Origin: a virus
Virus record (IMG/VR): IMGVR_UViG_3300027754_000140
Location: 1 to 49,797 of that record
Direction: 5' to 3' (one strand)
Length of the DNA: 49,797 bases
Shown: piece by piece, positions 1-49,797 of the stretch
How positions within the stretch are numbered: the stretch's first letter is position 1
How the letters are laid out: every line of letters starts with the position of its first letter
Position numbers and translations under genes: made by a program
Notes under the pieces: generated by a model
Told to the model about the DNA's origin: nothing
Databases searched by the model: none
The model's input: only the letters and a program-made list of their open reading frames with translations

Positions 1-846
1 TTTTACAACATGGAATCAATCCAGTCCAACAATAACCAAAACTGCTCCAGATGGAACTTTCTTGTCTGCTGTATTTCAACCTCACTCGCTTAATGAAAAT
101 GGTCATGCTGGTGGTAGTGGAGGTGCGGCGGGAAATGGAATTGCAGTATACCCTGCTAGTGCAGAATTTGATGGAGGCACTGGTGGCGACGGTGATTGTG
201 ATTATTCTGTTGGCACTTTGTCGGGAGGAACTGCGGGAACAGTTTCTAATTCTGGAAATGGAGGTTTTGGTCAGTCTTTTTTTGAAGGAAATACTACCTG
301 TGGATATTATTTATATGGTTCTGGTGGTGGTGGTGGAAGGGGTGGATATTCAGGTGAATTTATTTATTTAAACATTAAACAATACTTTGAACCAAGTATT
401 AATACTATTGTTCAACTAGTAGGAGAAAATGGTTATATTGGTGGAGATTCAGGAAATTGTTATTTTGACAGTATTGATTATTTTTACGGAGGCACTGGTG
501 GCGATGGCGGGGCTGGTGGAAACGGGGGAGTTTTAGTAGTAAGAAAACCAATAGAAGCCATTATAAGTTGTGACGTATATGGGGGTGATGTGGGTGATTA
601 TGGTCTTGATGGCGGGGCTGAATTTACTCACTCTTGTTATGAGGACTATTCGGGTCATAATGGACAAACCGGCAATACTGGTAACGCTGGAACTGTAACA
701 TTTCTTAACAGTCTATGAAAAAATATATTACAATTATCGGTCTCGCTATTGCGGGAGTTATTCACGCACAAGATGCTGCTACTAACGATGTGCCAGTTGT
801 TGCACCGCTTCCACAAATTGTTGTGGAAACGAAGACTATCATCAGC
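1..846. repeat. left copy of imperfect terminal repeat (pairs with 48952-49797)
   Basis: Aligned by eye, this block matches 48952-49797 base for base at a constant offset of 48951 with no insertions or deletions. About 35 substitutions fall between roughly 128 and 730; the first 127 and last 116 bases are identical. It covers most of the glycine-rich adhesin and the start of the next small gene. The simplest reading is the two ends of a circular or terminally redundant genome that carry different alleles of the adhesin. A tandem gene duplication cut by the window edges would look the same. Confidence 0.9.
2..718 (+). CDS. glycine-rich adhesin-like protein, 5'-truncated allele 1
   Basis: This is the 3' part of the gene seen complete at 48659-49669; the frame is open from the window edge, so the start is missing only because of the edge. 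The protein alternates Gly-rich stretches (GGSGG, GSGGGGGRGG, GGDGGAGGNGG) with short non-Gly segments. This layout recalls the receptor-binding gp38 adhesins of T-even phages, where Gly-rich strands hold variable loops; that is analogy, not shown homology. Relative to the other copy the changes sit in the intervening segments (for example NGYIGG versus NGHTGG, GGFG versus GGSG), while Gly runs are kept. The stop overlaps the ATG of the next gene (715). Confidence 0.6.
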   Translation, partial: FTTWNQSSPTITKTAPDGTFLSAVFQPHSLNENGHAGGSGGAAGNGIAVYPASAEFDGGTGGDGDCDYSVGTLSGGTAGTVSNSGNGGFGQSFFEGNTTCGYYLYGSGGGGGRGGYSGEFIYLNIKQYFEPSINTIVQLVGENGYIGGDSGNCYFDSIDYFYGGTGGDGGAGGNGGVLVVRKPIEAIISCDVYGGDVGDYGLDGGAEFTHSCYEDYSGHNGQTGNTGNAGTVTFLNSL

Positions 847-1032
847 ACCAACACAGTTACTCGTGCCGAACCTATTAACCTGACTGATGCCCAATTCGCT
901 GGGATTATCGCAATGGTACAGGGTGCTGGCATTAACGCTAATGTGCCAATCACTACGGATAATCTTCGCTCCGTAATGGTTCGCAAGAACCCTGCTGGTG
1001 GATTTACTGTTTACATTCAAGTCAAACCATGA
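715..1032 (+). CDS. small exported protein (105 aa)
   Basis: The N-terminus is a typical Sec signal peptide (Lys-Lys, then a hydrophobic run, ending near Ala-Gln at residues 19-20), so the mature part of about 85 residues should be periplasmic or surface exposed. The mature part has a proline/valine-rich linker followed by a segment with Thr/Val repeats and a short C-terminal beta-like end. I do not recognise a family. The ATG overlaps the stop of the adhesin gene by four bases, and its own stop overlaps the start of the membrane protein at 1029, so it is translationally coupled between adhesin and lysis genes. A partial second copy starts at 49666 and differs by Thr6Ser. Confidence 0.7.
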   Translation: MKKYITIIGLAIAGVIHAQDAATNDVPVVAPLPQIVVETKTIISTNTVTRAEPINLTDAQFAGIIAMVQGAGINANVPITTDNLRSVMVRKNPAGGFTVYIQVKP

Positions 1033-1202
1033 ACGATCACAAAGGTCTTTTAGGCACTGGAGTTACAGCAATATCAGCCCTTACTTCAATTTTACCAGTA
1101 GTCAATTTGCTTGTGCAAATCGGTGCTGGTATAATGGCAATAGTCGTGGGTTTCTATACTGCGCGCTATTACAGAAACAAGTACATAGAAGATAGGAAAT
1201 AA
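1029..1202 (+). CDS. small membrane protein, holin candidate (57 aa)
   Basis: The 57-residue protein starts at an ATGA overlap with the previous stop. It has a short polar N-terminus, then about 35 mostly hydrophobic residues (roughly 7-43) that could form one or two membrane segments, and a basic C-terminal tail (Arg-Tyr-Tyr-Arg-Asn-Lys). Size, topology and position directly before another holin-like gene and a spanin-like pair suggest a holin or antiholin. There is no family motif, so the role is inferred from context. The next gene begins one base after its stop. Confidence 0.6.
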   Translation: MNDHKGLLGTGVTAISALTSILPVVNLLVQIGAGIMAIVVGFYTARYYRNKYIEDRK

Positions 1203-1203
1203 T

Positions 1204-1422
1204 ATGATTAGCTGGATTAACGTAAATACACTACAAGGTATCCTCCGTGCTGTATTGGCATTTGTGGGTGGTATCCTTGCATCTAAAGGCAAGATTACCT
1301 CAGATCAGGCTGCGTCTCTTACGGCACAACTGACTGACCCAGCTTTCCTTGGCACGGGAATTGCTACTATTACTGCTGTCTGGTCTGTGCTGCATAAGCA
1401 AACGCCTGTTGCGCCTAAGTAA
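1204..1422 (+). CDS. putative holin (Pam3-gp28-like)
   Basis: The 72-residue protein has a short N-terminus, a hydrophobic Gly/Ala segment ending in GGILASKGKIT (about residues 13-31), a polar stretch, and a second hydrophobic segment ending in WSVLHK. From memory this arrangement matches the small Pam3-gp28-type phage holins (Gly-Gly hydrophobic segment, KG motif, C-terminal WS motif). A holin would form inner-membrane lesions at the end of infection. It is packed between another small membrane protein and the spanin-like pair. I cannot run a profile search, so the family call is moderate. Confidence 0.65.
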   Translation: MISWINVNTLQGILRAVLAFVGGILASKGKITSDQAASLTAQLTDPAFLGTGIATITAVWSVLHKQTPVAPK

Positions 1423-1425
1423 TAT

Positions 1426-1650
1426 ATGACGATAGCTGGTGGTATCATAGAGATTATTGTACTGCTACTGCCAGTTATCTTAACAGCTATTGCGGCACAT
1501 AATACAGTAGAAGCCAAGAAACAAAAAGCTAATGAAACAGTCGACGAAGCTATTGTTAACGGCGATACTGATGTTATCAACACTATCCTGCGTGATAGGT
1601 TGCAAGACTCGAGTGGTAGTAATACCAGCGGACCGAGAAGTAAGATTTGA
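1426..1650 (+). CDS. Rz-like inner-membrane spanin candidate (74 aa)
   Basis: The protein has one N-terminal hydrophobic segment (about residues 4-24) followed by a charged, probably helical part of about 40 residues and a Ser/Gly-rich tail. That is the topology of an i-spanin, anchored in the inner membrane with the body in the periplasm, although it is short for the class. The strongest support is that the next gene, a lipoprotein, starts inside it in another frame (1532), the embedded Rz/Rz1 layout of many phages of Gram-negative hosts. It would help fuse inner and outer membranes at lysis. Confidence 0.55.
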   Translation: MTIAGGIIEIIVLLLPVILTAIAAHNTVEAKKQKANETVDEAIVNGDTDVINTILRDRLQDSSGSNTSGPRSKI

Positions 1651-1726
1651 CGGAACCAATTACATCGTTCCCAAAGCGGTAATGATGGACTTGATGCACA
1701 AACTAAATGCCGTAACAAACAATTGA
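1532..1726 (+). CDS. Rz1-like outer-membrane spanin lipoprotein (64 aa)
   Basis: The N-terminus is a lipoprotein signal peptide: Lys near the start, a Leu-rich core, and the lipobox Val-Ile-Gly-Cys with the lipidated cysteine at residue 24. The mature part begins KTRVVVIPADREVRF, a pattern I associate with phage lysis lipoproteins that carry a VxVPADR motif. The gene starts in a different frame inside the preceding Rz-like gene and runs 76 bases past it. I infer an o-spanin in the outer membrane acting with the 1426-1650 product. No endolysin lies beside this cassette. Confidence 0.65.
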   Translation: MKQSTKLLLTAILMLSTLSCVIGCKTRVVVIPADREVRFDGTNYIVPKAVMMDLMHKLNAVTNN

Positions 1727-1793
1727 AGTTGGCTGAAAAGGTAGGGTCTTTTGTTGTTTCTCCCCTGCTCGTGTAAGCCAACATTTAACGAAT

Positions 1794-2660
1794 ATGCCAG
1801 AACAAACTTATCCACCATATGTCTCAGGTTCAATAACTGTACCGAGGCAGCTTAATCGTTGGTTGGATATTAACCCACAGAATGGGTTCTTGTCCCGTAC
1901 TAGTACTGTCATTACTCTCCCTGCGTTTACTACTGAAAATAGCTGGAATGGGTACTCCAATATTGTATCGTCGTTTAATATCGAATCTCCTAATGCTATT
2001 TCGTTAAAGCCATTTACTGCTCCTGCTAATCCTAACTACGTATTGTGCGTATCGTACCGCATAGGTAATGTCGTAACACGTTACATGATATGGGATGCTA
2101 CTGGCTCTGTTATGAGTCAGACTATTTCTTTCTACACAGGGCAGCCTCTGAAGAAAAACTTTAGGTTTGAGATTTGGAATACTTCACAGGGCGTAGCGTC
2201 ACAAGCTACTGCTGTTACTATCTATACTAGCAAAGCTGGTACTGTGGATTACCGATGGGGTGACGATACCACTCTCGTTGGCAATGATGGACAGATTACT
2301 AACTTTAACGCAACAGTTTCAGTTGTTGGTTCTATTATTGTTGCAGGTGCGGGTGAGCCATTGGCAAATGGTGTTTATGTACCTAGGGTTATTTCTAATC
2401 AATGGATTAGTCCTACCGGAGATTTTATCTTATTTAAAACTCCTACTTCTGGTAGTAATGCACTATACTCTATACGATTGTTTACTAATAATAACGTTCT
2501 GTATATTGTTACACCTCCAACATCATTACCCATCGGTTCATTAACATGGGCGTTATCTACTTTTGGAACAGCACCAGCTCCTACAACTACTCAACCATCA
2601 GTAGCTAGCTTTAATGTACCTGTAACATTTCCAACAACTTCCGTTTCAACAACTAATTAA
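1794..2660 (+). CDS. putative tail or appendage protein (288 aa)
   Basis: The protein is rich in Thr, Ser, Val and Tyr with few charged residues and reads as almost all beta structure, typical of phage tail appendages. It has no signal peptide. The last 25 residues are a Thr/Pro/Val-rich linker. I do not recognise a domain. It heads the block of tail genes after the lysis cassette, 11 bases before the next beta-rich protein. The start has no Shine-Dalgarno; the leader at 1728-1782 has 7-base inverted arms (GTTGGCT and AGCCAAC). Confidence 0.6.
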   Translation: MPEQTYPPYVSGSITVPRQLNRWLDINPQNGFLSRTSTVITLPAFTTENSWNGYSNIVSSFNIESPNAISLKPFTAPANPNYVLCVSYRIGNVVTRYMIWDATGSVMSQTISFYTGQPLKKNFRFEIWNTSQGVASQATAVTIYTSKAGTVDYRWGDDTTLVGNDGQITNFNATVSVVGSIIVAGAGEPLANGVYVPRVISNQWISPTGDFILFKTPTSGSNALYSIRLFTNNNVLYIVTPPTSLPIGSLTWALSTFGTAPAPTTTQPSVASFNVPVTFPTTSVSTTN

Positions 2661-2671
2661 TTAATTAATTT

Positions 2672-4075
2672 ATGCCTAATGCAACTGATCTATTGGTGGG
2701 CTTTGATCCCACTGGTTATACCTCTATTACCGGAGCGCAACTCGCTCAACTTGTAAACTCCGCCACTCCTACTAGTGATCGTGGGTTTGTTCTTCAGACT
2801 ACCGATTCTGGTGCGGGTGACCCTGATGTTCCCAACGCGGCTGGTACTGTCGCATGGCAGCGTTATGTTTGGCTGCGTGTTTCTGGTACTAGTGTTACTG
2901 CTTATTTGTGGAATAACAATGGCTCTAATAGCAACTACGTCAACCCCAATACTGGTACTGTTACCTCTTTGCTGCTGTGGCAAACCATCTCTAATTCATC
3001 TATTGCTCCTGGGCAGATTACTGGCACGATGATAGCGGCTGGTACTATTACGGCGCTTAACTTGGCATCTGGAAGTATTCCTAGCTCATACATTACTGGC
3101 GGTGTTCCTTCTGATTGGGTGTCTACTGCACAGGGAGATGGTAAGTTGATCAAGAGTGATTCTCCTATTTACGGAGCTATTACTGGTACTATCAACGCTA
3201 CTGTTTTTGGTGACCAGTCTGTGTCTGGTGACTCCGTTGCACTTGCTGGACAGATTGTTGACGGAAGTGTGTATGGATTGCAGTTAGCTGATAACACCAT
3301 TAAAACTGAAAAGCTGTTTACTAACAGCGGTTCTACTTATGCTAACGATAATCCGTATACTAGCACAGAGGCTGCTGTTGATCCCGGTGTTAACATCACA
3401 GTTCCTGATAAATCAATAGTCGGTATTCCTGCGTCATCTAACTACAATCCGTCTACTGGTAGTGCTACTGTACCAGGAGATTTGTTAGCAGTTACTTGTG
3501 ATAGCTCAGGCTACCCTACTGGTTATGCTACCATTCGTCGTGCTATCACGACTCTCGCAGAACCTACTGTACAGACTAGTCCTAGGGTTCCATACGTGAC
3601 TACTGGTGCTATTGTCTACACGTTTGAAAATCCACAGAGCAAGAAGTTTGGGTTGGTGCAACAGCAGGGTTTTAACTCTGTTGTTACTTCTACAGCTATT
3701 GCTACAGCTACATCTGACTTGTCTACGCTGGTGTACAATACTGCTAACTTACAGGATATTACTAGCGTTGCACTTAGTGTAACTACAGATGCTAGCTACC
3801 ATTTGATATCTGTTGTTGGTTCTATGTTTCAGTCTGGTACATCATATGGTTGGGTTTATTTGTATAAAGCAACCGGAGGAGCTTCTCCTATTGCTGCAAT
3901 TCGAATTGCAAACGGTGCTGGTAGTAATTGTTCATACTCGTTTGCTCTTAACTTCAGGGTTGCAAATACAGGAACTGCCGCCGTTACATACTACGCAAAA
4001 TACGGAGGTTCTGTAAACAATAAAGTATCCGCTAACGGTGATACTGCGTCAATGACCGTAATCGAAACTTTGTAA
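2672..4075 (+). CDS. putative tail fibre/appendage protein (467 aa)
   Basis: The first 90 residues form a small beta-rich unit (a phrase like QTTDSGAGDPDVPNA, then a WxRY/WLRV stretch and TVTSLLLWQ) of a type common at the start of fibre proteins. A middle region repeats short turns (APGQITGTMIAAGTITALNLASG-like, a pattern known from trimeric fibre shafts). The C-terminal 150 residues look like a compact beta domain. Charged residues are scarce. The preceding 11 bases are TTAATTAATTAATT-like with no Shine-Dalgarno. I infer a virion appendage; receptor binding is possible but not shown. Confidence 0.6.
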   Translation: MPNATDLLVGFDPTGYTSITGAQLAQLVNSATPTSDRGFVLQTTDSGAGDPDVPNAAGTVAWQRYVWLRVSGTSVTAYLWNNNGSNSNYVNPNTGTVTSLLLWQTISNSSIAPGQITGTMIAAGTITALNLASGSIPSSYITGGVPSDWVSTAQGDGKLIKSDSPIYGAITGTINATVFGDQSVSGDSVALAGQIVDGSVYGLQLADNTIKTEKLFTNSGSTYANDNPYTSTEAAVDPGVNITVPDKSIVGIPASSNYNPSTGSATVPGDLLAVTCDSSGYPTGYATIRRAITTLAEPTVQTSPRVPYVTTGAIVYTFENPQSKKFGLVQQQGFNSVVTSTAIATATSDLSTLVYNTANLQDITSVALSVTTDASYHLISVVGSMFQSGTSYGWVYLYKATGGASPIAAIRIANGAGSNCSYSFALNFRVANTGTAAVTYYAKYGGSVNNKVSANGDTASMTVIETL

Positions 4076-4079
4076 TAAT

Positions 4080-5069
4080 ATGAGTGTCGCGTACATTCTA
4101 TCACAGGCTGGGGCTAAGATGGGTCTTAACCCAGCTGACACCAACGAGCGTCCAGTCCTGCTTCGTTTCTTGAACGAGGCTGCTGATGAACTGTACGCAC
4201 AATCTGATATGGCTGGGTCATGGATGGAGCAAGCGTTTAAGGTCAATGGTGACCAGACGATTGCTCTACCTCATGACGTAGGCAATATCAGGGCAATGCG
4301 TGAATACCAGTCGCTCATTCCTTGGAACATCCAACAGATGCGTCCGAGGTATAATGTTAGCAACTGGAATGATTTTTGGCGTACGTTTCGTCTCAAAGGC
4401 AAACAGGCGTTAGAGAAAACTATTGACAATCAATCTGTACTTACGTTCAGTACTACGTCACTAGACTCTACTCCCATCACAATAACGGTAACCGGTAAGA
4501 CACCGTACGCTACCTCTATTACCGAAACTATCACACTCAACGCGTTGGCGGTTAGTACCACTAACGACTGGATTGAGGTGACTGCTATCAACAAGTCTAA
4601 TGTTAGTGTTGCTGACATAACTGTCACCGATATTGATGGTACTGTCTTGGCGGTCATTCCGAATAACGAAAAGAACAGCACATACCAGATAGCGGATGTT
4701 AGCACTTGTCCTTGGTTGAACAATAGCCAAAGCAAGCAAGACCATTATATGGAGATTCTTTATAAGAAGAAGCTCGCGTATCTGTCTGCTGATGGTGATG
4801 AGTTCCCTGCACAAGGTTACGATAACGTCGTAGTCAATAAGATGCTTCAGTTGTGGTTTGAAGAACAGGGTAAGATTGATCTTGCGATGCAGTACGATGC
4901 AAAAGCCACACGTTCGCTAGCTCGTAAGCACGAAGAAGAGAACCGCGCTACACAAGACACCGTTGCATTTACTGAGAACACTCACGATAACTTGAATCCT
5001 CGTGTTCGCGCTCGTCGTCCTGCTCGTTATGGCGGTTATTCCACAACTCAACGCTATGGAGTAATGTAA
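4080..5069 (+). CDS. head-to-tail adaptor-like protein (329 aa)
   Basis: The N-terminal part (ILSQAGAKMGL..., RFLNEAADELYAQSDMAGSW) is helical and resembles the P22 gp4/T7 gp11 kind of adaptor that sits below the portal. Residues about 118-215 are a Thr/Ile/Val-rich beta insertion of immunoglobulin-like character, which smaller homologues lack. The C-terminus returns to helix and ends in an Arg-rich tail. The stop overlaps the next ATG (TAATG), coupling it to the nozzle-like protein, the usual neighbour of this adaptor in short-tailed phages. The family call rests on pattern and gene order. Confidence 0.55.
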   Translation: MSVAYILSQAGAKMGLNPADTNERPVLLRFLNEAADELYAQSDMAGSWMEQAFKVNGDQTIALPHDVGNIRAMREYQSLIPWNIQQMRPRYNVSNWNDFWRTFRLKGKQALEKTIDNQSVLTFSTTSLDSTPITITVTGKTPYATSITETITLNALAVSTTNDWIEVTAINKSNVSVADITVTDIDGTVLAVIPNNEKNSTYQIADVSTCPWLNNSQSKQDHYMEILYKKKLAYLSADGDEFPAQGYDNVVVNKMLQLWFEEQGKIDLAMQYDAKATRSLARKHEEENRATQDTVAFTENTHDNLNPRVRARRPARYGGYSTTQRYGVM

Positions 5070-6823
5070 TGTCTGAATATAATCAACAATCTTTCATCGG
5101 TGGGATGAACTTGCTCGTAGATGATACTAGGTTACAACCTAACCAGTATCGTCTAGCGTTTAATTGTCATAATCGTTACGACGTATTAGATCCTGTGTTG
5201 ACTTCTGTGAAGGACTTGTATGTACCGCAGGGGTTAAAGCAAGAGATGGTTACATTTGGTGATTACTTGATAATCTTTGTAGCTGGTAAAGCGTATTACA
5301 GAAGATACGACACACCCACGTGGTCATTGATTCCTGAGTTTTCGATGTCTACTGTTGCTCCTCGTTATTGGACTGCTGCTGTACCTGTGTCGGTTACTAA
5401 TTATGGCAGGATTAACAAAACTGTACCATATGGTACTTCTAATACACCAATAGGTTCTTCGTTAGCTGGTGTAATATCGACACAATCAATAGCTGGTTCT
5501 TTTGCGGGTACTTTGCCAGGATTGTTGGTGCAAGATAACATTAACCAACCACAGTTTATTTACTTGGATACTGCTGGTAATCCTAGATGCCGTATTACAC
5601 AACGATATAACGAATGGGTTGCTACATATGGTGATGAGTACGGAGAGGATGATTACGGAAGACTGCTAGTTGACAAACGTGAATACGTACCGATTGGTAA
5701 CGTAATGGCGTGGGTTGATAGTATTCTGTATATCACAGCACAAGACGGAAACTCTATATATCGTTCTGTGTCTGGTCGTCCTCTTGACTTCATGGTCAAC
5801 GTTGACACAGCTGGACAACCAGGAGGTGACGCTACTACCACAGCGTATACTGTCGGAGTGGGTAATATTAGCTGTCTGTACCCGATGAACGATGGTACTT
5901 TGTTTGTGTCTGCTGGTAACTCAAACTTTGTGGTATCAAAGAACATGAGTAACATCGCACCTACGATGTTTGGAGAGTTCTTGTTCATACGCAAATTTCT
6001 ATTTGAAGCTACGTGTTTGAACGATCGTTGTATCATTGACTCTCTTGGAGATACTAAGTTTATTGACTTGACTGGTGTACGTTCATTTAATGCGGTAGTG
6101 CAAGAACATAACGAAGGTCGTAACTCAGTATTTACGTCTACTATTGCAGCTGCGTTTAAGGGTATTATTCAAGATTACGCCGCTGCTATTCTGTATAACA
6201 ACTTTGAAATGTATGGAGTCAATACTATCTTCGGTCCTGCTATTGCTGTGTTTGATACCATTACCGGAACTTGGACATCATTTGATACTAAACAAACTGG
6301 CGGCAAAAAGATTAAACAGTTCGCTAAGATTGAACTTGGCACACAACGTTTGTTTGCTATTACGGAAGATAATCAGTTGTACACGCTGTATGCAGGTCCA
6401 ACATATGATGAAGCCTCGTTCTTAACTCTTGGTATCTCGGCGGCTGAGTTGTCACAGAATGGTCGTATTGCTAATCCTAAGAACGAAATTAAGATGACGG
6501 ACTTTCGTGCGATATTGAACCGCATTACTCAGACATCTACCATGTCTGTGCAACCGTTTGTTAATAACAGACTATCGGTAAACTCTCCGATTGTAATCAA
6601 GAGTATTAAGTACTCTCCGCCTGATCTTGTATACACAGGCAATATACCAGATTTAAATACGCAACTTACCAACGTATACTATACATTTCCTAATCTGGAA
6701 CAAGGGTGGAAAGTTGCGTTGATTGTATCGTGGACTGGTGGTGGTTCGTTAACTCAGTTCTCTGCTAACTTAACTGACGTTACACCTATGAACCCGCTCC
6801 GTTCGCAGACCTCAGTAACATGA
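5069..6823 (+). CDS. tail nozzle/hub-like protein (584 aa)
   Basis: The start SFIGGMNLLVDDTRLQPNQYRLAFN is typical of a widespread podovirus family that forms the tail nozzle, with repeated beta segments read as a propeller (compare P22 gp10 and T7 gp12). Length is in the usual range for these proteins. It overlaps the adaptor gene upstream by one base and the 124-aa gene downstream by four bases (ATGA). It should extend the tail channel from the adaptor. I see no enzymatic motif. Confidence 0.6.
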   Translation: MSEYNQQSFIGGMNLLVDDTRLQPNQYRLAFNCHNRYDVLDPVLTSVKDLYVPQGLKQEMVTFGDYLIIFVAGKAYYRRYDTPTWSLIPEFSMSTVAPRYWTAAVPVSVTNYGRINKTVPYGTSNTPIGSSLAGVISTQSIAGSFAGTLPGLLVQDNINQPQFIYLDTAGNPRCRITQRYNEWVATYGDEYGEDDYGRLLVDKREYVPIGNVMAWVDSILYITAQDGNSIYRSVSGRPLDFMVNVDTAGQPGGDATTTAYTVGVGNISCLYPMNDGTLFVSAGNSNFVVSKNMSNIAPTMFGEFLFIRKFLFEATCLNDRCIIDSLGDTKFIDLTGVRSFNAVVQEHNEGRNSVFTSTIAAAFKGIIQDYAAAILYNNFEMYGVNTIFGPAIAVFDTITGTWTSFDTKQTGGKKIKQFAKIELGTQRLFAITEDNQLYTLYAGPTYDEASFLTLGISAAELSQNGRIANPKNEIKMTDFRAILNRITQTSTMSVQPFVNNRLSVNSPIVIKSIKYSPPDLVYTGNIPDLNTQLTNVYYTFPNLEQGWKVALIVSWTGGGSLTQFSANLTDVTPMNPLRSQTSVT

Positions 6824-7194
6824 GTAAACCAGTAACACTTGGACAGCTAGTTGAGTATGTCCTAAAGTACCGTAAGGGTAATGCATTCAAAGACCACCTT
6901 GAACATCAGATAGCAAGTGGCATAAAACTTGCTTCTGATAGTTGTGTTATGCTGTACTGCTGTCGTGATGATGGTACAGTATGCGGGATAATAACCTGTT
7001 TTGAAGACGCAAAGAATAAAGTAATGTATGTCAATGATGCGTTGACTACTGAGAAGTGGGTTTTGCCAAGATTTGTAACATACTTTAAGCATACATATCC
7101 TGATTATATATTGGCGGCAAGACGTAAAGATAACCAAGTAGTATACGAAAAAACAGACAAACTTTGTAATAGACTTATGAAAGGTAAAATTTAA
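6820..7194 (+). CDS. small protein next to tail genes, possible GNAT-like fold (124 aa)
   Basis: Mixed alpha/beta protein with several cysteines (DSCVMLYCCRDDGTVCGIITCF). The central strand pattern followed by a helix and a short C-terminal strand is reminiscent of the small acetyltransferase-like proteins that sit between tail and internal virion genes in T7-like phages, but no acetyl-CoA loop is clear. It starts at an ATGA overlap with the nozzle gene and ends one base before the next ATG. Treat the fold as a guess. Confidence 0.5.
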   Translation: MSKPVTLGQLVEYVLKYRKGNAFKDHLEHQIASGIKLASDSCVMLYCCRDDGTVCGIITCFEDAKNKVMYVNDALTTEKWVLPRFVTYFKHTYPDYILAARRKDNQVVYEKTDKLCNRLMKGKI

Positions 7195-7195
7195 T

Positions 7196-7693
7196 ATGGG
7201 ATCAGCAAGATCAGCACTAATGGGTTCTAGCAGCCCAGGAAACGGACAAGCTCCGTATTTAACTAACCCTAATGCTGGGCAGACTTACTACGCGGATGCT
7301 CTTGATCCAATGGCTAACTCTCCGTTCACAGCTAAGGATGCAAAAAATCCTAATGCCGCTGCTAAGTATGCTCAGCAAGCTGCTCTTAAGCCTACTAATA
7401 TTGGGATGACTACTCCCAACTTGTTCAAGCCTTACGAACAATATATGCCCGCAGAATACGCTGGGTCTTCTCCTGTTCAAGATCCTACTGCTATATTACA
7501 AGCGTATGCTCAACATATGCCTGATTTTATGGCTGGTTCTAAGTCAATGTATCAGTATAAAACTCCTGAACAAATTAACAATCCTAGCTATGTTGCTCCA
7601 AGTTCAAGTAGTGGGTTCTTAGGATCACCGTTTGCTTACGCCATTCCTGGTGTTCAGCAAGTAGCTTTAGGTAAACAATGGTCTGGTAAATAA
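7196..7693 (+). CDS. Pro/Ala/Gln/Tyr-rich virion-associated protein (165 aa)
   Basis: A low-complexity protein rich in Ala, Pro, Gln, Tyr and Asn with phrases like NPNAGQTYYADALDPMA and YAQQAALKP. It shares the LQAYAQHMPDF/LQSYAQYLPGL type of segment with the following gene (residues about 100-115 here, 14-26 there), suggesting related ends or a common partner. No signal peptide or enzyme motif. It lies at the head of the internal-virion block. Confidence 0.55.
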   Translation: MGSARSALMGSSSPGNGQAPYLTNPNAGQTYYADALDPMANSPFTAKDAKNPNAAAKYAQQAALKPTNIGMTTPNLFKPYEQYMPAEYAGSSPVQDPTAILQAYAQHMPDFMAGSKSMYQYKTPEQINNPSYVAPSSSSGFLGSPFAYAIPGVQQVALGKQWSGK

Positions 7694-7706
7694 CAAATAA
7701 TTTATT

Positions 7707-8909
7707 ATGGGCGGAGGAATTTCAACACCTAAACCGGAGTCAATGGCTCAAGTACTGCAATCGTATGCTCAGTACTTGCCAGGACTTGTATCTGCTACCG
7801 CTGCACAACAGCCAGGGATTGCACAGAATCAGCTTAATGCTACTCTGGCTACACAGCCGTTGTACAATGCGCTTAACTTGCAACAGGCACAACAATATGC
7901 AGAACCACTTGCCCGAGTAGGACAAGATGTAACGCGTAGTAATGCACTTGCTGGTGGTCAAACTCAGCTAGCGCAGATGCGCAATACTGGCGTAGATACT
8001 GCGCGTACGGCTGATGCTATTGCTCGTGCTGCTAACCCGAACTACTACAGAGTTCAGGATGCTTCTTCTCGTCAAGCTCAGAATATGCTGAATTCCATTA
8101 ACTTGGGAGGTCTTAGCCCAGGTGAGGGTAATGCTCTAGAACGCTCCACCAATCAGCAACAAGCTGCTACTGGTAACTTGGGTATCTATAACCCTACGAA
8201 CACCATCTCTAACGCGATGAACTTTGGTGATCGTTATAACCAGAAAATAGGACAGTTAGGTCAGGCTCTTGGGGCGGCTAATCAAACTGCTACTAGCGCA
8301 CAGAATACTGGGTTTAACCCCGTGAACTTGGCTATCGGACAACCTAACTCATCTACGATGGGTAACTTTGGTACTGGTACGTTCTCTAACACTAATGCTG
8401 GAACTCAGAACGCTTCTGGTCAAAACGCGTTTGGGTTTGGTCAAGGTGTAATGGGTAATATGTCTAGCATGAACAATGCCTTCACAGGAGCCGCTGCTCA
8501 ACAGTCTGCTGCCAGTACTGCTGCGATGGGTCAAATGGCTAGCGCTGGTGCTAGTGCTGTTTGTTGCTGGATATTCATGGAAGCGTATAAGGGATTGATG
8601 CCTAAGTTTGTGCGCTCCTCACGTGACTGGTACTACGTCGCTAAACCTGACATGGCTACTGGATATCGTCGTGTTGCTTACTGGCTTGTTCCTGCTATGC
8701 GTCACTCTGCTACTGTGCGTTGGTTGGTGTGGAACCTAATGGTGTCCCCTATCACGCAGTACCTCGGTGCTGTTAACAAGCAGAAAGGCTATAAGCGTAC
8801 TGCATGGAACAAAGCGGTCACTAGGTTCTGGCTTACTAGCTGGACTAAGCTGGGCAAGGGACATACCGAAGCCGAGTACTTGAAACTGTGGATGGTTAAA
8901 ATAGCATGA
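7707..8909 (+). CDS. internal virion/ejection-type protein with C-terminal CCWIFMEAY module (400 aa)
   Basis: Residues 1-280 are an Ala/Gln/Asn/Gly-rich, low-charge region likely to be flexible or helical. The last ~115 residues change sharply to an aromatic and basic composition starting CCWIFMEAYKGLMP, then SRDWYY, YRRVAYWLVPAM and PITQYLG. This module resembles the Cys-rich 'CFI/CWI...RD' C-terminal region seen at the ends of various phage virion proteins; its function is not known to me. The gene overlaps the next start by four bases (ATGA). It probably belongs to the complex ejected with the DNA. Confidence 0.55.
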   Translation: MGGGISTPKPESMAQVLQSYAQYLPGLVSATAAQQPGIAQNQLNATLATQPLYNALNLQQAQQYAEPLARVGQDVTRSNALAGGQTQLAQMRNTGVDTARTADAIARAANPNYYRVQDASSRQAQNMLNSINLGGLSPGEGNALERSTNQQQAATGNLGIYNPTNTISNAMNFGDRYNQKIGQLGQALGAANQTATSAQNTGFNPVNLAIGQPNSSTMGNFGTGTFSNTNAGTQNASGQNAFGFGQGVMGNMSSMNNAFTGAAAQQSAASTAAMGQMASAGASAVCCWIFMEAYKGLMPKFVRSSRDWYYVAKPDMATGYRRVAYWLVPAMRHSATVRWLVWNLMVSPITQYLGAVNKQKGYKRTAWNKAVTRFWLTSWTKLGKGHTEAEYLKLWMVKIA

Positions 8910-9346
8910 GTGGACTAATCGGAACTTTAATGTCAGGCGGTACCAGCTTAGTAGCTGACAAGATGCAGCAAAAAGCTGAGGACAAATTTAAGAAATCACC
9001 AATCGGTAAGATTGCTGATGAAGGTATTGGCGGTTTTTTGGAAGAAAGGTGGAATAAGTCTGGCATTGGTAGTGCTGTTAATGATGTTAAAGATTACTTT
9101 AGCTCACCGCCTTCTCCTACTCCGCAGACAATGGGAGACTATAAGGCTGCAGGTGGAATAATGGCGGGTCCTACTGTTCCACCTCCTGCTGATTTTAGTA
9201 ATGTAAAGTTACAGTACTCTGATCCTAATAGTATGCAGTTACAATCTGCAGGTTCTCCTTTACCAAATTTAACACAGCAAGGTTCTATTGATGCGCTACT
9301 CGCTAGCCCAACATGGCAACAAATAATAGCTAAAACTCAACAATAA
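8906..9346 (+). CDS. unknown virion-region protein (146 aa)
   Basis: The N-terminal half is helical and charged (DKMQQKAEDKFKKSPIGKIADEGIGGFLEERW), the C-terminal half is Pro/Ser/Gln-rich and probably disordered. The ATG overlaps the preceding stop (ATGA), and one base separates its stop from the next gene. Position among the internal virion genes suggests a small virion component or assembly partner. I do not recognise it. Confidence 0.5.
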   Translation: MSGLIGTLMSGGTSLVADKMQQKAEDKFKKSPIGKIADEGIGGFLEERWNKSGIGSAVNDVKDYFSSPPSPTPQTMGDYKAAGGIMAGPTVPPPADFSNVKLQYSDPNSMQLQSAGSPLPNLTQQGSIDALLASPTWQQIIAKTQQ

Positions 9347-9347
9347 T

Positions 9348-10514
9348 ATGCCAGGATTTTTAACAGATTTAATTAGTGACGTTGGTCACGCAGCGTTCAA
9401 TCCAGAAAACTATCGTAACAAACCTGTATACGATGCCAACAATAACATCACCGGATTTATTGACTCAGAGGGCAATCCTACTAATAATCCAATGAGCCGT
9501 CCTGGGCTCGGTATGCGTATACTGGCTCCTTCTGATACCGCTAATCTTTACAAGTTTAACCAAGACTACGCTGCTGCTCCTGTCAATAGCGCACAGCAGA
9601 GGGAGATGGCTACTAAAGCATTTCAGAATGATACTAGTAATACCATGGGTCGCATGGGAACATACGGCGGAGCTACTGGTAATGCTCAACGTGGATTGTA
9701 TGGTACTGGATTGATGGATCCTAGTAAAATAAAAGCAGGAAATGAATTAGGTGCTGAAGAAGCTATTTCTAATTTTTATAATACTCAAGCTCGCGGTTCT
9801 GACTTTGCTAATACTAACGCACTTAACTTTAATAAGTCACTCAACGAACAAGGTGTTCCTGAGGCTGAAGCTACTAGCAAAAAAGCTGCTGCAGAAGCGG
9901 CTACTGCACAATCTGGTGCTCAAATTGACGAAGCTAAGTTAGCACAGATTGCTGCACAGTATAAGATGACCCCAGGGATGCAGAGTATTCTTAAAGATAC
10001 TTTGAAACAGACTGGTGTAAATGCGCTTGCTAATTCTAGGTTAGTTGATGACCCCACTAGCGGACATTTATTCTTGAATACTTATGATCCAGCTACAGGC
10101 GCTACAACTAGAACTGATCTTGGACTTAGACCTTCTGCTAGCGTGATGGAAAAAGGTATGGAGGGCGCAACTGATCAAACTTTACAGTTGCCAGGTGGAG
10201 GTGCGGTAGTAATACCTCGTTCAACGACTGTTGGTGGTACTCCTCGCAATGATGCGGAAGCCGCTAAAAAAGCTGCTGCCGATAAAGAAGCTGCTGATAA
10301 AAAAGCTGCTGATAAGGCTGCTGCTGCTAGAAAACTTGTGACAACGTTGCCGTCAACTGCTGGTGAATCTTTGTTTGGGAAAAATAATAATCCAGTAGCT
10401 AGTGCAATTAACACAGCATCACCCGTTCTACGTAAACTTTTTGCTAAATATCCAGGAGATTTACAGGGCGCTATTAACGCTAGACAATACTCTCAAAACT
10501 ATCGTCCTTATTAA
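9348..10514 (+). CDS. internal virion-type protein (388 aa)
   Basis: The protein has a short structured start, an Ala/Asn/Thr-rich middle and, at about residues 300-330, a lysine-alanine helical repeat (EAAKKAAADKEAADKKAADKAAAA, a coiled-coil or DNA-contacting tract). The C-terminus is basic and Tyr-rich. The composition and place immediately before the giant polyprotein fit an internal virion or ejection protein. No catalytic motif seen. Confidence 0.55.
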   Translation: MPGFLTDLISDVGHAAFNPENYRNKPVYDANNNITGFIDSEGNPTNNPMSRPGLGMRILAPSDTANLYKFNQDYAAAPVNSAQQREMATKAFQNDTSNTMGRMGTYGGATGNAQRGLYGTGLMDPSKIKAGNELGAEEAISNFYNTQARGSDFANTNALNFNKSLNEQGVPEAEATSKKAAAEAATAQSGAQIDEAKLAQIAAQYKMTPGMQSILKDTLKQTGVNALANSRLVDDPTSGHLFLNTYDPATGATTRTDLGLRPSASVMEKGMEGATDQTLQLPGGGAVVIPRSTTVGGTPRNDAEAAKKAAADKEAADKKAADKAAAARKLVTTLPSTAGESLFGKNNNPVASAINTASPVLRKLFAKYPGDLQGAINARQYSQNYRPY

Positions 10515-10516
10515 GT

Positions 10517-13500
10517 ATGCCAACACAACGCGAACTTACACAAGAAGAATTAAATCATCTATCCTCGCAGGGGGTAGATATTTCTAATTTACAAGGCGTT
10601 CCTGTTACTGTCGAATCACCAGAGGAAGTTGCTGCTCGTCAGCCTAATACTTCTGCCCTTGCTGCTGGTGCACGTGCTGGGTTAGCTGGTGCTTTACCAG
10701 CTTTAGCTGGTGGTTTTGCTGGTGGTGCTGCTACTGGTGCGTTAGAAGGTCTTGGTGCAGGTCCGTTTGGCGCCGCTGCTGGTGGTATTATTGGCGGTAT
10801 TGGTGGTGCTATCACCGCTGGTTTGGCTCAAAATGCGTTGATGCCAGACACGTGGAAACAGAAGATGGCTCAAGACCAACAGGAACATCCGTGGGCTACT
10901 ACTGCTGGCTCACTTTCTACTATGGCTCTTGGCGGCTTTCGTCCTTCTGCGGACATCCTTAAAGCTGCGCGTGCTCCTATCTCTAAGTTAACTCTTGGAG
11001 AAGTGTCTGCTGCTGAAAAAGAAGCACTCAAAAACGTATCACTTGGTGCGGGTATTGGTGCAGGTACTGGCGTTGCGTCTGAATTGTTGACTGGCAATGA
11101 AATAACTCCTGGAAGTGTAGCAGAAGCTGCTGGTACTGGCGCGGTGTTTAATCGTCCTTGGGCGCTTGGTCATGCGATGGGATTTGCTCCTCATGTTGGA
11201 GAGCCTACCGCTGCTGATTTTGCTACGTTGTTGAATAAAAACAAAAAGAATATTGTTAGTAACGAACAGGAAAAGAAGGCTCCTGCTGCTCCTTCAATGA
11301 GTCCTGAAGAAGCTGCTAAAAGGAAGCGTGAATTTGAGTTGGCTTATGAAGAAAACAAAATGCTTGACATGGTCGAAGCTCAGAAAAGATCTGAAGCTGC
11401 CGACAAAGCTGTTGATGTTGCTAAGACTGCACAAGACCTGCAAGCTGGTACTTTGCAGGCTGACATTGGTCAAATGCAGCCTAATGTTCCCTTTGGTAAG
11501 AAGCAAGGTTCTACCAGAATTCCGTTCAAACAGCAAGCCGTAAGACCTCCTGAAAGCGCGGAAGACTTTCAGCAACGTTTAGAGGAATGGAAAGCTGCTG
11601 GTAGTATTCCAGAAGAACGTCCTCGTTATGAGACTGCCGAAGAAGCGGCTGTTCCGGAAACTAAGCTAGAAACTCCTGCTCAAGACGTAGATACTTTCTT
11701 GGGCTCTAAGTCTCGTGTTGAGATGGCTGAGTTGCTGAGTCAACTGGATGCAGAAAACACCCTAACTCCTCAGCTTTACAAATACATTAGCGAGAAGTTT
11801 TTGAAGCCTAAAGGATGGGATGTCAGTATTGCCAAAGACCTCAAAGCTCTTGGAGAGTTTAGCCCTTCAAAGCAGACTATCAAAGCGCGCGGAACTGTGG
11901 CTTACGACGAAAAAGGAAAGCCTATAGTTGAAGGCGGCGCTCCTGCTGCTCTTGATACGTTGCCACATGAAGGTGCTCATGGTTTGTGGGATAGACTTAC
12001 TGCTGACCAAAAAGCGTTGTATGCTCGTCTTGCCGCTCCTGACATTGCAAAGCAGAACGAAGCTCGTGCTAAACAAAATGCTATCAACGAAGAGAAGAAT
12101 AAGACCCTTCCTCCTGATAAACAGCTGCCCATCTATGACTTGTATGAACCTGCAAGTTTCATGGATAAGAACGGCAATCTAGTACATGATCCTTTGGCGG
12201 GCATTGAAGAACACTTTGCATCAGAATCAGGACGTCGTATTGTTAACCGTATATTGACTGAGAATCCTACATGGGGTAGGTGGTGGAAAGATATCAAAGC
12301 TGGTGCTAAAGTTAAGTACGGTAAAGAACCCAGCCTTAACGACTTCTATCGTCAACAAGCTGCCATCCTGACATCAGGCGGTGGTAAGGGAATTGGTACT
12401 GTTAACGTGCAGGGAGGTACTGTTGAAAGACAGATGAGCGAAGCTGAGGGACGTATTCCTCTGCGTGAGATGACTGCTGAGCAACGTAGAGAATATTACA
12501 GGAATGTTCCTTCTGCATATAAATCTCAGAAATCTCCTGAGATGTTAGCTATCTTGGAAGAACAACGTAAGAGGGATCTTGCTCGTCAACAGGTACAAAA
12601 CCCCGGTGTTGAGATGTCTCCTGCGCGTAGAGAACAGATCTTGAATGAAGTGTCAGAACTTCATAACGCTGTTGAAAGCGCAGTCAGCAAGTCAACCAAA
12701 GCTAAGTTAAATAGCAGAATTAAACTGCTAGAGTCACGGCTTGGTACGCAGCCTTTGTCGCAGGAACAGATTGAGCTACCTGAGTTTAGACAATCTGGTG
12801 CTCATCCTGCTGCTAGAGATTTGACTGCAAGACAGTTGAACGAACAGGTATCTCCTGAAAAATCAGAAGTACCTACTCGTACTCCGTATACTACTCCTGT
12901 TACCGGTGATGTTGTTGTCACAGACCCAGAGACTGGAGAAAAGACATTGCAGAGAAACGTCATCAAAACCACAGCAGGAGAGATAGTTCCTGACGAAAAT
13001 GCTATCATTGAGAAAGCTGTCAGGTCACGTTATGGCAAGTTGATGGGTGGTAACTTAGGTAATCCTGGCGTTATTGCGTCAGAACGCGTCAAAGCTGCTG
13101 GCAGAACTCCCGCTCCTACACAAGCTCGTATTCCTGCTAACAGTTTGGTCGCTCCTAAGATCATGTTTGGTGATGAGATAGCAGATGCTATTGCCTATAC
13201 CAAAGGTGAAATGGCAAAGCGCGGTCTATTGCCAGGAGAAACTCGTGAACAAGCTATCTTTAATACTGCTGCTAACTTAGCACATGAACACTTCAATATG
13301 GTGTCTCAGTCTGAGAAGGGTGGCGTAGGTAAAGCTGCGAAGACTTCTGAAGAAAAAGAAGCTGACTTGATATTCAACAACCCTGAGTCTACTGCTGCAC
13401 AGAAGGCTGAGGCTGAAGCTATCATCAAGGCGGGGCGTGAACGTCGTGGTGCTGTGTCTAGAACATCACTTGAAAAACCTACTGGCGGTGAAGGAGATAA

Positions 13501-16500
13501 AACTCTTGGTGACTTTATTCCTGCTACTACTGACGCCGCTAAACCTACTCCTGAACAACTTGCCAGCCAAGAAACTAGTGTTCCTGCGGAAAATGCTGAA
13601 GGCACTAAAGCCTCTGCAAGTGAGTCTGAGTTAAATACCACTCCATTGGAATTGATTGAGCGTATTGAAGGTACGCCCATGAAAGATACCGCTAAGGGCA
13701 AACGTGTAATTGCTTACTTGGAAAGTTTGCAAGAAAATGAGCCTATTGACGCGTTTGAAGTGATGGAGAAGTTTGGTCTGGTTAAGAAAGAACAGACTAA
13801 GGAAGAAGCTGCGTTGATGCATGATATGCATAGTATGTCACTTGGTGATAAACTTGTGCGTGAAATGTCAGAATGGCGTATTCATCAGCCTAGGATCAGC
13901 CATAGTCCAGAAGGAATGAAAAAAGTTGGAGCAGCATCCGCTCGCGGTGTTTATGTTAGTGAGGAAGGTAAAGGATACACTAGCGAAATAAACGATAATG
14001 ATACAGCTACTCATGAAACTGTTCATGCATTCTTTGACAACCACCGTATTCCCTTTAATTTATTGGTTAAAAGTAGCGGAGTTACTTCTGCTGATTTAAC
14101 CCAGATGGCTAATGTACTAGATCTTAGTGGTTATCCGCATCATTATAGGAATCTTATTACGTTAGCTGACAAAGCTAGGAAGACTGGTTATGGTAAAGAC
14201 GAAGCCATTCCTAAACAGTACCTGACCGATGAATGGACACACGCTGTAGGTAAAGCTACCGAAGAATACTTGGCTCAAATTACTGATCCTCTAAATCAGA
14301 ACTCTTTTCCTCGAACAGGTGTTAACCGCATCATGGGTGATAAGTTCTTGGAAGCGTTTGATAATGTATTCCATGGTGAAGGTGCTGGACGTGCTAAGTC
14401 TGTTAAGGGCAAAGCTGAGTACTATCAGACAGAAGAAGAAGGTGCATTGCCTGAGGGTAAGTATACGTCATCTCTTGCCTCTGGACGTTTGCTGGAAGAC
14501 CGCGCTAGGTTTGCTAACAATCCTAATGCTAAGTTCATGTCTAAACAATCGTTCATTGCTCGCATGAATAAAAACGTGCCTGATGACGAAATGAAAGCAC
14601 TTAATGACGCTGGGTTTGACAAGTGGCTTGCAAGCAAACATGAGACCATTAACCTAGATGAAGCTCAGCAATGGATCAAAGACAACGGCACTGCTATTGA
14701 TAAGCATGCCTATGGCTTGACTAATCCTAGCAAAGCTGAAAAAGAACATGATCGTTTAAGTCACGAATGGTTTGATAATTTATCCCATGAAATGAACCAA
14801 AGATGGTATGAAGTGCAGAACCTATTTAATGCTGATGATGATGCTGATCAAATAAACGTAGATGAGTTTCTGAAAAAATTGCAGGAACGTAAATCTTGGC
14901 AAGGCAAAAGTAAAGACTTACAACAAGCTCGTAAATTCATAGAGTCTTATAAGGAGTTTCGAAAGGAGTTTCGAAATGAAGTAGAGCCAAAAGCTAAGTC
15001 AATTTATACTAAGATTTCTGCATTTCCTACAGAATCAGGTATGCCAAGATGGACTACTTCCAAGTTGCCTGAGAATCTGCAACGTGTTGATTTGGTATTG
15101 AGAGGCGATAAACCTATCTTTCTTAAGAACTCAGGTCATGAACATTTTGACAACACAATTGGATGGGTAACTTTGCAATATAAGACTGGGCCTAATGGCG
15201 AAAAAATTGCAATGGTTGGAGAAGCTCAAAGTGATCCTGCTCAGAGAATCCAACGTGCTGCTAAAGAGATAGATAATTACATAATAGTAAAAACAGAATA
15301 TGGGTTTAAAATAAAATCTAAGAAATCAAGAGAAAATGATTTTGTAGATGTATACAAAACAAAAGAAGATGCTCTCGCTGCTTTAAATGGTATATTTAAA
15401 GGCGCACACCATGTAGTAGAGCATCCTGTTCTAAATCATTATAATCGTTTATTGGTAAAAGCGGCTATTGAACAAGCACGTAAAGAAGGTGCTACTCATA
15501 TTGCTATTGCTGATGCTGAGACTGTAATGATGTCAGAATATCATGACCGTCGTTTGGCAACTATCTATCCTGATGGGCGTGATCCAGAAGGAGGTTTGAT
15601 CGGTAAAGAGTTAGAAAACACTCCTGCTTCAGGAGATACTATTCAAAACTTTACAGATCGTATGTCTGATAAATATGGTATAAAGTTTTACAGCAATGAG
15701 AGTGGTATAAAAGATGGTTTTCAGTACTTTGTTGGAGGTAAAGTGGATCCAGCTACTAGAGTCACTGATGAATATTTTCTGTTCAAAGTAAAGGTAGTAG
15801 AGAAAATAAAGCAAGAAGGCGGTATGCGTACTAATTACGATACTGTGTTGCCCAACATTGCGGAAAATCTGACTGGCAGTAAAGGCCAACGCATGAGTCT
15901 TGGTAAACATAAAAACGCGTATACTGATTCTCAATATGTTGCTCCTAAACTTCGCAATAATTTAGTATTCAAGAATCCAGACGGCACACCTAAAACTGAC
16001 GTAACCGCCAGGGTTTATCCGTTAGATAAAGTGTCCGCTCGTCTTGAGCAGGAACCGTTCACTACCTACGGCAAATACCAGACAGAAGAAGAAGGTGCGC
16101 TTCCAGAGAATACATTCTCTAAAGAAGACAAGAAGTTCACGCTTGCTCGCGCTTTGTTGACAGAAGCTCAACTTGATAAAGCACGTAGACTTTCTGGCGC
16201 CAATGGTAAGCCAGTTGCTGATGCTATTCAAGCGTTCTTCCCGTTGCGTGAACAGTACTTTGGTAAGTACGCAGCGAAGCCGCTAGACATTCTGGACAAG
16301 ATGTCAATGGTAGACCGCAAGTCTGTGGCTAACGTGATGTACCGCGAAGACTTGGATGGCAAATCTTACAGGAATAAGCTGCCAGAAGGTGTGCAACGCG
16401 TAGCGTACGATGCTATTCGTGAAGCCCTTAACTTGAAGCAAAACGACCTCATCGCTTCAGGGCGGACTATCCGTGTAATGAACAGCGAAGGCAAGATTGA

Positions 16501-18475
16501 GAAACGTAATCCAATCTTGAACCCTACGTATATGCCTTCTATCCCTCGTTCTGAGGTTGTCGAAGCATTGGTTGAGAAGACTGGTAATTACAAGAAGTAT
16601 CAGAAGATGCTAGTTGACCATTGGGTCAAGGGTGGAGATTCACCTGCTGCTGCTCATGCTAAACTGAAGGCGTTCTCTACTATCGGTGACATCAAGTACA
16701 ACAACCGTGCTAGGTTTGCTGCTATGCGTTTGGCTGAAGGTATGGGATTACCTGCTGAACTGCGTATCACAGACCCTGCCAAGATGTTACAACGTTACTT
16801 CCAACGTGTTGCGCTGGATAAAGCATGGACTGAAGCTGTCGAAAGCAACAAGGAAGTGATGAAAGCGTTGGACTTGAAAAACGAGAACAACGTCTATCAT
16901 CCGTTTGAGAAGATTATCGACGAAGTACAGGGTCAACCTTTCGACAAGGAAGACAACACAATCAAAGGATTGAATCGTGTGTTCACTAGCGCAATGCTTG
17001 GACCGTTGACTAACGTCCATATCGCGCTGTCCACTCTGTTTAACCCTATGCAGTTTGTGAAGGGTACTGAACTAGCTTCTGTATACACGTCTGCGCTTAC
17101 GAAGCTTTCACAAGCTCGTCAAGACACGCTCAGGAACGGGTACAAAACTGGCGACTACAACACTATCAAAGACATAACTGACGCAGATAACACTTTCGTG
17201 CAGAAGCTGTCAGCTATATCTTCACTTGTTGGTAAAGTCAACGGACGTCAATGGACTGACTCTACATCCAAGACAATGGCACAGGCATTGGCTAATGAGA
17301 TAGTTCCTTTGCGTCTTGCTAGCGCACGTCGTGGGGATAGCTATTCACAGAACTTAATCAAGCAGTTGGATCCGTACTGGACTGCTGATAAAAAGTATAC
17401 TCCTGACCAGATGTCAAAGCTGGCTAGTACGCTCGGTGGATTCATTCACGGTGCACATGACTCTCGTACTCTGCCGGGATGGATGATTAAGGATAGTGCT
17501 ATTAAACCGTTCTTCTCGCTGATGTCTTGGTCTGTTGCTCAGACTAACCAATGGTCAAAGCACGTGTGGGAACCGGCTATGAAGGGTAACTTAGAACCCT
17601 TGTTGATGTCTACGCTTGGTGCTGTTATTGGTGGTTATGCCATTCAACAGTTGCGTCAAGCTATCACCGACAAGAAGACTGCTATTCCTTCCATAACAGA
17701 GATAGCCAATTCGAGCAGAGGTTTAGAAGGCAACATTCCGTTGCTTGCCTATAACTTCATGCAGATGGCATCCTTTACTGGCTATGCGGGTATTGGTACT
17801 GCACTCGGTAAGGACATCTTTGACTTGGGTTACAAGAACATTCCTCAGGGTTCTACCTTCCCTCTGGATGAAGCTGTGACTAACTTGTCTAAGACTGCTG
17901 TTCATGGTGTTGGTGCATGGATTCAGAATCCTACTATCGAAAACTTCTTTGACATCATGCCGCAGATGATGTTGGATATTGTCAAAGACAACTATCAGAC
18001 TGGACGTATTGCATTGAACTGGGCTTCTGAAACTGGTGTTGCACCACAGAAGGAAGTTCATCAATTCAAGACATCAAAACAGACCAGCAATTTACGCCGT
18101 TGGAAAATGGCGGAAGGTACACCGTATACGGAACAGATGGTTGGTGAATCTAATCCGTACTACAACTTGCAAACTGCACGTTACAAGGAAACTCAGAATA
18201 TCCGCGAAGCTGTTCCTCAAATCCCTGCGCTTATTGCAAGGGCTAGAGAGATAGCTAAAGGTAATCCTGAAGTATTCCGTCAACAACTACAATCAATCAA
18301 ACAAAATAGTTATCAGACTATGCCTTCTCCTGAAAGTATGCCTCTGTCATTTGCTAGGTACTACCGGTACTTGATAGCCACTCAGGGTCAAGAAGCAGCA
18401 CAGCGTGTGCTGAAAGACTACATGAAACAGAACGCACTCAATAAGGCTAAGTCTGCGATGATACCAAAGATATGA
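10517..18475 (+). CDS. giant polyvalent internal virion protein (2652 aa) with two zincin motifs
   Basis: The largest gene here, in the position of ejected internal proteins. Residues about 45-110 are a Gly/Ala-rich, membrane-insertable region. A first zinc-metallopeptidase motif HEGAH is at 484-488, with a downstream EEHFA that could supply the third ligand. A second, HETVH, is at 1166-1170 with a downstream EEYLA. An acidic linker YQTEEEGALPE occurs at 1303-1313 and again at 1854-1864 and brackets a region with the EAQSD motif (1569-1573) and a later YDTVLPNI...GQRMSLGKH segment, which I associate with large polyvalent phage proteins. Around 2360-2380 is another hydrophobic segment. I infer a protein injected with the genome that may open the envelope, modify host targets or self-process; none is proven. 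Its stop overlaps the next start. Confidence 0.75.
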   Translation: MPTQRELTQEELNHLSSQGVDISNLQGVPVTVESPEEVAARQPNTSALAAGARAGLAGALPALAGGFAGGAATGALEGLGAGPFGAAAGGIIGGIGGAITAGLAQNALMPDTWKQKMAQDQQEHPWATTAGSLSTMALGGFRPSADILKAARAPISKLTLGEVSAAEKEALKNVSLGAGIGAGTGVASELLTGNEITPGSVAEAAGTGAVFNRPWALGHAMGFAPHVGEPTAADFATLLNKNKKNIVSNEQEKKAPAAPSMSPEEAAKRKREFELAYEENKMLDMVEAQKRSEAADKAVDVAKTAQDLQAGTLQADIGQMQPNVPFGKKQGSTRIPFKQQAVRPPESAEDFQQRLEEWKAAGSIPEERPRYETAEEAAVPETKLETPAQDVDTFLGSKSRVEMAELLSQLDAENTLTPQLYKYISEKFLKPKGWDVSIAKDLKALGEFSPSKQTIKARGTVAYDEKGKPIVEGGAPAALDTLPHEGAHGLWDRLTADQKALYARLAAPDIAKQNEARAKQNAINEEKNKTLPPDKQLPIYDLYEPASFMDKNGNLVHDPLAGIEEHFASESGRRIVNRILTENPTWGRWWKDIKAGAKVKYGKEPSLNDFYRQQAAILTSGGGKGIGTVNVQGGTVERQMSEAEGRIPLREMTAEQRREYYRNVPSAYKSQKSPEMLAILEEQRKRDLARQQVQNPGVEMSPARREQILNEVSELHNAVESAVSKSTKAKLNSRIKLLESRLGTQPLSQEQIELPEFRQSGAHPAARDLTARQLNEQVSPEKSEVPTRTPYTTPVTGDVVVTDPETGEKTLQRNVIKTTAGEIVPDENAIIEKAVRSRYGKLMGGNLGNPGVIASERVKAAGRTPAPTQARIPANSLVAPKIMFGDEIADAIAYTKGEMAKRGLLPGETREQAIFNTAANLAHEHFNMVSQSEKGGVGKAAKTSEEKEADLIFNNPESTAAQKAEAEAIIKAGRERRGAVSRTSLEKPTGGEGDKTLGDFIPATTDAAKPTPEQLASQETSVPAENAEGTKASASESELNTTPLELIERIEGTPMKDTAKGKRVIAYLESLQENEPIDAFEVMEKFGLVKKEQTKEEAALMHDMHSMSLGDKLVREMSEWRIHQPRISHSPEGMKKVGAASARGVYVSEEGKGYTSEINDNDTATHETVHAFFDNHRIPFNLLVKSSGVTSADLTQMANVLDLSGYPHHYRNLITLADKARKTGYGKDEAIPKQYLTDEWTHAVGKATEEYLAQITDPLNQNSFPRTGVNRIMGDKFLEAFDNVFHGEGAGRAKSVKGKAEYYQTEEEGALPEGKYTSSLASGRLLEDRARFANNPNAKFMSKQSFIARMNKNVPDDEMKALNDAGFDKWLASKHETINLDEAQQWIKDNGTAIDKHAYGLTNPSKAEKEHDRLSHEWFDNLSHEMNQRWYEVQNLFNADDDADQINVDEFLKKLQERKSWQGKSKDLQQARKFIESYKEFRKEFRNEVEPKAKSIYTKISAFPTESGMPRWTTSKLPENLQRVDLVLRGDKPIFLKNSGHEHFDNTIGWVTLQYKTGPNGEKIAMVGEAQSDPAQRIQRAAKEIDNYIIVKTEYGFKIKSKKSRENDFVDVYKTKEDALAALNGIFKGAHHVVEHPVLNHYNRLLVKAAIEQARKEGATHIAIADAETVMMSEYHDRRLATIYPDGRDPEGGLIGKELENTPASGDTIQNFTDRMSDKYGIKFYSNESGIKDGFQYFVGGKVDPATRVTDEYFLFKVKVVEKIKQEGGMRTNYDTVLPNIAENLTGSKGQRMSLGKHKNAYTDSQYVAPKLRNNLVFKNPDGTPKTDVTARVYPLDKVSARLEQEPFTTYGKYQTEEEGALPENTFSKEDKKFTLARALLTEAQLDKARRLSGANGKPVADAIQAFFPLREQYFGKYAAKPLDILDKMSMVDRKSVANVMYREDLDGKSYRNKLPEGVQRVAYDAIREALNLKQNDLIASGRTIRVMNSEGKIEKRNPILNPTYMPSIPRSEVVEALVEKTGNYKKYQKMLVDHWVKGGDSPAAAHAKLKAFSTIGDIKYNNRARFAAMRLAEGMGLPAELRITDPAKMLQRYFQRVALDKAWTEAVESNKEVMKALDLKNENNVYHPFEKIIDEVQGQPFDKEDNTIKGLNRVFTSAMLGPLTNVHIALSTLFNPMQFVKGTELASVYTSALTKLSQARQDTLRNGYKTGDYNTIKDITDADNTFVQKLSAISSLVGKVNGRQWTDSTSKTMAQALANEIVPLRLASARRGDSYSQNLIKQLDPYWTADKKYTPDQMSKLASTLGGFIHGAHDSRTLPGWMIKDSAIKPFFSLMSWSVAQTNQWSKHVWEPAMKGNLEPLLMSTLGAVIGGYAIQQLRQAITDKKTAIPSITEIANSSRGLEGNIPLLAYNFMQMASFTGYAGIGTALGKDIFDLGYKNIPQGSTFPLDEAVTNLSKTAVHGVGAWIQNPTIENFFDIMPQMMLDIVKDNYQTGRIALNWASETGVAPQKEVHQFKTSKQTSNLRRWKMAEGTPYTEQMVGESNPYYNLQTARYKETQNIREAVPQIPALIARAREIAKGNPEVFRQQLQSIKQNSYQTMPSPESMPLSFARYYRYLIATQGQEAAQRVLKDYMKQNALNKAKSAMIPKI

Positions 18476-19314
18476 ACAAATGGACAATCAAAGAACTTAG
18501 CAGACAAGTTCATGTAATAGAGTGGAACGTGGATAAGACAAGCGAGGAGTGTACTGTACTCCTCATGTCTGATGAACATTGGGACAATAAAGAATGTGAT
18601 AGAGACCTACTGCGTAGGCATCACGAAGAAGCGGTAAAGAAGGGTGCGCCTATCCTAAAGTTTGGGGATACGTTCTGTGCGATGCAAGGTAAATGGGACA
18701 AACGCGCTGACATGAATCAGTTGCGCCCTGAACATCACACGAACAAATACTTGGACTCGTTGGTCAATACAGCTACCGAATGGTATAAACCATACAAAGA
18801 TAACATTGCGCTAATCACCCCAGGAAATCATGAACAGTCGATACTCGATAGACATGAGACTGACTTGATTGACAGACTCACGTCCCACTTGGGTACAGCA
18901 AAGGGTGACTATTGGGGATATGTGCTGCTACGTATAAAATCAAAAGAAAGAATCCAGACTCACGTACTGCATTATCATCATGGGTATGGCGGTGGTGGTG
19001 AAGTAACGCGTGGTATGATCGACAATAACAGAACTCGTGGACAGTACGATGCTGACCTATTCTACTCTGGTCACATTCACAGAAGGAACTACGACGAGAA
19101 CGTAATGACTACTGTCACTCCAAAGGGTAGGCTTACACAGCGTACCCAAAGGTTCCTGCGCGGCTCAGCCTACAAGAATGAAACTCGTGGCTGGCACGCG
19201 TCAGGAGGTAGGGCGGGAAGACCACTCGGAGGATGGTGGGTTACTATCAGGGATAAGAACGTCAACAGAGAAGAAGGTCACCAACTGCTAGTGACCTGTA
19301 CTCCTGCTACTTAA
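18472..19314 (+). CDS. calcineurin-like metallophosphoesterase (280 aa)
   Basis: The five motif blocks of the family are visible in order: the first metal block SDEHWD (near 34), GDTF (near 65), GNHEQ (near 117), HHGYGG (near 165) and GHIHRR (near 197). The last two His motifs complete a two-metal site. Family members hydrolyse phosphoester bonds in nucleic acids, nucleotides or phosphoproteins; the substrate here is unknown. It starts at an ATGA overlap with the giant protein and ends tail-to-tail with the leftward helicase-like gene, with 8 bases shared. It is the last rightward gene. Confidence 0.75.
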   Translation: MNKWTIKELSRQVHVIEWNVDKTSEECTVLLMSDEHWDNKECDRDLLRRHHEEAVKKGAPILKFGDTFCAMQGKWDKRADMNQLRPEHHTNKYLDSLVNTATEWYKPYKDNIALITPGNHEQSILDRHETDLIDRLTSHLGTAKGDYWGYVLLRIKSKERIQTHVLHYHHGYGGGGEVTRGMIDNNRTRGQYDADLFYSGHIHRRNYDENVMTTVTPKGRLTQRTQRFLRGSAYKNETRGWHASGGRAGRPLGGWWVTIRDKNVNREEGHQLLVTCTPAT

Positions 19315-20656
19315 CGGTGTAATACATCTTAGTTTCGTTAGTGTGTTCGTCAACTTCTTGAGTCGCTGTGACCTGACCCGTTGTTTGCAGCGTCTCAAGA
19401 ATCTCCTCTAACTCAGTTTTGCGGACAGAGCCATTGAACTCTACTAGTAAGTCTACGAATGTCTTCTTGCCAGCCTGTTGCAGATAGCCGCACATCTTTC
19501 TACTAGTATCTGCCAACGGGTTCTTCCCATCCAGCGTCAACGCTAGGTGCATCGTACGTTCTTCCGTAGCCAAGAAGTCCATCGCACGTTGGAACGTAGC
19601 CTTCGGAATGAACAAGTCCAACGACTCACCGAAGTGCATCGCCATCGCTATCTTCATAACGTGGATGTTCTTACGTGCATAGTACGCCTCTAGCTTCAGG
19701 GACTTAGACGCACGCTTGTCAGGTCTAGCTTCATACTCAGCCCACCAATCTTGCAGCCAGTTCCACGTCTCATCGTCTATCTTAACTTGCCCGTAAATAC
19801 GTGTAAGTTTGACAACGTGTTCAGCAACTTCCTTACGATGTTGCTTTTGTAGCTCACTAAGTTCTGGTAGAAAGAAGACGGATTTTCTATTCTTATTAGC
19901 AAAGACGTAGAACGTCCGTGATGAGTAACCTTGACTAAGGAGTTTGTCATCGAAAGTATCCTGCATAAAGTCAGGGTTTGTTGCTCCGAGAAAGTTGAGA
20001 CAAAGTCTACGTATTCTGTCGCGTCCAGCTGTCTTGGTTTGGTATTCATAATTCTCACCACAGTCATATGCTTGGATAAGGAAGTTAACTAACGACTCTG
20101 TATTCTTACGGAACAACGAAGCTATCTCTTCTAGACAGAAACACAACGACGAATGGGAATAGATACGCATGACGTTCTTACCCTGCAATGCGTTGTACTC
20201 TGAGTAATTGATACGACGGATACAACGACCCATCGACTGAACCAAAGCCTCATACGTCACAGCATCTGCCGCGATGGGAATTAAGTCAGGCTTATCAGGT
20301 GATGATGCCTTGTCTTTACCTACCATCATCTCATCTTGGGCTGCTTTCAAATCAGCGGCAGCCATCGAGTCAACTATCATCTGCTCCTCAGATGAACCAC
20401 CAGCTGTGGGTTTGACATCTTCTAGTTTGTGTAGCTTCAGGATGTCAGACACAGAGCGGATAACCTGACCCTTACCGATACCAGGTTTGCCAACTAACGT
20501 GACGTACATATTAGGATAGCATCGACGATGGTCAGGAGGACACCATACCCTACGCTGAAGCGAAGCTGCTACTGTATATAACCAACCCCATTCTATATAG
20601 TTTTGTGGGGATGCTAAGCCATCGGTATACGATAGCCATTTCTCGTGGTTTGTCAT
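19307..20656 (-). CDS. P-loop replication ATPase, probable helicase (DUF3987-like, 449 aa)
   Basis: Walker A GKPGIGKG is at residues 56-63 after an N-terminal segment of the kind seen in phage helicase/primase-like proteins (TDGLASPQNYIEWGWLYTVAASLQRRVW). An acidic LEEIA segment follows at about residue 140 in the place of Walker B. The C-terminal 60 residues look like a small winged-helix unit. It is likely the replicative helicase or loader, being the last gene of the replication operon. Its ATG overlaps the polymerase stop (ATGA). A DnaB-like role is inferred from context. Confidence 0.6.
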   Translation of the reverse strand: MTNHEKWLSYTDGLASPQNYIEWGWLYTVAASLQRRVWCPPDHRRCYPNMYVTLVGKPGIGKGQVIRSVSDILKLHKLEDVKPTAGGSSEEQMIVDSMAAADLKAAQDEMMVGKDKASSPDKPDLIPIAADAVTYEALVQSMGRCIRRINYSEYNALQGKNVMRIYSHSSLCFCLEEIASLFRKNTESLVNFLIQAYDCGENYEYQTKTAGRDRIRRLCLNFLGATNPDFMQDTFDDKLLSQGYSSRTFYVFANKNRKSVFFLPELSELQKQHRKEVAEHVVKLTRIYGQVKIDDETWNWLQDWWAEYEARPDKRASKSLKLEAYYARKNIHVMKIAMAMHFGESLDLFIPKATFQRAMDFLATEERTMHLALTLDGKNPLADTSRKMCGYLQQAGKKTFVDLLVEFNGSVRKTELEEILETLQTTGQVTATQEVDEHTNETKMYYTVK

Positions 20657-21672
20657 AGTTTAATTTCTTTAAGACCTTGCGGGTTTTTATGCTCTTTGAA
20701 AGGACGCCAGTTGAAACCAACTTGGGCTTCCGATTTCATTCTAAATTTCACGTCATCAACTGGGGACGTAAATTCCTGTTCCATAAACTCTTTCGCTTTT
20801 ATGGCACACTCTTTTACCTCCTCGATGGGACATTGAATTAGATACGAATCATGAGTATTAGCAAGCAAATCCCATGCCAGTTTGTTTTGTTCTATATACT
20901 GCTGTAAAGCTGTGTATGCGATACTTGTTATCTCACCTACTGTTGATTGTGGAACCCAAGCATAGAGTTCCTTCCAGTCTGTCTCGTTGATCTGGTACTT
21001 GGTTATCGTGTACGGGTGACCATGCAGATTGTAAAGCATCTTGCTCTTCTCGACTTGCTTCTGCACAGAACGATGCCAGTTCTCTATCTCTGGAAACAAC
21101 GAGTGATACGTAGAGATGAACCGCTCTGAGTCTTCTTTGGTAATCACAATCTTACCACCTGACTTCTCGAGGATGTTCATACGAAATGTCGGAGGGGCAA
21201 TCCCGTAATTGGATGAGTGACACGTCTGCTTTGCCAGATAGTAGTAACGCTCATCTAACGCCCAGTTGTCAGAGTCCTTGATCAAGAGGTCTAGGTCTTT
21301 CCAATACGCGTTCTTCTTGAGTTCAGGGATAGGACAACTAACGATGTCCTTAATCCAGAAGTCCTCAGACGAACGACGCATCTTCTTTTCCCAGATGTCA
21401 GCGAACAACATCAACGCCACGTACACGTGAGGTTTGACATTGTTCTCGAACAGCGTACGGAACTTACCCTTGTCTCCGATGTACGCTACGATGAGAGCTT
21501 CCGCACCTGACTGGTCAACCTGACAGAATATCTTACCCTCATCAGGTACATATATCTGACGCATAGACTTCTCGATGTTCTGAAGATTACCGCCCCACTT
21601 GCCAAGTATCTTGGTAGAGGAGAGGCGGAATGTCTTAGTTCCCGCTATCTTGTAAGTGCAGCTGTTCCTCAT
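20653..21672 (-). CDS. polA-like: DNA polymerase family A, C-terminal (palm/fingers) part
   Basis: The 339 residues hold the polymerase core: a GTKTFRLSS segment and the NLQNIEK segment lead into motif A QVDQSGAEAL (Asp53), motif B with Lys148 and Tyr156 (LAKQTCHSSNYG), and motif C HDS with Asp275. This is the direct continuation of the gene at 21635-23236 but in the next frame (+1), with 38 bases of overlap. No Shine-Dalgarno precedes its ATG, so independent initiation is doubtful. Removing one A from the AAA run just before this ATG would fuse the frames into one family A polymerase. It could be a sequencing error, a programmed frameshift, or a real two-subunit enzyme. Confidence 0.8.
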   Translation of the reverse strand: MRNSCTYKIAGTKTFRLSSTKILGKWGGNLQNIEKSMRQIYVPDEGKIFCQVDQSGAEALIVAYIGDKGKFRTLFENNVKPHVYVALMLFADIWEKKMRRSSEDFWIKDIVSCPIPELKKNAYWKDLDLLIKDSDNWALDERYYYLAKQTCHSSNYGIAPPTFRMNILEKSGGKIVITKEDSERFISTYHSLFPEIENWHRSVQKQVEKSKMLYNLHGHPYTITKYQINETDWKELYAWVPQSTVGEITSIAYTALQQYIEQNKLAWDLLANTHDSYLIQCPIEEVKECAIKAKEFMEQEFTSPVDDVKFRMKSEAQVGFNWRPFKEHKNPQGLKEIKL

Positions 21673-23236
21673 TTGTGAGTTCTAGTATTGATTGTTTGCC
21701 GTGTGTTCCGTCGTCCATTATCCAAGGTGTAAACTTAAACGTGCCATACTCTTTGGACACTTCGCGGTATGCTAGTGTCAACTGGATGACTGGGTTGTCA
21801 TGCTTCAACGCCAGCTTGAACATAGCCTTCTTCGCAAGGGAAGGTTCCTGTGTCTTTATACTACGAGCCACGACTGGATACCCTAACGCTTCGTGGAAGT
21901 ACTTGCAGCATTGCTTGTTCGAACCAGCAAACATCTTCTTACCCTTGGCTCCTGACTGAACTTCAGATAAACCAGAAGGTCCGATGAACCACTTGATAAT
22001 ACGATCGTATTGCATCATCAGTCGGTCATTCTCTTTGGCGGCTTTCCTTACCATCTCTGCGTCGGTTTTGATACCGACGAGAGTAGTAGTAAGATAAGGC
22101 CTAATACTATCCATAGCCACGGAGATTGAATGGCTGAGTCCAGGTATTGACTTAGCATACTTAGTGATGGCTTGGTGTATCAGGAACATAGTGTATACGT
22201 CCTTGCCACAATAGCGTAGACGATCCATCATCTGAGCCTGAGTCATGTACCCATCTGAGTCTTCACCTTTGTGGAACTTCTCCCACGTCCAATACGATAC
22301 ACAGTGTCCCAGAGACTTTTCAATATCAGGAAAACACCGATGCATAGCAAGCATTGTATCATAGCAATTAACAACAGGGATGCTATACTTAGAAGCAAGC
22401 ACGAAGAAATCAAACGCTGCCCCATTATGAGCAAGTACTGTATTGTCGCGCACGGCAACCGCCAGAGCACGCATGATATGATGTACACTACTGTATGCCC
22501 ACTTGTAGTGATAGTCGAGTATAGGTACCGAGTATACCACTTTCCCATCAAACGAGAAAGCAAAGCATTGCAAGTTCTGTTCTTCATAGTCTGTCTCTAT
22601 ATCGAAATATAATACTTGATTCTTTGTTGAAAGGAGGACTTGGATAACCTCGTCGGACGACGGGTAGATCCTATAATTGGGTTGCGGAAACTCAGGGGTA
22701 GGAACCTTGCCACCGTTGTGGATAATGGCTTTAGCTTTACTCGTATCTGCTCGTAGCCAGAACGCATAATTACCCCGTTTAGTTGCTCCATGACGTTTGA
22801 CTGAATCGTATGATTCTGTATCGTCATCGCCATCTCCGTCGACCATGTAATCTTTGGACTGTGGATTAAGTTGTTGTTCATATGCTCTACTATCTGCTGC
22901 ATCTTGCGGGAAGAAAGATGGTATGTGTGGTATGTTGTTAACGATGAATACGCTGCCGCGCATTTCACCTAAAGAATTGTTGCGGGTTTCGGGTAACCAA
23001 CTACGCATCGCACCCTCACCAAGAAGGAGGACACACTTGGTATCTGGTAACAAAGGCGACTTATCGTCTGACACCCTTATGTCACATTGCATGACATTGA
23101 AATCAGGGCGGAGACAATGGTCGTTGAACACGTGTCCCCCTGTCGCCGATAACAGGGAGACACGGTCAAAACGACTGGGGTTAGACAGTACTACTGTTAA
23201 CCCACAGTACTTAAGTTTTGGTTTATTCCTTAACAT
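21635..23236 (-). CDS. polA-like: DNA polymerase family A, N-terminal part with UDG-like and 3'-5' exonuclease domains
   Basis: I start this at the ATG at 23236, which overlaps the end of the 50-aa gene; an in-frame upstream start at 23284 lies wholly inside that gene. Residues about 67-113 (LLGEGAMRSWLP, EMRG, then PHIPSFFP) resemble the core of family 4-type uracil-DNA glycosylase domains found at the front of some phage polymerases. A DEDDy 3'-5' proofreading exonuclease follows: FDIET (211-215), HNGAAFD (270-276) and YCGKDVYTMF (342-351). The rest is the start of the polymerase domain. The frame then closes at 21635 and the palm is found in the +1 frame. Confidence 0.8.
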   Translation of the reverse strand: MLRNKPKLKYCGLTVVLSNPSRFDRVSLLSATGGHVFNDHCLRPDFNVMQCDIRVSDDKSPLLPDTKCVLLLGEGAMRSWLPETRNNSLGEMRGSVFIVNNIPHIPSFFPQDAADSRAYEQQLNPQSKDYMVDGDGDDDTESYDSVKRHGATKRGNYAFWLRADTSKAKAIIHNGGKVPTPEFPQPNYRIYPSSDEVIQVLLSTKNQVLYFDIETDYEEQNLQCFAFSFDGKVVYSVPILDYHYKWAYSSVHHIMRALAVAVRDNTVLAHNGAAFDFFVLASKYSIPVVNCYDTMLAMHRCFPDIEKSLGHCVSYWTWEKFHKGEDSDGYMTQAQMMDRLRYCGKDVYTMFLIHQAITKYAKSIPGLSHSISVAMDSIRPYLTTTLVGIKTDAEMVRKAAKENDRLMMQYDRIIKWFIGPSGLSEVQSGAKGKKMFAGSNKQCCKYFHEALGYPVVARSIKTQEPSLAKKAMFKLALKHDNPVIQLTLAYREVSKEYGTFKFTPWIMDDGTHGKQSILELTNEEQLHLQDSGN

Positions 23237-23375
23237 CTTCGAGTGTGAACTTAACCTCCACATCAAACTCACTACTAATGTCAATCGTCTCGATGTTCAT
23301 CTCCTTACCTTCAGGTGCTGGGAACATCTTGCGAATGTCAGCTTCTTGAATAACGATTACGTACTTATGTTTCAT
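23223..23375 (-). CDS. unknown 50-aa protein ahead of DNA polymerase
   Basis: ATG AAA CAT AAG at 23375 opens a 50-residue acidic protein (many Glu/Asp, ending FTLEDVKE) with a beta-like start (YVIVIQEADI). Its stop lies downstream of the polymerase ATG (overlap 14 bases), so translation of the two is probably coupled. It sits just after a hairpin terminator. I do not recognise it; it could be an accessory factor or simply a coupling leader. Confidence 0.65.
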   Translation of the reverse strand: MKHKYVIVIQEADIRKMFPAPEGKEMNIETIDISSEFDVEVKFTLEDVKE

Positions 23376-23379
23376 TTAT

Positions 23380-23412
23380 ATTAAAAGTGGCAGACTTTAA
23401 CCGGTCTGCCAG
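23380..23412 (-). terminator. hairpin terminator between SSB-like gene and polymerase
   Basis: On the minus strand an 8-bp perfect stem (TGGCAGAC/GTCTGCCA, bases 23388-23395 and 23404-23411, 8-base loop) is followed by CTTTTAATAT. This is a factor-independent terminator shape placed after the SSB-like gene, so it may make SSB more abundant than polymerase through partial termination. Confidence 0.7.
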
Positions 23413-23427
23413 CGGGGTTTAGTTTAC

Positions 23428-23946
23428 TTACTCCGCAACGCCGAAGATCTCTCCGACCTTCGGGAAGTAGTTCACAAGAGCCTTGCCAGTCACAGGGTTC
23501 TTGAGGACATCGCCCATCTGTTTGTTCTTGATCTGTTCAGCAGTAGGCTGCTTGCGCTGTTCACGAACTTCGGGTTCGAGCAGAGCATACACACGCTTAC
23601 CTTTGAACGCATCCACGTCAGGGTTCTCCGGATTGAATGTGGAGAAGTCCAGACCATACGCCTTGTACAGTTTCTCCAAACGCTGAGCGATAGACTTGGT
23701 CTTCTCGGCATCGAGGTTACCATGTTCATCAATCGACTGCGTGACATAATAGGTGGTGAGTTCAACACCAGCAACGGTGTATTCATCACCATCAATCATG
23801 ACAGTATCCGGAGCAGAGATTTCTGACTTCAGAGTAATCATCGGCTTACCGGATGACTTAGACGGACCGAACGTAGCATCCTTAACCGTGATGATGTAGT
23901 TCGAATCCTTGGGGAACTGTACTTTGGATGTCCATTTAGTTGCCAT
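23428..23946 (-). CDS. SSB-like/DUF669-like DNA-binding protein (172 aa)
   Basis: Starts MATKWTSKVQFPKDSNYIITVKDA, then a GKPMITLKSEI strand pattern and TYYVTQSIDEHGN, the order of strands expected for an OB-type phage single-strand-binding protein. A helical middle and a basic stretch (REQRKQPTAEQIKNKQ) follow, and the C-terminus is acidic-ending (GVAE), although short. Position between the Sak4-like ATPase and polymerase fits. The hairpin after it suggests high expression. I cannot separate classical SSB from DUF669 by eye. Confidence 0.55.
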   Translation of the reverse strand: MATKWTSKVQFPKDSNYIITVKDATFGPSKSSGKPMITLKSEISAPDTVMIDGDEYTVAGVELTTYYVTQSIDEHGNLDAEKTKSIAQRLEKLYKAYGLDFSTFNPENPDVDAFKGKRVYALLEPEVREQRKQPTAEQIKNKQMGDVLKNPVTGKALVNYFPKVGEIFGVAE

Positions 23947-24010
23947 ATGTTTGTAATGGTAGTAGGATACCAGCCTATTTGTTAGTACTCAGGTAAGGAC
24001 TGAGCGGCCT

Positions 24011-24838
24011 TTACTTCCTGCGATACTTCGAGAAGACCCCGAAGCTAGCTGGAATAAATTTAGGGAAGTTGATTAGCGACGAACACTTGCCGTCGAACAC
24101 AGAGTCACCTTCAGTTTGCCAGTAGTACATAGTGTTACGAGGGAACGTAGCACACCACTTGGCGTATTCATCCTTGGTCATTCCGAAGTCTTTGAGCTTC
24201 GTCTCTGGAACTTCAACAGTAGGTTTGTCAGCCACGTGCGACCTGAACCAATCGGTGAAATGAGAAACCAACTCATCTCCAAACTGTCCTGTAAGGAGCG
24301 GTCGAACTTTGCCAGCATACGTTCCATCTTTTTCTTTCTTGTCTGCCTCATGCGCGATGAAGACGACGTGACACTTGATGTACTTGAAGTACTCGATGAA
24401 CTCCGAAAGGAAGACTTTCTTGAGGTTCCACTCCGCGAAGTCGTCAACCTTGCCTTGCTTGGTGTAGACTTGATTGACTGTGTACCATTTGTGATATGCA
24501 TTTTGTATTCCGGTTAGACCATCTACGATTAATGTTTGATCGGGTTCTAGTTTCTTGCCTTCTTTGTCTATCCACATATGAAGCACGTCCTTCAAATCTG
24601 TGGGTAAATATGGTGTCTTGATTGTCTTGCAGTACTCCGAGGAGTAGAACGGGATTTCGTGTACATCAGGACGTCCTACATGTGCGCCTAAGCCACGGTC
24701 TAGGTTTAGTACTAACGGGTTAGGAAATGTAAGGGCTGCCCATGTCTTTCCTGTGCCGGGGTATCCTTGAATACCTAGGCGGATTTGCGGGATGTCTTTG
24801 ATGCTCGATAGGTTATTGCTGTTTGGTGGGATGTACAT
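24011..24838 (-). CDS. Sak4-like RecA-fold ATPase, recombination (275 aa)
   Basis: Walker A GYPGTGKT at residues 25-32 and a Walker B-like TLIVDGLTG near residue 110 mark a RecA-type P-loop ATPase. Length and the local motif order (NLDRGLG, then VFIAHEADKKE, near 165-175) match phage Sak4-type single-strand annealing/recombination ATPases. It lies between a DUF6378-like protein and an SSB-like protein, with a Cas4-like nuclease upstream, the usual recombination set. It likely binds single-stranded DNA with SSB during replication and repair. Confidence 0.65.
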   Translation of the reverse strand: MYIPPNSNNLSSIKDIPQIRLGIQGYPGTGKTWAALTFPNPLVLNLDRGLGAHVGRPDVHEIPFYSSEYCKTIKTPYLPTDLKDVLHMWIDKEGKKLEPDQTLIVDGLTGIQNAYHKWYTVNQVYTKQGKVDDFAEWNLKKVFLSEFIEYFKYIKCHVVFIAHEADKKEKDGTYAGKVRPLLTGQFGDELVSHFTDWFRSHVADKPTVEVPETKLKDFGMTKDEYAKWCATFPRNTMYYWQTEGDSVFDGKCSSLINFPKFIPASFGVFSKYRRK

Positions 24839-25121
24839 ATGTTTCTTGATCTTGTTCTGCGAACTTTAAGTATGCTGCTACATCAACGTAGTTATCAGCA
24901 TGATACACACGCGCAGACCGTTGTATCTTAAATTGTGCCATCATTAACTCTACAAGGAACGCAGGTAGAGGATAGGGTAAAGAGATACCATAGTGTTGTT
25001 GGATAAGTCCAGTCCATCCTAGTCCTATGTTATCGTGTGAATGTTTGGGCGGTCCATATATCTTACCACGTTCCTCAATGGTAGTGTCTACGATGTTAGT
25101 CTTTCCGGTGGAGCGGGTCAT
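24813..25121 (-). CDS. DUF6378-like phage protein (102 aa)
   Basis: The segment EERGKIYGPPKHSHDNIG followed by a hydrophobic helix ending MMAQFKIQRS and DNYVDVAAYLKFA is the pattern I know as DUF6378 in phage replication regions. I use the ATG at 25121; a GTG 21 bases upstream is possible. Its 5' end overlaps the nuclease gene and its 3' end overlaps the Sak4-like start, so the genes are tightly coupled. Biochemical role unknown. Confidence 0.6.
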   Translation of the reverse strand: MTRSTGKTNIVDTTIEERGKIYGPPKHSHDNIGLGWTGLIQQHYGISLPYPLPAFLVELMMAQFKIQRSARVYHADNYVDVAAYLKFAEQDQETYVHPTKQQ

Positions 25122-26019
25122 AGTGTCGTTGAGAGAAGTCACGTTGTAGAATTAGGTTTGCAATCTTGTCATTGTCAGCAGAGCAAGCATGATAGAACGA
25201 ACACTTCCCGAACTTCTGTTCGCACATACCATTGATGATGCCGAGCTTGGGAAACGTATCAGCTTTGATATACCCAGACAGAGACTTGATGTTGTGTATC
25301 AGACCAGCTTCGAACTGATCCATATCCTTGTACTGAAAGACTTCAGACCGGATGATCACGTTGTCTATCGACTTTGGCTTAAGAAAAATCCCGTCAATAA
25401 AACAACCGATAGTGCTATTGCCAATGGTTCCGAGTAGGGACTCAGGATGCTTCCTGCCCATAACAATAAGAGCAAGGCGATAAAACCTGAGCTGAGGAGA
25501 CATACGATACGAACTAAGATATTTAGCGGGGTCATAATTAGATGTAGTTTTCCAGTCACCGATAGCATACATACCACCCTTGAACTTACCAATCTTATCT
25601 ATCGTACCACACAGAGATACCTCGATGGTATCATCCTCGTAGTATGGGATAGAGAAGGTAACTTCTGTGGCGGGTTTACCATTAGGAAGAACCATCAACT
25701 CGAACTGCTCATCCTTCTGGAGTATGTAGTTATGCCACACATCGAAGCAAGTATTCAGGAGATGCTTCTCGTCTGACATATGAACTGACTTGCGGTCATC
25801 AACCTTAGGCACACGGAACTCAAGCAACGCTGCATCCTTGGCAGCACCTAAGTCTTGAGTCTCGTACATCACGTCGATGAACTTGTGCACAGCCTGACCA
25901 TACACAATCTTGCACGACACATGAGTGTCATGATACCCGTCGATGATGGAACGCTTCCATGCTAGAGGACACACGGAATGTTTGAGGGACGATGCGTTAA
26001 TGTATATTTGTTGTTTCAT
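25096..26019 (-). CDS. PD-(D/E)XK nuclease, Cas4/RecB-like with Fe-S cysteines (307 aa)
   Basis: The catalytic core is visible as CGTIDKIGK followed by IGDWKTT, the D...D-x-K arrangement of RecB/Cas4 nucleases. A cysteine at residue 17 (HSVCPLAW) and three near the C-terminus (MCEQKFGKCSFYHAC) could hold a 4Fe-4S cluster as in Cas4/AddB. It should process DNA ends or recombination intermediates together with the Sak4-like ATPase. No CRISPR array or other cas gene is present, so an adaptation role is not indicated. Start at an ATGA overlap with the 77-aa gene. Confidence 0.75.
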   Translation of the reverse strand: MKQQIYINASSLKHSVCPLAWKRSIIDGYHDTHVSCKIVYGQAVHKFIDVMYETQDLGAAKDAALLEFRVPKVDDRKSVHMSDEKHLLNTCFDVWHNYILQKDEQFELMVLPNGKPATEVTFSIPYYEDDTIEVSLCGTIDKIGKFKGGMYAIGDWKTTSNYDPAKYLSSYRMSPQLRFYRLALIVMGRKHPESLLGTIGNSTIGCFIDGIFLKPKSIDNVIIRSEVFQYKDMDQFEAGLIHNIKSLSGYIKADTFPKLGIINGMCEQKFGKCSFYHACSADNDKIANLILQRDFSQRHYDPLHRKD

Positions 26020-26249
26020 TTCTTTTTCTTTTTCATGAACGACAGGTCAATGTCAATACCCATCTTCGCTAACTGTGCTAACTTAGCCTGACGTTCGAGA
26101 TTGATAGGAGCCACAGCAGTAGACTTCGGACGCGGAGCTAACTCAGGACGTGTTACATTCAAGTACTTCTGAAAGTGTAGCAAGAGTGTAGCATCATCCA
26201 TCGACTCCAACTTTGTAGCATCACAGTCCAGTAGTTCTTCTAGTGTCAT
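26016..26249 (-). CDS. unknown 77-aa protein with lysine tail
   Basis: An acidic N-terminal half (LEELLDCDATKLESMDDATLL), a Pro/Arg linker (RPELAPRPKSTAV) and a helical end finishing MKKKKK. ATGA overlaps at both ends with the neighbouring genes place it firmly in the replication operon. The basic tail could contact DNA. No family recognised. Confidence 0.6.
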   Translation of the reverse strand: MTLEELLDCDATKLESMDDATLLLHFQKYLNVTRPELAPRPKSTAVAPINLERQAKLAQLAKMGIDIDLSFMKKKKK

Positions 26250-26872
26250 GCTGTCTTGATGATCTTGATTTCTTGTGCGGTTACCGATGACATCACGTTG
26301 TCAATACCAAGCAGCGAGTTCTTCAGGTCAATCAGTTGCTCAGTAGTCAGACACAACTTCTCTAGATGCAGCGGCTTGTCCTCAGGAGTAGCGTTCTCTA
26401 GGAAGTCATCTACCTTCTGCTTCCATGCAGGGATATCAGACTTTGCACCAACCGCAACAGCTGTGAACGTACCGATAGACGAGTTACGAAACTCAGGACG
26501 GAACGACATCCTAACTCCTAACCCACGTTCCCGAGTAATGGCGGTCATCTCATTCCACTTGGAGTATGTCTTCTGGTCATCATCCATGTAGTCTAGGAGA
26601 TAACGGAGAGACTGATTGACACGGAGGTATAGCGTTTCCTTTGAGTGATGAGGGAAGTTATCATAACGGAAGACACGATCTTGACGATCAAGTAACATCT
26701 TGTCAACCTCATCCTTGAACCCTAGTGCATAGAACTCCTTGTAGTATGGAGCATTAGACCGACGGCTCCAACCTACTGGCTTCTTCCGCACTACCAAATC
26801 AACCATAGCTTTGGCAGTAGCTGGGTTGTGAAAGAACTCTTTGACCGCGTTTGTTGTTTCTTGTTGAGACAT
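26246..26872 (-). CDS. unknown 208-aa first protein of the sigma-54-driven operon
   Basis: Mostly helical, with aromatic-rich segments (WSRRSNAPYYKEFYALGF, YDNFPHHSKETLYLRVNQSLRYL) and a middle segment with Arg/Phe (RMSFRPEFRNSS). I do not recognise a family. It is the first gene downstream of the -24/-12 element at 27133-27148, after a leader of about 250 bases, and is coupled to the next gene by ATGA. An accessory role in replication or recombination is likely by context only. Confidence 0.6.
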   Translation of the reverse strand: MSQQETTNAVKEFFHNPATAKAMVDLVVRKKPVGWSRRSNAPYYKEFYALGFKDEVDKMLLDRQDRVFRYDNFPHHSKETLYLRVNQSLRYLLDYMDDDQKTYSKWNEMTAITRERGLGVRMSFRPEFRNSSIGTFTAVAVGAKSDIPAWKQKVDDFLENATPEDKPLHLEKLCLTTEQLIDLKNSLLGIDNVMSSVTAQEIKIIKTA

Positions 26873-27132
26873 AAATTATACATCGTGCACTAGTTTAGAT
26901 TTAACCAACCCCTAACTAGAAGCACGGTTTGAAACTATAGGCTTGGTGTCACGTTACTGTCCACTACACCTGAAGTCACCTCAATGTTTATACTCCTAGA
27001 GATTGCAGAGTATACTGCCCACTACTAACAGTCGTTTTTCCGGAGAAGCGTCTCTGCTTTCGTTAGACAGCTTATTCACGTAGGTGATTCCTCCTGAACC
27101 ATCCGAACCTACGGAAATTATAGAACTATATA
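26873..27132 (-). other. structured 5' leader of the replication operon, no gene
   Basis: Between the sigma-54 element and the ATG at 26872 there is no convincing ORF. Read on the minus strand, it starts with a stem CGTAGGT/ACCTACG (27076-27115) with an inner GGTTC/GAATC helix and a 6-base bulge. Further down are two copies of a 12-base motif TAGTGG(G/A)CAGTA. These may be RNA structure for control of translation or stability; function unknown. Confidence 0.4.
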
Positions 27133-27148
27133 AGCAAGAATCATGCCA
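27133..27148 (-). promoter_or_regulatory. sigma-54 promoter upstream of replication operon
   Basis: Minus-strand TGGCATGATTCTTGCT matches the -24/-12 consensus (TGGCAYR-N4-TTGCW) with GG and GC at the obligatory 10-base spacing. The same 16 bases recur at 38330 and 45000. The predicted start is near 27122. It drives 26872 to 19307 leftwards and lies immediately after the activator gene. Confidence 0.85.
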
Positions 27149-27167
27149 ACTTCTGGATTTATATAGT

Positions 27168-27189
27168 GTTATATCAACTCAAGTATAAC
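27168..27189 (-). promoter_or_regulatory. candidate activator binding site (palindrome)
   Basis: A 22-base inverted repeat with arms GTTATA and TATAAC (10 bases between). On the minus strand the TATAAC half starts 25 bases upstream of the -24 element. Related sequences occur before two other sigma-54 elements (33823-33842, 38282-38301). It overlaps the 3' end of the activator gene. Confidence 0.5.
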
Positions 27190-28069
27190 TCAACCTACCT
27201 AACACAGCCCATCGCTTAATGTATTGCTGAATAGAACGGACATTCAACGACACGTTGACATCATACCTAGTCTTGCCAGACTCTTCTAACGCAGCCCACC
27301 ACTCCTTGCCACCCTTGATTGATGCAGCGATGAGTGGGATGTCATTGACCCTGTCTTCGAGGGGCTTGATGTGTAGCTCGAAGGTAGAGATACGAGCGAA
27401 CAAGTCTTGACGGAACTCTCCATCCTCTACCATCTTACGGATGTCACGATGAGTAGCGCATACAAACTTGCAACGAATCTCCTCCTCTACATTGCTGCCT
27501 ACCTTACGGATGACCCTGTCTTGTAGAGCACGAAGTAGCTTGGCTTGCACACTAATGGGAAGTTCACCGATTTCATCTAAGAATAACACACCATCTTTTG
27601 CGGCTGCTAACAGTCCTTGCTTCTGACTGTCAGCACCTGTGAATGAACCACGTGCATGACCGAACAACTCTGACTCCATCAATGCCTCTGGTAAACCAGC
27701 ACAGTTGATTGCAATGAACGGAGCATTGCGGTCACCGATCATAGACCTAGCAATGATCTCCTTGCCTGTGCCTGTCTGACCTGTGATGAGTACCTCGTCG
27801 TCACACTTGGCTAGCTTCTTAATCTCTTCCTTCATTGCTAGACAATCCTCATCCTCGGTGATGAACTTCTTGAGCCACAACTCTGTGCCCTCGAGTGCAT
27901 CCATGAGCATACCATTCTCTACCTTGAACTTCAGATCATGGTGTTGGATTAACTGTACGACTACATCACCAAGTCCATTGGCTAGTAACTCTCGTAACTT
28001 GTCCTCTGAAGGAGGAGCGGGTTTCTCTTGTTTGGGTTTGGGTGCTAGTGTTCCTAAGGGTATTGCCAT
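27179..28069 (-). CDS. phage sigma-54 activator, AAA+ bacterial enhancer-binding-type protein (296 aa)
   Basis: Start chosen at ATG 28069 (a GTG 12 bases earlier is possible). Residues 1-80 are a Pro/Lys-rich linker and a helical region. The AAA+ sigma-54 interaction domain follows: Walker A GQTGTGKE (97-104), ESELFGHAR then GSFTGA (141-146, a variant of the GAFTGA loop that contacts sigma-54), Walker B VLFLDEIGE (161-169), sensor I-like CATHRD (204-209), FRQDLFARIS with arginine finger candidates Arg220/Arg227, and a sensor II-like NVRS (Arg278). It ends there: the Fis-type HTH that usually follows is missing. It should remodel host RpoN-RNA polymerase using ATP. It is the last gene of the middle operon, just upstream of a sigma-54 promoter. 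PspF-like or anti-defence functions are less likely. Confidence 0.85.
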   Translation of the reverse strand: MAIPLGTLAPKPKQEKPAPPSEDKLRELLANGLGDVVVQLIQHHDLKFKVENGMLMDALEGTELWLKKFITEDEDCLAMKEEIKKLAKCDDEVLITGQTGTGKEIIARSMIGDRNAPFIAINCAGLPEALMESELFGHARGSFTGADSQKQGLLAAAKDGVLFLDEIGELPISVQAKLLRALQDRVIRKVGSNVEEEIRCKFVCATHRDIRKMVEDGEFRQDLFARISTFELHIKPLEDRVNDIPLIAASIKGGKEWWAALEESGKTRYDVNVSLNVRSIQQYIKRWAVLGRLSYT

Positions 28070-28071
28070 AA

Positions 28072-28479
28072 TTATTTCCACACGTACGGAAGGTCAGGTG
28101 ATTCCGACCAACCAAATTTACTATACCATGCTGGTTCTTTTCTGAGAAGGTTAGAACGATGACTAGCATGGATGTCATCACGTCCTAACCACGGCGGCAT
28201 ATCATCACGGATAGATTTGAAAGATACAATCTGTTCGAGACAAGTATCCTTGAACCCACGTGACTTCCATTCTAAGCATATCTCTACACCATACTGGATG
28301 AGTGCGCCACCATAACCTTGCCACATCTTTGTGCAAGGGTGATGCTTCCAACCATATGAGGGATATGCTAGTGACTTAAGTATCTGAAAGGTTTCTACGC
28401 GCTGCTTACCTAGGCGTCTGTTGTCTAATGCTTTGGCTGACTCTTGGAAGTCAGGATAGGGTAGAAAGGTTTGCATCAT
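28072..28479 (-). CDS. MSMEG_6728/pyrimidine-dimer glycosylase-like protein
   Basis: Starting at the ATG at 28479 (overlapping the previous stop) the protein begins MQTFLPYPDF after one Met, then SAKALDNRRLGKQRVETFQIL and HPCTKMWQGYGGALIQYG. I recognise this as the MSMEG_6728 family, related to T4 endonuclease V-type pyrimidine dimer DNA glycosylases (Pfam Pyr_excise). Expected role is UV damage repair, or another DNA base function. It lies with ligase and helicase genes and two bases upstream of the sigma-54 activator. Confidence 0.7.
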   Translation of the reverse strand: MMQTFLPYPDFQESAKALDNRRLGKQRVETFQILKSLAYPSYGWKHHPCTKMWQGYGGALIQYGVEICLEWKSRGFKDTCLEQIVSFKSIRDDMPPWLGRDDIHASHRSNLLRKEPAWYSKFGWSESPDLPYVWK

Positions 28480-28790
28480 TGCTTGAAGATACGTTTGTTC
28501 CACTCACGCCACAGCGACGCAGCTTTCTTGCCTGTGTAGATGAGTGAATGGTTAGCTGACAACTGCATATACAAACGAGGTGTCCACACGTCCTCAATCT
28601 CTAGGTCTTTGGCGTGTTGCTTGACAGTCTTGTCAACACCAAATGCTTTGGCAGTTGGCACATGGACTACGTTGAACACAGAGAACTTAGGCTTGAGCCT
28701 ACGGAAATCTCCGTGCTGATTCATGTATCCGAACTTGGCAAATTGTACCTTGCTCAAGTCAACTACCACATGGTTGTTATGTAGTTTCAT
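28476..28790 (-). CDS. unknown 104-aa protein
   Basis: Basic protein with an N-terminal beta part (NHVVVDLSKVQFAKFGYM), a middle segment and a Trp-rich C-terminus (SLWREWNKRIFKQ). It is between the 65-aa gene (ATG-TGA overlap) and the glycosylase-like gene. The basic, aromatic character would suit nucleic-acid binding, but no family is recognised. Confidence 0.6.
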   Translation of the reverse strand: MKLHNNHVVVDLSKVQFAKFGYMNQHGDFRRLKPKFSVFNVVHVPTAKAFGVDKTVKQHAKDLEIEDVWTPRLYMQLSANHSLIYTGKKAASLWREWNKRIFKQ

Positions 28791-28984
28791 AGGAGTGGGA
28801 GTTGTTCGTCACGATGTTCTAGTTGTGACTCGTTGAAGATGTGCAACATCCCGAGTCCATTACTTGTGGTGAGTTCTGCTACCACACGAACATCACCATT
28901 GATTGTAGTGAATACGGAGCGGACTTCACTATCAAACGAGTAGCCCTTTGGCTTGATTACTTTGTCTCCAGTTTTGAATTTCAT
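28787..28984 (-). CDS. unknown 65-aa protein, SH3/KOW-like start
   Basis: Begins MKFKTGDKVIKPKGYSFD, a start typical of small beta-barrel (SH3/KOW-like) proteins, followed by alternating beta strands and an acidic end. I take the ATG at 28984, directly after the previous stop; an in-frame ATG at 28993 would overlap it. Function not known. Confidence 0.55.
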   Translation of the reverse strand: MKFKTGDKVIKPKGYSFDSEVRSVFTTINGDVRVVAELTTSNGLGMLHIFNESQLEHRDEQLPLL

Positions 28985-28985
28985 A

Positions 28986-29180
28986 TTAGTCATCCCATTC
29001 TACGTCGTTAGGTTGTATTTCATACTCACCCTCACCCTTACATTCATCGCAAGGTTCGGGGTCTTCTATGCTGCTGTCTGAGTCTATGCCTGTACCATCA
29101 CACCAGTCACACAACTTAAACTTACGCTTGTCTTCCGGTGGTGTCAAGTACTGATCATGCGCTCTTGCTTCTGAGTTCAT
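28986..29180 (-). CDS. DnaJ-type zinc-finger protein (64 aa)
   Basis: Contains CDWCDGTG and CDECKGEG, two CxxCxGxG motifs as in the cysteine-rich zinc centre of DnaJ, separated by an acidic loop of about 15 residues. One zinc ion is expected. There is no J domain, so it is a stand-alone zinc finger, common as a small phage protein of unknown role. ATGA overlap with the ligase gene. Confidence 0.7.
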   Translation of the reverse strand: MNSEARAHDQYLTPPEDKRKFKLCDWCDGTGIDSDSSIEDPEPCDECKGEGEYEIQPNDVEWDD

Positions 29181-30112
29181 TGTCCGTCCTCCCTGAACCC
29201 CACAAAGATAGGACTTCTCGGCAAGTCCTTCTCTCCGTGTGGTTTATATTTTATGGTTATCTGCTTGCCGAGAAATTGTTTGGCGTTCATCCAGATATGT
29301 TTGCGTAACTTATCTGTTAACCCTACCCCTGTGCCCACGTTGAAGTGTCTGTTCTTGTTGTCGACTACAACGAATGCACCGAGAGTATCCTTCGGGAACA
29401 TATTAACTTGGTGTGACGAACGATCCATCATACCAACTGTGTTCCTGTCTTCCGAGTTACCATTCTCCATCTGTTCCATGAACCCTACGATGGTGACTTC
29501 AGAGCGTAGGTTACGACAGAGTTTGATGAGGTACTGTTCCTTTAGTGTAGACCTACCTTGTTTGTATGGACTGTCTACTGTACGGAAACAGATGCCCTCT
29601 TGTCCTTCGTTCTCTGAATGGGTGAAGCAAGTGAACAAGTTATCTGCGTTCAGAGCTAAGATTGCAGGTTTCATTAGTACATCTGTCATCTCATCTCCGT
29701 AGTCAACGAACCAATCATCTAACAGAGTTTGCCTGTCATAATAACCCACATCTAGGATCCAATCCAATACATGGAACTCTATTAAGTCAGAGTCAGGATG
29801 TTCGGCGGACATTACTATGGACTGGACTTCATCATACGACAACGAAGGATTCCACAACTCCATGTCAAACCCTGATGGCATGACAAGTGAACGCTCACGA
29901 ATCGAATGGTTAGGGATAGGCTTGAGTGTACGTGATAGCAACGAGTCTACACCATTGTGCTTGAGTCGTAGCGCACGGATACCATCCTTCTTGATGGACA
30001 CAAGTACAGGATACTTGAGCTTCTGCATTGCTGCATAGATAGACTCATCTGTATGTGGGTCTGACGGACTGAGCAGCGCAGCCGCTAACATCGGACGTTT
30101 AAATGTTGTCAT
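29177..30112 (-). CDS. ATP-dependent DNA ligase (311 aa)
   Basis: The adenylation motif is KKDGIRAL at about residues 41-48 with Lys42 as the likely nucleotidyl lysine. Motif III FDMELW (98-103), motif IV EGICFRT (near 180) and motif V LIKLC (near 200) follow, then an OB-like C-terminal domain of about 100 residues. Length is normal for a compact phage ligase. It seals nicks in replication and repair. It overlaps the helicase and zinc-finger genes by four bases each. Confidence 0.85.
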   Translation of the reverse strand: MTTFKRPMLAAALLSPSDPHTDESIYAAMQKLKYPVLVSIKKDGIRALRLKHNGVDSLLSRTLKPIPNHSIRERSLVMPSGFDMELWNPSLSYDEVQSIVMSAEHPDSDLIEFHVLDWILDVGYYDRQTLLDDWFVDYGDEMTDVLMKPAILALNADNLFTCFTHSENEGQEGICFRTVDSPYKQGRSTLKEQYLIKLCRNLRSEVTIVGFMEQMENGNSEDRNTVGMMDRSSHQVNMFPKDTLGAFVVVDNKNRHFNVGTGVGLTDKLRKHIWMNAKQFLGKQITIKYKPHGEKDLPRSPIFVGFREDGQ

Positions 30113-32196
30113 TCTTCCTCCTCATCTCCGTTGAGAGCATCGTAATCGGTGCTCGTTGTTTCTAATGTTGATTCGTCTACTAGATGCTTCTCCGCAGGTA
30201 CACCACCTACCACTACGTCTGCCCACTTCTCTCTTGTACGTACAACCTTCGAGAGACAGCGTAACTTCTGACTGACGATACGTGCTACGCTGTCCTCGAT
30301 TGTGTTACGATAGAACACCATGACTTGTGGACTATCTGACAGAGATGTCAAGCGGGGTGTACGTCCTAACCCTTGGACTAATTCTATCGCGCTGTAAGTA
30401 GGAGCGACAAAGTTAATACGCTGACGCACAGGAATGCTATGAATATCATCGACCACAGCATAACCATTCTTATGTTTTCTGACCTTGACTTTAGAGAGTT
30501 CGTCCGTATGATGGAGAGATAGTCCAACACCACCTGCGCGAAAAGTGTACAGACAATACAAGCTACGACCAGATTGAAACTTATCAATTTCACGTTGCCT
30601 TTCTTCCTTTGATTGTGAACCAAGTTTGAGATGTTCGGGCAGGTCTTCTAACTCTCTGTCCTCGACTTCATCTAGGTCTAAGTCTTCTAGCAAATCATCT
30701 ACCTCAAGACCTACTTGCTTGAGTTGTTCTACCTTATCCTTGATAGACTTCTTTGCTTTCTGTTTCTTGGTGAGTTGGGTTTGACCACCACCCCAGACTA
30801 GACTAATCTGCTCACGCGGTACCTTGAACTCATCGACAAGTATCTTCACGATGCCTATGATAGTACCCTTAAAGTTAATGGCGGCAACTGCTGCTTGGTT
30901 GTTCTCAGTCACAGCTTTGTACATCTGCTCTGCTAGATACCTACGACGACAGTACTCTGCTGCCATACGGAACTTGAGGAACTGTACAAGCATAGCCATA
31001 CCTCCACCTCCACCTCCACCCTCATCTAATGCTTCTAGCTTAGCTTTCTCTTTGAGGTAACGCTCATACGCAGACTCGTAGTACATACGTTCTTCGGATG
31101 TCTGGAATGAGATCATCTTGATGGTGTTGACAGCATCGAACTGAGGACGCACACCTTTGACTCGTACGATATACTTATCCAAGTCCTTGACTAGACGTTC
31201 TACTGCTGCCTCGTTGTGTTCTTCTGGGTCACCTTGTGCAATGGCAGATGCATACGTAGGCCATGTGTTGAGGGTTAACTTGCCTGGGATACCTAGCTGT
31301 TGACGTATATCCTTACGAGTAGACACAGCGAAACACTTCGCCTCGCACACACGAGTGAATGGAGTTGCAGAGATGAACACTTGCACTACGTCTAAATCAT
31401 TGAGTGCTGACGCGATGTTGTGTTGTGTAGACCCTTCGTTCTTGAGAGCTTGACACTCATCCCACAAGATGACTACTGGGTTGAGCATCTTACGCCATTT
31501 CCATATGGTTTGTTCCTCACCATTGACTATGACTTGTTCGTCATTTACCCACGCGGCACCAGCACGTGACCTAAGCTGTTCGATGTTGAGGATTTCAACC
31601 CCATCTTTAATTCCCAAGTCGAATAGGTTCTGGAATACGCGTTTGGTTTGCTCGACGATAGTCGCTCGCGTGACGTATAAGTAATTGACAGTCCCAAAGG
31701 TTTTACCCTCGTGATAGCCACAGTCGACCAATCTCCTAACGAGAGCAGCTGCCATGAACGTCTTACCAGTTCCAGTTCCAGCGAGGAGTAGTTGTCCACG
31801 ATGTCCTGCTTGGATGCCATCCCACAGTTCTTTGACAGCTTTCTTTTGGAACCAGAACAGGAATGCTTTTTCTTTTGGTGAGGAGTGTAGTCCATAGTCA
31901 TTTGTGTTGTTGAATCCTGACTCATCTGCTGTGTCAGGAGGGATTGTTGGTTGTTCTAAATCTGTGGGAGGGATGATGAAAGCAGGAGGATTATCAAAGT
32001 CTGCCAACATCTTGTCGGTGAAGCCTTTGATTTCTATGAATGATATCTCACCTGTCTTGTCTGTTGGGATGTATCCGTTAACATCTTCCCACTTCTTAAT
32101 CTTACCGAATGAGAAGGCTGACTTGATAGAATTGCAGAGTCGCTGCAAGTTATCACGTTGCTTCTTCTTGAGGAGTTGTTCTGGGGTTAGTTTCAT
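30109..32196 (-). CDS. superfamily 2 DNA helicase (695 aa)
   Basis: After an N-terminal 120 residues come motif I AGTGTGKT, motif II WDECQ, motif III SATPF and, near the C-terminus, the motif VI-like VQGLGRTPR. A Gly-rich loop (GGGGGGGMA) and an acidic coiled segment separate the two RecA lobes. This fits an SF2 translocase of the DEAD/SNF2-like group such as phage replication or recombination helicases. It is transcribed with ligase. Confidence 0.75.
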   Translation of the reverse strand: MKLTPEQLLKKKQRDNLQRLCNSIKSAFSFGKIKKWEDVNGYIPTDKTGEISFIEIKGFTDKMLADFDNPPAFIIPPTDLEQPTIPPDTADESGFNNTNDYGLHSSPKEKAFLFWFQKKAVKELWDGIQAGHRGQLLLAGTGTGKTFMAAALVRRLVDCGYHEGKTFGTVNYLYVTRATIVEQTKRVFQNLFDLGIKDGVEILNIEQLRSRAGAAWVNDEQVIVNGEEQTIWKWRKMLNPVVILWDECQALKNEGSTQHNIASALNDLDVVQVFISATPFTRVCEAKCFAVSTRKDIRQQLGIPGKLTLNTWPTYASAIAQGDPEEHNEAAVERLVKDLDKYIVRVKGVRPQFDAVNTIKMISFQTSEERMYYESAYERYLKEKAKLEALDEGGGGGGGMAMLVQFLKFRMAAEYCRRRYLAEQMYKAVTENNQAAVAAINFKGTIIGIVKILVDEFKVPREQISLVWGGGQTQLTKKQKAKKSIKDKVEQLKQVGLEVDDLLEDLDLDEVEDRELEDLPEHLKLGSQSKEERQREIDKFQSGRSLYCLYTFRAGGVGLSLHHTDELSKVKVRKHKNGYAVVDDIHSIPVRQRINFVAPTYSAIELVQGLGRTPRLTSLSDSPQVMVFYRNTIEDSVARIVSQKLRCLSKVVRTREKWADVVVGGVPAEKHLVDESTLETTSTDYDALNGDEEEE

Positions 32197-32387
32197 AATG
32201 CGTGTGTGGCATGAGTAGTCTTGTGTACAGACTTACCACCTGGGTTAGATACTAAGTGATGTTGTGAACGGCGCATACCTTCATTAGCATTGGCTACAGC
32301 CCTGCGTCTGTGCAGTTCTTCGATAGCGTGTGCTGAGTAGAAGTATATTTTCTTGCCGTCAACGATGCGGATTTCTGGGGTTATCAT
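32193..32387 (-). CDS. unknown 64-aa basic protein
   Basis: Begins MITPEIRIVDGKKIYFYSAHAIEELHRRRAV: a beta hairpin followed by a basic helix, then a His-rich tail ending THATHAL. ATGA overlaps link it to both neighbours. Nucleic-acid contact is plausible but unproven. Confidence 0.55.
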   Translation of the reverse strand: MITPEIRIVDGKKIYFYSAHAIEELHRRRAVANANEGMRRSQHHLVSNPGGKSVHKTTHATHAL

Positions 32388-32824
32388 AGGTCATTTTCTG
32401 ATTGTGCTAACTTGGTTGCTCCGATTAGTTCCCATCTAGCTTTGTCACCACGATTCATCCAGCGATTAGCTAGAAGGGATGCTTGTGTTTCTGTTATTAA
32501 AGCATAACGAAGGATTGCCCTTGCGATGATGCTTATGTTCTTCTCACGAATCCAACGCTCAACTCTCTCACGTTCTGACCTTGCTTTAGCACGCTGTTCT
32601 TTCTCAGAACTAATGCGCCATTCATGGATACGCCACAAGCGAGGATGCTTAACGTCTAGGTTGTCGAGTGATGGAAATTGTACGTAACAGATGTCATCGT
32701 TTCTGGTGAGGAGTACGATTAGTTCTGCTAGTTGTTGGTCTATCTCTACGTGTTCGTCATGACGTAACGCCAATGCTACGAACTTAGATAACGGGATTGT
32801 TATTAAGGTTTTTGGAGGGGTCAT
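32384..32824 (-). CDS. unknown 146-aa protein, start of middle operon
   Basis: Helical, charged protein with an Arg/Glu-rich centre (SEKEQRAKARSERERVERWIREK) likely to be a long helix or coiled coil, and a hydrophobic Ala-rich helix after it. It is the first firm gene of the operon that continues with helicase, ligase and the sigma-54 activator. Its ATG overlaps the stop of the doubtful 61-aa ORF upstream. No family recognised. Confidence 0.6.
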   Translation of the reverse strand: MTPPKTLITIPLSKFVALALRHDEHVEIDQQLAELIVLLTRNDDICYVQFPSLDNLDVKHPRLWRIHEWRISSEKEQRAKARSERERVERWIREKNISIIARAILRYALITETQASLLANRWMNRGDKARWELIGATKLAQSENDL

Positions 32825-33006
32825 ATGGAAGAAGTAGTCAGCTTGACTTCGTCCGTTATGGATTCCATACCACCATCCGGTGGTATGTATTTAGTAAACC
32901 ATTCGGCTTTCCATGTCAAGCTGACTAAAGTAAATAGCCTACACCAATACTTGCAACTATCGTAGTCATAACCCGCCCCGTAAGTTAGGCTATGGCATGG
33001 GAGCAT
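32821..33006 (-). CDS. doubtful 61-aa ORF in structured region
   Basis: The ORF ends in an ATGA overlap with the next gene, which favours translation. Against it, most of its 3' half is formed by the large inverted repeats at 32835-32927, and a TTGACA element lies inside it. The end (WKAEWFTKYIPPDGG) reads like protein; the start does not resemble anything. It may be a short leader peptide or chance. Confidence 0.3.
   Translation of the reverse strand: MLPCHSLTYGAGYDYDSCKYWCRLFTLVSLTWKAEWFTKYIPPDGGMESITDEVKLTTSSI
32835..32927. repeat. nested inverted repeats, possible structured RNA or operator
   Basis: Outer arms of 13 bp (TAGTCAGCTTGAC at 32835-32847 and its reverse complement at 32915-32927) enclose an inner 9-bp hairpin (CATACCACC/GGTGGTATG, 32866-32874 and 32879-32887, ATCC loop). 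On the minus strand an arm contains TTGACA, with a weak TACTAA 17 bases later, so a promoter under operator control is one reading. It precedes the middle operon. Confidence 0.55.
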
Positions 33007-33154
33007 TACCCATGATCCATTATTTACTACGCTTCTGCTTCATCGGACTTGCATACACGACTTACTTCATGCAGTTAGCGTAGTCCGGCTAAAGGTGTAG
33101 GCTAAGAGGGACTCACAACTTGACGCTGTGAGTCCTTGCTTAACCCACTACCAA
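33007..33154. terminator. hairpin at 33109-33135 ending the 161-aa gene; rest empty
   Basis: A 9-bp perfect stem (GGACTCACA/TGTGAGTCC, 9-base loop) lies about 20 bases beyond the stop of the leftward 161-aa gene. The U-tract is weak (CTCTTAG), so termination may be partial or the stem may protect the RNA 3' end. Bases 33007-33106 show nothing I can name; I checked for a tRNA and found no fitting cloverleaf. Confidence 0.5.
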
Positions 33155-33640
33155 TTACACCGCAACAGCAGGCTCGCTGTCGACTTCTTCTTTCGGCTTA
33201 CGCTGACGATCTTCCTTCATCTGGCGATAAGCACGAATCTGGTCGTTCAGTTCGCGAACCTTACCCTGCACGCTGCTGTCAGTCAAGTCAGCGCCGTCAA
33301 TGAGCTTGGTGAGTTCAGCCTGCAACTCATCCAACTTATCCGCAATCTCCTTCAGCTTCAGACCAGAAGACGCGAACTCAGCCGCATACTTCACGAACAA
33401 CGGGAGGTTGAACACTCCATCTTCGCCAACAGCTTGGTCGTAGATGTTCTGGAACTTACGCTTGAGGAGAGTCTGGAGTTCGTTGACCAGATTGGAAGTA
33501 CCAATCCACTCACAAACTTCAGCGAGGTTCTCAGGCGTCACGACAGGAGCGGGATACTCCGTGTTGGCACGCTTGCCTTTGAGGATTTTGAAGTTACCGA
33601 ATTCAAGGGCGGTGTTATTACGTTCGACTGTTATGTTCAT
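33155..33640 (-). CDS. unknown 161-aa protein with its own sigma-54 promoter
   Basis: Acidic/helical protein: a beta start (MNITVERNNTALEFGNFKIL), a helical centre, then a long coiled-coil-like segment (LKEIADKLDELQAELTKLID and VRELNDQIRAYRQMKEDRQRKPKEE) and a short hydrophobic end. It stands alone between a sigma-54-type element (33778-33793) and a hairpin, so it is a single-gene transcript, probably made in quantity at the late stage. Scaffold-like, DNA-organising or regulatory roles are possible; no family recognised. Confidence 0.7.
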   Translation of the reverse strand: MNITVERNNTALEFGNFKILKGKRANTEYPAPVVTPENLAEVCEWIGTSNLVNELQTLLKRKFQNIYDQAVGEDGVFNLPLFVKYAAEFASSGLKLKEIADKLDELQAELTKLIDGADLTDSSVQGKVRELNDQIRAYRQMKEDRQRKPKEEVDSEPAVAV

Positions 33641-33777
33641 ACTGTTTACTATGTTGTTTTCTTCAGTTACTGTTTGGTTTCAAGCAGCGATAAGAACTGA
33701 AACTCATCGCTCACTTGTTATTCCTACGCGCGTATTGCTTTAGGAAATTGTACTCGCCGCGTAAGTAATCCCTATAT

Positions 33778-33793
33778 AGCATTTTTCATGCCA
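33778..33793 (-). promoter_or_regulatory. sigma-54-type promoter of the 161-aa gene
   Basis: Minus-strand TGGCATGAAAAATGCT keeps GG and GC at the exact 10-base spacing and differs from the other three elements in the N4 spacer and the first base of the -12 block. The flanks are also shared (GTTGGCATG before, GCTATATAG after, as at 27133-27148). Predicted start near 33767. Confidence 0.75.
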
Positions 33794-33822
33794 ACTTTTA
33801 GGGATGTCTAGATTATGGTACA

Positions 33823-33842
33823 GTTATACTCTACTGATATAA
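33823..33842 (-). promoter_or_regulatory. candidate activator binding site
   Basis: On the minus strand TTATATCA, six bases, TATAAC. The TATAAC half starts 35 bases upstream of the -24 element. The same 8+6+6 layout occurs at 38282-38301 with TGATATAA in place of TTATATCA. Confidence 0.5.
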
Positions 33843-33847
33843 TCTAA

Positions 33848-34093
33848 TTATTTAGTTAGGTTAGGCCACATTGTCTCTGCTATTGTGTTAGAGATGTGAC
33901 GCCATTTTAAAGGCTCTGTTTTATGGTAATAAGTTTCAATCCAACCATTGCTGAGATCTCTGTTATGTCCATAACAAGGAGGTGTTGAGTCATTGGACGT
34001 AGCATTGATTGCCCATTTCCCGTCGACACAACGCATTAACAACACGTTGTTGACAATGGGGTATTCACGTTTTACGTAGTAGTCTGGTTTCAT
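33848..34093 (-). CDS. unknown 81-aa protein
   Basis: Small protein with beta-rich start (YYVKREYPIVNNVLLMRCVDGKWAINA) and two Trp near the end. Last gene of the leftward early chain; its start is three bases after the stop of the 33-aa ORF. Unrecognised. Confidence 0.55.
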   Translation of the reverse strand: MKPDYYVKREYPIVNNVLLMRCVDGKWAINATSNDSTPPCYGHNRDLSNGWIETYYHKTEPLKWRHISNTIAETMWPNLTK

Positions 34094-34096
34094 AGG

Positions 34097-34198
34097 TTAG
34101 TTCATTAGGAAGTAGCAATGTACTTGCATCTTATTTGCTGATACCATGTAGATGGTGCCGTTCGATCCGTATACTGTTATAAAATATATTAGTGTCAT
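34097..34198 (-). CDS. tiny 33-aa ORF in early chain
   Basis: Starts at an ATGA overlap with the 58-aa gene and stops three bases before the next ATG. The sequence (MTLIYFITVYGSNGTIYMVS...) is hydrophobic and beta-like. The junctions at both ends argue for translation although it is very short. Confidence 0.4.
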   Translation of the reverse strand: MTLIYFITVYGSNGTIYMVSANKMQVHCYFLMN

Positions 34199-34371
34199 AG
34201 TGATAGTTGATGTTTGAGGGATTTAATATCTTGTAAGATACGGAAGAAATTGCCTCTGAAGTTACACCAAATTTGTCCTTTGTCATCTTGAGATAGAACA
34301 ATTTGCTGTCCTGCTTTTAGGTCAATGAGTGTCAATGGTAACTTATCATCTCTTATAATAGATATTTTCAT
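34195..34371 (-). CDS. unknown 58-aa early protein
   Basis: MKISIIRDDKLPLTLIDLKAG opens a beta-rich protein with the segment GQIWCNFRGNFFRILQ and a basic tail. Its ATG overlaps the previous stop (34368-34371) and its stop overlaps the next ATG. Small, unrecognised early protein, possibly one that acts on the host. Confidence 0.55.
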   Translation of the reverse strand: MKISIIRDDKLPLTLIDLKAGQQIVLSQDDKGQIWCNFRGNFFRILQDIKSLKHQLSL

Positions 34372-34703
34372 ATCTCAATTCCTTTCACTTTTGCCAATGC
34401 CGCGACACGCTGTTGCCATGTGGCAGACAAAGTAGTGTAAGGATTGCATAATTCAAACAATCTGTTTTCAAACAGATTATAGGCTTGTTTGTCGTTTTCT
34501 ATCAAGACTTTCTCCACCAGCCAGCACAGGTGCAGGAGTTCGGTGTCTGAGACTAGGCGATGACCACCAGCGCCAAATTCGGTGTCATAAATGTATAGGT
34601 CGCCATTTTCATAAATGCAGTCTGGCTGCATCTTTGCCAGAGCTTGTTTGAGTTGGTTGTCGGTGTAGTTCATAGTGGTGATATATTCGATTGTTTGGGG
34701 CAT
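34368..34703 (-). CDS. unknown early protein (101-111 aa)
   Basis: Internal ATG at 34673 (MNYTDNQLKQALAKMQPD) is a likely start because the ten residues before it look uninformative; 34703 is the upstream option. The body is helical and acidic (LLHLCWLVEKVLIENDKQAYNLFENRLFEL). Phage-specific by appearance, no family recognised. Confidence 0.55.
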   Translation of the reverse strand: MPQTIEYITTMNYTDNQLKQALAKMQPDCIYENGDLYIYDTEFGAGGHRLVSDTELLHLCWLVEKVLIENDKQAYNLFENRLFELCNPYTTLSATWQQRVAALAKVKGIEI

Positions 34704-34709
34704 AAATTA

Positions 34710-34883
34710 TTAGATATAACTATATTCGCAATACGATAATCCGGTTTGCGGATTAGCACAAATCCAATTCCGGTAAGTATCAATCCCGTGATTAGTTCGT
34801 TTAGACCAATACTTGAGGACAACTTCGTAAGGCGTATACGGAGGGAAGAAAACAGTGATGAGGAGAGGTTCTTTTGATTTCAT
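34710..34883 (-). CDS. unknown 57-aa early protein
   Basis: Starts ATG AAA TCA at 34883. Short Pro/Tyr-rich protein with YWSKRTNHGIDTYRNWICAN in the middle; the pattern resembles the small 'YG-x-x-Y-x-x-W' phage proteins but I cannot name it. Six bases separate it from the next start. Confidence 0.5.
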   Translation of the reverse strand: MKSKEPLLITVFFPPYTPYEVVLKYWSKRTNHGIDTYRNWICANPQTGLSYCEYSYI

Positions 34884-34946
34884 AAGAGTGTTAGTATTTG
34901 ATATTTCGTTTATTGATCGTAGGGGCGATCGTCTTCCGGATGGGGT
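34884..34946. other. short spacer with weak hairpin
   Basis: GATCG/CGATC arms around CCCCTA at about 34915-34932. There is no U-tract. Nothing else is seen. Confidence 0.2.
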
Positions 34947-35204
34947 TCATTTGAGTGATGTTAGTTGTGTGGTCATTTTGTGTGTACCTGAACCGCGTCC
35001 TGTGTTCTTGCCGTATGGTACATACCGACGATAGTTCTTGTGCTCAGCAGCAGACATTACCATTAGTGATGGTGCTGTCTTGTGTTGGTAGTTCATGTCA
35101 CCTTTGTACTTCTGGACATGATACATAGCACAAGTAAAGCAAAGTGTGAGACCTAAGGCGGCTCGTTCTTCGTCTACGAGTGCGTTACATATAGAACATT
35201 TCAT
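34947..35204 (-). CDS. zinc-ribbon-like 85-aa protein
   Basis: From ATG 35204 the protein opens MKCSICNALVDEERAALGLTLCFTCAM: two CxxC pairs 16 residues apart, a zinc-ribbon layout like DksA/TraR-type fingers. The rest is basic (KNYRRYVPYGKNTGRGSGTHK). One-base overlap with the preceding stop. Could bind DNA or RNA polymerase; the specific role is unknown. Confidence 0.6.
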   Translation of the reverse strand: MKCSICNALVDEERAALGLTLCFTCAMYHVQKYKGDMNYQHKTAPSLMVMSAAEHKNYRRYVPYGKNTGRGSGTHKMTTQLTSLK

Positions 35205-35467
35205 TATGATACGAGGGTGATGGTGATTTTGCCAGATGCTGTTGCTATCCACTCATTATGAACATTGCGGAAAAGCCGCACTTGAATGTTAGTAATGGAT
35301 TTGTCACCACATACTGCATTTTCCATCGATTTCTCTGCGTTCAAGAGACGACGAATAGCACCAGCTATTGCTTGTTCTTTCTGGTCGATTTCTGTTGGTT
35401 TAATATCAACAGGGTCTTTGAAATCGCCTTCTCTGTAGTCTTTGTATGATGAGTCTGTTATTTTCAT
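35204..35467 (-). CDS. unknown 87-aa early protein
   Basis: Charged N-terminus (SSYKDYREGDFKDPVDIKPTEIDQKEQ), a helix (AIAGAIRRLLNAEKSMENA) and a beta end (GKITITLVS). It overlaps the preceding 3D-domain gene stop by four bases. Not recognised. Confidence 0.55.
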   Translation of the reverse strand: MKITDSSYKDYREGDFKDPVDIKPTEIDQKEQAIAGAIRRLLNAEKSMENAVCGDKSITNIQVRLFRNVHNEWIATASGKITITLVS

Positions 35468-35748
35468 TTTATGGTTATGTTTTTGTGTTGTTTACCGAAC
35501 TTCAACGCGTCTTTGTGACTATTGAAGTAAATATCTACACGTGAGTCATACTTAGTAGCCAAGCGGTCTTGGACTGTGTACGTGTGTCCGTCGATTACCA
35601 TTTTAGTACCGAATGGGTATTTACGTGATGCTGCTACTGTTATCCCTTGGACTGGAGTATGTCCGTCAGCTGTTTTCTTGTGGAAAGACCATGAACCACA
35701 GCAAATGTGACAAGCACAGTATGCGGTGACTATTGCGTTAGTTATCAT
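35464..35748 (-). CDS. 3D-domain (double-psi beta-barrel) cell-wall-type protein (94 aa)
   Basis: The chain follows the 3D family: TAYCACHICC at the start, GITVAAS, FGTKMVIDG, TVQDR and DSRVDIYF then ALKFG, where two of the three family aspartates (Asp of TVQDR and DSRVDIYF) are visible. Such domains are found in MltA-type lytic transglycosylases and small lysis proteins. There is no signal peptide. It is the only cell-wall enzyme candidate I see, yet it lies in the early region and not with the holins, so an endolysin role is possible but uncertain. Confidence 0.65.
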   Translation of the reverse strand: MITNAIVTAYCACHICCGSWSFHKKTADGHTPVQGITVAASRKYPFGTKMVIDGHTYTVQDRLATKYDSRVDIYFNSHKDALKFGKQHKNITIK

Positions 35749-35900
35749 ATTGCGTATTCGTCAAGTGTGCGGGTTACTATTGCATATTCTCCCGGATAAC
35801 GCTGTTGTGACATAAACTCATATGCCGCTTCGTTATCTAAGAATACGCCTTCGATTTGATTATCATCTGTCCAGTGAATCACGATGTATATAGTTTTCAT
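35745..35900 (-). CDS. unknown 51-aa early protein
   Basis: ATG at 35900, stop overlapping the 3D-domain start (ATGA). The sequence MKTIYIVIHWTDDNQIEGVFLDNEAAYEFM is a strand-turn-helix of the sort common in small phage early proteins. Unrecognised. Confidence 0.55.
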   Translation of the reverse strand: MKTIYIVIHWTDDNQIEGVFLDNEAAYEFMSQQRYPGEYAIVTRTLDEYAI

Positions 35901-35903
35901 AAG

Positions 35904-36074
35904 TTAATCCCAGAGGTATATAGTTAGGGTTTTGGTTTCACGATCATAGCTATATCGCATAGCTACTCCTTCATCTTCTAACTCGTCAGCTAATACTTCT
36001 GACGATTTGAAGATAACTTTAGTATCTGTGGGATACACAGAGAACAAACGAGCTAATTCTTCTGCTGTTTTCAT
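35904..36074 (-). CDS. unknown 56-aa early protein
   Basis: I use ATG 36074; a longer ORF from 36140 would run through a terminator hairpin. The protein (MKTAEELARLFSVYPTDTKVIF...MRYSYDRETKTLTIYLWD) is an acidic helix followed by strands. First gene after the hairpin. Unrecognised. Confidence 0.5.
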   Translation of the reverse strand: MKTAEELARLFSVYPTDTKVIFKSSEVLADELEDEGVAMRYSYDRETKTLTIYLWD

Positions 36075-36094
36075 AGGTTTGTTTTTGTTTACGG

Positions 36095-36137
36095 ACAAAG
36101 AAAAGTCTCCTACCACGTAAGATGTGTGGTAGGAGAC
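36095..36137 (-). terminator. strong hairpin terminator, leftward
   Basis: A 12-bp perfect stem (GTCTCCTACCAC/GTGGTAGGAGAC at 36105-36116 and 36126-36137, 9-base loop) followed on the minus strand by TTTTCTTTG. It separates the first three early genes from those after it, so it may be leaky or an attenuator. Confidence 0.75.
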
Positions 36138-36155
36138 CAAATGCCTAGTATTGCG

Positions 36156-36329
36156 CTAGGACTTAGAAGATTTCCAGACGCTAACAGTTATTTTAGGGCC
36201 GTAAAGTACACGCACAGTTCTGTTATTGCGCGTATAGAGCCAGGTAGTACGGCCGCCGGAGCAGTTACCTCGTCCGTTAGACCAGCCGTGTGCTTCGAGT
36301 ATCTTGCAGATTTGACTAAATGTTTTCAT
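36156..36329 (-). CDS. unknown 57-aa early protein, HicA-like outline
   Basis: ATG 36329, stop TAG. Begins MKTFSQICKILEAHGWSNGRGNCSGG and ends VSVWKSSKS. The 'helix, Gly-Trp, short strands' order resembles HicA-like mini-proteins, but the catalytic His of HicA is not evident and no antitoxin partner is seen, so I do not call a toxin. Lies before the 12-bp terminator. Confidence 0.45.
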   Translation of the reverse strand: MKTFSQICKILEAHGWSNGRGNCSGGRTTWLYTRNNRTVRVLYGPKITVSVWKSSKS

Positions 36330-36332
36330 ATA

Positions 36333-36515
36333 TTAGAAGCTGTTGACTCGTTTGGGAAAGAGCTTCTCGAGTGGAACCTCAGAGACAACACGAGAGTTCT
36401 TGAGTACTTGTACAGGACCTTTCTTGGCTGTCTTACGGGACATACCATGATACTTAGGCGCGAACTTGCGAGCTTTGGAATACCCGCAAAGGGAGACGAA
36501 CTGTTGATGTATCAT
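36333..36515 (-). CDS. unknown 60-aa basic early protein
   Basis: Starts at an ATGA overlap with the 79-aa gene. Strongly basic (SKARKFAPKYHGMSRKTAKKGPVQ, KLFPKRVN). Possibly nucleic-acid binding. Three bases separate it from the following ATG. Unrecognised. Confidence 0.5.
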   Translation of the reverse strand: MIHQQFVSLCGYSKARKFAPKYHGMSRKTAKKGPVQVLKNSRVVSEVPLEKLFPKRVNSF

Positions 36516-36751
36516 GGCTGGAAGTATTCAGTATTGATTACAACAGACATCAAGTGTTTTGCCGCTAAACGGCTGATACGATACCAGCGTTTGGAGTCTG
36601 CATCGTCAACATATGCACCAAAAACAAGCTGATTTGAGAGCCACTCAGGATACCACTTATTAAGATTAGGAAAACTTGCAAAGTTGTACATCTGAGTCTT
36701 AGTATTGAGACGATACACCATTCCGGTAGTACGATTTATGTAGTATTTCAT
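36512..36751 (-). CDS. unknown 79-aa protein, first of the early chain
   Basis: ATG 36751 (MKYYINRTTGMVYRLNTKTQMYNF). Beta-rich start, a Trp-rich middle and a helix. The first leftward gene after the AT-rich region, thus probably the first early gene made after infection. Function unknown. Confidence 0.6.
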   Translation of the reverse strand: MKYYINRTTGMVYRLNTKTQMYNFASFPNLNKWYPEWLSNQLVFGAYVDDADSKRWYRISRLAAKHLMSVVINTEYFQP

Positions 36752-37389
36752 ATGCGTTTTGTTATTTGTGTCATAAGAGCAAACCACACCACGTGTGGAC
36801 TGCTGTTATATCACGTTGAGTACAACCGTAGGGTATTTAACATGGAATATATATGTATATATAGAATATATATTATTATCCTTTATATTAAGGTATAACC
36901 CTAAAACAACCTCTAAAACAAATTTTATTATATTTTCTGTCGAATTGGGCATAGTTGTATATAACTTATATCATCTGTTATATCATTCGGTAATGCTTCC
37001 ATTACTGTTATCTTGCGTAAGTCATAGTCCTAGTGGCTAACTGTCAATCGTCCTGTATAAAAACAGGAGTCTACGCGCAAGTTTGCTATTGGTCGCATTG
37101 TAATCCGTCCACTTCTCTTGCTAGTGTATGTGGATACCCTGTTTATTGTCAGTCTATAGTTCTATCTGTGGTCGGGAGTCTCTGCCAAGGGCTTGAAGCT
37201 TGAGTCGGATGTTATCTCTCCTCACAGCCTATAGTTGGGTCTCTGTTTGCTGGAGTTAGTTCTTGCTGTCGTTACAATGTAACAGTCGCAATCGTTCACA
37301 CCAATCTTTTACAGGAGTGATGAATCCCCGTTATGTTACCTATCACACTACTCCGAAGGCTTCAGTTAGAAACCTAGGGCAAATTAAAA
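36752..37389. other. 638-base region without genes; control and possible origin region
   Basis: 36838-36990 is very AT-rich with ATAT runs, a repeated TTGTTTTAG unit (minus strand, 36900-36922), and the motif GTTATATCA at 36805 and 36977 plus TATAAC at 36894 and 36960, the same words as at the activator sites. A 6-bp hairpin TCCTGT/ACAGGA is at 37051-37068. The part 37069-37389 has no ORF I trust and no tRNA; a palindrome TGTTACATTGTAACG-like sits near 37272. An origin, early promoters or a small RNA are all possible. Confidence 0.4.
36882..36909 (-). promoter_or_regulatory. possible sigma-70-type early promoter
   Basis: Minus strand: TTGTTT (36904-36909), 16 bases, TATAAA (36882-36887). It would drive the early chain starting at 36751. 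Other AT words in this region could serve as well. Confidence 0.35.
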
Positions 37390-37430
37390 GGTTGGATGGG
37401 TTGGAGCTTCTAGCTTCAACAACCCATCCA
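37381..37430 (-). terminator. terminator of the 37.4-38.0 kb unit
   Basis: A 10-bp perfect stem (GGATGGGTTG/CAACCCATCC at 37395-37404 and 37421-37430) with an inner AGCT pairing, followed on the minus strand by CCTTTTAATTT. It lies 11 bases beyond the 128-aa gene stop. Confidence 0.75.
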
Positions 37431-37440
37431 CCTACTCTAC

Positions 37441-37827
37441 TTATGCTGTGACTGTAGCATCTTTCTTGCGATAGTTCTGGTTGAACCAGCCTTCCACCGC
37501 AGCGGGGAAGTTGCATTGAATTTCAAACCGATGTTCCACAGGTTTGACAACGCTGCCCGCTTCTTCCAGTTCACGGATACGGAGAGAGAATTGAACCAGC
37601 GCAGTCAGCGCAGAGTTCAGCGGCAGTTGCAACGAGTTACCAGTTTTGGAGGTAATCTTGCCCTTCGTGCCAGCCTTCCACTCTCCTTCCACAGTCTGAA
37701 TGGCAGACGCATACTGTCCGAGAAACGAAGTGACATCTGCCACAAGTTTCGGGAAGTGCGCTCCCGCTTCATCCTTGAACGGATTGAGGATTGATGCTGT
37801 CCAGTCGGCATTGAATGATTTAGCCAT
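37441..37827 (-). CDS. unknown 128-aa protein, separate leftward unit
   Basis: ATG 37827 overlaps the 49-aa gene by eight bases. The protein has a helical start (SFNADWTASILNPF), a Gln/Lys middle, a central helix with Leu/Arg (LVQFSLRIRELEEAG) and a beta end (EHRFEIQCNFPAAVEGWFN). A strong terminator follows. No family recognised; placed beside the terminase but on the opposite strand, it may be an early or regulatory protein. Confidence 0.6.
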   Translation of the reverse strand: MAKSFNADWTASILNPFKDEAGAHFPKLVADVTSFLGQYASAIQTVEGEWKAGTKGKITSKTGNSLQLPLNSALTALVQFSLRIRELEEAGSVVKPVEHRFEIQCNFPAAVEGWFNQNYRKKDATVTA

Positions 37828-37969
37828 ATGTTTTCTTATCACGCAAGTCGCATCCTAGCGCACGCCTCAAAAGCGAAAGTGCTTTTGCCATCGGCGATAG
37901 ACTGTTTTCCTGCGTAAATTCTGGACAGTCATAAGTTAGAGTTGTGCCATCCGAGGCCTTGCAAGTCAT
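37820..37969 (-). CDS. unknown 49-aa protein
   Basis: From ATG 37969 (MTCKASDGTTLTYDCPEFTQEN...RRALGCDLRDKKTYG), acidic then basic; a longer reading from a GTG at 38044 adds a hydrophobic N-terminus that may not be coding. Overlap with the next ATG (8 bases) supports translation. Two Cys near the start and one near the end. Function unknown. Confidence 0.5.
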   Translation of the reverse strand: MTCKASDGTTLTYDCPEFTQENSLSPMAKALSLLRRALGCDLRDKKTYG

Positions 37970-38044
37970 ACTCACGCTTGGCGTGACTATAGTTAGCAAC
38001 GCAGACTCAACTACTGCAAAGTAAAGAACGAAGGGCGCGGTCAC

Positions 38045-38329
38045 TCTGGCACCACCCTGCCCCGCGCTATGCGGGACACACTCTAGGACGAGTCATTACC
38101 AGAGGTAATCTATAAGTTAGGTGCATAAGCAATGCTAATGATGTAGGGGCACTAGGACAATCCATTACCAGAACTCATAGCACCACAGTTGGCGTGGGGC
38201 TGGGGGCCCCCCCGGAACAAGCTGTGCTGCGGAACATTATTACCATCTCACAAAATGAAAAATCCAAAAAACCCCATACCTTGATATAAACCCAGTATAA
38301 CCCACCTTCCGGACATAGAGTATAACCAG
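38045..38329. other. intergenic region upstream of terminase: repeats, GC palindrome
   Basis: Bases 38083-38103 and 38152-38172 are near-identical 21-mers (CTAGGAC...CATTACCAGA, 18 of 21 equal) 69 bases apart. A CCCGC/GCGGG hairpin sits at 38061-38075 and a perfect GGGGGCCCCC palindrome at 38202-38211 within a GC-rich stretch. The place, just before terS, is usual for a cos or pac site; that is inference. No ORF here convinces me. Confidence 0.4.
38282..38301 (+). promoter_or_regulatory. candidate activator binding site
   Basis: TGATATAA, six bases, TATAAC; the TATAAC starts 34 bases before the -24 element at 38330. A second TATAAC is at 38321-38326, directly next to the promoter. Confidence 0.5.
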
Positions 38330-38345
38330 TGGCATGATTCTTGCT
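38330..38345 (+). promoter_or_regulatory. sigma-54 promoter of the packaging/head operon
   Basis: TGGCATGATTCTTGCT, identical to the elements at 27133 (minus) and 45000, with GG and GC 10 bases apart. The predicted start is near 38356, giving an 83-base leader before terS. Confidence 0.85.
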
Positions 38346-38438
38346 ATTATGTACGGTATATGCAAGAAACATCGCATGATAGGTTTGCAAAGTCTGGGTT
38401 TGGGTTGTCGTTGAACGGGACACAAGTATTTGTGATTT

Positions 38439-38843
38439 ATGTCTTCCGCAGCGGAACAGCTTAAGATCCTGTATGAACAGGAAGGGATGACTCCCGACGA
38501 GATAGCTAGCGACCAGGAAATGGATATCGCTGCTGTCAAGGCGTGTCTCATGTCTTGTTCTGGTAAATATAGGCGCGCTTGTGGTTCTGAGGAACCCGAG
38601 GAAGATCACCTCAACTTTACTAATGATCAACTCGAAGCGGTTAACCGTGTTATCTATGAGATAGCTATCGGAGCGGAAGATGACTCTGTGCGCCTCAAAG
38701 CCGCCACGTATTTACGAGATGACAAGAAGGGAAGGAAAGAGGTCGTCAAAGCGGTAGGTGGTACTCAGTTTAACATCCTTATGTTTAATGAGCAGATGCA
38801 GAAGATTCGTCAGTTAAAAGATGCGGCGGTACATGCGATATGA
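38439..38843 (+). CDS. terS-like: terminase small subunit-like protein (134 aa)
   Basis: Helical protein beginning SSAAEQLKILYEQEGMTPDEIASDQEMDIAAVKACL, which reads as a helix-turn-helix DNA-recognition region, followed by a longer helical part ending FNEQMQKIRQLKDAAVHA. It is immediately upstream of terL (four-base overlap) and downstream of the sigma-54 promoter, the standard place for the packaging-site-binding small subunit. Assigned by position and HTH outline. Confidence 0.65.
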   Translation: MSSAAEQLKILYEQEGMTPDEIASDQEMDIAAVKACLMSCSGKYRRACGSEEPEEDHLNFTNDQLEAVNRVIYEIAIGAEDDSVRLKAATYLRDDKKGRKEVVKAVGGTQFNILMFNEQMQKIRQLKDAAVHAI

Positions 38844-40555
38844 CACCAGAAGAGTTAGCCAAATTATCTCCAGAAGACTTAGAAGCTGCCGTGAACAACG
38901 GACAGATACAGCCTTCTGTAAAGATAACTGGTACTCCGTCTGAGGTGTTTGATGGGTTTGACATTAAGGATCCTGTAGAGTTGCTGTTCCTTCTTGACGA
39001 CAACATATCATCCGGTAAGATCAAACTACATCCGTGGCAGATACAGTTCATGACTGACTTTGCTTCGTCAGACCGCGACTCCGATACACCCTTCCAAGCC
39101 ATAGTTCGTGCGTGTAACGGATCGGGTAAAGATAAGTACATAATTGCACCATGTGTGGTGTGGTTGTGTATGCGTTACAAACGTGCGCGTGGAGTGGTTA
39201 CTTCATCGTCAGGTGACCAGCTTGATAACCAAACAGGTGCATACATTGATCAACTATGCGAAGCGGCTAATCGTAAGTTTGAAGCTATGTTTGGACAACC
39301 GGTGTGGAAACTAAACTATCGTTATTATGAATGTCTCGTCACAGAATCGCCCATCAAGTTGTTTGCTACCGATGAACCAACCAAAGCAGAAGGTTACCAT
39401 CCTCTCGACCCTAAAGCAAAGATGGGTATGTTTGTTTCGGAAGATAAATCCGTTCCGGACGAAATCAACATTGCCCTCAATCGCTGTACTGGATACACCC
39501 ACCGTGTTCACGTCTCAACACCCGGACCACCGATGGGGCACTTTTACAACTACTGCCAGACCTCAGTTAAGAGGGAAGATCTTGAACGAGTAGAAGAATG
39601 TCCTCCTACTGAGTTCCTCCAGTATCACATCACAGCGTTCAAGTGTTCTCATCTGTCAAAGAACTATATCGAACAGATGAAACGTGACCTTCCTGGCGGT
39701 GAAGCTGGGGCGGCTTTTCAGTCTATTGTAATGGCAGAGTTTGGTACTAGTAGTGAAGACCTTATCGTCATACCATACACCTACATCTGGAAAGCGGTCA
39801 ACCAATGTAAGTTAGGACATATCGCTGATAACCACAATACTGGCGGATTAGACTTGTCTGCTGGTGGTGACGAAACAGTATTTGCTATACGTAATGGTAA
39901 CAAACTAATTAAAGTAATCCCGTTCCGCTTTGACAACACACAAGATACTATCAGGTTCCTTGAAGAACAATTTCGCAAATTTAATTTCCAATCCATTGGC
40001 GCCAAGATATTCGCAGATGCTGGTGGTCTTGGTAAACCTATTATTGACCAACTACGTGAGCGTGGATGGCAGAACATTCGTTATGTGCTTAACCAATCTA
40101 AAGCTTACGATGAACGCGTATACATCAATCGTGGTGCGGAGATGTGGTTCAACTTTGGTAAACTGTTACAGACTAGTGAGGTCTGGCTTGGCGTGGATGA
40201 CAAGAAGCTATTAGAGCAGCTATCGACTCGTTACTACAAGATAACTGTTAACAACAAACACCAACTTGAGTCTAAGCTTCAAGCCCGCTCTAAAGGTCAC
40301 CCTTCGCCTGACCGTGCTGATGCTGTAGTTCTATGTTTCTCAAACTACAAATCTAAGCTAGAAGCTGGGGCGGAACCTGAGAAACCGTTCACAATACCCG
40401 AACCAGAAGTACCTAAGTCCATATTCAACGAACGTGAATATGCAGAACGTGAGACCATAGACAGGTATACTCCGTTCTCCAAAGGTAAAGATTTCCGTGT
40501 GATTAATGCCCTTATCACTCGGCACAACACTAACATCAAGGGTTCTTCCGTATAA
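38840..40555 (+). CDS. terL: terminase large subunit (571 aa)
   Basis: The ATPase has a Walker A of the terminase type RACNGSGKDK at residues 90-99, and HPWQIQFM upstream as an adenine-binding segment. The nuclease half starts GGLDLSAGGDETVF, has FADAGGLGKP in the middle and ends HPSPDRADAVVL with acidic residues for two metals. Length fits the family. It translocates DNA into the prohead and cuts it. Confidence 0.85.
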   Translation: MTPEELAKLSPEDLEAAVNNGQIQPSVKITGTPSEVFDGFDIKDPVELLFLLDDNISSGKIKLHPWQIQFMTDFASSDRDSDTPFQAIVRACNGSGKDKYIIAPCVVWLCMRYKRARGVVTSSSGDQLDNQTGAYIDQLCEAANRKFEAMFGQPVWKLNYRYYECLVTESPIKLFATDEPTKAEGYHPLDPKAKMGMFVSEDKSVPDEINIALNRCTGYTHRVHVSTPGPPMGHFYNYCQTSVKREDLERVEECPPTEFLQYHITAFKCSHLSKNYIEQMKRDLPGGEAGAAFQSIVMAEFGTSSEDLIVIPYTYIWKAVNQCKLGHIADNHNTGGLDLSAGGDETVFAIRNGNKLIKVIPFRFDNTQDTIRFLEEQFRKFNFQSIGAKIFADAGGLGKPIIDQLRERGWQNIRYVLNQSKAYDERVYINRGAEMWFNFGKLLQTSEVWLGVDDKKLLEQLSTRYYKITVNNKHQLESKLQARSKGHPSPDRADAVVLCFSNYKSKLEAGAEPEKPFTIPEPEVPKSIFNEREYAERETIDRYTPFSKGKDFRVINALITRHNTNIKGSSV

Positions 40556-40558
40556 CAT

Positions 40559-40825
40559 ATGAATCGCTACATCTGCCGTAAGTGTAAGTCAATCTCAATC
40601 CTTAACCTCAAAGCTGATGATATTGATATCTTCTGTACTGAGTGTTCACCTGAATCCAAAGTCCGCCACAGCAAGACTATCATCTCTGTGCCAATGACTA
40701 ATGCTATGGTACGTGAAATCGTTCCTGCTCTCCAGCCTAAGTTTGTTGGTATTCCCGAGGCTCCTAAACCTAACGTTGAAATCAAACCGACCAAAGGTAA
40801 CTTGATCATCCCTGCTACTAAATAA
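40559..40825 (+). CDS. zinc-ribbon protein (88 aa)
   Basis: The first 30 residues hold CRKC and CTEC pairs separated by 18 residues (MNRYICRKCKSISILN...IFCTECS), a zinc ribbon. The rest is Pro/Lys-rich. It lies between terL and head genes; possibly a small packaging or head accessory factor. Not recognised further. Confidence 0.6.
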   Translation: MNRYICRKCKSISILNLKADDIDIFCTECSPESKVRHSKTIISVPMTNAMVREIVPALQPKFVGIPEAPKPNVEIKPTKGNLIIPATK

Positions 40826-40829
40826 TATT

Positions 40830-41171
40830 ATGGCTTACAAACAAATCAAACCGGACGATACGGAAGAAGAGGATATGCCGGCTCCTGCTGACATGGCTCC
40901 TATTGAGGCTCCTGCTGAGGCTCCTGAAGAAGGATCTGACGAAGAAGAGATGACTGAGACTCCTGAGGTTGAAGCTGAAGAAGAACCTAGTAACGTAAAG
41001 ATTAGTGAAGTCTTTCAGAAAGAAGTCAGCTCCATGATCATGGGCGCCACTAAACCTGAGATTGAATTCATTCGTTCTGAACTTGCGGAACGTGAGAAAT
41101 CTCTAAACAAATCACAATCTGAAGCTGGCATGGCTGCTGATATGTTCTCTACTGAAGGACTACCTGAATGA
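40830..41171 (+). CDS. acidic head-region protein (113 aa)
   Basis: About 40% of residues 10-70 are Glu/Asp with Pro/Ala (PIEAPAEAPEEGSDEEEMTE), then a helical C-terminus. Likely disordered in the first half. It overlaps the next gene by four bases. Role unknown; acidic low-complexity proteins near portal genes can be chaperones. Confidence 0.55.
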   Translation: MAYKQIKPDDTEEEDMPAPADMAPIEAPAEAPEEGSDEEEMTETPEVEAEEEPSNVKISEVFQKEVSSMIMGATKPEIEFIRSELAEREKSLNKSQSEAGMAADMFSTEGLPE

Positions 41172-41707
41172 AAGAATATCACAGAACTATAGTATGTTTG
41201 GTAGCGTATAACGGTTCGTTACAGCTTGCTCATTGGTGTGCTGACACGAAGTCTAATGAACATCGTACCCTCGGTAAGTTGTACGAGATAATGCTTGAAC
41301 TTGTTGATGACTATGCAGAAGTGTGCATGGGCAAGCATGGTTTAATCAGCAAAGATGCTATCGGTACAGATTGCTGCCTTACTGTGTTGACCAATCCTCC
41401 GGAAGAAGGGTTAGAGTTAGTGGTCAAGTTGCGTGGTAGTTTGACTGCTGGTGAGGATGATGATTTGCTAAACATCTTGGCGGATATGTCTGCTGCTCTC
41501 AATAGAGCTAAGTACCTCCTCAAGTCTAAGTCAGCGGGTGCTACGCTTATGGTCAAGTTATCTAACGAAGAACCGTATGAGAACGAGTCTGACGAAGCTG
41601 CTGAGACCGAAGAAGAACAGGCTATCGAGAAGGAAGAAGGTATCGAGCAACATCCTCCTGTAACCAAAAAGAAAAAGAAATCCTTCGATATAGAAGGGAT
41701 GGAATAA
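41168..41707 (+). CDS. unknown head-region protein (179 aa)
   Basis: Folded alpha/beta part of about 120 residues (YHRTIVCLVAYNGSLQLAHWCAD; LYEIMLELVDDYAEVC; DCCLTVLTNPP) followed by an acidic tail (EAAETEEEQAIEKEEGIEQ) and a lysine cluster KKKKK. Starts at an ATGA overlap. Unrecognised. Confidence 0.55.
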   Translation: MKEYHRTIVCLVAYNGSLQLAHWCADTKSNEHRTLGKLYEIMLELVDDYAEVCMGKHGLISKDAIGTDCCLTVLTNPPEEGLELVVKLRGSLTAGEDDDLLNILADMSAALNRAKYLLKSKSAGATLMVKLSNEEPYENESDEAAETEEEQAIEKEEGIEQHPPVTKKKKKSFDIEGME

Positions 41708-41716
41708 GGAACTAAT

Positions 41717-43546
41717 ATGTTAGACAAAGATACGTCATACATCAATAGTACGGACTACACTAAGCTTAAGGATAAGCTTAGGGACTTAGTGTCCATCATG
41801 GATGAACTAACGTCTAAGTTAGTTGCTTCGCGTCGCCTACGTTACACGGAGATTGACGTTGAGGGCGAGAGGAAAGCTGGTCGTTTGCAACCGGATGAGA
41901 TGTACATTGCTCAGCACATCATCGACACAAACATCCGTCGTGAACAATCAGCGTATGTTCAATACGTTACGCAGCCTCAACGTGCTGTTGTGTTGCGTGA
42001 CATCATGTCTCCTGCCAATGATGTTGCCCTTATCGAACAAGATGTCACCCAAAAGGTACGTTTTGACGGTTGGCAACTCTCTCTTTATGCTTGTATCGAC
42101 GGGATGCAGCAGAACGGGTATGGTGTAATGGAGGTAGTTCAAGACCAGAATCAGCCTGGAGAAGTGGCACATGAGTGTGTGCAACAGGGTGATTTTGGGT
42201 TTATTGCTGATACTCGTGACCTCCAAGAGGCGGAAATGATTGCTCGTCAGTACTTCTTCCCTAAGACTAAGTTAGTAGCGTTGGCGAGTGATCCGGAGAG
42301 TGGCTGGTCTATGGTTGAGGTCAACAAGGTCATTGGTTCTGAGTCATCTGCTACTGATACCGCCGATGGTTCTGTAGTTGATGCAAAGGATAAGTCATTG
42401 TATCGTATCTACAAAGTCATGTTTCGCGTTAATGGAGTTGTTAACGTAGCATGGGCGCGTAAAGATAGATGTGATGATTGGTTGCGTGCTCCTCGTCCGT
42501 TGTTCTTGGGTAGGAGAAGTGCTCCTGTGCCACAGCAACAGCCAATGATGCAACAGCAGCAAGCTCCTCAGTTGCCACAGACACAGGAGTCATACGAGAC
42601 TGCGTATCCTTACGTCATTTACCCGTACCTCATCTCTGAGAATGATACTATCTCTCAGCTTAAAGGTCGTGTATATCTTGACCAAGATACTCAGGAAGCT
42701 GTCTCTTCGTTGTTGTCATCATTCTGTACAGGACATCGTCGTGCTTCTGGGTTGTACTTCTCGAAGGACATCTCGGATCCTAATGATGACTTGATGATGC
42801 AGAAGAATGTGTTCTTCCAGCCTGGTGCTTTGATCAATTCAAAGGTTACACAGTTCCAGTTGACTCCTCCCAATGCTGAGATGGTTTCTGCGATTAACCT
42901 GTTGGTTTCTGGTAACCAAAACGAAACGTCACAAGTCAACTTTGCTACACAGAACCGCAAAGACTCACGTAAGACCGCTACTGAAGTAAGTGCCGCATCA
43001 CAATCTGCTGCTTCGTTAAGCACAGTTCAAGTGGTACTATTCTCGGCGGCGTTGAGGACAATGTATAGTATGATGTACGACATCATTGCATCACGTGTGG
43101 TAGCTGGGTTGATTCAAGTTGATCCTGCGGTGGCTCCGATGTATACTCGTAAATATCATCTGAAACCTGCTGGTGACACAGACGTAATTGAACGTCAGCA
43201 GATGGTACAACAGATGATGTCTGCTTGGCCTGTGGTTCAAAACACTCCTGCTAACATAGCGTTCTTGTCTGACCTACTGTCCAAGATGTTTCCTGAACAA
43301 GCTGGCAAGTATATCCAAATCTTCCAGCAAGCTCAGCAACAACAGCAGTCAGCACAAGCACAACAGCAGCAACAGATGAATCAGACGAACCAGCAGCTAG
43401 CTGCTAGTGTTGTAAGTTTGTCAGGACATCCTGAGATGTTCTCAGATACTGGCAAAGTTCATGCACTTCCCGCAGTACAAGCTGCCGCTCAGCAGATTAA
43501 ACAAATGCAGCAACAGCAACAACAGCCTCAGGCTCCACAGCAATGA
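41717..43546 (+). CDS. portal protein (609 aa)
   Basis: Sits between terminase and scaffold/capsid and has portal-like helical segments (LVSIMDELTSKLVASRRLRYTE..., and the region with VALIEQDVTQKVRFDGWQLSLYACIDGMQQ). A Gln-rich loop lies near residue 275 and a Gln-rich tail covers about 530-609, probably disordered. Length and neighbourhood match podovirus portals with long C-termini. An AAGGA sits before its ATG, one of the few clear ribosome binding sites. Confidence 0.7.
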   Translation: MLDKDTSYINSTDYTKLKDKLRDLVSIMDELTSKLVASRRLRYTEIDVEGERKAGRLQPDEMYIAQHIIDTNIRREQSAYVQYVTQPQRAVVLRDIMSPANDVALIEQDVTQKVRFDGWQLSLYACIDGMQQNGYGVMEVVQDQNQPGEVAHECVQQGDFGFIADTRDLQEAEMIARQYFFPKTKLVALASDPESGWSMVEVNKVIGSESSATDTADGSVVDAKDKSLYRIYKVMFRVNGVVNVAWARKDRCDDWLRAPRPLFLGRRSAPVPQQQPMMQQQQAPQLPQTQESYETAYPYVIYPYLISENDTISQLKGRVYLDQDTQEAVSSLLSSFCTGHRRASGLYFSKDISDPNDDLMMQKNVFFQPGALINSKVTQFQLTPPNAEMVSAINLLVSGNQNETSQVNFATQNRKDSRKTATEVSAASQSAASLSTVQVVLFSAALRTMYSMMYDIIASRVVAGLIQVDPAVAPMYTRKYHLKPAGDTDVIERQQMVQQMMSAWPVVQNTPANIAFLSDLLSKMFPEQAGKYIQIFQQAQQQQQSAQAQQQQQMNQTNQQLAASVVSLSGHPEMFSDTGKVHALPAVQAAAQQIKQMQQQQQQPQAPQQ

Positions 43547-43809
43547 CACCACAAGAGAAACAACAAGAAGCAAAGACCATTCTCGAACAACAACATCGAG
43601 AATGGTCTCATCATCCAATTACAGCTGCGTTAGTTCGCACGTTGGATAATCACATAAATGACTTTCTGGTAGGACAATTAACTTCACGTCTATCTAACGA
43701 TGAACTAAGGTTCGTTGCCGCCCAGATTAAACAGACTAAACTTATTAAAGATTTCGTGACAAACACGGATATGTTCGTAAATAAACAACTAAAAGAAACC
43801 AGTAAATGA
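43543..43809 (+). CDS. unknown 88-aa protein between portal and scaffold
   Basis: Helical protein with Gln-rich start (TPQEKQQEAKTILEQQHREWSHH) overlapping the portal stop by four bases and the next ATG by four. Possibly a helper of assembly; unrecognised. Confidence 0.55.
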   Translation: MTPQEKQQEAKTILEQQHREWSHHPITAALVRTLDNHINDFLVGQLTSRLSNDELRFVAAQIKQTKLIKDFVTNTDMFVNKQLKETSK

Positions 43810-44999
43810 GAATACTACTTAACCAACATCTGTCAGGAGGAGGCGGCAATCGTGCAACTCCAGCACCAACTAGGGTACAAATCAAAGAAGCTCCAGCAGA
43901 AGTACTGAAACAAGACTTTAATGGAGATATTGATACCGAAGGCTTTCCTCGTGACGCAGCTGAAGCTGTGGAAGCGTACAAGCCAGAGCAACTCCCCGAG
44001 AAGATTGAGGGCAGCACTAGCACTAGCGCAACCGAGAAGACCGGGGCGGCTCCGACTTCCACTAAAAGCGAACTTACGCCCACGGACGCACCGAGAACTG
44101 AAGATAGACCTACTGCACCCGCGAAAGAGGCTGTCGTGAAGCCGAAGGCGAACGCAGCCACTGAGGTAGAAGCGGTGTCCGCAGAACCGAAGGGTAGGGA
44201 TTACACCGGATTCTCCGCAGAAGAGCAAGCTGTCTTGAAGAAGATGTCTAACAACTCTTTCCAGTTTGCTACTAAACTGATGCAGGAGAATAAGGAACTC
44301 AAGAACAGAAGTGAAGGACAGTATTACCAACATCAGCAGGGATATACTCTTGACCCAGCTTATCAGCAAGTCCAGACTGATGGATGGTATGCCGACCAAG
44401 AATCCAAGTATTGGGAATCACAGCTCTACGCGATGCAAGAGGGTAATGAATGGACTCCGTTGGTTGGTTATAATGAAGACGGAACGTTCAAGCTTGGTGA
44501 CAAACGTCAGCCTACTCCTCGTGATATTGAACAGGTTCGTCGTGCTATGAATGACTGTTTGTCTGCTAAACAACGTTTCGCTGGTCAGGCACAGACTTAT
44601 GTGCAACAGCACTCACAACGTATTCAACAGGATACACAAGTCATCAACCAAGAACAGGCTAAACGCTTTGCTTGGGTTGCTGATCCTAAACAACTAGAAA
44701 GTACTATTGACGTACCTGGGGTTGGAGAGAAGAGTATTGGTGCTCTTAAACAAGAGTTTCAGAACTTATTCCCTACGTATCATCGTGGTCATGTTGCTGT
44801 TGATGTAGCGTCTAATTTGTTTGCTGCATTGCAGATTTACGGAGCACGTATTCGTGAGCTAGAAGCTAGCAATAAAGTCTCTGAGATTAAAAGAGAAGAA
44901 GTAATGCGCGGAGAACCTAAGTCTGATACTAAACCTCAATCAAAAGGTAAGACAGTACATGGTATCAATTCATTCGATATGGATGACTTTGGTACTTGA
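43806..44999 (+). CDS. scaffold-like protein (397 aa)
   Basis: A Gly-rich start, an acidic Pro/Thr-rich first 140 residues, then a Gln-rich helical part (QFATKLMQENKELKNRSEGQYYQ; QAQTYVQQHSQRIQQDTQVINQEQ) and a basic Lys/Gln tail. These features and the place directly before the capsid gene fit a capsid scaffold. The stop is directly followed by the sigma-54 promoter of the capsid gene. No protease motif seen. Confidence 0.6.
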   Translation: MRILLNQHLSGGGGNRATPAPTRVQIKEAPAEVLKQDFNGDIDTEGFPRDAAEAVEAYKPEQLPEKIEGSTSTSATEKTGAAPTSTKSELTPTDAPRTEDRPTAPAKEAVVKPKANAATEVEAVSAEPKGRDYTGFSAEEQAVLKKMSNNSFQFATKLMQENKELKNRSEGQYYQHQQGYTLDPAYQQVQTDGWYADQESKYWESQLYAMQEGNEWTPLVGYNEDGTFKLGDKRQPTPRDIEQVRRAMNDCLSAKQRFAGQAQTYVQQHSQRIQQDTQVINQEQAKRFAWVADPKQLESTIDVPGVGEKSIGALKQEFQNLFPTYHRGHVAVDVASNLFAALQIYGARIRELEASNKVSEIKREEVMRGEPKSDTKPQSKGKTVHGINSFDMDDFGT

Positions 45000-45015
45000 T
45001 GGCATGATTCTTGCT
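45000..45015 (+). promoter_or_regulatory. sigma-54 promoter of the capsid gene
   Basis: TGGCATGATTCTTGCT, identical to those at 38330 and 27133 (minus). It begins on the base after the scaffold gene stop. Predicted start near 45026, giving a leader of about 148 bases. I see no TATAAC-type site upstream of this one. Confidence 0.85.
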
Positions 45016-45173
45016 ATGTAGCTGGTGTGATTGGCAGTAATGTTAATCACATCGCTACTGCGTCAAGGGCATGACACTACGGAATAACTTGCTACTATTT
45101 GTTGAGTGGGCATCAACTGTTAAGTGACGAGACATTACTTCGTTGCACAACTTTTGATTGACTTAATAAAATT
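45016..45173 (+). other. capsid gene leader
   Basis: No ORF. Small inverted repeats (GTGATT/AATCAC near 45027-45051; GTTGA/TCAAC near 45101-45118) may fold in the RNA. The ATG at 45174 has no Shine-Dalgarno, only an A/T-rich run. Such a leader could stabilise the abundant capsid mRNA. Confidence 0.4.
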
Positions 45174-46490
45174 ATGCCAGCATACTATGATATGCCCGCA
45201 AGTTTTGCGAACGCTAGCATCGAAGATGCTAATCGTTTTCAGAAATTGCCTTTCTACTTGGTGAAAAATGAGGTCAAACAGTTCCCGATGTGGAACGTGT
45301 TTGAGCAACTGCTCGGAGATATTAATTGGCAGCCTAACGAAGGTAACACCATGCGTGGTGTGACTCCTCAGCGTTCGCCAGTTCAACGTTCTCTGTTCTT
45401 CCCGAAAGCCATTACCGGCGCTCCTAACAAGGATGTGTATCAGGTGACGGAATCCATCGAAGAAGCTGTCGTGTATCTGCACGACTATGAGAGCTATCAG
45501 TTCAACTTCCTGCCTTCGTTCAACAGCTTCTGGAAGAATTATCTCCAGTTCGCGAACAAAGACATCGTTGAAAAGATTGCTGTCTCTAACAATCAGTTCA
45601 TCGAAACGCAGATGTTGTCTAACGCTCCGTACGTCTATTTGGCTGGTACTGGTATGATTACTGGTGCTCCTACTGGACAGATGGATGCGACTGGCACTAC
45701 TGCTGGAACGAAGACCTCTGCTTGGTTTACTGCTACGGCTCTTGGTACTGGTAACGGTACTGGTGTTCAGCAGAACCTCCGTCTCCGTGACGTGTATAAT
45801 GCTGCTCTTTCTTTGCAGGAAGACTTCGGCGCTCCTGCGTTTGAAGGTTCGCGCAATATGCCCGTTGACAACGAAGGCCTGAAGGGTAAATACGTGCTCA
45901 TCACTTCTACGGAAGCTTGGATGAACTTTGTGTTTGATCCGGACGTGCAGACGTTGAAACCCCTTAACCTCGACTTGCTGTTCAACGACTTCCATGGTCT
46001 GTTGTTTGGTACGACGACTGTTAAGTTCCATAAGTTCCCGATTCGTTTCTCGACTTCGGACATCAAAGATCCGTCTGGTACGACTGTGTTGTACAAGGCT
46101 GGTGTTCCGATTGCTCCTGAAATCTTTGATACCACGGACAACAAATGGAAACCGAATCCGTACTACACCTCTGTCATCTCTGCTTCTATTGAAGTGTCTT
46201 GGATGCTGGGTGCTGACTACGGTAGGACTATTAAAGTTGGTCCTCCGCCGAAGGAGTTCGCTACCACCAATATGTCTGCTGAGAAGTTCTATTCTCTGCG
46301 TTGGAACGGCGAAGTTCGTTTGACGGATCAAGTGCTCATTCAGTATGCTGACGGCAGCATCGACATGAACCACTATGGTAAACAGCTGAAGTTCATCTCT
46401 GAGTGTACTCATGGCTATCTGGTTGGTGAACGTCGTTATGGCTTCCCTATCTTCTTCGAACGTACTCGTCCGGCGAAGTTGGCGGCTTAA
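45174..46490 (+). CDS. major capsid protein (438 aa)
   Basis: Assigned by position after the scaffold-like gene, its own strong promoter, and sequence outline: MPAYYDMPASFANASIEDANRF start, long mixed alpha/beta body with segments such as NKDVYQVTESIEEAVVYLHDYESYQF and QFIETQMLSNAPYVYLAG, consistent with an HK97-type coat. Length is normal for a coat without a decoration insert. The gene is followed by a 162-aa exported protein and a terminator. Confidence 0.75.
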   Translation: MPAYYDMPASFANASIEDANRFQKLPFYLVKNEVKQFPMWNVFEQLLGDINWQPNEGNTMRGVTPQRSPVQRSLFFPKAITGAPNKDVYQVTESIEEAVVYLHDYESYQFNFLPSFNSFWKNYLQFANKDIVEKIAVSNNQFIETQMLSNAPYVYLAGTGMITGAPTGQMDATGTTAGTKTSAWFTATALGTGNGTGVQQNLRLRDVYNAALSLQEDFGAPAFEGSRNMPVDNEGLKGKYVLITSTEAWMNFVFDPDVQTLKPLNLDLLFNDFHGLLFGTTTVKFHKFPIRFSTSDIKDPSGTTVLYKAGVPIAPEIFDTTDNKWKPNPYYTSVISASIEVSWMLGADYGRTIKVGPPPKEFATTNMSAEKFYSLRWNGEVRLTDQVLIQYADGSIDMNHYGKQLKFISECTHGYLVGERRYGFPIFFERTRPAKLAA

Positions 46491-46517
46491 TCACAACAAA
46501 CAAAGGAATATTATAAT

Positions 46518-47006
46518 ATGAAAAAGATTCTTATCTCATTGTTTGCTGGTATCGGAATGGTTGTTTCGGCAGCCACTATCACGGTTGATGTGCCGCAAAG
46601 CGGTTTTGTTAATGCGGTGTCCGCTGCTAATGGCAACATCAAAGTCTCGCAGTTTATTCTGAGTTCTACTAACGCTACCGCAGTCTCGGCTCAGGCGTTT
46701 GATAGCACGACGAACCTGACTACGTGGACTAATGCTCCGTATACGCAGGTTGTTCAGTATGCTACCAATCAAGTTACTCTTTGGACTAACTACTTTGGTA
46801 TGACTAACTACTGGACTAACATTGCGCTTGTGAGTGTTACCAACACGGTTGCTACGACCACGAATACTTATCCTATTCGTTTCGCTGGCTCCGCGATTGC
46901 TAACTCCTCGTTTACGGCAAGCGGAACTTACTACTTCAACAATGGTGTTTGGGTGACCAACACCGGCGCTGCTGGTATTAAGTTCACTGTGACCTATACT
47001 CAGTAG
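46518..47006 (+). CDS. signal-peptide protein co-expressed with capsid (162 aa)
   Basis: The first 19 residues are a Sec signal peptide (Lys-Lys, Leu/Ile-rich core, ending Ser-Ala-Ala). The mature part is rich in Thr, Asn, Trp and Val (TNLTTWTNAPYTQV; TNYFGMTNYWTNIA), beta-like. It follows the capsid gene by 27 bases with an AAGGA sequence 12 bases before the ATG, and precedes a terminator, so it should be made in large amounts. A virion decoration protein would not need a signal, so an exported host-surface function is also possible. Unrecognised. Confidence 0.65.
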   Translation: MKKILISLFAGIGMVVSAATITVDVPQSGFVNAVSAANGNIKVSQFILSSTNATAVSAQAFDSTTNLTTWTNAPYTQVVQYATNQVTLWTNYFGMTNYWTNIALVSVTNTVATTTNTYPIRFAGSAIANSSFTASGTYYFNNGVWVTNTGAAGIKFTVTYTQ

Positions 47007-47014
47007 TCAAACCT

Positions 47015-47049
47015 GAAGGGATGTCTCGAAAGGGACATCCCTTCTTTTA
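47015..47049 (+). terminator. terminator after capsid unit
   Basis: An 11-bp perfect stem (GAAGGGATGTC/GACATCCCTTC at 47015-47025 and 47034-47044) followed by TTTTA. It would end the 45026 transcript after two genes; genes to the right need read-through or another promoter. Confidence 0.85.
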
Positions 47050-47067
47050 CCCTTTCCATTTACTTTT

Positions 47068-47448
47068 ATGATTCGTGTAATTCCCGTAGCAGAACATAAT
47101 CTGCAAGTTGATCCTCCGAATGTTATTACTCTTGCTGCTGCAACAGTCACCGAACTTCTCCCCAACCAAGTTGCCGACAAGTCAGGTGAAATCGCTTTTC
47201 GTTATATCCAGAACATCGGAGCTAACTCTATTTACTTTACGCTCGGTGATAACACAGTCGGTGGTGGTTCTGTAAGTACTACTGTCTGTCATGGATACAT
47301 CCCAGCTGGCGGTCAGTTGGACGTGTCTAGTCATCGTGTTCGTGTAATCGGTATTGCTGCCTCTGGTTCTACGGCGGCTATTACTATTGTTCGTCGTAAA
47401 GATCTGACCAAGATTACTCAAGGTTTGCTGTCTAACGTACAACAGTAA
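47068..47448 (+). CDS. beta-rich virion-region protein (126 aa)
   Basis: Compact beta protein (MIRVIPVAEHNLQVDPPNVITLAAATVTELLPNQ; GYIPAGGQLDVSS) without signal peptide, ending VRRKDLTKITQGLLSNVQQ. The order of strands is like head decoration or stopper proteins of other phages. It overlaps the next gene at ATG by one base. Unassigned otherwise. Confidence 0.55.
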   Translation: MIRVIPVAEHNLQVDPPNVITLAAATVTELLPNQVADKSGEIAFRYIQNIGANSIYFTLGDNTVGGGSVSTTVCHGYIPAGGQLDVSSHRVRVIGIAASGSTAAITIVRRKDLTKITQGLLSNVQQ

Positions 47449-48092
47449 TGAAAAAGCTTCTTGCGTTGGCAACTATGTTAATCTCACTACCCGCTTTGGC
47501 GGGTAGTGGGTTATCTAGCGGTGGTGGCGGAGTTAGCGGAACAGTTCTGATTGGAGATGGAAGCGGGTTGACAAATTTAAATTTTGTTGATGTTTTGGGG
47601 CAAAATCAAATAATTATTTTACAAACAAACATTACATCAACCAATTTGATTTCTAACCCTCAATTTGGCGTGGCTTTAACAAATAACGCAATCTATAAAC
47701 TTATTTTCAAAGCCGCTATTTATGGAGTTGAATCGGCATCAGATTATCCCTCTTTTAATATAATTTGCACAAATACAACAGCAAATAAAGGTTATGTATA
47801 TCAATCAGATTCAATATCTGGAACAACGTCAGCGTTAAATTCCACCTACACTTATTCATCTGTTTCGGCAACAGCTTCTTTTTATCCGCTAACTCTAAAT
47901 GGAGATGGATTTAATAGGTTAGTTGTTGGCTATAACAATATTACCCGAACAACAATTCATACTTGCACTTTGCTTGTTAATGTCACAAACGCTCCAGCAT
48001 ATATTTTTGCATATGGAAATAATTCAGTGTCTCCAACCAACAGAAACACAATTTACGCGGGAGCAAGCATTGAAGTAAGACAAGTTAAATAA
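47448..48092 (+). CDS. exported Gly-rich protein (214 aa)
   Basis: Signal peptide of about 18 residues (MKKLLALATMLISLPALA), then GSGLSSGGGG, a GSGLTNLNF segment like those of tail-fibre proteins, and a beta body. The base composition of 47600-48050 is clearly more AT-rich than its neighbours, with a different codon taste (many AAT, ATT, ACA), which may show recent transfer. Function unknown, appendage or surface protein by type. Confidence 0.6.
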   Translation: MKKLLALATMLISLPALAGSGLSSGGGGVSGTVLIGDGSGLTNLNFVDVLGQNQIIILQTNITSTNLISNPQFGVALTNNAIYKLIFKAAIYGVESASDYPSFNIICTNTTANKGYVYQSDSISGTTSALNSTYTYSSVSATASFYPLTLNGDGFNRLVVGYNNITRTTIHTCTLLVNVTNAPAYIFAYGNNSVSPTNRNTIYAGASIEVRQVK

Positions 48093-48095
48093 TCT

Positions 48096-48662
48096 ATGAA
48101 ACACACCATCCTTCTCCTCCTTGCCCTCGCTCTAACTGTCCATGCTGGCAGCGGATTATCTAGTGGTGGCGGTTCTATCAGCGGTCCTGGTACTGGTGGT
48201 GGTACTAGTGGTACTAACTTCGCTGGAATCCTTGTGACTAACACGGCGTATGCGGCTAACTTTGTTGCTACTGGTACAGGCACAAACGTGTTTGACGTTA
48301 CGTTGTTTACAAATGGTGTCAATGCGTACGTGTCTAGTATTGATACTAACACTGCGCAGATTAACGGTGGCTCAACAAATATTGTGTTAAACACAGTATA
48401 CACAAACGCCAACCAGCGTTCGTTTCTTGTGGGTTCGATTTATGCCATTTGCACAGCAACACTTGATGCTGGAGCAGTTATTTACTACACCAACAATGGT
48501 GTCGCACAAAACTTAAGCATTATTGCTGCACATCATAGCGTGACTCCTGGCACTAATTGGATTCCGTTTACTGTTCCGCTTTCACCTAACGCAACATACC
48601 GCATACAAACTAATGGTATAGGCACTTGCTTTCCTACTAATGTGTTTCTGTGGCGTTTATGA
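48096..48662 (+). CDS. exported Gly/Thr-rich protein (188 aa)
   Basis: Signal peptide (MKHTILLLLALALTVHA), then GSGLSSGGGSISGPGTGGG, the same mature start as the 214-aa protein, and a Thr/Asn/Val beta body with a Pro-rich end. Overlap of four bases with the adhesin gene. The shared GSGLSSGGG start suggests a common processing or anchoring signal. Unrecognised. Confidence 0.6.
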   Translation: MKHTILLLLALALTVHAGSGLSSGGGSISGPGTGGGTSGTNFAGILVTNTAYAANFVATGTGTNVFDVTLFTNGVNAYVSSIDTNTAQINGGSTNIVLNTVYTNANQRSFLVGSIYAICTATLDAGAVIYYTNNGVAQNLSIIAAHHSVTPGTNWIPFTVPLSPNATYRIQTNGIGTCFPTNVFLWRL

Positions 48663-49669
48663 ACAAACTCATTGCTATCCTATTGCTTTCGACTGTTACC
48701 TGCTTTGCGGATAACAAGTTTGTGCGCGGAAAGTTTGTGAGCGGGGCTATGCCAGCTCCTATTGTGTATCCTGACCTTATTGTTAATGGAACAACTTTAT
48801 ACCTTGCAGCAAATGCAACATACAATTATAACAATATCATACTGACAAATGGAGGGATTTTGTGGATAGCTAACACAAATGTTCTTGGGTGGACTATAAT
48901 CAATTGCAACAATTTAAAAGTGTATAGTGGGTCAGCTATTATTGGTGGGTATTTTACAACATGGAATCAATCCAGTCCAACAATAACCAAAACTGCTCCA
49001 GATGGAACTTTCTTGTCTGCTGTATTTCAACCTCACTCGCTTAATGAAAATGGTCATGCTGGTGGTAGTGGAGGTGCGCCGGGAAATGGAATTGTAGTAT
49101 ACCCTGCTAGTGCAGAATTTGATGGAGGCACTGGTGGCGACGGTGATTGTGATTATTCTGTTGGCACTTTGTCGGGAGGAACTGCGGGAACAGTTTCTAA
49201 TTCTGGAAATGGAGGTTCTGGTCAGTCTTTTTTTGTAGGAGGTACTACCTGTGGATATTATTTATATGGTTCTGGTGGTGGTGGCGGAAGGGGTGGATAT
49301 TCAGGTGAATTTATTTATTTAAACATTAAACAATACTTTGAACCAAGTATTAATACTATTGTTCAATTAGTAGGAGAAAATGGTCACACTGGTGGAGATT
49401 CAGGAGATTGTTATTTTGACAATCTTGATTATTTTTACGGAGGCAGCGGCGGCGATGGCGGGGCTGGTGGAAACGGGGGAGTTTTAGTAGTAAGAAAACC
49501 AATAGAAGCCATTATAAGTTGTGAAGTATATGAAGGTGACGTGGGTGATGGTGGTCTTGTTGGTTGGACTGAATTTACTCACACTTGTTATGAGGACCTT
49601 TCTGGGAGTAATGGACAAACCGGCAATACTGGTAACGCTGGAACTGTAACATTTCTTAACAGTCTATGA
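48659..49669 (+). CDS. glycine-rich adhesin-like protein, full allele 2 (336 aa)
   Basis: ATG 48659 overlaps the previous stop (ATGA); an upstream ATG at 48650 is possible. Residues 1-18 are a signal peptide (MNKLIAILLLSTVTCFAD). Residues about 20-110 are a beta-type N-terminal domain with a right-handed repeat feel, then four Gly-rich blocks with intervening loops and a VVRKP segment near residue 275, ending NGQTGNTGNAGTVTFLNSL. The second part is compared with the copy at 2-718: about two dozen residues differ, nearly all in loops. The organisation is like Gly-rich receptor-binding adhesins. The signal peptide is unusual for a virion protein. Confidence 0.65.
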   Translation: MNKLIAILLLSTVTCFADNKFVRGKFVSGAMPAPIVYPDLIVNGTTLYLAANATYNYNNIILTNGGILWIANTNVLGWTIINCNNLKVYSGSAIIGGYFTTWNQSSPTITKTAPDGTFLSAVFQPHSLNENGHAGGSGGAPGNGIVVYPASAEFDGGTGGDGDCDYSVGTLSGGTAGTVSNSGNGGSGQSFFVGGTTCGYYLYGSGGGGGRGGYSGEFIYLNIKQYFEPSINTIVQLVGENGHTGGDSGDCYFDNLDYFYGGSGGDGGAGGNGGVLVVRKPIEAIISCEVYEGDVGDGGLVGWTEFTHTCYEDLSGSNGQTGNTGNAGTVTFLNSL

Positions 49670-49797
49670 AAAAATATATATCAATTATCGGTCTCGCTAT
49701 TGCGGGAGTTATTCACGCACAAGATGCTGCTACTAACGATGTGCCAGTTGTTGCACCGCTTCCACAAATTGTTGTGGAAACGAAGACTATCATCAGC
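48952..49797. repeat. right copy of imperfect terminal repeat
   Basis: Counterpart of 1-846, about 96% identical with no gaps. Reading frames are kept in both copies, and changes are mostly amino-acid replacing, so they are not random errors. Confidence 0.9.
49666..49797 (+). CDS. small exported protein, 3'-truncated (second allele of 715-1032)
   Basis: ATG overlaps the adhesin stop. 44 codons are visible, with the same signal peptide as the 715 gene (Thr6 is Ser here). It is cut by the window edge. If the ends join, it is the same gene as 715-1032. Confidence 0.7.
   Translation, partial: MKKYISIIGLAIAGVIHAQDAATNDVPVVAPLPQIVVETKTIIS

Follow-up and report, generated by a model that had tools for sequence, protein, structure and literature searches.

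The closest described counterparts of the locus analysed here include phage host-recognition genes. The Salmonella phage S16 carries a T-even-type tail-fibre adhesin, gp38, which folds into a polyglycine sandwich and contains 37 Gly in 73 residues (PMC6851490). Host-recognition modules common to distant phages have been described among Alteromonas phages (PMC10579305), and receptor-binding genes and genomic islands are documented hot spots of viral microdiversity (PMC6832022; PMC6487183). Fragmentation of short-read viral assemblies has been reported at genomic islands and where microdiversity is high (PMC6487183), and metagenomic contigs may carry end repeats of the assembler k-mer length, with 55, 77 and 99 given as examples by the CheckV authors (PMC8116208).

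We analysed the whole 49,797-nucleotide stretch of the IMG/VR virus record IMGVR_UViG_3300027754_000140 (hereafter, the window), whose two ends carry similar but unequal copies of one adhesin-like gene. With good confidence, the window can be read as an essentially complete, closed tailed-phage genome from a mixed short-read metagenome population, opened at a polymorphic gene of which at least two adhesin variants coexist.

The end overlap and its differences

The features of the overlap and of the gene within it are as follows.

1–846, + strand: copy A of the end overlap, comprising the 3′ part of the adhesin-like gene and the start of the next gene; 96% match to 48952–49797
48952–49797, + strand: copy B of the end overlap; 36 substitutions and no indels relative to 1–846
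1–127, + strand: exactly identical lead-in, equal to 48952–49078, with the first difference at 128; its length equals a 127-base assembler k-mer
2–718, + strand: allele A of the adhesin-like gene, of which only the 238 codons at the 3′ side are present, in a frame open from the first bases
48659–49669, + strand: adhesin-like gene, complete ORF, allele B, 336 aa, consisting of a signal peptide, a short leader, an N-terminal part and a Gly-rich C-terminal part

The end-to-end alignment of the two copies is gap-free, with 36 substitutions (95.7% identity), and a search of the whole record returned these two matches only, with no third copy of the overlap. The adhesin reading frame is open in both copies and contains 34 of the substitutions, which fall in 27 codons (20 non-synonymous and seven synonymous); the alleles share 92% protein identity, and silent divergence between the copies is 0.077 over 128–661. 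The original prediction had arrived by hand at about 35 differing bases, about six of them silent, in good agreement with these counts. It had also placed a cluster of changes at 128–643, and clustering is indeed pronounced, with a maximum of 17 differences per 100 bases against 9.5 expected at random (a value of 17 was reached in 0 of 5000 permutations), but the differences extend to 730, the last two (729–730) lying inside the next gene.

The identity of the flanks, claimed at the same time, extends over 127 bases on the left and, after the last difference, over 116 bases up to the right end at 49797. A usual top k-mer of SPAdes-type assemblers is 127, and because the identical run on the left spans exactly this standard length from contig base 1, the left flank is weak evidence and was probably imposed by assembly. 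The natural reading is that it represents a graph node common to two paths, so that the contig would start on one path and finish on the other. Since the contig stops after 116 rather than 127 identical bases on the right, a simple two-path bubble would not account for both ends. The best reading of the opening point of the circular phage genome in the assembly is the polymorphic adhesin-like gene itself.

Two further readings of the differences were not supported. The scarcity of silent changes need not indicate positive selection, since dN/dS over the overlap (NG86) is 0.81, i.e., not above 1, and a neutral simulation puts the share of non-synonymous codons at 71.7%, about the same as the observed 74% (P = 0.42). 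Nor are the changes enriched in non-Gly loops, as changed residues occupy 4 of the 60 positions that contain Gly and 16 of the remaining 178 (P = 0.79, Fisher test). Silent changes are themselves clustered, with none in 2–265 and ten in 266–715 (Fisher P = 0.014), a test weakened by the fact that part of segment 2–265 was probably held identical by assembly. Given this clustering, the dN/dS value and the neutral-like share of non-synonymous codons, the pattern is that of locally divergent sequence, as from recombination, rather than of amino-acid selection alone.

Allele A additionally contains short tracts that match other parts of the same gene.

173–189, + strand: possible donor repeat for tract 488–504; the exact match spans 17 bases and takes in differences 495, 496 and 499
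488–504, + strand: conversion-like tract 1 of allele A, equal to 173–189
608–620, + strand: conversion-like tract 2 of allele A, equal to 503–515, covering differences 609, 613, 614 and 617

Of the 34 differing adhesin sites, 7 lie within such tracts in allele A, whereas allele B has no such tract. At a threshold of 13 bases, set after inspection, none of 5000 random replacements at the differing sites gave seven covered sites, and five of 5000 codon shuffles did. This suggests small intragenic conversions between Gly-rich repeats in allele A, of which we infer both the occurrence and the direction.

Neighbouring genes, relatives and the swap slot

The adhesin-like gene lies between two neighbours and begins with a conserved leader.

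48096–48662, + strand: upstream gene with a signal-peptide-like start; from 48202 onward 93% identical to contig L003, against 77% for the capsid-gene region
48659–48754, + strand: conserved leader, in which a Sec-type signal peptide (MNKLIAILLLSTVTCFA) is followed by some 15 residues with GAMP at their end; kept in L003 and L014
715–1032, + strand: downstream gene with a signal-peptide-like start (MKKYITIIGLAIAGVIHAQ...), directly 3′ of the adhesin-like gene at both window ends and in L014

Within the contig of one distantly related phage, L014 (IMG/VR 3300020044, 39 kb), a 193-aa homologue of 48096–48662 is followed by one 267-aa gene at the slot, then by an 89-aa homologue of 715–1032, an extra 78-aa gene, and the homologue of the window's 57-aa gene with its followers (lysis-type genes). 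As L014 is contiguous here and has a single slot gene, the window ends are neighbours with one gene between them. A second relative, G001 (L003/L006; 3300027754, 47 kb), encodes a capsid protein 79% identical to that of the window, and its contig ends at the equivalents of window positions 48882 and 975, flanking the variable part of the adhesin gene; the gap in G001 therefore contains this gene, inside which its contig breaks.

A third contig, L016 (3300009181, 18 kb), is 100% identical to window 1063–19152 over 18,090 bases, although it may stem from the same or a pooled sample and its identity to the window may not be independent. The backbone thus recurs unchanged in L016, while the adhesin copies differ by 4.3%. 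The break of L016 was considered as evidence of breakage at the adhesin and was dropped, since each end of the contig lies no more than two bases from the edge of an exact match, 124 or 125 bases long, that the window shares with G001; the break is best explained by sequence common to phages, not by the adhesin.

Identity between the window and G001 is 93% over 48202–48882 and 97% over 975–1033, against 65–77% in the tail, packaging and capsid regions and most of the backbone. Likewise, dS is 0.20 in both the N-terminal part of the adhesin and the 57-aa gene, compared with 0.78 in the capsid gene and 1.36 in the holin. DNA similarity between the window and L014 is confined to the adhesin module, the following lysis-type genes and the gene at 18.5–19.3 kb.

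Some further features of the window were noted in passing. An island at 18408–19314 is 92% identical to G001 and 68% to L017, with much other DNA diverged, and it encodes a 280-aa product whose distant matches bear the annotation DNA repair exonuclease or metallophosphoesterase; a short island at 34368–34541 is 95% identical to G001. Next to a Phage_holin_10 gene (1204–1422) lies a small ORF at 1532–1726, out of frame inside 1426–1650, which has a lipoprotein-like start (LSTLSCVIGC) and resembles an Rz1-type outer spanin. The region 10517–18475 is one ORF of 2652 aa with no Pfam match.

Over codons 1–16, which encode the signal peptide, the window and L014 differ by five silent changes and no amino acid, and their leader DNA is 84% identical. 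Behind residue ~32 the two proteins are unrelated (alignment score 62, within the shuffled range, whose maximum is 70), and this part of the L014 protein matches Laminin_G_3 (E = 2.3e-16). At the sequence level, the gene is a swap slot: its signal peptide and first ~32 residues stay constant, but the domain that follows has been exchanged and is Gly-rich in the window and Laminin_G_3 lectin-like in L014.

The adhesin-like protein has no relative in Pfam, PHROG, PDB or the phage collection, and its structure model, built from three sequences, has a mean pLDDT of 27.8, too poor for a fold search. The phage collection also gave no match by tblastn with the adhesin, the capsid protein, the 57-aa gene or the L014 slot gene. 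Scans of viral contigs with the adhesin, the 715 gene, the 188-aa gene and degenerate patterns returned G001 alone or nothing, and scans of genome contigs with the adhesin and the 188-aa protein returned no match, so that no host was assigned. The Gly-rich sequence and the lectin-like domain in the L014 slot suggest a putative role in adhesion, and the same two kinds of domain point to putative host recognition or receptor binding by the slot protein.

Origin of the two variants

In the preferred explanation, the sampled population would hold two or more variants of an adhesin-like protein that is Gly-rich and probably exported, and the assembler, branching at the shared 127-mer, would have begun the contig on one variant and ended it on the other; we infer both the two strains and this behaviour of the assembler from the contig sequence. 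The variants would diverge by localised recombination, through short conversions between the Gly-rich repeats of the gene, and also by cassette exchange between phages. Over the longer term, it would act as a slot whose leader is kept while its binding domain is replaced.

The second allele might instead derive from a co-occurring phage of the G001 kind sharing the adhesin cassette, in which case the contig would be chimeric at one end. The N-terminal part of the adhesin and its flanks are 93–97% identical between G001 and the window, near the 95.7% between the copies, the variable part of the gene is missing from the G001 contig, and the ends of L016 at exact window/G001 matches suggest the presence of both phages in one assembly. 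We nevertheless consider such a donor unlikely, as silent divergence between the copies (0.077) is lower than that between the G001 and window cassettes (0.20), and window 975–1033, downstream of copy A, is not identical to G001.

The original prediction had offered, beside coexisting variants, a tandem pair of adhesins. Coexisting variants of one gene in a self-closing genome agree with both L014 and G001, whereas a true tandem pair in one genome appears very unlikely. Two similar copies do occur in one contig, and an unresolved tandem repeat could yield the same end overlap, but in L014 these neighbours flank a single slot gene, copy B continues into the start of the downstream gene, which would need to be duplicated too, and the exact 127-base lead-in is accounted for by assembly.

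Generation of the variants by a diversity-generating retroelement is more improbable still. The locus resembles the variable proteins of such elements in its local amino-acid diversity toward the protein C-terminus; several changed codons are of the NNT type and altered at positions 1 and 2, and differing sites adjoin one another more often than expected (9 vs 2.1; P = 0.00015). The retroelement hallmarks are nonetheless missing from the record, in which neither a reverse transcriptase (PF00078; control genomes were positive) nor a third copy resembling a template repeat was found. There is also no adenine specificity, with 18 of the 36 differing sites lacking A in either copy, and the changes affect third positions too and spread over ~600 bases.

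Two last readings, that the copies form a true long terminal repeat of the packaged genome or reflect simple sequencing error, are scarcely credible. The copies do sit at the two ends of the contig, but replication normally keeps the terminal repeats of a genome identical, and 36 clustered substitutions without an indel or a stop are not error-like.

The export leader and comparison with known systems

The n, h and c regions of the leader are positive in a crude rule-based test, used in place of a dedicated signal-peptide predictor. Only four of the window's non-overlapping ORFs are positive in this test, all between 46518 and 49669, and one gene among them has no signal-like start; the 715–1032 gene has a signal-peptide-like start by eye, and its L014 homologue passes the test. 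Signal-peptide-like N-termini are thus seen on four or five nearly consecutive genes, which lie between the major capsid gene and the lysis genes, and also in L003 and L014. Among the papers searched, no clear precedent was found for a signal peptide on a phage virion or lectin protein.

A Sec-type signal conserved across distant phages would be unexpected in a virion tail protein, and for this reason a receptor-binding role is proposed here only as putative; the adhesin-like protein may be a receptor-binding protein of the virion or, alternatively, a surface protein that is exported. It is possible, if somewhat doubtful, that the slot encodes exported, non-virion binding proteins, in which case the phage would have the infected cell export a swappable adhesin, lectin-like or Gly-rich, via Sec for secretion or display. 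The slot would then be one of up to five near-consecutive signal-peptide genes located between the major capsid gene and the lysis genes. Why genes next to a phage capsid gene should bear Sec signals is a question that can be tested.

Compared with S16 gp38, the window adhesin likewise has Gly-rich motifs split by other segments and, as among T-even-type gp38 proteins, varies among close relatives. Its Gly content is lower, however, at best 26 of 73 residues against 37 of 73 (PMC6851490), polyglycine II sandwiches being about half Gly, and the structure model is not usable for this comparison. The protein has no sequence match to gp38 in PHROGs, PDB or the phage collection, carries a signal peptide, and shows no concentration of changes outside Gly positions. 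T-even-type gp38 occupies the tip of the long tail fibre, adjacent to gp37, and no gp37-like gene was recognised beside the window adhesin.

The microdiversity hot spots at receptor-binding genes and genomic islands (PMC6832022; PMC6487183) share with this locus a locally raised level of polymorphism within a putative recognition gene, together with assembly breakage, whereas here the polymorphism is seen from the ends of one contig. Mismatched end overlaps of a single metagenomic contig can therefore expose a population's polymorphic locus without reads, with the caution that the "identical flanks" of such overlaps may be merely the assembler's k-mer.

In Alteromonas phages (PMC10579305), host-recognition modules are, as here, close despite diverged or unrelated backbones; the fixed part in the present case is a Sec-type leader, and tail-fibre identity is putative. 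A fixed signal-peptide leader joined to exchangeable binding domains offers a tag for collecting slot diversity among otherwise different phages. Beyond the polymorphic adhesin-like gene itself, the analysis adds a swap slot whose export leader is conserved.

Follow-up and report, generated by a model that had tools for sequence, protein, structure and literature searches.

Predicted sigma-54 promoters and a phage-encoded sigma-54 activator in a lineage of uncultured bacterial viruses

Phages redirect transcription by means of their own RNA polymerases, sigma factors, sigma adaptors, and antiterminators. To our knowledge, the sigma-54 pathway is rarely known among them. RNA polymerase carrying sigma-54 cannot start transcription without a specialized ATPase activator, and since its promoters are otherwise silent, the pathway offers a tight, ATP-dependent on-switch. 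In Pseudomonas phage YuA (Yuavirus, AM749441), three promoters of the region for structure and lysis are annotated as -24/-12 promoters, and these reportedly depend on the rpoN gene of the host. Group 5 of the enhancer-binding proteins, which includes FlgR and CtcC and also FleT, lacks an HTH or DNA-binding domain (PMC7175178), and activators without a DNA-binding domain are able to function from solution (PMC3844500, PMC7175178). DctD250, a protein of this kind, acts from solution on nearly all known or predicted sigma-54 operons of Salmonella (PMC3844500). No description of a phage-encoded sigma-54 activator was found in the literature searched, which covers few subscription journals; the parts of the system presented here are already known, and we could not find their combination described.

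The DNA analyzed, referred to below as the window, is the whole IMG/VR virus record IMGVR_UViG_3300027754_000140 of an uncultured bacterial virus, 49,797 nt in length. A preliminary description had placed four sigma-54 promoters of constant GG-N10-GC spacing in it, each located in a gap and facing a gene group. A sequence search recovered all four at those positions (Table 1), TGGCATGATTCTTGCT three times (P1, P2, and P3) and TGGCATGAAAAATGCT once (P4). The spacing is the same at each, all four belong to the consensus TGGCAYR-N4-WTGCW, and the ORF lists place every site in a gap and pointing at a gene group; P2 begins immediately behind ORF 43806-44999, on the first base past its stop codon. 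The expected starts in Table 1 follow from the usual geometry of sigma-54 promoters. P1 faces ORF 26246-26872 and then the nuclease, AAA_24, DNA polymerase A, and primase genes, P2 the capsid gene, and P3 the ORF at 38439 followed by the large terminase group. For P4 the earlier description needs correction: the group that it faces starts with the ORF at 33155, continues with helicase and ligase genes, and ends with the activator gene. We consider it probable, at roughly 0.88, that the host sigma-54 (RpoN) RNA polymerase serves the middle and late genes of this phage and that the phage itself provides the obligatory activator. Because sigma-54 polymerase requires the ATPase of an activator, the predicted promoters and the activator would together form a minimal system, and the later genes appear to be started via the host pathway.

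Table 1. Positions of predicted promoters, genes, and candidate elements in the window
Feature	Position	Strand	Basis or remark
P1, predicted sigma-54 promoter TGGCATGATTCTTGCT	27133..27148	-	exact match; expected start ~27122
P2, predicted sigma-54 promoter TGGCATGATTCTTGCT	45000..45015	+	exact match; expected start ~45026
P3, predicted sigma-54 promoter TGGCATGATTCTTGCT	38330..38345	+	exact match; expected start ~38356
P4, predicted sigma-54 promoter TGGCATGAAAAATGCT	33778..33793	-	expected start ~33767
Sigma-54 activator, AAA+ enhancer-binding protein, 300 aa	27179..28081	-	Pfam Sigma54_activat, 6.3e-59
First gene after P1, no function assigned	26246..26872	-	orthologs in 6 relatives
Replication genes: PD-(D/E)XK nuclease, AAA_24 ATPase, DNA polymerase A (two ORFs), primase	19307..26019	-	
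ATP-dependent DNA ligase and DEAD/ResIII helicase, between P4 and activator	29177..32196	-	
First gene after P4, no function assigned	33155..33640	-	orthologs in 5 relatives
Large terminase subunit, group after P3	38840..40555	+	matched by 88 deposited phage records, of which many bear the annotation terminase large subunit
Major capsid protein, first gene after P2	45174..46490	+	model fold match to capsids of Pan3 and N4
Extra TGGCAYRNNNNWTGCW match in ORF	1350..1365	+	same sense as ORF
Extra TGGCAYRNNNNWTGCW match in ORF	6918..6933	+	same sense as ORF
Extra TGGCAYRNNNNWTGCW match in polymerase ORF	20864..20879	-	same sense as ORF
Candidate element before P1, inverted repeat GTTATACT...ATATAAC	27168..27189	-	contains AGTATAAC, + strand 27182-27189
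Candidate AGTATAAC before P4	33823..33830	-	
Candidate AGTATAAC before P3, copy 1	38294..38301	+	
Candidate AGTATAAC before P3, copy 2	38319..38326	+	

The activator gene ends 30 bases upstream of P1. Its product carries the Walker A motif GQTGTGKE, the Walker B motif LFLDE, an FRQDL region, and the L1 loop GSFTGA; the loop reads GAFTGA or a near variant in most relatives, and GAYTGS and GAFTDA in two. The best sequence relatives in the PDB are FleQ and NtrC-type activators, and the predicted structure (mean pLDDT 85) matches the AAA+ domains of FleQ, NtrC1, NtrC4, and PspF. The protein has a short N-terminal region, to which no role is assigned, and ends about 20 residues past the sensor II motif with no C-terminal HTH; the Fis-type HTH (HTH_8, PF02954) was detected in none of the 38 lineage genomes searched. 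By its sequence and predicted fold, it is a member of the sigma-54 activators without a DNA-binding domain. In an arbitrarily rooted tree of nine sampled phage activators and their 80 best bacterial relatives, the phage proteins form one group apart from the bacterial ones (support 100/98, 100% of the bootstrap trees), which fits an old phage-owned gene and not repeated capture from hosts. A search of deposited phages with the activator gave 64 records, all at less than 60% identity, and these were set aside because many are annotated as, or look like, host contigs. To judge from length and from annotations such as atoC and glnG, many of them (Acinetobacter MD-2021a, Salmonella S.Kent, Listeria LM) resemble bacterial contigs filed as phage; MT121960 is one candidate among the matches.

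Relatives of the window were obtained in two ways. The activator search led to eight contigs of 45-56 kb, which were read whole and had their orthologs assigned; their activators are 41-58% identical to that of the window. The capsid protein, used as a query independent of both the activator and the promoter pattern, led to 64 loci with 30-79% identity. This protein has no relative among 50,697 deposited phage records, YuA included, so that the lineage is apparently uncultured, and a DNA-level search of deposited phages returned no close relatives of the window. The activator domain is present in 33 of 43 records, the ten without it being fragments of 14.8-36.7 kb, and in all 27 of the 27 records longer than 42 kb. 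A site of the strict consensus TGGCAYRNNNNWTGCW follows the activator domain within 650 nt on the same strand in 20 of the 26 genomes with listed sites, where about 3% would be expected. These figures bear on the strongest competing explanation, namely that the sigma-54 promoters are real and are fired by host activators, with the phage activator doing something else, for instance redirecting the sigma-54 regulon of the host. YuA, with annotated -24/-12 promoters and no activator domain detected, indicates that a phage can depend on host activators in this manner. Carriage of the activator by every long record, the single clade formed by the phage activators, and the strict site lying directly after the activator gene in most of the listed genomes nevertheless make this explanation improbable for the present lineage, and they favor an activator supplied by the phage for its own promoters.

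All four promoters are found at orthologous places in divergent relatives. Of the 9 genomes, the window included, 8 have P1 after the activator gene (among them 7 of the 8 divergent relatives), as do relatives L004 and L006; P2 ahead of the capsid gene and P3 ahead of the terminase group each recur in 9 of 9, again counting the window; and P4 is present in 6 of the 6 genomes with an ortholog of the gene at 33155. The pattern used in this search fixed only TGGCA and TGC and left the last base as W. At the unforced positions, Y and R each occur in 33/33 sites, exactly as in the sigma-54 consensus, and the last base is T in 33/33, although n=33 overstates the independent sites because some of the sequences are closely related. 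It has to be considered that TGGC-N8-TGC sites bind another phage protein, for instance a repressor or a replication factor, and are no promoters at all. An exact sigma-54 consensus where none was imposed, a fixed spacing, a sense orientation ahead of genes, and a sigma-54 activator encoded in the same genomes all speak for promoters instead and leave very little probability to such a binding site.

The abundance of the sites was assessed in the window and in the capsid loci. Allowing up to three mismatches, a search of the window with the P1 16-mer returns 4 matches against a shuffle mean of 0.51, and 0 of 100 shuffles reach 4. The strict consensus has 7 matches against 0.14 expected, the largest shuffle count being 1. 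Contrary to what the earlier description expected, P1-P4 are not the sole consensus matches; the genome scan places three more within ORFs (Table 1), and for these intragenic sites no conservation was found at orthologous places in relatives. Fifty-five capsid loci, those outside the eight genomes and including several near-copies, were scored. TGGC-N8-TGC is located within 330 bp upstream of the capsid gene on the sense strand in 55 of 55, in its strict form in 44, while the same loci hold none on the opposite strand and none read backwards. In 41 of these loci, spacings of N5, N6, N7, N10, and N11 occur in none and N9 in one. For 43 of the records, summing a table of matches gives about 195 for the strict pattern versus 4 for the backwards control. 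In 25 of 40 further loci, the terminase gene has a strict site no more than 1600 nt away; in the most distant group, none was seen near it. A distant subgroup (L171, L172, L173, L176, L181, L195, L200, L201, L202, and L204) has the capsid promoter TGGCAGA(C/G)TT(T/C)(C/T)TGCT; its flanks are nearly constant, and it carries a G at the position that is Y in all other loci. The idea that the sites are chance matches to a short consensus can draw on a looser consensus, TGGCNNNNNNNTTGCW with one mismatch, which is common in the window and uninformative (32 matches, 21.8 expected), and it is refuted, with a probability close to nil, by the capsid-locus test, the spacing controls, a window count of the strict consensus some 50 times expectation, its similar enrichment over the backwards control in relatives, and conservation at orthologous places. 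The retention of the sites across a very divergent lineage, together with the phage-encoded activator, strongly supports the earlier proposal of a phage-controlled RpoN regulon.

That proposal had also held that the regulon replaces a phage sigma factor or RNA polymerase. Its first half agrees with domain searches of nine genomes, in which no RpoN domain and no sigma-70 region 4 above the cut-off were detected and the controls matched; one sub-threshold match to region 4 occurs in relative G007. For the polymerase half, PF00940 gave 0 matches in the nine genomes, in a search without a positive control, as no control genome matched either. A 2652-aa protein encoded at 10517-18475(+) is conserved, at low identity, in each of the eight relatives and has no known domain; its candidacy as a virion RNA polymerase found no support, since searches of Pfam, PHROGs, and PDB sequences showed no similarity to a polymerase. 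A scan for sigma-70 promoters over 26.8-45.3 kb (35 found, 31.8 expected) was uninformative, bar TTGATA-18-TATAAT at 34505-34476(-).

The leftward stretch at 33.8-38.0 kb is the only one in the window without its own sigma-54 site, and we take it to be the presumed early region. The early regions of relatives G008, G009, and G011 contain extra sigma-54 consensus sites, for example at 12498, 12694, 12748, and 14879 in G008. Where the gene groups diverge, the gap at 38080-38260 contains repeats: CATTACCAGA is found twice and the related ATTACCATC once, and these repeats are perhaps an early-gene operator. The expected leader of P1, 26873-27122(-), is about 250 nt long and of similar length in L004, with the block GGTATACTCTGCAATCTCT retained; Rfam gave no match to it. 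DNA polymerase A is divided into two overlapping ORFs, an exonuclease part and a polymerase part (20653-23284(-)), as in most relatives, and is a single ORF in G006. The capsid model that matches Pan3 and N4 was built from 27 orthologs and has a mean pLDDT of 73. The end of the window (48952-49797) repeats its start (1-846), with 127 identical bases and then 36 mismatches in 846, and the genome is probably circular or permuted, about 48.95 kb in size, and closed over two strain variants.

The window contains four copies of the short sequence AGTATAAC, each of them no more than 50 nt upstream of one of P1, P3, and P4, a placement reached by 0 of 2000 random position quadruples. The inverted GTTATA/TATAAC element at P1, of which AGTATAAC forms part, is retained in L004 with one base changed. 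In the eight relatives, 3 of 34 copies are located upstream of a sigma-54 site, against about 0.4 expected, and these come from two genomes. A lineage-wide role is not supported, the sequence being linked to sigma-54 sites in only 2 of 8 relatives, and a reading as sigma-70 -10 elements was rejected by eye, since the copies vary in orientation and no fitting -35 is present at P3. For some members of the lineage, AGTATAAC is a candidate enhancer or operator, and its placement hints faintly at recruitment of the activator through it.

What the sequences show is the sites, their conservation, the activator with the fold predicted for it, and no phage sigma domain above the cut-off; from these we infer a scheme for transcription, the order of events, feedback, and the mode of recruitment. 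Early genes, at about 33.8-38.0 kb leftward, would presumably be read by the host sigma-70 polymerase, and read-through from them would yield the phage activator (27179-28081). Closed complexes of the host sigma-54 polymerase would meanwhile wait at P1-P4 until a hexamer of the activator touches sigma-54 by its GSFTGA loop and spends ATP, whereupon the complexes would open. P1 would then drive replication, P3 packaging, and P2 the capsid and later structural genes; as P4 lies upstream of the activator gene, the loop would be self-reinforcing. Lacking a C-terminal HTH, the activator would act from solution at high concentration or be recruited to AGTATAAC via its N-terminal region or a partner protein; by analogy with DctD250, it possibly works from solution. 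The broader claim, that an entire family-level lineage of uncultivated phages, each member encoding the activator, has a new late-gene switch in which an HTH-less protein opens the host sigma-54 polymerase from solution and may also fire the host sigma-54 regulon, is put forward with a confidence only slightly better than even. If the scheme is true, the hosts must carry rpoN, promoter maps for dozens of uncultured genomes follow, and host sigma-54 genes could be stirred during infection.

The predicted system resembles several described ones in part. YuA shares the -24/-12 promoters; unlike the window, it has no strict consensus site, with GG-N10-GC in 2 of its 3 annotated regions and none near the strict form, and it has early genes with -35/-10 promoters and is an apparently unrelated siphovirus. 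The modeled capsid fold of the present lineage is nearest to those of the podophages Pan3 and N4. With PspF, FleQ, and NtrC-type proteins, the phage activator shares the sigma-54 activator domain, the GAFTGA-type loop, and the fold, whereas the enhancer-binding HTH of those proteins is missing. In this respect it is like the group 5 activators, AAA+ proteins that also have no C-terminal HTH, but FlgR and CtcC carry response-regulator domains in place of its short N-terminal region. T4 gp55, the phiEco32-type sigma factor, and the T7 and N4 polymerases are likewise phage proteins that redirect transcription to later genes. In contrast to these, the phage studied here would supply an ATPase activator for the sigma-54 of its host, which, if true, constitutes a different route for redirecting transcription.
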